Source: a virus. From it: DNA of 32,233 nt. A model generated the notes under the pieces. The model saw nothing but the letters and a program-made list of their open reading frames with translations, was not told the DNA's origin and searched no databases. Where the stretch lies: positions 1-32,233 of IMG/VR virus record IMGVR_UViG_3300030103_003269. One strand, given 5' to 3'. How positions within the stretch are numbered: position 1 is the first letter of the stretch; the number at the start of each line of letters is the position of its first letter. The position numbers and the translations under genes are program-made. Below, one piece after another: positions 1 through 32,233 of this stretch.

Positions 1-135
1 TCCACCGCCACCAGCTCCGTGATAATATTTCAACTTCACACTTTTATGCATACTATTTTGAATGTAATTAAATATTATCCAACCACCATAGCCACCTGTT
101 AAAATATTAGAACTGCATTTATAATTTATTAAATC
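1..135. repeat. Terminal direct repeat, left copy
   Basis: Bases 1-135 match 32099-32233 with 4 mismatches (window positions 4, 7, 22 and 58) and no gaps. The reading frame of the phosphoesterase gene continues across the join, which is expected if the two ends overlap on a circular or circularly permuted molecule. The mismatches suggest the ends were assembled from slightly different genomes of one population, or that these are two real copies of a terminal repeat. Confidence 0.9.
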
Positions 136-525
136 TACAAATCTTTGTAATACGTCAGTTTCACAATGCTTAATAATTGAGGTTTCGTGGTTTCCATAGC
201 CAATTAATTTAATAATATGTGCATAAGGGGTAAACCACTCTACTGCAGTTGTTACTATTGAATCAAAATAATTATTAAAAGAATGTTCTGGTCTTAAATC
301 ACTTTTATTTCCTCTTCTGTCTCCTTTACCTTGCATTAAGCAAAATAAATCGCCATTTATAATTACTGGTATATTTTTTTCTAAACAATAATCTAAATGT
401 GCTTTCAAAAGCTTTCTATCACACTTAGGATTGTCCCAATGTAAATCGCTTAATATTGCAAATTTTTTATCATTAATACCAATATCAAAACGTGCAACAT
501 TTTTACTAATTCTTATAGCTTTCAT
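1..525 (-). CDS. Calcineurin-like metallophosphoesterase, N-terminal part (gene crosses the window ends)
   Basis: Start ATG is at 525. The 175 codons here join in frame to 32098-31751, giving about 290 residues. Motifs of the binuclear-metal phosphoesterase fold are visible in order: SDLHWD (D27, H29), NGD (57-59), GNHE (111-114), a lone H169, then GHIH (199-202) in the part at the other window end. Family members hydrolyse phosphomonoesters or diesters, including nucleic acids; the substrate here is unknown. It is the last gene of the late block, after the lysis genes, and its start overlaps the stop of the 522-845 gene by ATGA. The family is clear; the biological role is not. Confidence 0.85.
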   Translation of the reverse strand, partial: MKAIRISKNVARFDIGINDKKFAILSDLHWDNPKCDRKLLKAHLDYCLEKNIPVIINGDLFCLMQGKGDRRGNKSDLRPEHSFNNYFDSIVTTAVEWFTPYAHIIKLIGYGNHETSIIKHCETDVLQRFVDLINYKCSSNILTGGYGGWIIFNYIQNSMHKSVKLKYYHGAGGGG

Positions 526-845
526 TTCTTAGCTTTCTTGGCTAATCTTTTTGCTTTTCTTGTTAAAAACCAACTAACAACTTTGCCAATCCAATTAACT
601 TTAGATTTTACGTCTACTTTAGTTCCGTCTTTATCTGTTCTTATTTCAACGTCTAAAATATCACTTTCAGTATCTAATTTAAATATTTTTACATCACCAT
701 TTTTTTGGTAAACAATATCAACAGAATCTGTGTCTATTTCAATGTAAGTTTTTCCCTTCTTTTTATCTCTCACAAATTGAACATCAAAGTTTTTTGTGTC
801 TACGTTTACCTCAATAGGCTTAATTGCATTTTTCATATTAAACAT
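522..845 (-). CDS. Hypothetical protein, basic C-terminal helix
   Basis: 107 residues, family not recognised. Residues 10-90 alternate charged and hydrophobic residues as in a small beta-rich domain. The last 20 residues include a Trp/hydrophobic stretch (IGKVVSWF) followed by a very basic tail rich in Lys, which could touch membrane or nucleic acid. It lies between the lysin and the phosphoesterase and is translationally coupled to the latter by an ATGA overlap. M4 is an alternative start. A role in lysis is only suggested by position. Confidence 0.7.
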   Translation of the reverse strand: MFNMKNAIKPIEVNVDTKNFDVQFVRDKKKGKTYIEIDTDSVDIVYQKNGDVKIFKLDTESDILDVEIRTDKDGTKVDVKSKVNWIGKVVSWFLTRKAKRLAKKAKK

Positions 846-855
846 AATTTATTTT

Positions 856-1446
856 TTAAAATTCATTTATTAAAGATAAGCTAAAATATTTTTGCTCACT
901 TTTTTTAAACATTTTTATAATTGATTCATACTCTTGGTTTTTATTACAAACTAAACAGCCAGCGCTCCAACCATTGATGTTGTCTCTTACTAATAAACTT
1001 TCTTTCACATAAGTTGAGCCATGAAAATTAGTATAAATTACTCCGCTTTCTATTTTTCCAATTTCTTCGCTTTTATCATTCATATTTCCGTCTCTATAAT
1101 ATAGAATTGGTTTTGAACTTCTCTGCCTTAATGCTGGCATTTTTCCTCTATGTAATCCGTATTTGTAAATATCATAGTACCACTCATCAGACTTAACAAC
1201 CGCCGCACCTACTTTATTATACCTTTTAAAACCACCTTTTAAAATGCTTTTTCCTGGATTAGTTGTTCCTGTTGTAACTGTTATAAATTTTGTGCCTTTA
1301 TATATATAAAATTTATCATCAAATTTATTTGGTTTATCTTCTTTACTTCTTACGGCTAATATCCAATAACCAATAGGAAAAGAATCAAAGGAATTTAATT
1401 TTTGTACTCTATCTAATAATTCTTTATCTGTGTAACTTCTTACCAT
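856..1446 (-). CDS. L,D-transpeptidase (YkuD)-like cell wall enzyme, candidate endolysin
   Basis: 196 residues. The C-terminal half contains TNFHGS (H142) followed about 20 residues later by GWSAGCLV (S161, G163, C164). This matches the His...Ser-x-Gly-Cys catalytic layout of YkuD-like cysteine enzymes, which act on peptidoglycan peptides, and resembles lysis-cassette proteins of other Bacteroidota phages with an H-R-S...S-A-G-C motif. No signal peptide or membrane segment is evident, so a holin would be needed for export. It is preceded by a holin candidate and two spanin-like genes, overlapping the nearer one by 23 nt. Function is inferred from the motif and context. Confidence 0.6.
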   Translation of the reverse strand: MVRSYTDKELLDRVQKLNSFDSFPIGYWILAVRSKEDKPNKFDDKFYIYKGTKFITVTTGTTNPGKSILKGGFKRYNKVGAAVVKSDEWYYDIYKYGLHRGKMPALRQRSSKPILYYRDGNMNDKSEEIGKIESGVIYTNFHGSTYVKESLLVRDNINGWSAGCLVCNKNQEYESIIKMFKKSEQKYFSLSLINEF

Positions 1447-1678
1447 TTCTTGTTATGTATTTTTTATATCTTAAATTTCTATCTTTTAAAAGTCTATTCT
1501 CAATCTGCAAAGCATTAATTAAACTATCATTTACATTTCTTAATGAATCAATACAAGTCGTAGCCTCTTTTTCAATTTTATAATTATCTTTTTTTACAAT
1601 TTTATAATTATCAACTGGCTCCAGAAATGAGCCAAAAAAACTAATAATTGCGACTAATATAATATGCTTGTTTTCCAT
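1424..1678 (-). CDS. Spanin-like membrane protein (N-terminal anchor plus coiled coil)
   Basis: 84 residues. A hydrophobic segment at residues 5-20 is followed by a Lys-rich region and a heptad-like stretch (about 36-70, with repeated Leu/Ile/Val), ending in a basic tail. This is the layout of Rz-type inner-membrane spanins, which link the inner and outer membranes in the last step of lysis. It overlaps the start of the lysin gene. The ATG follows a TTTTTAGATC motif by two bases. The sequence is too short and generic for a firm family call. Confidence 0.6.
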   Translation of the reverse strand: MENKHIILVAIISFFGSFLEPVDNYKIVKKDNYKIEKEATTCIDSLRNVNDSLINALQIENRLLKDRNLRYKKYITRNGKKLHR

Positions 1679-1689
1679 TGATCTAAAAA

Positions 1690-1938
1690 TTATTTTTCTT
1701 CTAACATTTGTTTTCTTTTATTTTCAAATATTAAATCTTGTAAAAGTTGTTTATCAATTTTTCTTTCTTCATCACAATCATTTAATCTTTCTCTTTGCGC
1801 TTGTATTTCTTTTTCTTTACTGTCTATTAAATATCTACCAGTCCAGCCTAATCCTATTATAGCTAAAAAAAAAATAACACTAAAAGGCGATTTTAAAAAC
1901 TCTTTAAAACCTACATTAAAAATCTTTTCCTTCATCAT
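1690..1938 (-). CDS. Second spanin-like protein (membrane anchor plus charged coiled coil)
   Basis: 82 residues. A hydrophobic segment at about 17-38 is followed by a long helical region dense in Glu, Lys, Arg and Gln (residues 40-82) that looks like a coiled coil. It resembles Rz-like or bacteriocin/holin-associated proteins. It sits between the holin candidate, whose 3' end it overlaps by 23 nt, and the other anchored coiled-coil protein. Starts at M1 or M2 are both possible. With 1424-1678 it may form a two-part lysis accessory system, which is inference from gene order. Confidence 0.6.
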   Translation of the reverse strand: MMKEKIFNVGFKEFLKSPFSVIFFLAIIGLGWTGRYLIDSKEKEIQAQRERLNDCDEERKIDKQLLQDLIFENKRKQMLEEK

Positions 1939-2104
1939 TATTATTTTTTAATCCTACTAGCATTTGTAATAATGTGTATGCTATAATTAAAACTCCAGCA
2001 AAAAATTTATAAGAATTATGTTGAAATAATAAACTAATTCCTGTAAATATTGCACTACTAAATACAACTACACCAAAAAATTGTATTTCTTTTTTATTTC
2101 TCAT
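1916..2104 (-). CDS. Holin candidate with two transmembrane segments
   Basis: 62 residues with two hydrophobic stretches (about 8-27 and 33-51), a short basic N-terminus and a hydrophilic charged C-terminus. Size and topology match class II holins, which form holes in the inner membrane and time lysis. It overlaps the upstream 2094-2354 gene and the downstream spanin-like gene, as expected in a compact lysis cassette. No sequence family was recognised, so the call rests on topology and context. Confidence 0.55.
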   Translation of the reverse strand: MRNKKEIQFFGVVVFSSAIFTGISLLFQHNSYKFFAGVLIIAYTLLQMLVGLKNNNDEGKDF

Positions 2105-2354
2105 CTTCTTCTATTGGCTCACTCCACTCATCTGTTGCCATTAATAAAAGCGTTTCTTCGTGATTTAAGCATTCTATTGGTACAATAGTTTCGTCTTTTA
2201 TAAATGTAGGTTCAACACTCCATTTTAAAACAAACTTTGTTAAATCTAAACTTCTTCTTATTGTATCTTTTGAAGTTTCTCCTACTTGTGAAAAATCTAC
2301 TTTTGGTAAATCATCAATGCTTATAATAGCGTATGTTAAATTATTTTTTTTCAT
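2094..2354 (-). CDS. Conserved phage protein of unknown function
   Basis: 86 residues. It contains a VDFSQVGETSKDTIRRS segment followed by L-D-x-T-K-F-V-L-K-W, a pattern I associate with small late-gene proteins of flavobacterial phages of unknown role. No membrane segment or catalytic motif is visible, and the C-terminus is acidic. It lies between the LamG fibre gene and the holin, so it could be a fibre accessory or a lysis gene; the sequence does not decide. Confidence 0.65.
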   Translation of the reverse strand: MKKNNLTYAIISIDDLPKVDFSQVGETSKDTIRRSLDLTKFVLKWSVEPTFIKDETIVPIECLNHEETLLLMATDEWSEPIEEDEK

Positions 2355-2372
2355 TTTTTTATTTTTTTATTT

Positions 2373-3215
2373 TTAAGTTGGCACATCTGTACTATATGCA
2401 GTGCCATTTATTAAAGTTGCATCATTGCCACCACTACCGCTATCTGTTGCAGTTGTTCCGCTACCCTCTTCAAATCTGTACCAAGTTGTAGGAGCTGTCA
2501 ATCCGTTACTATTTAGGTCATTTGGCACACCACTATTATAGATAGTATCTACATCAGATTGAGTTCTAAAATCTTGTCCACTCCATATTGCGAACTCATC
2601 AATTTTACCACCGAATACACTACTTAATGATGATGCTCTTGTGCCTATATGTAATTCACTTGTTGAATTTGGTAAAGTAGTGGCTAGATAACGTCCATTT
2701 GTTGTCAAAGCAACGCTATCGAAATAGATTTGGCACTCGCTAAATGTTGGTAAACTTAAATCTATACATACTAATAAATGATGCCATTGTCCGTCGTTTC
2801 TAATTGCTCCAAGACTTGCAGATGCTCTATTAGCGTTAGTAGCACTATCAACATAAACCCAACAAGTAGTATTTGTACTTGTTTGTAGTCTTATACCTAA
2901 CTGAAAATTACTGCCACCCGAAGTACTACATAAATAACTCAAAGTATCAGACGTTGAATCTATTTTAACCCAAGCACTTACTGTGATTTTACTTTCTCCG
3001 TCTAATTCTGTGTAAGTTGAATTTGTTTCAACATAGTCATCTACGCCGTCATATTCTGTAGAATAAACATTTTCAAAAACTGCTCCACTTGTTTTTAATG
3101 CCGTATCTCCACTTGGAGAATCAGCATAAATTTTACCCCAATCAATCGTATTGTTGGTTGAACCTCTGCCCCATTCTATTGTGTTATTTACTACTCCTTG
3201 TCCCCAATCTGACAT
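2373..3215 (-). CDS. LamG/concanavalin-like tail fibre or receptor-binding protein
   Basis: 280 residues. The N-terminus repeats a short Trp-Gly unit (WGxGxxNNTIxWG) seen in flavobacterial phage structural proteins, probably a virion attachment tag. Residues about 50-225 form a Laminin_G_3-type jelly roll: FDG/YDGVDDYVE at the start, an ISAWVK-like strand, GQWHHLLV near the middle and GKIDEFAIW near the end. Such domains bind glycans, so host-surface recognition is the likely role. The C-terminal 40 residues contain IYNSGVPNDL and end DVPT, shared with the paralogue at 3243-3968. Confidence 0.8.
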   Translation of the reverse strand: MSDWGQGVVNNTIEWGRGSTNNTIDWGKIYADSPSGDTALKTSGAVFENVYSTEYDGVDDYVETNSTYTELDGESKITVSAWVKIDSTSDTLSYLCSTSGGSNFQLGIRLQTSTNTTCWVYVDSATNANRASASLGAIRNDGQWHHLLVCIDLSLPTFSECQIYFDSVALTTNGRYLATTLPNSTSELHIGTRASSLSSVFGGKIDEFAIWSGQDFRTQSDVDTIYNSGVPNDLNSNGLTAPTTWYRFEEGSGTTATDSGSGGNDATLINGTAYSTDVPT

Positions 3216-3242
3216 AATTTTTATTTTTTAATTCGTTTATAT

Positions 3243-3968
3243 TTATGGTACATCTGTTACTATATCGCCACTAACCATATTTGTCATTGTTCCGTTATTC
3301 CCTAAACTTCCATTGTCTGTAATAGTTGGGTATGTATCTCCGTCTCCATTTCGCCACCAAGCCAAAGGGTTAAGACTTGTTAAGTCGTTAGGATTGCCAC
3401 TATTGTAAATAGAAGAAATATTAGAACTTTGGTCGCTATTCCAAAATGCAACCTCGTCAATATTACCTTTAAATTCATACCCACCTGCTCTCCCTATAGT
3501 AACAATTATATTTGGAGATAAAGCAAGTGAATTTTGTCCAATATTTACATTAGTATTTATGACCTCTGTTCCGTCTAAATACATTTTTAAATCAAAGGTA
3601 TTGTCTCCATTATTCTTAGCAGAATACAAAACGTGATGCCAATTAGTATCAAAAGTTGTAGTAAATGATGCTCTCCAATTATCATTAATGCTTACTCGTA
3701 AAATATTATTTATAAATAACAATCCCAAACCTCTACCATAAGCAAAATTTGTATTTCCAAAATTAAACGGACTTTCTATTCTTGAAGATGTTCTTTTATA
3801 CCATAAACTAACAGTTTGGTCTCCTGCATAAGAAGAGCCTAAATGCGCACCTAAAGTTGTTCCACAGTCCACATAGTCATCAACTCCGTCAAAGTCAAGT
3901 GATTTCGTATTTGAAAAACTTGATGTTGCCGTTGGTCTTGCTATAATTCCGTGTGTTGCTAAATGCAT
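3243..3968 (-). CDS. Second LamG-domain tail fibre or receptor-binding protein
   Basis: 241 residues. LamG hallmarks are FDGVDDYVDCG near residue 27, NWHHVLYS, LKMYLDGTEV and GNIDEVAFWN, followed by IYNSGNPNDL and a C-terminus ending DVP. It is paralogous to the 2373-3215 product but lacks the Trp-Gly repeat N-terminus. It is separated by 3 nt from the upstream fibre gene 3972-4412, which suggests one assembled fibre. Probable role: glycan binding on the host surface. Confidence 0.8.
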   Translation of the reverse strand: MHLATHGIIARPTATSSFSNTKSLDFDGVDDYVDCGTTLGAHLGSSYAGDQTVSLWYKRTSSRIESPFNFGNTNFAYGRGLGLLFINNILRVSINDNWRASFTTTFDTNWHHVLYSAKNNGDNTFDLKMYLDGTEVINTNVNIGQNSLALSPNIIVTIGRAGGYEFKGNIDEVAFWNSDQSSNISSIYNSGNPNDLTSLNPLAWWRNGDGDTYPTITDNGSLGNNGTMTNMVSGDIVTDVP

Positions 3969-3971
3969 AAT

Positions 3972-4412
3972 TTATGTTGTTATATCTCCTGCCAAATACC
4001 ACTCATCAGTACCACGCTTTATTAAACTACCCATTGCATATTGAGCCGAAAGTTTTGTTTTACCACCACTTGAACGTAATGTCACACCACTACCAGCAAC
4101 TACTGTTGTTTGCCCAGCACCTAATTGACTAATCAATATTTGAGTACCAACTGGAAAAGCAACGCTACTATTTGGTGGTATAGTCAAATTGTTAGCACTT
4201 CCGTTTTCCATTTCTACTAATCTATTAGCATCAGCTAAAACCAAAGTGTAACTAGCACCTTCTTTATTAAGTTCAATTTGTCTTAATTCTGTACCAGTTA
4301 AATATTTAGAATCATAACCGCCAGAGCCGTCAGATTTACTAATTATAAATAAATCAGTATCTTCTAAAAAAGTACCTTTATTTGTTAATTCGCTTATTTT
4401 AACTTCTGCCAT
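3972..4412 (-). CDS. Tail fibre protein with beta-rich capping domain
   Basis: 146 residues. The N-terminus (AEVKISELTNKGTFLEDTDL) resembles the usual start of phage neck or tail appendage proteins. Residues about 55-146 carry a well-known fibre module: SYTLVLADANRLVEM, then a run of small and hydrophobic residues ending PVGTQILISQLGAGQTTV, then SGVTLRSSGGKTKLSAQYA and KRGTDEWYLAGD. Its precise place on the tail is unknown. It begins the fibre gene run. Confidence 0.75.
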   Translation of the reverse strand: MAEVKISELTNKGTFLEDTDLFIISKSDGSGGYDSKYLTGTELRQIELNKEGASYTLVLADANRLVEMENGSANNLTIPPNSSVAFPVGTQILISQLGAGQTTVVAGSGVTLRSSGGKTKLSAQYAMGSLIKRGTDEWYLAGDITT

Positions 4413-4510
4413 AATTGTAATATGTTTTTATACTCTGGTTTTTTATCACAAAACTTTTTTAATTTAATTAAGTTTTGATTCTTTATCTTATAAACTGTTC
4501 TTTTCTTCAT
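4394..4510 (-). CDS. Possible small basic protein (38 aa)
   Basis: An ATG at 4510, three bases after the stop of the DUF6712-like gene, opens 38 codons: MKKRTVYKIKNQNLIKLKKF followed by CDKKPEYKNILQLWQKLK. It ends inside the start of the fibre gene (19 nt overlap). It fills an otherwise empty 100-base gap and the spacing fits an operon. The peptide is basic with one Cys. Its length gives little statistical support. Confidence 0.4.
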   Translation of the reverse strand: MKKRTVYKIKNQNLIKLKKFCDKKPEYKNILQLWQKLK

Positions 4511-4513
4511 TTT

Positions 4514-5014
4514 TTATATATACCAATTTGTATTATTTACGTCTGTACTTGGGTACATATCTTCACTACTATTGGAGTTATATTCTGGAAATAAATTTGA
4601 GTTACTGCAAATGTAATCTACAAATCTTTGAGTGTAATGTTCAGCAATTCTCTGCTCACTTGCAACCAAATTATTTATTTCTTCACTACTTGCCGTAACA
4701 CTATTCTCAGCACTATGTTTATATACTCCCTTATTACTAATTGTAAAACTTGCATAATGCAAAAATTCTACCATAGCATAATGTATTAGCATTGGTTTTA
4801 GATATTTTGTTACTAAGGTCAAATAATTACCAGCTAAAGTACCAGCAATAATATCCGCTTGTATCTTCTCTAATAAATCTGTGCCAATATAATTCTGTAT
4901 ATGAGTGTCTTGTGCAATCTTAATGTGTTGAATAAATTTTGACGTATCTACGTTTCCATTCATTGAAGTGAATCGTACTATGTCTTTCCTGGAAATAATT
5001 AATGCCTCTGCCAT
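4514..5014 (-). CDS. Head-tail connector-like protein (DUF6712-like)
   Basis: 166 residues. The sequence has the pattern of the DUF6712 family of Bacteroidota phages: DIVRFTSMNGNVDTSKFIQ, then HIQNYIGTDLLEKIQ, then PMLIHYAMVEFLHYASFTI and NKGVYKH. All-helical proteins of this size next to a portal gene usually complete the head and connect it to the tail. Its start overlaps the portal stop by one base. Role inferred from family resemblance and position. Confidence 0.7.
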   Translation of the reverse strand: MAEALIISRKDIVRFTSMNGNVDTSKFIQHIKIAQDTHIQNYIGTDLLEKIQADIIAGTLAGNYLTLVTKYLKPMLIHYAMVEFLHYASFTISNKGVYKHSAENSVTASSEEINNLVASEQRIAEHYTQRFVDYICSNSNLFPEYNSNSSEDMYPSTDVNNTNWYI

Positions 5015-6822
5015 TATTGAAATCTTTTATTATTTGGGTGGTAACCTCGACCAGGGTTGGTACTGGTTTTTGGTATATCTATTGGTGCAATTTGTGCCTC
5101 TTTCCAGCCATTTGGGTTTACTATATAAGGTAACTCGCCTACAATTTCAGAACTTGCTAAGCTTTTATCTTTATAAAAACTTCCGTCAGTTTTCTTCTTT
5201 AATCTGTAAAGATTTTCTGCCCAAAAATGATAGCAATTTGGCCCACCTTTGTACTTGAATAAACTATAATTTTGACCTTTATGTCCGAACTTATTGTTAA
5301 CACCTTGAAAAGATGCCATGTCTATATCTTCTTTTCTATAACGTACACCTTTATCTGTCCTTTTCATCATATGCTGACAAAAATCTCTGCTTTTTCCAGT
5401 TTTAGATCCTTTCTTTATTTCCTCATATGAATATCTAACTTTATAAATATCCTTATCTAAAAAAGATTTTCTATTTGGATAACTTGTAATGTAATCTTTT
5501 AACTTAGTTAAATTACTTTTTTTTCTTCTTATAACTCTATTCGCCCAATCATCAATGCTTTCGTTTTCTTCATTGAAAACTCTCTTGTCTACTAATTCCC
5601 ATTCTTGCTCGTCTATGATTTCTCCGTCTAAATTATCTATTAAACTTTTTTTAGTTTCATCATTTAAGACTAATGAATTTAATTCTGTTTCAATTCCTGT
5701 TTCTTCTTCAATCACTTCTTCATCTTCGACACCTTCTAAATCTTTAAAATCTAAGGGTTGTAATGTTTTGAAATATAATTTTAATGATACATCATTGAAT
5801 GCTAAAATTTTATCTAAAGCATCTATTAAAACATTTTGAATTGGTTTTACAACCATATTGTCAAAAAGTATTGATGAATCTTTCAACTCGTCTGCGTTAC
5901 TTGAAAAACCATTTTTACTTGCTATGCCAAATAATAGTGGCGAGGTAACATTATGAGCAACCATAATTTTACGCATACACTCGTCAGCTAAGTATTGGTA
6001 ATGTTCTGGAGCATTATTTAATTGAATGTCATCAACAGTTGTCTTGCTTGTTTCATCACTATTAAAAGAAACAATGACTTTCTGCCCATTTGAGCCAGTT
6101 AATTTATTCATCACTTTTGAACTAACGATTTCTTGTTGTTCCTCTGTTGGAATTCCATTATTAAAGTTAACCACCTTTGTAGAACTAAATGAGTTCTGTA
6201 CATCATTAATTAAGTACTCGCTTATTTCTTCTTCAAGTGTACAATATGATAAGCCACCGACATAATCAACACATGAGTAATATTTCATTCCAGGTGTATA
6301 ATTGTTGAAATATAATATTTCTATTTTTTCACTACTATACCCAAATGCTGGAATTCTTTTTGGTGGAAATTTTTTTACATTTTCCCAATTATCCGAATAA
6401 TAATATCCTTCAATTTCTCCGTTTTCATTACACTTTTCAGCACCTAATAATTGAACTGGTATATGCAAAGCTTTAATAATCTTTTTTCTATCTTTTGAGT
6501 AATGTATTTGAAATGCACCTTGTCCGAGCATCTTAAAATCTAATATTACTTTTTTTAAATCTTCTGGAGAAAATAGACTAATGCTTTGAGCATACTCATT
6601 TGGCTTTTTACTCGCATCTAAGGCACTTAATCCTTTTCCATAAACCAACCTACAAATGTTATTTATTATTGCGTTATTCGTAGTTGAATTTTTATAGTTA
6701 TTTATAAGGAATTCAAAATAATCGTTGTTTTTTCCATATAAAACCCAATCTCGTCTTTTATCTTCTACAATTTGTGGTACTTCATAAGCACTTAAATTTA
6801 ATATGTGTGAGTTATTATTCAT
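5014..6822 (-). CDS. Portal protein with C-terminal F-like extension
   Basis: 602 residues. The first about 370 residues look like an HK97-type portal: YEFLINNY-like start, LVYGKGL, ISEYLINDVQNSFSSTKVVNF, HNVTSPLLFGI and a helical stem. An acidic linker (about 365-385) leads to a C-terminal region with SRDFCQHMM (478-486), YRKEDI, and YKGGPNCYHFW (524-534). That module resembles the C-terminal region of Mu gpF-like minor head proteins in these phages. The portal forms the packaging channel at one capsid vertex. It lies downstream of the capsid gene, unlike the HK97/lambda order. Confidence 0.8.
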   Translation of the reverse strand: MNNNSHILNLSAYEVPQIVEDKRRDWVLYGKNNDYFEFLINNYKNSTTNNAIINNICRLVYGKGLSALDASKKPNEYAQSISLFSPEDLKKVILDFKMLGQGAFQIHYSKDRKKIIKALHIPVQLLGAEKCNENGEIEGYYYSDNWENVKKFPPKRIPAFGYSSEKIEILYFNNYTPGMKYYSCVDYVGGLSYCTLEEEISEYLINDVQNSFSSTKVVNFNNGIPTEEQQEIVSSKVMNKLTGSNGQKVIVSFNSDETSKTTVDDIQLNNAPEHYQYLADECMRKIMVAHNVTSPLLFGIASKNGFSSNADELKDSSILFDNMVVKPIQNVLIDALDKILAFNDVSLKLYFKTLQPLDFKDLEGVEDEEVIEEETGIETELNSLVLNDETKKSLIDNLDGEIIDEQEWELVDKRVFNEENESIDDWANRVIRRKKSNLTKLKDYITSYPNRKSFLDKDIYKVRYSYEEIKKGSKTGKSRDFCQHMMKRTDKGVRYRKEDIDMASFQGVNNKFGHKGQNYSLFKYKGGPNCYHFWAENLYRLKKKTDGSFYKDKSLASSEIVGELPYIVNPNGWKEAQIAPIDIPKTSTNPGRGYHPNNKRFQ

Positions 6823-7168
6823 AAATTATAAATTCATTTGTTGATGCATTCGATTGATATACATTTTCATTAACATTAAAGTTAGCAATAACTTGATTAG
6901 TTACAAAAATTCTATCTCTATAAACTATGTCTGTGCCATTTTTAACCAATAGACGATAAAACCTATCCTCAACTAAATTAAACACAGGAGATGCTATGTG
7001 AAACGTCGCAGTAATTGATTCATAATAATCATTAGAGGAACTACTGCTAATTGTAATTTGTGTTTCTACATTTGTACTCTCATCTTTTATAAATAATCCG
7101 TCATAAGTTTTACTTCTAGGAATAAATTTAAATGATTGTGGGTTTGTATCTACTTTTAATATTATCAT
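6815..7168 (-). CDS. Structural-region protein of unknown function, led by an ECF-type promoter
   Basis: 117 residues, beta-rich by composition (FKFIPRSKTYDGLFIKDEST, then alternating strands and FYRLLVKNGTDIVYRDRIF). I recall similar short proteins beside portal genes in flavobacterial phages but know no function. Its ATG (7168) lies 12 bases after the CGTT of a promoter-like element at 7177-7198. A terminator (7234-7260) isolates it from the capsid genes, so it heads a separate late transcript with the portal. Confidence 0.7.
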   Translation of the reverse strand: MIILKVDTNPQSFKFIPRSKTYDGLFIKDESTNVETQITISSSSSNDYYESITATFHIASPVFNLVEDRFYRLLVKNGTDIVYRDRIFVTNQVIANFNVNENVYQSNASTNEFIIYE

Positions 7169-7176
7169 ACTTATAT

Positions 7177-7198
7177 AACGCTAAAATTCAAATTTGTT
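7177..7198 (-). promoter_or_regulatory. ECF-type late promoter candidate upstream of the 7168 gene
   Basis: On the minus strand AAC (7198-7196) is followed by 15 nt and then CGTTATATAA (from 7180). The same AAC-N15-CGTTATATA layout occurs at 9521-9542 and 10902-10923. AAC at -35 and CGT at -10 is the usual ECF sigma pattern, and an ECF-like sigma is encoded at 23122-23721. CGTT starts 12 bases before the ATG, so the transcript would be nearly leaderless. Confidence 0.65.
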
Positions 7199-7233
7199 AG
7201 AAATATAAGACTAAAATAAATTTTAGATCACAG

Positions 7234-7260
7234 AAAAAAAGGCCGTATAAATACGACCTT
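7234..7260 (-). terminator. Intrinsic terminator after the capsid/tail-tube-like genes
   Basis: Minus strand: AAGGTCGTAT, loop TT, ATACGGCCTT (one U-G wobble), then a run of seven T. The stem spans 7239-7260 and the T run 7234-7240. It lies 40 bases after the 7302 stop and just before the 7177-7198 promoter, so it marks a clean transcript boundary. Confidence 0.85.
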
Positions 7261-7301
7261 CTTTGAGTAATACAAATTATAAAATTTGATAAAGAAAACT
7301 C

Positions 7302-7886
7302 CTATGAAGTAACTATATTACAAACTCCAGTGCCACCAGCACCATTTTGTAATAAAAGTTTCAATTCAGTTTCATTAGTACAGTTAATAAAGTTCGCTGG
7401 TAACTCTTCCATTGCAGTAAATGTGAGCGAGTAGCCGTTAAAGTCTCCAAGTGCGCTACCGCTAGATATGTTTCCAGCAGATACATCACAACCCTGGTCT
7501 AATCCCATTAAAAAGAATTGGTCTCCTCTTGCGTGTACAATAATTCTTGGTCTTCCGTAAGAAATTAGTTTTACGTTTTTAGTAGATTTAACGTCTTGTC
7601 TTTTTAATTGAACAGTTAATGTTTGTTCGAAAAATGTAGTGCCATTTTCTCTCGAGGAATTTATCGTTTGCTCAAAAGAATTATTGCCCTTTAATTCAAA
7701 CTTAAATGCTGAAAATGTAATGCCGTCAGATTGAATAGCTACAATTTGGTCTGTATTATCAACAGTTCCATATTGAGCAAGTGCATCCATGTCTAAATCG
7801 CCATAGTTTATTAAGTATATTGCATGAAGTCCAGAAACTGCATCCTTGCATTGCTCCGTTCTTCCGCCAATTATATCACAACTCAT
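7302..7886 (-). CDS. Conserved phage structural protein (possible major tail protein)
   Basis: 194 residues from the chosen ATG at 7886 (MSCDIIGGRTEQCKD). The frame is open to 7937, but that would translate through a hairpin at 7916-7935, so the internal start is preferred. Recognisable segments: SGLHAIYLINYGD, FKFELKGNNSFEQTINSSRE, TTFFEQTLTVQLK, GRPRIIVHARG, GYSLTFTAMEELPANFI. This is a common protein next to the major capsid gene in flavobacterial phages; abundance and beta-rich makeup suggest a tail-tube or major structural role, unproven. Confidence 0.75.
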   Translation of the reverse strand: MSCDIIGGRTEQCKDAVSGLHAIYLINYGDLDMDALAQYGTVDNTDQIVAIQSDGITFSAFKFELKGNNSFEQTINSSRENGTTFFEQTLTVQLKRQDVKSTKNVKLISYGRPRIIVHARGDQFFLMGLDQGCDVSAGNISSGSALGDFNGYSLTFTAMEELPANFINCTNETELKLLLQNGAGGTGVCNIVTS

Positions 7887-7899
7887 GTTTTGTGGTTTT

Positions 7900-7935
7900 A
7901 AAAATTTAAAAATAAGAGGGGTTTTGACACCCCTC
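7900..7935 (-). terminator. Weak terminator or attenuator hairpin just after the capsid gene
   Basis: Minus strand: GAGGGGT, six-base loop GTCAAA, ACCCCTC (stem 7916-7935), then a T-rich but interrupted tract. It sits 12 bases after the capsid stop. The imperfect T run suggests partial termination or mRNA 3'-end protection, which would raise capsid mRNA relative to the next gene. Confidence 0.6.
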
Positions 7936-7947
7936 AATTAATTAGTC

Positions 7948-8868
7948 TTATGCGTAGATTACTACGTCTGAGTTAATACCCATTTCAACGCTACCAGTAA
8001 ATCTCATGATAACGCGAACATTTTGTGAGCCGTCAAGTTCTGCCATGTCTAAAACTCTAACCTCGTTATGGTCTGAAAGCAAACCAGTGCCGAAAAATAA
8101 GTTAGATTTTTGAGCAGCCATCATTGATGATGCTGGTAAGCCTTGTGCTACTACAACTGGAATTCCGTCAAAAGAAAGTGCTCCGTTAGTGTACCAGCTT
8201 GTTCCTTTATTATCAACACCATTTGCACCGATAGTTGCAACAAACCCACCTAATGCACGAATGTATGCTCTTGCTACATTTGGTGCTACGTAGATATGTA
8301 AATCTTCTTTTCCGTACACGCTTTGCGGTATAGCGTCAACCACCTTGCCTAATTCCGTTATCACGTTCGTAGCCGTGATACCAGTACCAGTAACTGCAAC
8401 ACAACCAGAACCACCAGCGGTAGCTTTGTAATAGAATCCGTCAAATTCTCCAGCCGTTCCAGTTTGACCTGCCCAGATAGTGTTTTCAACTTGAGCAGCC
8501 ACTTTTGCAGCCGTATGTGCAATAATGAAATCTGAAAGACTTGGTGCAAGATTATCAAATGCGCTAAAACCCATTTGTTCTGCCTCCCAAGAATTTACTA
8601 AGTCTTTTTTACAAACATCATAGTTAACCTGGAATTCCTCTGGCTCAATGATTTTTTCTGTTAGTGTTAAAGTACCAGATGCTGTATAGTCACAAGTTGC
8701 GTTTGCAACAATGTTTCCTAATGCACCTACTTGTAAAACTTGCTTATATTTTACGTTTGGTAATACTGTGATTAGACCTTTGTCTAATGTTTGAGCTGAA
8801 AGTAAGGCCGCAGAAATATATTTTCCAGCGAACTCCCCAGCATAAGTTGATGTTAAAGATACACCCAT
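7948..8868 (-). CDS. Major capsid protein (HK97-fold)
   Basis: 306 residues. The start, MGVSLTSTYAGEFAGKYISA, and later segments (EFQVNYDVCKKDL, FSAFDNLAPSLSDFI, a stretch rich in Ala/Gly, VYGKEDLHIYVAPNVARAYI, GIPVVVAQGL, RFTGSVEMGINSDVVIY) match the major capsid proteins of Bacteroidota siphoviruses. GC and codon use are richer here than around it, typical of a highly expressed phage gene. The scaffold-like gene lies immediately upstream and a hairpin immediately downstream. It forms the icosahedral shell. Confidence 0.85.
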   Translation of the reverse strand: MGVSLTSTYAGEFAGKYISAALLSAQTLDKGLITVLPNVKYKQVLQVGALGNIVANATCDYTASGTLTLTEKIIEPEEFQVNYDVCKKDLVNSWEAEQMGFSAFDNLAPSLSDFIIAHTAAKVAAQVENTIWAGQTGTAGEFDGFYYKATAGGSGCVAVTGTGITATNVITELGKVVDAIPQSVYGKEDLHIYVAPNVARAYIRALGGFVATIGANGVDNKGTSWYTNGALSFDGIPVVVAQGLPASSMMAAQKSNLFFGTGLLSDHNEVRVLDMAELDGSQNVRVIMRFTGSVEMGINSDVVIYA

Positions 8869-8892
8869 TTTTTTTAGTTTTTAATTATTAAT

Positions 8893-9498
8893 TTATTTAC
8901 TTAATCGATTCATTACTCTGTCAAGAGTAGTTTCTGTTCTGTTTTGAGAAAATTTAAAGCCTTCAATTTCTTTTTTGTTTTCTGGATTATGTACAATTGG
9001 CTCAATTTTTTCTTCTTCTTTTAATTCAATCACTTCTTCTTTTTCCTCTTTTTTATCTTCTTCTTGTGGTTGAATTTTTAATTTAAGTTCTTCAATTTCT
9101 TTTTTAAGCTTTTCTATTTCCTCAAAATGAAATTCTTTAGTAACTGTCTCAACTACTTTTTTTGGAGTTTCTGCCTCTTGTTCAACATACTCCTCTTTTT
9201 CTTCTTCTTTCTCAATTACTTCCTCTTTTTCTTCTTTTTCCTCTTTTCCTTTTACCATATCAATTATGCCCTCTTCTTTGACTACAATCATTCTGCCGTC
9301 CTCAAGTTCATATTCGCCAACAGGCATTGCAACTTTTCCGTCTTCTGCGATTATTGAGATGTTATCTCCTTCTTCGAATTTTTCAGACTCAACAATTGTA
9401 AGTCCGTCTTCTAACTTCATTTGAGCAAGATTTACTTCTGTTTGCTCTAAACCTAATAAGGTTTTTATTTTTGATATGATATCAGTATTTTTTTCCAT
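8893..9498 (-). CDS. Scaffold-like, Glu/Lys-rich prohead protein
   Basis: 201 residues. The N-terminal 80 residues carry MKLEDGLTIVE, then GDNISIIAEDGKVAMPVGEY and ELEDGRMIVVKEEGII, a small beta domain typical of this family. Residues 82-185 are a very charged helical region dominated by Glu and Lys; the last 30 residues (FKFSQNRTETTLDRVMNRLSK) resemble a capsid-binding tail. Such proteins act as internal scaffolds during capsid assembly. An ECF-type promoter candidate lies upstream (9521-9542). Confidence 0.7.
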   Translation of the reverse strand: MEKNTDIISKIKTLLGLEQTEVNLAQMKLEDGLTIVESEKFEEGDNISIIAEDGKVAMPVGEYELEDGRMIVVKEEGIIDMVKGKEEKEEKEEVIEKEEEKEEYVEQEAETPKKVVETVTKEFHFEEIEKLKKEIEELKLKIQPQEEDKKEEKEEVIELKEEEKIEPIVHNPENKKEIEGFKFSQNRTETTLDRVMNRLSK

Positions 9499-9520
9499 AA
9501 TTATAATTTTACAACTATAT

Positions 9521-9542
9521 AACGCTTAATTTTTATTTTGTT
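9521..9542 (-). promoter_or_regulatory. ECF-type late promoter candidate upstream of the scaffold gene
   Basis: Minus strand CTAAC (AAC at 9542-9540), 15 nt, then CGTTATATA (CGTT at 9524-9521). Same spacing and -10 sequence as at 7177-7198 and 10902-10923. The element begins in the 53-base gap after the stop of the 9552-9707 gene. Here CGTT is 26 bases before the ATG, so a short leader is expected. Confidence 0.65.
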
Positions 9543-9551
9543 AGATTTTCA

Positions 9552-9707
9552 TTAAACTTTTCCAATGCCTTGTGCGTGTAAACTACCATTACAACAATCC
9601 TTATGGTATGTATTATCTTCACACAAACAACCCCTATTGCCACCTTTTGGCGAGGTTTTACTTGGTGTTCTATTTTTGTCCTTTATTTGTTTTTTCTTTT
9701 TTTTCAT
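9552..9707 (-). CDS. Small Cys-rich conserved protein (51 aa)
   Basis: An ATG at 9707 opens 51 codons in a frame different from the protease gene, whose last 38 bases it overlaps. It starts with a Lys run (MKKKKKQIKDK), followed by RGCLCEDNTYHKDCCNGSL and a HAQGIG end. I recall similar GCLC...CC...QGIG peptides in flavobacterial phage structural operons; the four Cys could bind zinc or form a knot. Function unknown. It overlaps a GATC-containing motif at its start codon. Confidence 0.7.
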   Translation of the reverse strand: MKKKKKQIKDKNRTPSKTSPKGGNRGCLCEDNTYHKDCCNGSLHAQGIGKV

Positions 9708-10893
9708 GATCTAAAATTAAATTTTTTAATTCCTCTATGATTTTTTTATTTAAATCTTCTTTTACTTCACTTAACTTTTCCAGCTTTTTAAGTTTACTTT
9801 CAGACCAACGCAAACCAGCTAAACCACCCCAAAGCAAATAGCTAATATTTCCACAATCATTTGTGTCAGCTTTATCATAATAAGTTTTGGCTCTACTTAA
9901 ATACGAGTACATTCTTTTTATTGTGTCTACATTCAAGGCACGCCCTTTTGACAAGTCAGCCCCTCTATTTTTTCCAACAAGAGTAGCACATTTATTGCCA
10001 TTCTTTTTGTTTAATTCCATTCCTCTTTTAGCATTATTTTTTACTGCATCTGGGTAATCTGCATATGATTCCAGGTCAGTAGAGTTTTTTATTGGAACGC
10101 AATTAGGTACTTTCTTTCCGTCTTTCATTTTAAAACCTACTTGCTCATATCCGTCCCAACAAGGTTTTTTAAAATTCACAGTTGGTATTTCTTCACTTAA
10201 TGAATGCTCTTTGCAAGGCATAAACCAAACTTTTCCCTCAAATTCGTGTTCGTGATAACTTTCGCAACCTACTTCTTTAGCAACTTCTAATGCTTTTTCC
10301 TTTGTGCTATAAGCATTTCTATCATCTATGATTGCAATATCTTCATCTACTACAATAGATTTTAATTCTTGTTTTAAATTTGATTTCTCACTAAAGTAGC
10401 CTTCTATGGAAAAGCCTTTAATTTCTCCAGCTTTTACTTTCTGCCAGACTTCTTCGTTGTCCACCTTCATAGTAATAAACCATGTGCCTTTTTCTGCTTT
10501 AAAACCATATAAAGAACTTTTATCTTTTTTTGAATCTTCTACAAGCCAACTTTCGACAACACTCATTCCTTCAATTTTTGATTCGTGTTCTATCGTAGCA
10601 TTATTTTGGTTTGATTCTTTTAAGAATAATTGACTGGCTTTACGTACAGTTTTCTCACTAAAATAAATATAATAATCTTCTTTAGTATCTTCATTACGCC
10701 TAAAAATCTGCTTATTTGGTATCAAAGCTGGCCCCATTAAAAGCCTTTTTTCTTCATTAATAGTTTTTAATTCTACTTCATGTTTTTTTAAAGCAATCCA
10801 GTCTTCTTCTATTGCTGGGTTTTCAACTACTGAAACGGCTTGTATTCCAGCTTGTTCTTCTTCTTCGTTTAATATTAATTCGATAATTTTCAT
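9670..10893 (-). CDS. XkdF-like prohead protease with two extra C-terminal modules
   Basis: 407 residues. Residues 15-170 match XkdF-type phage serine proteases: VVENPAIEEDWIA, GPALIPNKQIFR, EHESKIEGMSVVESWLVED (H103), GTWFITMKVDNEEVW and GFSIEGYF (S162), the likely His/Ser pair. Residues about 194-270 hold YHEHEFEGKVWFMPCKEH and CWDGYEQVGFKMKDGKKVPNC. Residues about 277-372 hold ADYPDAVKNNAKRGM and GLAGLRWSESKLKKL, a module also seen alone in related phages. The protease matures the prohead. Preceded by an ECF-type promoter candidate. Confidence 0.75.
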   Translation of the reverse strand: MKIIELILNEEEEQAGIQAVSVVENPAIEEDWIALKKHEVELKTINEEKRLLMGPALIPNKQIFRRNEDTKEDYYIYFSEKTVRKASQLFLKESNQNNATIEHESKIEGMSVVESWLVEDSKKDKSSLYGFKAEKGTWFITMKVDNEEVWQKVKAGEIKGFSIEGYFSEKSNLKQELKSIVVDEDIAIIDDRNAYSTKEKALEVAKEVGCESYHEHEFEGKVWFMPCKEHSLSEEIPTVNFKKPCWDGYEQVGFKMKDGKKVPNCVPIKNSTDLESYADYPDAVKNNAKRGMELNKKNGNKCATLVGKNRGADLSKGRALNVDTIKRMYSYLSRAKTYYDKADTNDCGNISYLLWGGLAGLRWSESKLKKLEKLSEVKEDLNKKIIEELKNLILDHEKKEKTNKGQK

Positions 10894-10901
10894 ATTTATA
10901 T

Positions 10902-10923
10902 AACGCTTTTAATTTAAATTGTT
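10902..10923 (-). promoter_or_regulatory. ECF-type late promoter candidate upstream of the protease gene
   Basis: Minus strand GCAAC (AAC at 10923-10921), 15 nt, then CGTTATATAA (CGTT at 10905-10902), 12 bases before the ATG at 10893. The AAC falls inside the last codons of the tape measure gene, so the promoter overlaps coding sequence. Identical spacing to 7177-7198 and 9521-9542. Confidence 0.65.
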
Positions 10924-13466
10924 GCATTTTCAATCTTATTTCTATCTAAACTCTGTGCCGTTGTAATATCTCCAGACACAACATATGCCTGAGTTGGTTG
11001 CATTTGTAATTGTGCTAATTGATTCACACCACTATCGCCAACTACGTTAAAGTTTGGTTGAGGTGCTGAGCCACCAGCATTTGCACTTGGCGTTTCAATA
11101 TTTCCACTACTTCCAGAACTTTTAAATTGTTGTTTCGCTATGGTTGCAATTTGTGCAATTCCTGTGATTCCAACTACCGCTGCATTTGCAAATCTTAAAG
11201 ATTGAGTAGGTGTGACATCAGTTGTTTCTGCCATAGCTTTCATAATACCTTGTGCCGTACTAATAACCGCTTGAGCAATTCCTACGGCTTTATTTATATT
11301 AAATGCCCTTCTTGCACTCTTTTCATTATCATCAGCCAAAGCATTTACCAAATCACCAATAGCACCTAAACCAGCATGAGCAATATCTAACTGTTGCATC
11401 ATACTTACTCGTTTTCTTTCTACTTGTTCTTTGTCTTTATCTTCTTCTTCTTTTCTGTACTTATCATTTATTTTTGCAAGTTCTTCATTTAAACTTTTTT
11501 GTAATTCAGTTTCGAGTATTGCATTTCCTTGAGCAAGTTCAAATTTAGCCTCATAACCTTCTATTAATTTAGTTATTTCTTTTTCCTCTTCTGTTTCTCT
11601 TAATTCATTCAATAACTTAAATTGTTCATCTTGTTTATCAAAATCAATCTTGTCATATTTTGCGTTAACATCTGCAATTTTTTTCCTGGAAACTTCGCCC
11701 ATTGCAACAGACCTATCGGAAAATTCTTTTAACGTCATTTCTCCGTCATCAAATTTTCTTTGCATTATTTCTTTTTCTTGTTCTCTTTGTTTTTCAAGTA
11801 ATGCTATTTCACTTTCTCTTGTTTCTTCTTTTAGGTTGAGTAACATCATTTGTGTATCATGCTCAAAATCAACCTCACGTCTTCTATCATCTTCTAAAAT
11901 TTTAGCATATCTTTGTTTCCAATTATTATCTAACGCAAGTATTAATTTTTCTTTATCTTCTTGCTTTATGTTTTCATTATTTAAAATATCAATTCTTTCT
12001 TTTTCATATTGATGTTTAGCACTTTTAAAAATATTATGAATTCTTTTATTATTAAATTCATTTTGTAATTGAAATATTCTTTCTTCTACGTCTTCAAATT
12101 GTTTAACTCTAGCCTTGTTACTTCTACCTCTTATTTTATTTCTTTTTTTGCTATTTTTTTCAGTATTAATATTTGTTTTTTCTTCAAGTTCACCAACTTG
12201 TTTTAATAAATCTTTTGCTCTATTTTCAAAATTTTCTGCAAGTTCTTTATTTGCTCTACCTGTTTTTTCATTTATGTCTTCTGCTAATGTGCTCCCTATA
12301 AATGGCCTTAATAATCGGTCTTTTACAATCGAAAAACCAGCCTCAAGTCCAGAAATTTCTTCTGTTGTTTCTTTTCTTAATGCCTCTGCTCTTTCTTTTG
12401 CCGCCAACTCAATCAATGTGTTAGCTTGAATTCTTAACATTGTTGCTTTTATATAAGCTGGTGTTTTATCTATATAATTATTTTCTGCATCTTCTAAATT
12501 ATCCATTTGGCCGATTGAATCGCCTAAAGTTTCATTATATATATCTAAAGCCTCTTTTTTACTTATTGTTCCTTCTTTTGCTTGGTCGAAAGCAATTTCA
12601 ACGTCAATCAATTCTTTAAAAAGATTTTCCATTCCAGAAGTTGTAGCCTCTAAAATTTCATTATATCCTTCTTGTTCATGTCCAGCTAAACCAACTGCGT
12701 GACTAATGTCTTCCCAATAAGCCACAACTGTTCCTAAAGCCACTACAAATAGACCTATGCCAGTTGCCGCAATTCCTACCTTAACACTTTTTAAAGCTTT
12801 GACAGCACTTGCTCCCATATCTTTAAAGGCACTAGCACCTTTTTGTATGTTTTTTATGCCTTCGGCAAGTACCATAGCTTGTTGCACCATTAATATTTTG
12901 TGGTGTACATCTTCTGACTCCATACCAAATGCAGACATAGCGACGGCACCCACTTCTAATGCACCAGCAATTCCGTGTACTCCTTCCTCAAATGTATGTA
13001 CTGCATCTCCAGAATGTTTAATTTCATCTGCCGTTTCTTTAAATAAATCTTTTGTGCCACTTTGAGCCTCTTTTAAATCTTTAACGTGTTGAGTTAAATC
13101 TTGAAACTCTCTTGAGCCTTGTTCTCCAGCTAATGATAATGCCTCTAATCTTCTTACCGAATTATTAATTTGTACTTGTAAACTTCCTAATTCATCTCCA
13201 CTTATTTTTAAGCCTTTATTATAATCAGTTTGAATTTTATTCAATCCGTCATACTCTAAATTTAATCCAGCTAATTTTTTCCTTAACTCATCAGCTACCT
13301 TTTGGTTATGTTTTCTCTCTTGAAAACTTTTGCCCTCTGTATCAGTTAATTTATCAATAGCTTTTTCTGTTTCTTTAATCTCTTTTCTTAAAGAATCAAA
13401 TCTGCCTTGTATATCCTCAACTCCTTCACTATTTACATCAATATTAATTTGATAATTCTCAGCCAT
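10914..13466 (-). CDS. Tail tape measure protein
   Basis: 850 residues, mostly helical with long charged coiled coils (about 10-150 and 290-680), a hydrophobic segment at about 228-250 (GIAATGIGLFVVALGTVVAY), and an Ala-rich segment near 700-760. Start (NYQINIDVNSEGVEDIQ) and layout fit Bacteroidota tape measures. It sets tail length and lies in the tail lumen. A length of 850 residues predicts a long flexible tail, i.e. siphovirus-like. Its ATG overlaps the stop of the 54-aa gene (TAATG). Confidence 0.85.
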   Translation of the reverse strand: MAENYQINIDVNSEGVEDIQGRFDSLRKEIKETEKAIDKLTDTEGKSFQERKHNQKVADELRKKLAGLNLEYDGLNKIQTDYNKGLKISGDELGSLQVQINNSVRRLEALSLAGEQGSREFQDLTQHVKDLKEAQSGTKDLFKETADEIKHSGDAVHTFEEGVHGIAGALEVGAVAMSAFGMESEDVHHKILMVQQAMVLAEGIKNIQKGASAFKDMGASAVKALKSVKVGIAATGIGLFVVALGTVVAYWEDISHAVGLAGHEQEGYNEILEATTSGMENLFKELIDVEIAFDQAKEGTISKKEALDIYNETLGDSIGQMDNLEDAENNYIDKTPAYIKATMLRIQANTLIELAAKERAEALRKETTEEISGLEAGFSIVKDRLLRPFIGSTLAEDINEKTGRANKELAENFENRAKDLLKQVGELEEKTNINTEKNSKKRNKIRGRSNKARVKQFEDVEERIFQLQNEFNNKRIHNIFKSAKHQYEKERIDILNNENIKQEDKEKLILALDNNWKQRYAKILEDDRRREVDFEHDTQMMLLNLKEETRESEIALLEKQREQEKEIMQRKFDDGEMTLKEFSDRSVAMGEVSRKKIADVNAKYDKIDFDKQDEQFKLLNELRETEEEKEITKLIEGYEAKFELAQGNAILETELQKSLNEELAKINDKYRKEEEDKDKEQVERKRVSMMQQLDIAHAGLGAIGDLVNALADDNEKSARRAFNINKAVGIAQAVISTAQGIMKAMAETTDVTPTQSLRFANAAVVGITGIAQIATIAKQQFKSSGSSGNIETPSANAGGSAPQPNFNVVGDSGVNQLAQLQMQPTQAYVVSGDITTAQSLDRNKIENATI

Positions 13467-13630
13467 TATTTTTTATTTTTAAAGTGTAATTTTCTTTTTT
13501 CTTGTTTATATATTTCCTTTAAATTATCATTTAATTTGTACTTACCTTTTGCAATTTCTATTTCTTCACTCACGTTTAAATGTTCAGATATTTTAAGCAT
13601 TTCAAATATTTTTTCTATGTCATTTTTCAT
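13466..13630 (-). CDS. Small charged protein upstream of the tape measure (54 aa)
   Basis: ATG at 13630 opens 54 codons: MKNDIEKIFEMLKISEHLNV, then SEEIEIAKGKYKLNDNLKEI and a basic end (YKQEKRKLHFKNKK). The stop overlaps the tape measure start as TAATG, a classic coupling arrangement, and the gene fills the 13467-13642 gap. It looks like a short helical protein; a role in tail assembly is only suggested by position. Confidence 0.6.
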   Translation of the reverse strand: MKNDIEKIFEMLKISEHLNVSEEIEIAKGKYKLNDNLKEIYKQEKRKLHFKNKK

Positions 13631-13642
13631 ACGAACTAAAAT

Positions 13643-16117
13643 TTAAGGTTGTTGGATTACTATTGTATTTTCGCTTACTGCTCCATTTTGATATGTTTGT
13701 GTAACTAATAATTCAATGCCCTGTGTTTGGTAATCTTCATTAATTAATTTAACACTACTTTCTGTAACAATAAACTTATGCAACATTTGTGGAAATAAAG
13801 GATTGTTACTTTCGTCCATTATATACTTTTTTGAATTATTATTCGCTGGTACACATACAGAAATAATTTGTGAACTTGTAATTGTACTTGGTGTAATAGT
13901 AACTCCAGCCGTTGTAGTCGTAATTGTAGCACTCACTACATTATTATACAATGTAATAGGTACATCAACACAATTTGCACTTGGGTTAGTAGGAATCACA
14001 ACCACAGGGTTTGTTGGTCTTAAGTCCATTATTAAAGATAAATTAACTTCTCCAGAAGTTAAGTTGCTTTTCATTGAATTTATAATGTATCTTTTATCTC
14101 TAATTAAAAGCCTATCATTTAACTGCAATTTTGTTAATAATGAAATTGGAAATACACTTTTTAAATCTGTTATTCTATTTTCTAATCTATATAAATTTTG
14201 TAAATAATTAAAATAATAAGTTGCATATAAACCATTAGGTATTGCATACCATAAAAAAGTGCTTATTTCTTCTCCGAAATTTAAAGAATAATCTGTCTGG
14301 TTGTTAATTTTTAAATCTTGTCCAAAAGGAATATAATTAGTTATTGTTTGCGTTGTAGTTCCGTCATTGATTTTTATATCTGTAACTTGTTTATCATACA
14401 TATAAAACAAACATGGTTTTGGTATATAAGGCGAATAATTTTCATCTAACGCATAAGCGACTTGTGTGTCAGTTGGTGTTCCATTACTTAAAGAAAATCT
14501 TGTGCCCATTAAATTCTCAAATGGTATTTTTACCTGGAATTCGCTACCTTCATTTGGAAATGTACTTGCTAAATTTCCATAACCTTTTTGGTGAGTACTT
14601 CTAAAATTTTGATTTAAAAAACTTTTACTTTCTGCATACTCAAAATTAATTTTTTTATAAAGTGGAACTTTTTTTACTTCTATTGATTCAATATCTGTAT
14701 ATGTTGTAGTGTCATATAAATCTCCTACATTATACCAATTTTCTATGTCCTCAATTTGGTAAACATCATCATCAGTACCATAGCAAGTTAAATTGAACAT
14801 TTTTAAAATTCCAGTAAAAAAATCTTTAACTTTTATATTTGGTAAATAATTTGTAATAAAATTAACACCTGTTAAAGAAACTGCATTTCCGTCTGTTTCT
14901 CGCCATAAATCTTGGGTTTGACCTACATTGTTTAAACTATTATAAGTCAAATGTTGAGTATAATTTACTTTGCCAGTAATATTCATTGACTGTGTTGCTC
15001 TTACTTCCCAATGATAAACTCTAATATTTCCACTTCTGTCCAAAAGTGTATCTACAAAAACAATATCAATATACAAGCCACTAGCAGAACTTGGTAATGG
15101 TGGTATTTCTGCAGTTGTTTGTAAAATACCATTGACAAACATATCGACATAAATAGTTGCATTTATACTTGTAGGCAAAATTGAAACAGTTATTTTTTCT
15201 TCAATCTGTATTATAGTTCTTAATGGATGTAAAGTATGCCAATTTGAATTTAATAAAGTACCACTATTCCAATCATTATTGCCGTCCCATTGTAAAGTAA
15301 GCGTATCATTAGTATAATTAAATGGGTCTTGATTTACAAAAGGCCCCACATTTGGAAAAGATAAAGGGCCAGTTATATCTAATTTTTTTGGTTGACTAAC
15401 AAATGTATTTGTACTATTATTTTTACACCATAAAAACAACTTTTTAAATTTTTCATCATTTAAAAAATTTCCATTAAAAGTGATTCCGTATCTACTCTCT
15501 ATAGCCTCAAATATTTTAGAAACTTTAATTGCTGGAAATAAATCTGTATAATCTATTTTTCCTATTGGTGTAGAAATATCATTACTTCCAGAATCTCCAT
15601 ACGTCCACAAATCTTTGCTACTTATTAATGGGTATCTAACATCATAATCTGTGGTGTCATCTGTAATCCTATTTAAAACTTCTGTTCCTGTATAGCTATG
15701 ATCTAAAGCACTTAAATCTAAATCTGTAAGGTTTTCATCTAAAAATTTATCCTTTAATGTAGTTATATCTCCGTAAAAAGATAATTGATAACTTTCTGGT
15801 TTTCCTTTAATTAAATTGACTTTTTCTAATTGAATTTTACCACTTCTAAAAGGTGTTAAATTAATATCAATCTTAGCACTTTTTCTTTGGTTTACATCAA
15901 ATTGCACACTGCTATATGAGTAAACATCATTATTGTACCAATGATGAAAAATAGTGTTATTATTTGGAGTTGCTGGAACTGTAAAAGATTGACTAAAGTC
16001 TGAATAAACCTTGCTTATATCTTGAATGTTTTGAATAGTTGAATTTACTTCTATATTCTCATCATCAAATAAATCTAATTTAACTCCTTCGACATAAATT
16101 TGTATATTTCTTTTCAT
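13643..16117 (-). CDS. Large tail structural protein (probable distal tail/baseplate component)
   Basis: 824 residues, beta-rich. The start (MKRNIQIYVEGVKLDLFDD...FSQSFTVPATPNN) matches a family of Bacteroidota phage tail proteins that open with a strand, an LF/LNDD turn and a FS...F-x-V/L-P-x-T motif. The middle is rich in aromatic and polar residues; the C-terminal about 110 residues (from NPVVVIPTNPSANC) look like an Ig-like or BACON-like domain. Distal tail or baseplate assignment is inferred from size and position before the tape measure. Its ATG overlaps the previous stop by one base. Confidence 0.65.
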   Translation of the reverse strand: MKRNIQIYVEGVKLDLFDDENIEVNSTIQNIQDISKVYSDFSQSFTVPATPNNNTIFHHWYNNDVYSYSSVQFDVNQRKSAKIDINLTPFRSGKIQLEKVNLIKGKPESYQLSFYGDITTLKDKFLDENLTDLDLSALDHSYTGTEVLNRITDDTTDYDVRYPLISSKDLWTYGDSGSNDISTPIGKIDYTDLFPAIKVSKIFEAIESRYGITFNGNFLNDEKFKKLFLWCKNNSTNTFVSQPKKLDITGPLSFPNVGPFVNQDPFNYTNDTLTLQWDGNNDWNSGTLLNSNWHTLHPLRTIIQIEEKITVSILPTSINATIYVDMFVNGILQTTAEIPPLPSSASGLYIDIVFVDTLLDRSGNIRVYHWEVRATQSMNITGKVNYTQHLTYNSLNNVGQTQDLWRETDGNAVSLTGVNFITNYLPNIKVKDFFTGILKMFNLTCYGTDDDVYQIEDIENWYNVGDLYDTTTYTDIESIEVKKVPLYKKINFEYAESKSFLNQNFRSTHQKGYGNLASTFPNEGSEFQVKIPFENLMGTRFSLSNGTPTDTQVAYALDENYSPYIPKPCLFYMYDKQVTDIKINDGTTTQTITNYIPFGQDLKINNQTDYSLNFGEEISTFLWYAIPNGLYATYYFNYLQNLYRLENRITDLKSVFPISLLTKLQLNDRLLIRDKRYIINSMKSNLTSGEVNLSLIMDLRPTNPVVVIPTNPSANCVDVPITLYNNVVSATITTTTAGVTITPSTITSSQIISVCVPANNNSKKYIMDESNNPLFPQMLHKFIVTESSVKLINEDYQTQGIELLVTQTYQNGAVSENTIVIQQP

Positions 16118-17247
16118 TATATAACAGAATTAATTGCATCAAAAGCATAGTTAAATGTTAATGTATAATTTATTGGACTTTCTGCATTTACTCCTTTAAT
16201 CTTATCCAAGCTTTTTGTATCAACTGTTACTGGTAAACTATCAATTAATATTTTTTCGCTTAACATAATTTCTTGTATTGTACTTGAAAATGATTCATCA
16301 ACCCAGCCAGTATTGACTGTTATTTTTTCTTGTCCATTATGATTAAAAGCACTTCTTTGACCTTCTAAAGTTGAATAACTTAATGAGTTAGTCTGCATTA
16401 AATTATAATCTTTACTTTCAAAACTTATTTCATTTTTACTTGCTTTAAAGAAAAACTCTCTTTGCCAATATCCAAACTTGTTTACAAAATCTATATTTAT
16501 CGGAGTATATTTTGGTTCACATTTTGGTTTAAATATCCAAGTGCCTAAAAGAACTGGAAATGTGCTTATTTGTTGCCAAATTTCTAATTTATTTCCGTTA
16601 GCATAATATCCAGCCCAAACTGTTGGCACATCATATATTGTTTGCCCTAATGCAAAAGGTGTGGTAAATGTAGTAGTGCCTCCAGTTACTAAATCTGTAT
16701 ATTTGACACTATCTAATGTTGATGCATTATAAACTCCTAAAATTCCAGCTCTATCCGATTCTGTACTTGTTGGATTAGCACCAATTTTATAATGATATGT
16801 GCCTTGTTTTAATGTTGCATATTTAGTTCCACTAAAGATAAAATCTGAATTTGTTGGGTTACTTCCTTCACTATAATAGCCATATCCGTCAAAACAATAA
16901 TTTGTAGTTGTATCTAAAAGTGTAAAAGTTCCGTTAGTGTTCTCCTTATATCTTTGAACTCTTAACAAAACATATTGGTTATTATTACTGGCTACAATTC
17001 CACTTGTACTCGGTAAAGTTCCTATGATACTTTGTCTCGTTGTAAATTTTAAATATTCTCTGCAATATGGAGCAATATCATAGTACATTTTTAAATTATT
17101 AGAAGAAGGAATTTTTTTCTTTAAAACATATTGAGCCGTTCCAGGTGAGGTGCCAGGGTAGTAGAAAGTTAAATCTAATTGAGAGCCAATTACATTACTC
17201 TCATCAACTTCGATTATATAAGGACTTCTTGCAAATATATTCGCCAT
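16117..17247 (-). CDS. Tail-associated structural protein
   Basis: 376 residues. The N-terminus MANIFARSPYIIEVDESN and following VLKKKIPSSN...YYDIAPYCREYLK are typical of a family found beside the 824-residue protein in flavobacterial phages. Composition is beta-rich with many Tyr, Thr and Asn, no membrane segment. It probably forms part of the tail tip or neck. Function inferred from neighbourhood only. Confidence 0.65.
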   Translation of the reverse strand: MANIFARSPYIIEVDESNVIGSQLDLTFYYPGTSPGTAQYVLKKKIPSSNNLKMYYDIAPYCREYLKFTTRQSIIGTLPSTSGIVASNNNQYVLLRVQRYKENTNGTFTLLDTTTNYCFDGYGYYSEGSNPTNSDFIFSGTKYATLKQGTYHYKIGANPTSTESDRAGILGVYNASTLDSVKYTDLVTGGTTTFTTPFALGQTIYDVPTVWAGYYANGNKLEIWQQISTFPVLLGTWIFKPKCEPKYTPINIDFVNKFGYWQREFFFKASKNEISFESKDYNLMQTNSLSYSTLEGQRSAFNHNGQEKITVNTGWVDESFSSTIQEIMLSEKILIDSLPVTVDTKSLDKIKGVNAESPINYTLTFNYAFDAINSVI

Positions 17248-17250
17248 TTT

Positions 17251-17832
17251 TTATAATTTTTTTATTTTAATATTTTTTGTATCTAAACTTTCATTTATAA
17301 TATCTTCAAATAATGTTATAACTGTTAAGCCATATTTATCTTGCAACTCTTTACCTAATGTAGCAAAATACTTTTTGAAAGGTTTGGTAAAAAATAAACT
17401 GGGTTTTATACCATTATAAAAGATTTTCTGTGCAAGTAAAAATGTTATTGATTTCTGAAAACCAACTGTGTTTATGCTCCTACCTGTAAACCTTCCTTTT
17501 GAATCTCTTGGTGCTAAACTTTTTCTAATTGCCCACTTGTCAAATGCTCTTGGTGGTGGCATTTTATCTGTATATTCAAAAGGTGTATTAAACTTCACAT
17601 TTTTACCAGAAACTCCTTTGTCTTGAAACCAGCCATAAGGTTTCATGTCGAAAGTTAATCTAATTGAATTTGGCATTACTTTAGTAATTCCTTTTATGCT
17701 ATCATAAAGCTCTCCAGTTGTGTCTTTTATATATCCTTTATTATTTGGCTTTCTTAGATTGTTTCTTGATTCCTCAATTACAAATGTTTTGAATGCCTCA
17801 ATAACTTCTAATATTTTTTTATCATCAAACAT
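17251..17832 (-). CDS. HK97 gp10-like head-tail joining protein candidate
   Basis: 193 residues. TGELYDSIKG, SIRLTFDMKPYGWFQDKGVSG and FFTKPFKKYF resemble the HK97 gp10/neck family, where a membrane-free alpha/beta fold seals the head or begins the tail. Overlaps the 17825-18283 gene by 8 bases. The basic central part (RKSLAPRDSKGRFTG) is common in this family. Resemblance by eye only. Confidence 0.6.
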   Translation of the reverse strand: MFDDKKILEVIEAFKTFVIEESRNNLRKPNNKGYIKDTTGELYDSIKGITKVMPNSIRLTFDMKPYGWFQDKGVSGKNVKFNTPFEYTDKMPPPRAFDKWAIRKSLAPRDSKGRFTGRSINTVGFQKSITFLLAQKIFYNGIKPSLFFTKPFKKYFATLGKELQDKYGLTVITLFEDIINESLDTKNIKIKKL

Positions 17833-18283
17833 TGCAAACAGTCATATCGTTAGGAATAATTAAATTAAAAGTCATAGTCCAGCCACAAAGTTTATTTTCA
17901 AATCTATCTGTAAATGGCTCACAATTTGGTGTGCCTTCTATTTGGTAATTCTCATCAAATAAATTTCCCCTTCTTAACTTTTCATATAATCTGTTTAGTA
18001 ATGCAATTTGAGTATTGAATATATCATGCTCATTATCGTTGCCTATAAATTTATCTGTGGTTTCATCTTTTGAAATATCAACAATATCCATAGCTAAAAT
18101 AGATATATTATACTGGATTATATTATCTCTAAATGTAGCATTATTCACAATGATATGTGTTAAAGGAAATATAGTTTGCTTTGATAAATCAACTTCGTTT
18201 AAGTCTCCATTTGTGGTTGTATTTGTAAATGGGTCATTATCCAATTCTGCTTTTAATTTAGTTAATATATTATAATAACTCAT
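17825..18283 (-). CDS. Tail terminator/completion-like protein candidate
   Basis: 152 residues. The pattern MSYYNILTKLKAELDNDPF, a long helix, FRDNIIQYNISILAMDIVD, and CGWTMTFNLIIPND at the end resembles small alpha/beta tail completion proteins (gpU/gp11-like size and place). It follows the chaperone-like gene and overlaps it by ATGA. Family not certain. Confidence 0.55.
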   Translation of the reverse strand: MSYYNILTKLKAELDNDPFTNTTTNGDLNEVDLSKQTIFPLTHIIVNNATFRDNIIQYNISILAMDIVDISKDETTDKFIGNDNEHDIFNTQIALLNRLYEKLRRGNLFDENYQIEGTPNCEPFTDRFENKLCGWTMTFNLIIPNDMTVCNV

Positions 18284-18561
18284 CTTCTATTTTTATTTAA
18301 TTGTTTTTGGAATTCACTATGCTCAATATCTCTTTTTTGCTTTTCAAAAGATAAGAAGGTAAGACACTGCCGTAGTGGTAACTTTGTGACCTCGCTAAAT
18401 TTTGTAAGGTTACCATTAGCGATTGCATAGATACTTGTGTACCAGCCCCATTGTTTGGCAAATATTCCTCTGCTACTGAAATCTTTTTGTTCTTCATCTG
18501 TCTTATCTCCTTCTGCAAAAATAATAGGGTATTGTTCAGTAATTGTCTTTGCAAATCGCAA
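18280..18561 (-). CDS. -1 frame ORF overlapping the chaperone gene; WGWY domain, probably expressed by frameshifting
   Basis: 93 codons with no ATG; the only usable first codon is TTG at 18561, which lies within the T9 slippery run. The product contains AEGDKTDEEQKDFSS, then FAKQWGWYTSIYAIANGNLT and KFSEVTKLPLRQCLTFLSFE, a motif set I recall from a family of small phage tail-region proteins. It ends at 18280, overlapping the next gene's ATG by ATGA, as a real gene end would. A -1 shift on the T run would fuse it to the first 163 residues of the 19049 gene, giving 256 residues. A homopolymer sequencing error could also explain the arrangement. Confidence 0.65.
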   Translation of the reverse strand: MRFAKTITEQYPIIFAEGDKTDEEQKDFSSRGIFAKQWGWYTSIYAIANGNLTKFSEVTKLPLRQCLTFLSFEKQKRDIEHSEFQKQLNKNRR

Positions 18562-19049
18562 AAAAAAACCTTTGCACCTAAAGCAATATCTATTGTTACA
18601 TATTTCATTACTTCGGAATAATTTGCGCTTGACACATACGGCTCAATTAAATATTTATCTTTTCTGCTTTCTATTATTGGTCTATACATAACCGCCATAG
18701 CTTTGTGGAAATTTTCCATGTCATTTATGTTGTTACTTAAATCAATGTACTCGCCAAATGTTATATCTTCCAGATGTGGAATAAAACCAAACTCTATGCC
18801 TTGTAATTTAAATGTTTTTTTAAACTCTGGCTTTTTCTGGAAAGCCTCATTTATTTTAACTGTGATATGTTGTACATCACTCCACCGAATTTTAAGTACG
18901 TCTTTCAATTCTATGCCACAAAATATTTGCACCATTTTATTGTAAATTAATTCATCATCATTTGAATTTTCAACTACTCTTAAGAAATCTTGATATGTAC
19001 CAAGCCAAATGTCTTTTAATTCAGTAGGTATTTTTATATCTAATTGCAT
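18297..19049 (-). CDS. Tail assembly chaperone-like protein, frame 0 product
   Basis: 250 residues. Segments EFGFIPHLEDITFGEYIDLS, FHKAMAVMYRPI, DKYLIEPY and DIALGAKVFF match a conserved Bacteroidota phage protein located between terminase and tail genes. After FF (162-163, the slippery site) frame 0 continues with an amphipathic helix and NNGAGTQVSMQSLMVTLQNL, also family-like. The -1 frame over the same DNA encodes a WGWY domain. Chaperone function is inferred from the frameshift arrangement known for lambda G/GT and from position; it could instead be a neck protein. Led by a promoter-like element at 19055-19075. Confidence 0.6.
   Translation of the reverse strand: MQLDIKIPTELKDIWLGTYQDFLRVVENSNDDELIYNKMVQIFCGIELKDVLKIRWSDVQHITVKINEAFQKKPEFKKTFKLQGIEFGFIPHLEDITFGEYIDLSNNINDMENFHKAMAVMYRPIIESRKDKYLIEPYVSSANYSEVMKYVTIDIALGAKVFFCDLQRQLLNNTLLFLQKEIRQMKNKKISVAEEYLPNNGAGTQVSMQSLMVTLQNLARSQSYHYGSVLPSYLLKSKKEILSIVNSKNN
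18559..18568 (-). promoter_or_regulatory. Slippery T9 run, candidate -1 ribosomal frameshift site
   Basis: Nine consecutive T on the minus strand (18568-18560). In frame 0 they read GTT TTT TTT TGC, so the heptamer T-TTT-TTT is in the phase needed for tandem P/A-site slippage. The -1 frame then runs to 18280. No strong downstream stem is evident by eye. Confidence 0.6.
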
Positions 19050-19054
19050 ACTAT

Positions 19055-19075
19055 TATAACGCTTTTTTTTGTTTT
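19055..19075 (-). promoter_or_regulatory. Variant ECF-type promoter candidate upstream of the chaperone-like gene
   Basis: Minus strand AGCGTTATAATAGTATG: CGTT at 19061-19058, exactly 12 bases before the ATG at 19049, as for the 7168 and 10893 genes. The -35 is weaker: ATC lies at the 15-nt spacing instead of AAC, and an AAC is present only 9 nt upstream, in an A-rich tract. Lies between the terminase stop and this gene. Confidence 0.45.
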
Positions 19076-19080
19076 TGATA

Positions 19081-20238
19081 TTATTTAATGAAATATTTTC
19101 CGTAATTAATATTACTTAATGATTGACTTTCGTGATACCTTAATGCATCAATTAAATGGTCTTTTCCACCTCTTGGCTTATTCAATCTTTTACCTGTTTT
19201 ATCGGTGTCCCAAACATACGATCTAAATTCATCAATCAAATTTTTACTACTTGAAGTAACTAAATATTCTTGTGACTGCATCAACTGAATACCAAAATTA
19301 ATACTATCTCTGCCCTTCGTTGCACCTTTAATCATTTTTCCGTTCCTTCTTATTTCTTCAATGCTTTTTGGCTCTGCTGAATCTGCGTAACAAATAATAT
19401 TTTTTTCTATTCTTTTGGCTATTTCTGAATTTACTAAATTATTCTGGTAACATATCTCATTCACAATTCTTTTATCATTCCATTTATAAACCTCAACAAT
19501 AGCAGAAGGGTCAACAGAATAACCGAAATCTAAGCCATAGCCTAATAATTTTGCATCACTTGGTATTTCATCAATTTCCTTCCAATTCTCAAAAACAACG
19601 CCTTGTAGGTTACCGATTTCCCCAAGTCCGTAAACAAGCCACCAATTACGCCAATAAGCTGATGTCTCTGCCTTTTTCTTTGCTTTTTCAATCTCCACTA
19701 CTATTCTTTCATCTAAAGCATTGTTATCTAAATAATTTAAGACTAAGAAATCTGCATCTTTATCATCTTTCAATTCTGTATGCGCCCAGAATTCTGCCGT
19801 AGGATTAAAGTCTAAAAAGACTTCACGTTTAGTTCTTATAGCAAGTTCATTATAACTTTCAAAATTTATATTATTACACTCATTGATGTAAAGTATGTCA
19901 CGTCTTGCGCCTCTTAATTTTGTGCTATCTTCTACGCTAAAAAATTCAATGTATGAGCCATTACTGAATTCGTACCTGGAAATACTTTTATTGAAATAAT
20001 TTGCATTATATCTATTTGTGTCCTTTAATATTTTTAGAAAATCTTTTAAAGCACCCCTTCTTAAATGTGGCATAGATTGAGCAACTACTGAAATTTCAAG
20101 TTCTGCAACTTTAATTGCTCTATCAATCAATACTGGTAAAATTCCATAAGTTTTCCCAGCACTTGTGCCACCTTGTATGATTTTTATTCGCTTTTTTAAA
20201 GCAAGAATTTTATTTATCGCTATCGTCCGTTGGAACAT
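19081..20238 (-). CDS. terL: Terminase large subunit
   Basis: 385 residues. ATPase: Walker A GGTSAGKT (23-30), Walker B ILYINE (115-120, catalytic E120), coupling motif FNPTAE (144-149). Nuclease: LDFGY (D237), CYADSAEP (D286), GGKDHLIDALRY (D360, D364). These are the Terminase_3-type motifs of the packaging motor, which cuts and translocates DNA into the prohead through the portal. The start overlaps the small-subunit-like gene by 29 bases. Length is slightly short for the family but both domains are complete. Confidence 0.92.
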   Translation of the reverse strand: MFQRTIAINKILALKKRIKIIQGGTSAGKTYGILPVLIDRAIKVAELEISVVAQSMPHLRRGALKDFLKILKDTNRYNANYFNKSISRYEFSNGSYIEFFSVEDSTKLRGARRDILYINECNNINFESYNELAIRTKREVFLDFNPTAEFWAHTELKDDKDADFLVLNYLDNNALDERIVVEIEKAKKKAETSAYWRNWWLVYGLGEIGNLQGVVFENWKEIDEIPSDAKLLGYGLDFGYSVDPSAIVEVYKWNDKRIVNEICYQNNLVNSEIAKRIEKNIICYADSAEPKSIEEIRRNGKMIKGATKGRDSINFGIQLMQSQEYLVTSSSKNLIDEFRSYVWDTDKTGKRLNKPRGGKDHLIDALRYHESQSLSNINYGKYFIK

Positions 20239-20542
20239 TTGGAAATAAAGGTTGTTCTGTTATTGTTTGATTCACTTCTTGTGTAGCTTTTCCATAAGCA
20301 GAATCTTCCAGAGCATTATATGCTGGTGTATCTCCATTGATTGCTTTTCTTAATTGAGCCAAAGTCATCAAATCCTCTTGTGTTAAAATTTCTTCTTCTC
20401 CAGTAATTGGGTTTTTACCTTTGGTTTCAGCACTTAACCACTTTCTTGCAATTGTACTTCTGTTTTTACTTCCTTTTGGTCTTCCTTTTGGATTGCCAGA
20501 TTGGCCTTTTTTAAAAGGTTTTAAATTTTCTTCATTTGCCAT
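20210..20542 (-). CDS. Terminase small subunit-like protein (DUF5681-like)
   Basis: 110 residues. The N-terminus has FKKGQSGNPKGRPKGSKNRST, a DUF5681-type basic motif, followed by a helical part with LRKAINGDTPAYNALEDSAYG, seen in small subunits of Bacteroidota phages. The small subunit recognises the packaging site and recruits the large subunit. It directly precedes and overlaps terL, which supports the call. Confidence 0.7.
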   Translation of the reverse strand: MANEENLKPFKKGQSGNPKGRPKGSKNRSTIARKWLSAETKGKNPITGEEEILTQEDLMTLAQLRKAINGDTPAYNALEDSAYGKATQEVNQTITEQPLFPNVPTDDSDK

Positions 20543-20543
20543 T

Positions 20544-21293
20544 TTACACTCCTTTAATTGGTATTTTAATTATTGGGTTTATATCAAAATTTTTCTTTTT
20601 ATTACTTTTATTTGATTTATCAAATTTTACAATTTTATTGCCCCACTTTTTTTGTAATAAATTATTTTGTTTAATTTCTTTTTCTACATTTCTATAGTCT
20701 GCACAACCACCTTTAATTGTTGCTTGTTCACATACATAATGGTACATATTCATACGTAAATTTTTTCTATGCTTATTTAATACTTGCAAACTCATGTCAT
20801 AATCTTCCTTTAAAAAAATTTCTTCATCATAACGTAAATCATTTTTTCTATGTGCTTGAAAAGGGCCACCAATATATGATGTTAAACCAAATGGTGTGTA
20901 TTCTCTGTATGCTCCTTTATCAGCTAAACAATTTAGTCCCCAATAAACAACCTTTAAATCTTTAGCTAATTGTATTCCTTCTTCTATCATTTTATATACT
21001 TCTGATTCATTCAATTTAAAAGATTTATTGCAATTATATCTACCAAAATGTTTTATATCATCATCAATTAAAATTATGTTTTCTTCTGGTGCATGATCTA
21101 AAATAAAATTCCAAACTCTTGCTAAATTTCCTTGCACTTCATTTGGTACAACCCATAAATTTTTATGTACTTTTTGATATTCTTTTTTTTCTTTTTCCAT
21201 TACTACATAAGTAATGTCTTTTAAATATTTATGTGTTTTACAAATATCTGCTCTTTTATATGATGCTACGTAAATTTTATACATTTTTCTCAA
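20544..21293 (-). CDS. TET-associated-type glycosyltransferase (GT-A fold), possible DNA-modification enzyme
   Basis: 249 residues. KIYVASYKRADICKTHKYL at the start, NLARVWNFILDHA, LIDDDIKHFGR (D77-D79, metal/nucleotide-sugar motif), GGPFQAHRKND, LKEDYDMSLQVLNKHR and a C-terminal NPIIKIPIKGV fit the glycosyltransferases often found with TET-like or other DNA base modification genes in phages. Those are thought to glycosylate hydroxylated bases. No TET/JBP or hydroxymethylase gene is visible here, so the substrate is open and could be a virion protein. It overlaps the methyltransferase gene. M4 is an alternative start. Confidence 0.6.
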   Translation of the reverse strand: MRKMYKIYVASYKRADICKTHKYLKDITYVVMEKEKKEYQKVHKNLWVVPNEVQGNLARVWNFILDHAPEENIILIDDDIKHFGRYNCNKSFKLNESEVYKMIEEGIQLAKDLKVVYWGLNCLADKGAYREYTPFGLTSYIGGPFQAHRKNDLRYDEEIFLKEDYDMSLQVLNKHRKNLRMNMYHYVCEQATIKGGCADYRNVEKEIKQNNLLQKKWGNKIVKFDKSNKSNKKKNFDINPIIKIPIKGV

Positions 21294-21885
21294 ATTTTAA
21301 AATTCTAACTTCTCTATGTAAATCAATTCTATCTGTAACCTTATAATTTTTAAAAATTAATTCTATATCATCATCTATAAAATCGTGAAAATGAAAATGA
21401 TTGTAATGTGTTGTTTTTTTACTTGGGTAACTAATAAATAAAGTTTTAATATTTAAATTTTCAGCCATTTCATTTAAAATTTCTGGGTTTTTCAAATGTT
21501 CTATTGTTTCTAATGAAATTAAAACATCAATATAATTATTGTTTAATTCTTTATTATTTAAAAACTCTTTTATTGCATTAATATCTTTTATGTTTTTAAT
21601 ATCTAATGTTTTAAAAAATGTTTTAGAATTTTCAAAATTATTTTTTGCCCATTCTATACTTTGTAAATCAATATCAATTCCTATAATTTTATTTACGTCT
21701 GGGTTTTTACTTATAATATTTGTGCCATAACCACAACCACAACTTGCATCTAATATAACACCAGAACAATATTGTCTTAACATAGCATATCTTTCAATAT
21801 GCCGTCTATTTAATATGTCAAGTTCGATTTTATCAAGTTCATTTTTATTTATAAAAATTTGTTCTCTTACTTTTGCTTTTATCAT
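21277..21885 (-). CDS. Class I SAM-dependent methyltransferase
   Basis: 202 residues. Motif I VILDASCGCGYGT (43-55), motif II acidic IIGIDID, and a post-motif ISLETIEHL are those of Rossmann-type methyltransferases of the UbiE/Methyltransf_11-23 kind, which usually methylate small molecules or sugars rather than DNA. Neither DPPY/NPPY nor PCQ motifs are present, so base methylation is unlikely by the usual routes. Overlaps both neighbours (ParB-like and glycosyltransferase), suggesting one pathway, perhaps tailoring a sugar. Confidence 0.75.
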   Translation of the reverse strand: MIKAKVREQIFINKNELDKIELDILNRRHIERYAMLRQYCSGVILDASCGCGYGTNIISKNPDVNKIIGIDIDLQSIEWAKNNFENSKTFFKTLDIKNIKDINAIKEFLNNKELNNNYIDVLISLETIEHLKNPEILNEMAENLNIKTLFISYPSKKTTHYNHFHFHDFIDDDIELIFKNYKVTDRIDLHREVRILKFEKNV

Positions 21886-22481
21886 TTATTTAATTTATTT
21901 AAATAATTTGCACCATTTAAAACTCTGCCAATTCCTTTGCTCCACTCTTTGCCATTTCCTCTTTTGCTTTTAACAGTTTTCAAATTAAAATGAGTCTGTG
22001 CTTGTAGCCAGTCAATATCATTATCAAAATAAAGAACTACATAATTGTTACTCTCATTTAAATATTCTGAAAATTCAATTTCTTCTTCAATATCTTCTTC
22101 ATCATTTTTAAAACCTATTGGTAAATCTAATCCGTAATGGTCTAATATATCTTGCTCCCAGACATTAGCTAAAATGTCATAGTCCCATTCGCCATAGCTT
22201 AAATTATCTTTGATAATAAATTCATTCTTTTGCTCTTCTGTCCATTTATCTGCAATCTTAATAGGCACTTCTTCCAATCCAGCTTTCACACAAGCTTTTA
22301 ATCTCATATTTCCGCCTAACACTAAATATCCGTCTTTATATGTAACCACTACAATAGGTCTAGCCTCTAACATTTCTGGAAATTCCTTTATGCTATTTAC
22401 TAACTTATTGAATTTGGCTTTAGTTATTGTACGTGGGTTCTCAGGGTTTTCCTGGATTAAATATAATTTACTTTTTTTCAT
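21882..22481 (-). CDS. ParB/sulfiredoxin-like nuclease-domain protein
   Basis: 199 residues. ENPRTIT, a helix, ARPIVVVTYKDGYLVLGGNMR (GGNMR at 56-60), AGLEEVPIKI and TEEQKNEFIIKDNLSYGEWD form the ParB N-terminal domain. In phages this domain is common beside DNA or base-modification enzymes and can act as a nuclease or DNA-binding module. The C-terminal part (about 120-199) carries an acidic stretch and a strand-helix pattern of unknown fold. It overlaps the methyltransferase by ATGA and the preceding 126-residue gene by 14 bases. Confidence 0.75.
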   Translation of the reverse strand: MKKSKLYLIQENPENPRTITKAKFNKLVNSIKEFPEMLEARPIVVVTYKDGYLVLGGNMRLKACVKAGLEEVPIKIADKWTEEQKNEFIIKDNLSYGEWDYDILANVWEQDILDHYGLDLPIGFKNDEEDIEEEIEFSEYLNESNNYVVLYFDNDIDWLQAQTHFNLKTVKSKRGNGKEWSKGIGRVLNGANYLNKLNK

Positions 22482-22848
22482 ATTCTGTATATACTGTTTT
22501 CAATCTATCTACTAAATCTCGCACACAACTACTGCAACCAGTTGCTTGGCTTTTTTTATGAAATATTCTGTTATAAATATCTCTTAACTCTTGTTGTTCA
22601 TTTGGTGTTATAGTATCTCTATCAACTGAAAAGAAATTTTTTAAAACTTCATATTCATTTTCTTGTAAGCACTCTATTTTTGGTGCATAACTAAATAATT
22701 TATTTAATTTTTCTTTTCTTTCTTCGCATCCGCAATCTTCACCTGCTACAAACTTTACAAGTTTTTTAATTCCTGTCTTTTCTGTGAACTTTTCTATTGT
22801 ATCTCCTAATCCTTCACTTTTCTTTTTTACTGTTTTCTTTTTTGCCAT
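22468..22848 (-). CDS. Conserved Cys-containing phage protein of unknown function
   Basis: 126 residues. Basic N-terminus (MAKKKTVKKKSEGLGDTIEK), KLVKFVAGEDCGCEERKEKLN (C39, C41), ECLQENEYEVLKNFF, IYNRIF and GCSSCVRDL (C105, C108). The two Cys pairs suggest a zinc site. I recall this protein as a standard member of the pre-terminase region of flavobacterial phages, without known function. Confidence 0.7.
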   Translation of the reverse strand: MAKKKTVKKKSEGLGDTIEKFTEKTGIKKLVKFVAGEDCGCEERKEKLNKLFSYAPKIECLQENEYEVLKNFFSVDRDTITPNEQQELRDIYNRIFHKKSQATGCSSCVRDLVDRLKTVYTEYEKK

Positions 22849-22964
22849 TGTTTTATTTTTAATTTATAAATGATATACGTTATTAATAAGATAGCACTAA
22901 TGCTAAATATATTTAAATGTGGCTCTTCACAAATACCTAAAATATGTTTTAAGTTTTCAATCAT
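22827..22964 (-). CDS. Small single-pass membrane protein (45 aa)
   Basis: ATG at 22964 opens 45 codons beginning MIENLKHILGICEEPHLNIF, then a hydrophobic segment (ISAILLITYIIYKLKIK), ending inside the next gene by 22 bases. The ICxEPHxNIF pattern followed by a membrane helix is one I associate with small late-block membrane proteins of these phages. The upstream 52-aa gene's stop lies 2 bases before the ATG. Confidence 0.6.
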   Translation of the reverse strand: MIENLKHILGICEEPHLNIFSISAILLITYIIYKLKIKQWQKRKQ

Positions 22965-22966
22965 AA

Positions 22967-23125
22967 TTAATTTAATTCTACTTGGTAAATATTTAAAAAA
23001 TCATCTTCCTCTAATTGTTTTTGGTAACAAAATATTTTAATAGCCTCGTGTAAATCTTTTGCTCTTACTACATTTATTGGCTCTTTATCTTTATCCTCTT
23101 TTATATAAAAAAAATAAGTTTTCAT
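22967..23125 (-). CDS. Small hypothetical protein (52 aa)
   Basis: ATG at 23125 opens 52 codons: MKTYFFYIKEDKDKEPINVV, then RAKDLHEAIKIF, ending in a Glu/Asp-rich helix and IYQVELN. Its ATG overlaps the sigma gene stop by 4 bases and it ends 2 bases before the next start, so the stretch 22849-23121 is fully occupied by this and the 45-aa gene. No family recognised; a ferredoxin-like mini-domain is possible. Confidence 0.6.
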   Translation of the reverse strand: MKTYFFYIKEDKDKEPINVVRAKDLHEAIKIFCYQKQLEEDDFLNIYQVELN

Positions 23126-23721
23126 ATTCTTATATGTTCAAAATCTTCATTAATAAAATCTTCGTAATCTTCTCCTATCGCAATTTTAATTCTTTCTTTA
23201 CAATTCTTTAAAGTATGAAATATACTAAAGTAACTTATTCCTATTTCTTTTTCTAATGTCCTAATGCTTTTTCCTGTCTGGAAATAAACTGTAAATAAAA
23301 ATTGGTCATACCATTTCCAGCTTAATATTTCATTATGTATTTTCTCTATAATTATTTCGTATTTAATATGCTTTTCCAAGCTATGATCTAAAAAAATATT
23401 TTCATTTAAACTTTTTAAATGACTTCTATTATTTGAATTTAAATAGACATCAATTAAATCTAACTTACTTAATTTTTTATAGTTTCCTTCACTGTTAATT
23501 CTCTGTTTCCTTATATTATTAATGTATGTATTCCTCAATATAAAATAAATATAACTTTTATTTAATTTTCCATTTTGAAACGCTTTTTTCCTTTCAGACC
23601 TTTCTGCTAATCTTATATAAACATCTTGTACATAATCCTCGCTAAATTCTTTTGCGCCAAAACTTCTCATTATAGCAATCCACTCTTTATGGTATTTGTG
23701 TATTTCTTCTAGCCAATCCAA
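23122..23721 (-). CDS. ECF-type sigma factor-like protein, candidate late activator
   Basis: 199 residues from a TTG start (no ATG in this part of the frame; the next Met is residue 18). Region 2-like: EWIAIMRSFG, FSEDYVQDVYIRLAE, YIYFILRNTYINNIRKQR. Region 4-like helix-turn-helix: DQFLFTVYFQTGKSIRTL, EKEIGISYFSIFHTLKN. The long linker between them is Asn-rich. It heads the late block just after a strong terminator. Four late genes carry an AAC/CGTT promoter-like element of ECF type, so it may direct late transcription; this link is inference. Confidence 0.65.
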   Translation of the reverse strand: MDWLEEIHKYHKEWIAIMRSFGAKEFSEDYVQDVYIRLAERSERKKAFQNGKLNKSYIYFILRNTYINNIRKQRINSEGNYKKLSKLDLIDVYLNSNNRSHLKSLNENIFLDHSLEKHIKYEIIIEKIHNEILSWKWYDQFLFTVYFQTGKSIRTLEKEIGISYFSIFHTLKNCKERIKIAIGEDYEDFINEDFEHIRI

Positions 23722-23741
23722 GTTCTGCTTTTCGTAAAGAT

Positions 23742-23770
23742 AAAAAAAAACCGCTACAATTCTGCAACGG
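23742..23770 (-). terminator. Strong intrinsic terminator closing the early block
   Basis: Minus strand CCGTTGCA, loop GAAT, TGTAGCGG (8 bp with two G-U pairs; 23770-23751), then nine T (23750-23742). Downstream of the SSB-like gene (stop 23827), upstream of the sigma gene (TTG 23721). Only 20 bases separate it from the sigma start, so that gene is read either by read-through or from a promoter overlapping this element. Confidence 0.88.
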
Positions 23771-23826
23771 CTTTTTATAATTTAGTTAAAACAAATAATA
23801 TGTATTGTAAATGTAGCTATTCTTAT

Positions 23827-24159
23827 TTAGAACGGCAAGTCATCTCCTATTTTTTTTGTCTGTATCTCCAGGTGGTCAAGTTCTTCTTCTTTCTTTTCTA
23901 CCTTCCAAGCTTGAACACTTGTAAAATATTTGACTTCTCCTTGTGGGTTAGTCCATTCTCTGCATTTTATATTTATACTTACACTAAGTAAATCTCCTTC
24001 ATTAAAGGTGCTTAATAAATCGCAATTATCTTGTGTAAATTCAATCTGCATTTTTTGTGGGTACTTCTCATCTGTTAAAAGTATTATCGCTCCTTTTTTA
24101 AATGATGAGCTAAACTCAACTACTTTTTGTTTTTCTATTACTTTTCCTGTTATATTCAT
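23827..24159 (-). CDS. SSB-like OB-fold single-strand DNA-binding protein
   Basis: 110 residues. Strand-rich N-terminal part (MNITGKVIEKQKVVEFSSSF, ...LLTDEKYPQKMQIEFTQ, GDLLSVSINIKCREW) resembles DUF3127/SSB-like OB folds. The C-terminus ends GDDLPF, the acidic-Pro-Phe tail by which SSBs recruit replication and repair partners. It is the last gene of the early block, after exonuclease and annealing genes. Its start overlaps the upstream stop by ATGA. Confidence 0.75.
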   Translation of the reverse strand: MNITGKVIEKQKVVEFSSSFKKGAIILLTDEKYPQKMQIEFTQDNCDLLSTFNEGDLLSVSINIKCREWTNPQGEVKYFTSVQAWKVEKKEEELDHLEIQTKKIGDDLPF

Positions 24160-24326
24160 TTTTCTTTTTTTATATTATATTTTTTAATTCCAAAATCTAT
24201 TACTGTTTTTCTTATTTTTCTACCAAGTTTTGTGTCATTAGAGGTTTCGTGAACTGTCTTTAGCATTTCTCTAAACAAATCAATCATTTCTTCGACTGTC
24301 ATTGGTTTTACATCTTGCTTTTTCAT
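24156..24326 (-). CDS. Small hypothetical protein (56 aa)
   Basis: ATG at 24326 opens 56 codons: MKKQDVKPMTVEEMIDLFRE, then MLKTVHETSNDTKLGRKIRK and a basic C-terminus ending KKEK. Both ends overlap neighbours by ATGA, a strong sign of a real operon gene, and it fills the 24160-24322 gap. Helical and basic at the end; function unknown. Confidence 0.65.
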   Translation of the reverse strand: MKKQDVKPMTVEEMIDLFREMLKTVHETSNDTKLGRKIRKTVIDFGIKKYNIKKEK

Positions 24327-24550
24327 AACTCTTTTACTTTTTTAATTGTGTTTGCTTTTATTTCTGCTATCTCTTTACTTCCAAACCACTCAATAAATCT
24401 AAAAGCATCTAACATCAATGTATATTCTTTTTCAAATATTGTGTCATAAAAAGTTATATAAATATGATTTCCCTTTTTATCAAAAGCATATGAGTGAACT
24501 TCTGGAAATTCAACAAAGATTTCTGTTTCTTCTTTAGGATTATTCGGCAT
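24323..24550 (-). CDS. Hypothetical protein (75 aa)
   Basis: 75 residues. Acidic N-terminus then a beta-hairpin-like part (FVEFPEVHSYAFDKKGNHIYITF) and a helix (MLDAFRFIEWFGSKEIAEIK). No motif recognised. It overlaps the exonuclease gene by 11 bases and the next gene by ATGA, so it belongs to the recombination operon. Confidence 0.6.
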   Translation of the reverse strand: MPNNPKEETEIFVEFPEVHSYAFDKKGNHIYITFYDTIFEKEYTLMLDAFRFIEWFGSKEIAEIKANTIKKVKEL

Positions 24551-25241
24551 CTACTATCAATTTTAAATTTAACTCATTAATTAATTCATCATAATAAACT
24601 CTGCATTCATCAATTCTGTTTTTAATTGATTCAATGACCTTTTCATCATATTCAATTTTAAAAAGCTTTACCTTTAAATTATTGTCTATGTCATTATACA
24701 AATGCAACTTTTCTACGTGAGCCCTAATTTCTGGGTTTTCATCAATTTCAAATTGTTTCCAATGTTCTCGCCTTATCTCATCTTCTATTTTGTTTTGAGG
24801 GGTGTTTACGAGACAATAGCAGAGATATGCAGAACTTTTACCAGTTAGCCACATATATCCCATTAATTGGTAATAATAAGCCTTGTTATTCAATTTTTTA
24901 TCAAAATGAGGAAAGCTAAAAATATCCCAGCTACTTTTAACATCAATAAGAACATTACTTGTGTTTACGTCTGGAATTCCTTTAATATAATCATTCTCTA
25001 ATTTTTCTTCATTTTTATATAAAAAACCCTTCTGTAAAACTTCTTCACAAAGTCTTATGCTTTCTTCTTCTACTTCATTGCCTTTTTCTGTGTACTTAGA
25101 AGTAAAATACTTTCTTCTGCCAAAATAATTTTCGATTGCTAATTCCTGTAAATAACTTTTTGTTGTTTTACTTAGAATTTCATTCTTTGAACGAGCATTA
25201 GTCATTATATTTCCGATTGCACTACACCTTATTTTTAACAT
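24540..25241 (-). CDS. YqaJ-like PD-(D/E)XK exonuclease
   Basis: 233 residues. RCSAIGNIMT at the start, KGNEVEEESI (53-62), GIPD (D91), LIDVKSSWD (D100, K102) and YYYQLMGYMWL (122-132) are the motifs of YqaJ/lambda-exo-like 5'-3' exonucleases. Together with the upstream ERF annealing protein it forms the phage recombination pair that resects and anneals ends. Starts within the ERF stop region with a 7-base overlap. Confidence 0.8.
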   Translation of the reverse strand: MLKIRCSAIGNIMTNARSKNEILSKTTKSYLQELAIENYFGRRKYFTSKYTEKGNEVEEESIRLCEEVLQKGFLYKNEEKLENDYIKGIPDVNTSNVLIDVKSSWDIFSFPHFDKKLNNKAYYYQLMGYMWLTGKSSAYLCYCLVNTPQNKIEDEIRREHWKQFEIDENPEIRAHVEKLHLYNDIDNNLKVKLFKIEYDEKVIESIKNRIDECRVYYDELINELNLKLIVDAE

Positions 25242-25846
25242 AACTTTAAAGTATTTTTTTGTGCATCTGTTAAATCATAATGCTTTTCTACTACTTTCAT
25301 ACTTACTTCGCCACTTTGTAATTTTTTTATTACATCTCCCATTTTACTGGTATGTAATTTTAACTTTTTAATTGGCTTTTTAGTTTGTGTTCCAGATGCG
25401 TCAATGTCTTTATCAGTAATTAATCCTAACATACTGCTTAAGCAATATCTTCTAAAATATGTAATTGCAGAGCCATACACTTGAAATGTATTCATTCCTC
25501 TTAACTCAACTCCTTGTGGTATTTCTGCAATCTCTTCCACTGGTAAAGCACTTTCATCTTCTGTGTGAAATATTTTTGTTTTAAGATTATTGCCAACAAT
25601 AGGTTGTATAAAACCTAAATTGTGCTTTTTCATCAATGGCAATAACTCCTTATAAATTGCTGATAAATCTGCATAGGTATATCCATAACCTTCTGTTGTT
25701 TTGTGTATTACTGGTATTTCTTGTTGAACACAAGCAATAGCTTTTAATGTTAAGAAATCTGATTTTTCTTTTTTCTTGGAAATAGTATTATTACTATTTA
25801 GTTCTTCTTCGGCTAACTGAATAGCCTTGTCTTTTGTTTTTGACAT
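25235..25846 (-). CDS. ERF-family single-strand annealing recombinase
   Basis: 203 residues from the preferred ATG at 25846 (MSKTKDKAIQLAEEEL); the frame is open up to 25885 but those 13 residues are not family-like. YTYADLSAIYKELLPLMKKH and TFQVYGSAITYFRRYCLSSM with LGLITDKDIDA are ERF hallmarks (Y-x-D-L; G-S-x-x-T-Y-x-R-R-Y). The C-terminal about 50 residues are a Lys-rich linker and a small helical domain. Partner of the YqaJ-like exonuclease immediately downstream. Confidence 0.85.
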   Translation of the reverse strand: MSKTKDKAIQLAEEELNSNNTISKKKEKSDFLTLKAIACVQQEIPVIHKTTEGYGYTYADLSAIYKELLPLMKKHNLGFIQPIVGNNLKTKIFHTEDESALPVEEIAEIPQGVELRGMNTFQVYGSAITYFRRYCLSSMLGLITDKDIDASGTQTKKPIKKLKLHTSKMGDVIKKLQSGEVSMKVVEKHYDLTDAQKNTLKLC

Positions 25847-25910
25847 ATATATTTGTATTACATTTTGTGCATAAAAGGTATGCACTTCCTTTTCTTTATC
25901 TCCTATAAAT

Positions 25911-26441
25911 TTACGAATTATCTTCGATTAATTTACATTTTCTTTTAAATTCAATAATCATTTCTTTTAATTCTTGTTTATCGTGTTTATGCACTCCTTT
26001 ACTTCTCTGTTCTAATTTATTAAATTCTTCACTTCCTATTCTGTTTAATATCTCCTTATGATAATTAAACAAATTGCCATGTTCATATTGATTGCAGTAA
26101 ACACATTGAGCGTGTATATTTCTTAAATCAAACCTTACTGAACCGTGACCACCAGCACTAAAAAAATGTCCAGCATCATATTTACCTGTTAATGGTACTC
26201 CACAACTAACACAACCCTTGTCTTTGTCTCTTAATCTTACATATCTGTTTACCCACTTTTGACACTCCTTTACATAATCACTTGTGGTTTTTAGTTCTTC
26301 CTTCATTCTTTTTTTCTTTTTCTTCCATTGAACTTCTTTGACTTTTGCAACCCAGATTTTTAAGCACTCATCATCAGTACAATATTTTTGGTTAAAGTGT
26401 ATAGGAATAAATTTTTTTTTACAATGTTTACAACGTGGCAT
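25911..26441 (-). CDS. ninG: NinG-like recombination protein
   Basis: 176 residues. CKHCKKKF (C4, C7) with C21 and C26 forms one zinc site; a Lys-rich helix follows; then CVSCG (C77, C80), YDAGHFFSAGGHG (H92), LRNIHAQCVYCNQYEHGN (C113, C116, H121), an HNH-type treble clef as in lambda NinG/Rap, a structure-specific nuclease acting at D-loops. Sits among helicase-like and annealing genes. Overlaps the coiled-coil gene by 14 bases. Confidence 0.85.
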   Translation of the reverse strand: MPRCKHCKKKFIPIHFNQKYCTDDECLKIWVAKVKEVQWKKKKKRMKEELKTTSDYVKECQKWVNRYVRLRDKDKGCVSCGVPLTGKYDAGHFFSAGGHGSVRFDLRNIHAQCVYCNQYEHGNLFNYHKEILNRIGSEEFNKLEQRSKGVHKHDKQELKEMIIEFKRKCKLIEDNS

Positions 26442-26721
26442 TTTCTAATAATTTTTTATTCATTTTTTTTAGATCCTTTACTTCTGTTTGTAATTCTAAA
26501 AGTAATTTATTACTTCGATATAAATCTCCACTCATTGACATACATTTTAAATCTAATCTATGTAATACAACTTGCACCTCTGCTAATTCATTTAAACTAT
26601 CTTCTTGTTTCTGGATTAATTCTTTTTTATGTGGGCTTAATTCTTTTAAATCATTTAATGTTTTTTGTGCTCTTAAAAAAACTTTATTCAATCCAACTTT
26701 AGCACTTATTATTTCTATCAT
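26428..26721 (-). CDS. Hypothetical coiled-coil protein (97 aa)
   Basis: 97 residues, almost entirely helical with heptad-like Leu/Ile spacing and many Lys/Glu (KTLNDLKELSPHKKELIQKQ, LLELQTEVKDLKKMNKKLLE). No family recognised. It lies between the RecA/DnaB-like ATPase (ATGA overlap) and ninG, so a replication or recombination accessory role is likely by context only. Confidence 0.6.
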   Translation of the reverse strand: MIEIISAKVGLNKVFLRAQKTLNDLKELSPHKKELIQKQEDSLNELAEVQVVLHRLDLKCMSMSGDLYRSNKLLLELQTEVKDLKKMNKKLLENATL

Positions 26722-27578
26722 CTTCTATAATTTTTTAAAGCATCAACTCCTTGTATTGTAAAGCCAAAACCATTGTTAAAATTAAATAATAATGGCATAT
26801 TAAATTCTGTTAATGCGCCACCAGTATCTTTGTCTTTTATCTTCTCTGTTGAAATCATTGTTTCATATTTCATTGTTGAACTTTTTATCAATCTATGAAT
26901 TGTTAACATGTCATCACATCTGTTGAGAAAAGCTTTGCCACCTTCTACGTGGTCTTTTAATGGTGGTTTTAAATGTCCAGCCCATTCGTGGCTTTCTGGA
27001 TATAAATTTCCACTTCTGCCACTTTCAGTATTTGGGTGTGTAGATATATAAACACTCTTACCAGTTATATTGCAAAACTGTCTTGTTATATTTAAAAATT
27101 TATAATTTCCTTCATAACTCATTGCCCTATCTAAACCAGTAAATGGGTCTATAATACACGCTTGGCAATCTATCTCTGCAAAAATATCTAATAAATCTTT
27201 TGGTTTATATAATTTTCTATTATCTACAAATGTAAAAAATTGTTCCAGGAAACTTGTGCTACTTATAATTTCCGATTTACTCAAATCTTTAAATCTTCTT
27301 CCTTTATACATTTGTACCATGTCTCTTAATATTTGACCACTTGAATTTTCTCCAGACCAAATAGCAAATTTTATATTATGTCTTAATGCAAGCACAAGCA
27401 TATACCATTGAAACCAATATGTTTTGCCTACATTATCGTGCCCTAAAATTATGTTTAATTGTTTTGGTTTGAATCTTAAAAAATAATCTAATGCAGTTCC
27501 AGTATCAAGTCCGTGTTTTATTTTTCCTTCCTTATAATTAATAAGATATTCTAAACTTGTTCCTTTATTTATTAACAT
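26718..27578 (-). CDS. RecA/DnaB-like ATPase (probable replicative helicase or loader)
   Basis: 286 residues. Walker A GHDNVGKT (46-53), [10 protein letters not shown] (DnaB-like E after strand 2), Walker B CIIDPF (141-146), ISTHPN (H181 sensor) and a late helical end. Matches single-domain DnaB/RecA-like ATPases of Bacteroidota phages; it lacks the DnaB N-terminal primase-interaction domain. It follows the DUF6291-like replication protein with a 14-base overlap, as in phage initiator-helicase pairs. Confidence 0.75.
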
Positions 27579-28143
27579 TCATATTATTTTTTACGTATTC
27601 AACTAATGGGTCATTTATAGAAATATTTTGTGTACTTTGATTTCTTTTTAACCATTTCTTTGCAGTTAAATATAATGATTTGTATTTTTTATTCTGTTTA
27701 TAATTTTCGATTGAATCTAAGACTTCATCAATATTTTCCTTTTTATATTCCTCTAATAATTTTAAATATTCTTTTTGACTTATTGAAAGATGATTAAAAC
27801 GTCTATATATATCATTTACATTTACATTAGCATTTACATTTACATTAACAGGTAGGTTTGGTACATTTTGCTTAGCATTTTTAGCTTTTGCTAAACCACC
27901 CAAGCGACCAGCCTCTGCTCTAACATTCTTTTTATTAATCCAGATATTCAAATCTCTTTTTAATTGTCTTTCAATAGGTCTAAATGCAACCCTTATTACT
28001 TTATCATAATCATTTAAATTTGGGTTTCTATCATTTACATAAGAAAGAATTAATTTAAATAATTGTCCAGTTTCTGAATCAGTTAACTCTTCTGTTGTGC
28101 TTTCTATATCGGTATAGAGTATAAAGCTTTTTTTGTTTTCCAT
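27565..28143 (-). CDS. DUF6291-like replication initiation protein
   Basis: 192 residues. The N-terminal domain ([49 protein letters not shown]) is DUF6291-like, common in phage and plasmid replication genes of Bacteroidota. [17 protein letters not shown] precedes a low-complexity linker of alternating Val and Asn (27813-27848) and a C-terminal helical domain ([30 protein letters not shown]). Followed by the DnaB-like ATPase. Likely binds the origin and loads the helicase. Confidence 0.7.
27813..27848. repeat. Two tandem 18-bp repeats inside the replication gene
   Basis: Plus-strand units catttacatttacattag (27813-27830) and catttacatttacattaa (27831-27848), each itself built from a six-base tacatt unit. 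The period of 18 keeps the frame and encodes alternating Val-Asn. Could be only a coding microsatellite, or iterons of a lambda-like internal origin. Confidence 0.75.
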
Positions 28144-28144
28144 A

Positions 28145-28591
28145 TTATTTTGTTTGTTTTAAATTAATTAAATTTTGATAGGTAGAATAAATTTTTTCAT
28201 AATTTGTTTCATTCAAGGAATTAAATAATATTTCTAAAACCTCAAAACATTTTTTGCAATTTTTTCTTAACAATACTTTTTTAATATCTTTTTTTAAAAT
28301 ATTTTCTTTTTTAAGATTTGTGTTTAAATCTAATGCAAATGGCATTACTATCTTTTCAAAACCTTTGTCTTTTGTATCTATTAAATTTTGATACATATTT
28401 AAACCATGTAAAACTGTATCGTGTCCTCTATTAAATAGTAATCCGATTTCTTCCAATAAAAAACCTTCTTGCCTTAAATATTTAAATAAAAAATATCTTT
28501 GGTAACATTTCTCTTTTTTTCTGGAAATTGATTTTAAATCATATTTCTCTATTATATCTTTTATATTATCTTCTATAATAAGTGATTTCAT
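28145..28591 (-). CDS. DnaA domain IV-like DNA-binding protein
   Basis: 148 residues. [29 protein letters not shown] (about 39-67) resembles DnaA domain IV: the helix-turn-helix with the G-x-[DH]-[HD]-[ST]-T-V-[IL]-H-[AG] signature that reads DnaA boxes. The AAA+ part of DnaA is absent. Ends one base before the DUF6291-like gene. A role at the origin is supported by DnaA-box-like repeats at 31466-31502, but binding is inference. Confidence 0.65.
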
Positions 28592-28713
28592 ATATTTTTA
28601 TTAAGTATTTTTCTTTATTTTTTTTTATTATAATTTCTTTTTTTTTCTATGGATCTAAAATTTAATTCCTTTGTAAAAAATTAAAATTATGCTTAATAGG
28701 AATCATTTATTGT

Positions 28714-28905
28714 TTACAATTTCTTTAAAGGTTTTGGTGAATATCCTTTTTTATATCCTAAAAATTCAACTTGTTTAATATTATCTTTATGAATATTCAA
28801 TTTGCTGACTGCATCATCTTCTGTATTTCCATATCTTAAAGTATATTTTATTTTCCATTCATCTTTATTATTTTTTCCTATATACTTTATTTTATAAACT
28901 TTCAT
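28714..28905 (-). CDS. Hypothetical protein (63 aa)
   Basis: 63 residues. MKVYKIKYIGKNNKDEW, a repeat strand (KIKYTLRYGNTEDDAVSKLN) and KQVEFLGYKKGYSPKP look like a small alpha/beta domain. No family recognised. It overlaps the methyltransferase stop by 4 bases and is followed by a 122-base A/T-rich gap (28592-28713) that contains a TTTTAGATC site but no convincing promoter. Confidence 0.55.
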   Translation of the reverse strand: MKVYKIKYIGKNNKDEWKIKYTLRYGNTEDDAVSKLNIHKDNIKQVEFLGYKKGYSPKPLKKL

Positions 28906-29906
28906 AACTTAAATTTTTCAATTATTTTTTCTAAACATTTTACTACTATGCTATTTCCAGCTTGTTTATAAGCTTGGTTATCCGAACATTTCCAAATAAA
29001 ATTACTTGGAAAGTCCATTAATTTAAAGCACTCTTTTGGTGTTAATCTTCTTATAATATTTTTATGTAACGTGGCTTGAAAATTTTGTGCTTGAATTGTT
29101 TGTGCAACTTTTTTTCCAACTCGACCTCGCCTTGTTTTAGAATTTGGTAAACTAAAATTAAAACTATCTCCTTCATTGACATTTTCAAAACCTTTTAATG
29201 TAGCACTTTTTATTTTTATTCCTTTTCCTTCTTTATTAATTATTAAGTCAATAATATCTTTGTTTCTTAAAATGTATTTTAAATCAAATTTTTCTTCTAA
29301 TAAATTACTTAAATTTTTAGTTAATCTTTCTTCTTTTGGAAATTGAAAAAAATTATCTTCATCATCTCTAATTCCTACTATAAAAATTCTTTTTCTATTT
29401 TGAGGTATATTAAAATCTTTAGCATTAATTATCTTGTAATATATATGATAAGGAACTGCATTTTCATCAGCAAATAAAACTGGTAAGCCATTTATACTTT
29501 TTCCACCTAAATAATTTAACCATTCTTTAAAAGTTCTTCCTTCATCAATACTTGTTAAGCCTTCTACATTTTCAAAAATAAAATATCTTGGCTTATTCTT
29601 TTTTATAAATTGATGACTATTAAAAAATAAAATTCCTCTTTCATCTTCTTTACCTAATCTTTTTCCAGATTGACTAAATGCTTGGCATGGTGGCGAAGTC
29701 ATATAAATATCTAAACTTTCTTTAGGTATTTTACGTTTATAAACATCAGTAGGAAAATTATTTGGCTTTTCATGATTTAATAAATAAGTTTCTCTTGCAT
29801 ACTTATCCATATCACAAGCAAAACAATTCACATAGCTTATGCCTAATCTCTTTAAACTGAATTCGAAAGCACCAACACCGCTAAAGTCACTACCTATTCT
29901 TAGCAT
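28902..29906 (-). CDS. DNA (cytosine-5) methyltransferase
   Basis: 334 residues from the preferred ATG at 29906 (MLRIGSDFSGVGAFEFSLKR). Motif I DFSGVGAFE, IV TSPPCQAFS (C74), VI ENVEG (112-116), VIII QNRKRIFIVG (169-178), IX RRLTPKECFKLMDFP, X QAGNSIVV are all present. It methylates C5 of cytosine in duplex DNA; the recognition site cannot be read from sequence. No restriction endonuclease is next to it, so it probably shields phage DNA. A 17-residue upstream extension to 29957 would overlap the preceding gene and lacks family sequence. Confidence 0.88.
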   Translation of the reverse strand: MLRIGSDFSGVGAFEFSLKRLGISYVNCFACDMDKYARETYLLNHEKPNNFPTDVYKRKIPKESLDIYMTSPPCQAFSQSGKRLGKEDERGILFFNSHQFIKKNKPRYFIFENVEGLTSIDEGRTFKEWLNYLGGKSINGLPVLFADENAVPYHIYYKIINAKDFNIPQNRKRIFIVGIRDDEDNFFQFPKEERLTKNLSNLLEEKFDLKYILRNKDIIDLIINKEGKGIKIKSATLKGFENVNEGDSFNFSLPNSKTRRGRVGKKVAQTIQAQNFQATLHKNIIRRLTPKECFKLMDFPSNFIWKCSDNQAYKQAGNSIVVKCLEKIIEKFKL

Positions 29907-30081
29907 CTTTCCTTTTACTATATAAATCAATATTAAAATTATCCCAGAAACCAACAATTTTATTTAGCTTTTCTATCTGCTTTTTTTCATTTACATCAAT
30001 CAAAACATTTTCTTTGTTTTTTAATTTTCTATATTTCTTTTTTCCTAAAACTATCAATCTTATTTTATCTTGTATTCTCAT
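29890..30081 (-). CDS. Hypothetical small basic protein (63 aa)
   Basis: 63 residues, basic: MRIQDKIRLIVLGKKKYRKL, then VNEKKQIEKLNKIVGFWDNF and a basic end. Overlaps the methyltransferase start by 17 bases and the upstream gene by ATGA. No family recognised; helical with one hydrophobic patch. Confidence 0.55.
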   Translation of the reverse strand: MRIQDKIRLIVLGKKKYRKLKNKENVLIDVNEKKQIEKLNKIVGFWDNFNIDLYSKRKDAKNR

Positions 30082-30404
30082 AATTTATGTATTTTATTTT
30101 TTAGATCACTACAAATATTTTGTCTTTTATTATATGTTTTTCCTCTTAAATTTATTTCTTTTTCTTGTAACTTTCTACGTACTCTTGTAATGTTATCAGC
30201 ATTAGTAAAATTATTATTTTTATATGCAGTTAGAAAATCTCTAAAAGAAAAATCTAATTCATCAATCTTTTTACTTTCATAATACCAAAACCAGCAGACC
30301 AATTCATTATCGTTATCTTTTGTGCTTGGGTGTTCTACAAGTAAAAGTCTTACTTTATCTTTGATTTTATTCAAATCATTAAATATTATATTTGTATCAT
30401 TCAT
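30078..30404 (-). CDS. Conserved phage protein with RVRRKLQE motif (108 aa)
   Basis: 108 residues. LVCWFWYYE, FLTAYKNNNFTNADNITRVRR, KLQEKEINLRGKTYNKRQ form a pattern common in Bacteroidota phage early regions (T-R-x-R-R-K-x-Q-E-x-x-x-x-L-R-G). Probably a winged-helix DNA-binding protein, but function is unknown. It contains one of the TTTTAGATC sites near its 3' end (30104). Confidence 0.65.
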   Translation of the reverse strand: MNDTNIIFNDLNKIKDKVRLLLVEHPSTKDNDNELVCWFWYYESKKIDELDFSFRDFLTAYKNNNFTNADNITRVRRKLQEKEINLRGKTYNKRQNICSDLKNKIHKL

Positions 30405-30406
30405 AA

Positions 30407-30685
30407 TTAAGATATTTCATTATTAAAAGCATCGCTACATTCCTTTGAGCAAAAATCATCAATAGAATCATGTCCACAAAAATCGCAACTATCTTCCAGG
30501 TCAGCATGTTTGATAAATTCATCTTCTAAAAATTCCTCTATTCTTTCTTCGATTGATTCTGCAAATTCTTCAATATCGAAATGCTTTAAATCTTGTTTAC
30601 ACATATTTTCAATTTGTTTATAAGCATTAGTATTATTTAATATTAAACTTATGCCTATTTTTATATTATCTATTTCTTCTTTCAT
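30407..30685 (-). CDS. Hypothetical protein with C-terminal zinc-binding motif
   Basis: 92 residues. An acidic helical N-terminal part (EEFAESIEERIEEFLEDEFI) is followed by CDFCGHDSIDDFCSKECSDAF, a four-Cys zinc ribbon-like motif resembling those of small phage regulatory proteins. Part of the early operon, 2 bases after the upstream stop. Function unknown. Confidence 0.6.
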   Translation of the reverse strand: MKEEIDNIKIGISLILNNTNAYKQIENMCKQDLKHFDIEEFAESIEERIEEFLEDEFIKHADLEDSCDFCGHDSIDDFCSKECSDAFNNEIS

Positions 30686-30724
30686 ATTACTTGTTTTTTG
30701 TTTTTATATTATTATTATTTGTTT

Positions 30725-31084
30725 TTATAAATTTTCTTCTTCATAATCCTCTAAGAAACTTTCTATCTCACCTCTCAATTCAGAAAATTCTTCTCTGCAT
30801 TTTTGTGATTTTAAAAGTGATGCGAGTAACTCACTATTAATATCTCTTGGTGCATATCCGTAGTCATCTGCTATCTCCATGCTCTCCTGTAGGCTTGCAT
30901 CATTCAGTTTTAGATATTCAATAGCATTTGAATAATATATTACCTCTTGTTCAAATGCTCCCTTATCTTCTAGTTGTTCATAGAGTTCATCATAATCTTC
31001 TATATCTTCTGCATAAACATATTCATTAATACTAAAGTCTAATTGCTCACTTAACTCTTCAAAAAATTCTTCTTTCTTATTCAT
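30725..31084 (-). CDS. Strongly acidic conserved protein (119 aa)
   Basis: 119 residues with 36 Asp/Glu and 9 Lys/Arg (net about -27). Sections VIYYSNAIEYLKLNDASLQE, SMEIADDYGYAPRDINSELL and ASLLKS match a family frequent in Bacteroidota phages and plasmids, of unknown function. The charge is DNA-mimic-like, and it is expressed early just after the probable origin region, so an anti-restriction or inhibitor role is conceivable but unproven. Confidence 0.6.
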   Translation of the reverse strand: MNKKEEFFEELSEQLDFSINEYVYAEDIEDYDELYEQLEDKGAFEQEVIYYSNAIEYLKLNDASLQESMEIADDYGYAPRDINSELLASLLKSQKCREEFSELRGEIESFLEDYEEENL

Positions 31085-31086
31085 AT

Positions 31087-31383
31087 CTATTTATTTATTT
31101 TGGTTAGTAATTCTTTTGCGCAATCATATACTTCATATTCATTATAAAGATTTTTGATTCCAATTAATTTTTCTTCACTTCTGATGACTTCAAAAATCTC
31201 ATCTTTATGAAAATTATTATTTTTAATTTTTACCTTATCTCCTATATTAAAACCATTATAGCTAATTTCATTTTTTAATTTATCCATAATAGCAAGGCAC
31301 TCTTGGTATTCGACAAAAGTTAGAGTTGAACTATTTAAAAATTCCTCTAATTCTTTTATTATTTTTTCTTCTCTTTTATTCAT
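31087..31383 (-). CDS. Hypothetical protein with SH3-like/KOW-type segment (98 aa)
   Basis: 98 residues. An N-terminal helical pair (MNKREEKIIKELEEFLNSST, FVEYQECLAIMDKLKNE) precedes YNGFNIGDKVKIKNNNFHKD, EIFEVIR, a short beta-barrel-like motif. It is the first gene of the early block after the non-coding region, so it should be expressed first. Function unknown. Confidence 0.55.
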   Translation of the reverse strand: MNKREEKIIKELEEFLNSSTLTFVEYQECLAIMDKLKNEISYNGFNIGDKVKIKNNNFHKDEIFEVIRSEEKLIGIKNLYNEYEVYDCAKELLTKINK

Positions 31384-31444
31384 ATTATTTGCTTTTTAAA
31401 TTTAATTAGTTGAATTTTTCAACCTTATATATTCTTATTCGAAA

Positions 31445-31475
31445 CAATATAATAAAAAGTTTCATTTATTCACAA
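31445..31475 (-). promoter_or_regulatory. Candidate early promoter (Bacteroidota-type, weak match)
   Basis: Minus strand TTG (31475-31473), 21 nt, then TATATTG (31451-31445), about 60 bases before the first early ATG (31383). This loosely fits the Bacteroidota -33/-7 pattern (TTTG...TAnnTTTG) but the -7 box is not exact. It overlaps the DnaA-box-like cluster, so DnaA-like binding could control it. Confidence 0.35.
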
Positions 31476-31502
31476 TTATTTCACAAAAAATATTTTTCCA
31501 CA
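31466..31502. promoter_or_regulatory. DnaA-box-like repeats, candidate replication origin
   Basis: Three repeats in the same direction on the plus strand: ttattcaca (31466-31474), tatttcaca (31477-31485) and ttttccaca (31494-31502). The first fits TTATnCACA exactly, the third differs by one base from TTATCCACA, the second is weaker. The surroundings are extremely AT-rich, as at duplex-unwinding elements, and the phage encodes a DnaA domain IV-like protein (28145-28591). Confidence 0.5.
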
Positions 31503-31519
31503 ATAAATTGTTAAAAACA

Positions 31520-31594
31520 CTATTTAAAAACCTTGTTTCTACGGCCTTTATAGTTGCTGGATTTCTTCACTTCTTGACTTTTAGGTGTTACCAT
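31520..31594 (-). CDS. Possible 24-aa basic peptide in the non-coding region
   Basis: ATG at 31594: MVTPKSQEVKKSSNYKGRRN then KVFK and TAG. It lies in the GC-richer segment between the late terminator and the early promoter. The composition (Lys, Arg, Ser) is unlike random AT-rich translation. Too short to prove; the same DNA could be a structured leader or small RNA instead. Confidence 0.3.
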   Translation of the reverse strand: MVTPKSQEVKKSSNYKGRRNKVFK

Positions 31595-31673
31595 ACTAAA
31601 GCACGTAAGAAAGTCTCTTAAATCGAATGCCAGACACCTTAGAATTAATTTTAAAGATTTTAGATCACTGCAT

Positions 31674-31702
31674 AAAAAAACCCCTAAATTAATAGAGGTT
31701 TT
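31674..31702 (-). terminator. Intrinsic terminator closing the late block
   Basis: Minus strand AAAACCTCTA, loop TTAATT, TAGGGGTTTT (10 bp with one U-G pair), followed by TTTTTTT in total (31680-31674). Lies 49 bases after the phosphoesterase stop at 31751, and before the non-coding region. Confidence 0.85.
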
Positions 31703-31750
31703 AAACACAACATAACACAAAGATTTAACTTTTATGCAAAACAAATATAG

Positions 31751-32233
31751 TTAAATTATTGGAAATTGTCTTGAATCAATTGCACATTTTAATTGTCTTT
31801 TATCATTGATTCTTTCTCTTGAAAAATTTAAAGTTAGAATTCTACCGCCTAAGATTTTAACTGGAGCTCCACGTTCAATATGCCAGCCACTACTTCCGTC
31901 TCCGTACTCATCTTTATAGCAACCTGTAATCATTGAGTGAATGTATTTATGCTTTACTTCACATATATTTTTTCTTATATATAAAATTTCTTTTGCATCT
32001 GTTCTGGAACTATTTTCGTGAATATGTCCCATTGTAAAAATATCAGCTTCATAATTTGTTAACGCTCTTGTTAAATTTATTGCTCCTTTTGTTACAACTC
32101 CTCCACCACCAGCTCCGTGGTAATATTTCAACTTCACACTTTTATGCATACTATTCTGAATGTAATTAAATATTATCCAACCACCATAGCCACCTGTTAA
32201 AATATTAGAACTGCATTTATAATTTATTAAATC
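31751..32233 (-). CDS. Metallophosphoesterase, C-terminal part (continues from 1-525)
   Basis: Open to the right window edge; bases 32099-32233 repeat 1-135. In the joined 290-residue protein this part holds residues from about 131 to the end, including H169 (YYHGAGGGG), ADIFTMGHIHENSS (GHIH at 199-202), and a C-terminal domain (SMITGCYKDEYGDGSSGWH, VKILGGRILTLNF). The GHxH motif and H169 complete the metal-binding set begun at the other end, which supports the circular join. Confidence 0.85.
   Translation of the reverse strand, partial: DLINYKCSSNILTGGYGGWIIFNYIQNSMHKSVKLKYYHGAGGGGVVTKGAINLTRALTNYEADIFTMGHIHENSSRTDAKEILYIRKNICEVKHKYIHSMITGCYKDEYGDGSSGWHIERGAPVKILGGRILTLNFSRERINDKRQLKCAIDSRQFPII
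32099..32233. repeat. Terminal direct repeat, right copy
   Basis: Matches 1-135 with 4 mismatches, no gaps. See the left copy. All bases fall inside the phosphoesterase gene, so the repeat has no separate function visible here. Confidence 0.9.

Follow-up and report, generated by a model that had tools for sequence, protein, structure and literature searches.

Phages are known to shed restriction sites, and one survey found GATC under-represented in all 46 phages with hosts that encode corresponding enzymes (PMC6286503). The viral genome analyzed here (hereafter the window, 32,233 nt) resembles such cases in that a palindromic Type II site is strongly depleted, independently of codon usage, and that the probable host class carries GATC-cutting systems; ordinary avoidance, however, does not predict that all survivors lie in one asymmetric octamer, TTTAGATC. 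Overlapping methylation of another specificity would spare only sites inside a longer target, and two patterns in relatives of this phage—CCAG within CCAGG and AGCT within TTAGCT—resemble such protection, although in the window we infer the exemption from genome sequence alone. A third comparison is with Sau3AI, a GATC endonuclease of Type IIE, for which a second site must be bound (PMC1892151). Such an enzyme would account for the way the family's GATCs shun close neighbors, but it leaves the TTTA flank unexplained. Among dispersed words, the octamer is like Chi sites in being short, asymmetric, dispersed in both orientations, and over-represented in the phage; unlike them, it is not over-represented in any of 149 Bacteroidia genomes, is not G-rich, and contains a restriction word. 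The stoperators of mycobacteriophage L5 likewise occur as many asymmetric copies along a genome, some of them fitted into the interval between a stop and a start codon, whereas 8 of our 12 octamers are intragenic and their orientation is mixed.

Distribution of GATC in the window and its close relatives

How strictly is GATC confined to the octamer? A whole-genome script count returned 12 GATC, all within TTTAGATC and none elsewhere, at exactly the positions that the first-pass annotation had reported. Its finer claims held as well: seven octamers lie on the minus strand and five on the plus strand, 10 of the 12 extend to TTTTAGATC, and the base after the octamer is A in eight cases, C in three, G in one, and never T. 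The survivors are thus confined to one extended sequence, and no GATC follows any of the 12 sequences one change away from the TTTA flank. Finding 12 of 12 sites in a single flank carries a corrected P near 1e-15, and TTTAGATC was the most extreme among 300 depleted-word tests over relatives.

The depletion is real. The genome is expected to hold 78 GATC by composition and 42 by a maximal-order Markov model, and its coding sequence holds 8 against 48.3 +/- 5.5 under codon shuffling (z about -8)—a depletion beyond codon and composition effects. The earlier expectation of near 80 is high beside the Markov and codon-shuffled figures. Among palindromic tetramers, only CCGG is proportionally rarer (0 observed vs. 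6.3 expected). The octamer itself, by contrast, is not depleted, though all other GATC are absent: C follows TTTAGAT in 12 of 30 cases here and in 24 of 125 in GATC-normal relatives. Low-order Markov models predict 2.0-2.7 copies of TTTAGATC where 12 are found, and GATC-normal relatives carry 4.1 per 32 kb. Coding sequence has 8 vs. 4.3 by codon shuffling (P = 0.05), about 2.4 kb of noncoding sequence has 4 vs. 0.1-0.2 expected, and the 9-mer TTTTAGATC occurs 10 times vs. 0.84 (Markov order 2). Set against pure neutrality, the sites look two to three times too frequent.

Four of the 12 octamers are intergenic and eight lie in genes. The intergenic copy at 1680..1687 (minus strand) sits between a gene's stop and the ATG at 1678 and is missing in the relatives L089, G5, and G6; those at 7222..7229 (plus; retained in L089, lost in L098) and 31659..31666 (plus) each adjoin a terminator-like hairpin, and the fourth is at 28652..28659 (minus). 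Within genes, the copy at 5401..5408 (plus; 602-aa gene 5014-6822) is conserved in L089, and that at 15700..15707 (minus; gene 13643-16117, tail region) is shared with G5 and G6, which are more distant. The octamer at 9708..9715 (minus), at the end of gene 9670-10893 and touching a small gene's ATG at 9707, is lost in L098, where a new one lies 45 nt off. The copy in the terminase large subunit gene (19220..19227, minus) is conserved in L010 and missing in other relatives, and the one in a TET-associated-glycosyltransferase-like (TAGT) gene (21095..21102, minus) is lost in L010. At 23385..23392 (minus; sigma-factor-like gene 23122-23721), the octamer is conserved in L010 and lost in L295, where TGTAGATC is present 17 nt off; that at 26468..26475 (plus; gene 26428-26721) is also gone from L295, where a new one has appeared about 180 nt off. 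The last intragenic copy lies at the end of gene 30078-30404 (30100..30107, plus).

Does the rule extend to close relatives? The comparison gave a split answer: the rule is strict in the near-identical L009 (5/5 GATC in the octamer) and holds in L010 (2/2) and L098 (1/1), but it is relaxed in L089 (2/4), L295 (1/2), L011 (1/2), and L012 (0/1, with CTTAGATC). Octamers also arise: one in L098 formed de novo by a single A-to-G change, from TTTAAATC to TTTAGATC, and L009 has an extra copy where the window reads TTTAGTTC. The losses at 7222 in L098 and 21095 in L010 have no replacement octamer nearby. Close relatives other than L009 hold 7 octamers in about 34.5 kb, near neutral density, and site turnover in L010, L089, L098, and L295 rules out a fully conserved positional function. 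L090, considered as a host-revealing prophage, combines a window-like part with phage DNA that is unrelated and is probably an assembly chimera.

Probable restriction avoidance and a proposed lineage-specific exemption

GATC loss by itself is ordinary in this phage family: avoidance is family-wide, with many relatives holding 0 GATC vs. dozens expected and others holding normal counts. Several partly depleted relatives retain GATC mainly in a flank of their own that differs by lineage (AGGATC, GGATC, or RCGATC). AGGATC makes up 24 of 33 GATC in G022, GGATC 16 of 16 in G035, and RCGATC most of the survivors in G021 and G048. Other depleted words show similar exemptions, with CCAG present as CCAGG in 28 of 39 cases in G6 and AGCT as TTAGCT in 14 of 15 in L101.

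We put at roughly one-half the probability that restriction avoidance plus a lineage-specific exemption, probably conferred by longer-site modification, explains the GATC pattern. Selection against GATC-specific cutting (of the Sau3AI or DpnII type) in the host range would have purged the phage of GATC, with this lineage tolerating the word only after TTTA. Resistance would most likely come from modification of one strand of that GATC by an enzyme, of the host or the phage, that recognizes a longer asymmetric sequence (about TTTAGAT or TTTAGATC). Exempt sites would then drift, arising and vanishing with a density near neutral or a little above it, as every other GATC is removed. We infer both causes, restriction for the purge and modification for the exemption, from sequence. 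The first-pass annotation had offered two options, a GATC threat with longer-site protection and a dispersed functional word; the former fits best, given avoidance throughout the family, the different flank-restricted exemptions seen in relatives, and the turnover of exempt sites between close relatives, and the latter is less favored. Against the exemption stand the 12 octamers where about 4.1-4.5 would be neutral, an excess that comes partly from the four noncoding sites, and a spacing of the sites that is more even than chance would give. Moreover, T is favored one base beyond the octamer (10/12) and absent on the other side, which an exemption alone does not predict unless the target is longer.

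Which enzymes might be involved? Genomes of the class Bacteroidia, the probable host class, carry true Sau3AI + C5 methyltransferase (MTase) operons and Dam + DpnII operons: 6 of 198 exceeded the cut-off for the DpnII family and 8 of 198 for the MutH/Sau3AI family, and the matches in the inspected cases lie in MTase operons. The window itself encodes a C5-cytosine DNA methyltransferase (28902..29957, minus; PF00145, E = 2e-67), a candidate protective modifier. It shares 50-62% identity with C5 MTases from related phages, which range from no GATC to normal GATC content, and it was rejected as a relative of M.Sau3AI, to which it has just 23-31% identity over part of the protein. Other genes encode the TAGT-like protein (20544..21293, minus; PF20691, E = 8e-14), a Class I methyltransferase-like protein (21277..21885, minus; PF13847 and PF08241), and a ParB N-terminal-domain protein (21882..22481, minus; PF02195, E = 8e-8). 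The TAGT cassette was discarded as the cause, as TAGT-carrying relatives span zero to normal GATC; so was a phage-borne MTase as a general cause, as G022, with its AGGATC sites, has no canonical MTase motif. The C5 MTase family also occurs at every GATC level, and a phage-borne cause is thus not supported. Across the relatives compared, MTase genes showed no link to the GATC flank. A search for an enzyme with this 8-base target found none, and we know of none that targets TTTAGATC; nor did the papers searched mention this octamer or describe GATC avoidance with survivors limited to one flank.

Possible dispersed functional words and two-site enzymes

Could TTTTAGATC(A) instead be a dispersed functional site? 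Even spacing and the noncoding excess leave room for such a word, which a protein of the phage or its host would bind and which would be required at intervals of about 2-3 kb for genome organization, packaging, replication, or transcription control; restriction would strip every other GATC while selection for the word keeps these. We consider this unlikely, though the strongest of the alternatives. The smallest gap between octamers is 1,452 (P about 5e-5 by simulation) and the CV of spacing is 0.46 (P = 0.004), falling to 0.32 with the extra L009 octamer, which sits in the largest gap. Among 119 8-mers with similar counts, the octamer comes first by both measures, and comparison with 407 similarly frequent words gives empirical P of 0.0025 and 0.012. 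Its surplus in noncoding DNA, the excess of TTTTAGATC, and the nearby replacement of some lost octamers in L098 and L295 point the same way. However, both the spacing and the noncoding tests were picked after the data were seen, positions are not conserved, density is near neutral in close relatives besides L009, and the 7 octamers of G5, a genome without GATC avoidance, are not evenly spaced. The octamer also occurs in both orientations, and the word is enriched in none of 149 Bacteroidia genomes, which leaves the Chi-like recombination site proposed earlier unsupported: TTTTAGATCA reaches at most about 15 per Mb there vs. roughly 200 per Mb in the phage, a comparison in which the host may be unsampled.

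Other site types fared no better. L5-type stoperators fail on placement (4 of 12 octamers intergenic) and orientation (7 to 5), and no repressor or integrase was recognized among the proteins scanned. A parS-type centromere does not fit octamers that are spread at gaps of 1.45-6 kb rather than clustered, and only the ParB N-terminal-domain gene was seen. Promoter elements are ruled out by occurrence in both orientations and inside genes, and the upstream element that the phage does repeat differs in sequence (AGCGTTATATAA). Gene-start positions do not explain the even spacing, as few octamers lie near starts. A slightly more doubtful proposal is that positive selection maintains TTTTAGATC(A) as an evenly spaced mark of this lineage, at about one per 2.7 kb, which a dedicated protein reads or modifies; the GATC core would be kept, although it is otherwise strongly selected against. 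Other lineages of the family may use GATC-containing marks of their own (AGGATC, RCGATC).

It is less probable still that the restricting enzyme is two-site (Sau3AI-like) and cuts TTTAGATC poorly owing to its flanks, so that widely spaced poor sites survive unmodified. Surviving GATCs are indeed anti-clustered in depleted relatives (Fisher P = 1.4e-10 at O/E <0.3; 0.11 at O/E >0.9), as is no other palindromic tetramer, with a shortfall of GATC pairs mainly below 50-200 bp in partly depleted genomes. This family-wide avoidance of close neighbors, a new observation, fits enzymes that need two bound sites to cut, such as Sau3AI, homologs of which occur in Bacteroidia. The window's gaps, however, exceed 1.4 kb, far beyond the range of repulsion in relatives, and flanks usually affect restriction cutting much more mildly than an absolute four-base requirement would. 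Finally, that a fully purged lineage is regaining GATC in T-rich context by mutation or codon-pair bias, its strict octamer partly a small-number coincidence, is very improbable given the single flank of all 12 sites and the zero counts of its one-change variants, even though TTTAAATC is one change away, as in L098, and TTTAGATC is moderately favored even in the GATC-normal G5 (6 coding vs. 3.2 by codon shuffling).

If TTTTAGATC(A) were a functional mark, it would add a new type of dispersed signal to those of phage genomes. If exemption by longer-site modification is correct, the surviving sites show, from sequence alone, what a second, unseen DNA modification recognizes, and such specificities could be readable from many uncultured phages. 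Two-site restriction enzymes, for their part, would have left an evolutionary footprint in the family-wide anti-clustering of GATC.

GATC survives in the window in one context

How strict is the confinement of GATC in this phage genome? On recount, the 12 GATC positions of the first-pass annotation were matched exactly: all 12 lie within the octamer TTTAGATC (a TTTA flank joined to the GATC core), seven on the minus strand and five on the plus strand, with T just outside the octamer at 10 of 12 sites and T after it at none. The strong avoidance that it had claimed was also borne out, with 8 coding GATC sites observed versus 48.3 ± 5.5 under codon shuffling. We also looked for the 12 versions of the TTTA flank that differ by a single base, and the window has none of them. 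In 300 flank-restriction tests, covering depleted 4- and 5-base words and the longer relatives, the most extreme result was TTTAGATC in the window (corrected P near 1e-15). The confinement is real and far beyond chance. C follows TTTAGAT at 12 of 30 occurrences in the window versus 24 of 125 in GATC-normal relatives; thus, the octamer is not depleted, whereas all other GATC is.

The two ends of the window (bases 1-135 and 32099-32233) match at 97% identity, which marks it as a whole or almost whole phage genome of about 32.1 kb, circular or terminally redundant. By terminase gene, it is related to Flavobacterium phages and to many uncultured ones. In one 52,016-base contig, L090, 8.4 kb of window-like DNA is fused to DNA from an unrelated phage, in which the large terminase differs; this contig is probably an assembly chimera joined at a shared LamG-like repeat.

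Other words are near-absent from the window's coding sequence (observed/codon-shuffled: CCATC/GATGG, 1/37; GAAGC/GCTTC, 1/28; AAATCC/GGATTT, 1/30), and CTAG occurs 10 times versus 44 in codon-shuffled controls. CCATC is a methylation motif reported for marine viral genomes (PMC9516812). Over-represented words follow the pattern ASACGRA (GACGGA/AGACGGA in the window; AACACGAA, AAAGACGAA or ACACGGA in several relatives), perhaps because codon choice shifts when words with GATG and CATG are avoided. A repeated element (7159-7201, 9503-9545, and 10884-10926) that contains AGCGTTATATAA or a near match to it lies upstream of three genes; it is probably a promoter or leader motif of the phage itself.

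GATC avoidance and spacing across the phage family

GATC avoidance is an ordinary trait of the whole family: many relatives have zero GATC over 10-20 kb, and others have normal or raised counts. In a published survey, 46/46 phages whose hosts encode corresponding enzymes showed under-representation of GATC (PMC6286503). The expected threat exists in genomes of the class Bacteroidia, the probable host class: of 198 genomes, 6 had DpnII-family enzymes over the cut-off and 8 had proteins of the MutH/Sau3AI family. In the examples inspected, true Sau3AI homologues (NCBIfam equivalog, PDB 4pxg) adjoin C5 methyltransferases, and DpnII adjoins Dam.

Across 61 nonredundant contigs of the family (G022, G043, G047, G048, G017, and others), surviving sites in GATC-depleted contigs were spaced more evenly than chance in all three depletion bands (Fisher P = 1.4e-10, 7.9e-5, and 1.9e-5). 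GATC-normal contigs (observed/expected above 0.9) had no excess evenness (Fisher P 0.11), and no other palindromic tetramer was anti-clustered in these 61 contigs. The pairs lacking are mostly those closer than 50-200 bp, a range that the window's own GATC gaps exceed. Since Sau3AI must bind a second GATC to be active (PMC1892151), the family-wide anti-clustering resembles the footprint that two-site restriction would leave.

Site turnover and the octamer as a possible functional word

Octamer sites turn over among relatives. L098 (94.5% identical) has lost two of the window's sites, 7222 and 9708, and a single A-to-G change has created a new one 45 nt away from the second; the near-identical L009 has an extra octamer where the window has TTTAGTTC. 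The octamer rule, exclusive in the window, is relaxed in more distant kin (GATC inside the octamer: L089, 2/4; L295, 1/2; L011, 1/2; L012, 0/1).

Could TTTAGATC be a functional word, as the first-pass annotation offered? Its frequency in the window is two to three times neutral estimates, four octamers lie in about 2.4 kb of noncoding sequence versus 0.1-0.2 expected, and no two neighboring sites are closer than 1,452 bp (simulated P about 5e-5), with the extra L009 site falling in the window's largest gap. The bias toward T outside the octamer and against T after it is likewise at odds with simple neutrality, as is TAGATC lying 17 nt and 180 nt from two lost sites in L295. However, these tests were picked post hoc, on data already seen, and close relatives except L009 have about neutral octamer density (7 in about 34.5 kb); we therefore consider a functional word rather unlikely.

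Restriction avoidance with longer-site protection as the favored explanation

The reading that we favor, the other option first proposed, is restriction avoidance in which modification at a longer site exempts the octamer. The phage would have lost GATC by evading restriction, and octamer GATCs would be exempt through a host-borne or phage-borne modification, an exemption read from sequence patterns. Several partly depleted relatives also keep GATC mainly in one flank, differing from the window's TTTA: AGGATC in G022 (24/33), L087, and L235; GGATC in G035 and L159; and RCGATC in G021 and G048. Likewise, CCAG survives mainly as CCAGG, a target of the well-known CCWGG methylation, in G6 (contigs L230 and L231; 28/39), AGCT as TTAGCT in L101 (14/15), and AAGCT as AAGCTA in G021 (28/32). 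Such one-flank survival is what would be seen if another modification, one whose target is longer, shields the sites it overlaps.

The window encodes one C5 methyltransferase (28902..29957, minus strand; PF00145). Because its homologues (about 50-62% identity) occur in relatives at every GATC level, and G022 has flank-limited survivors yet no recognizable methyltransferase, the source of the protective modification is no less likely to be a host enzyme than a phage one. Viral methylation in ocean viromes has been judged mostly host-derived (PMC9516812).
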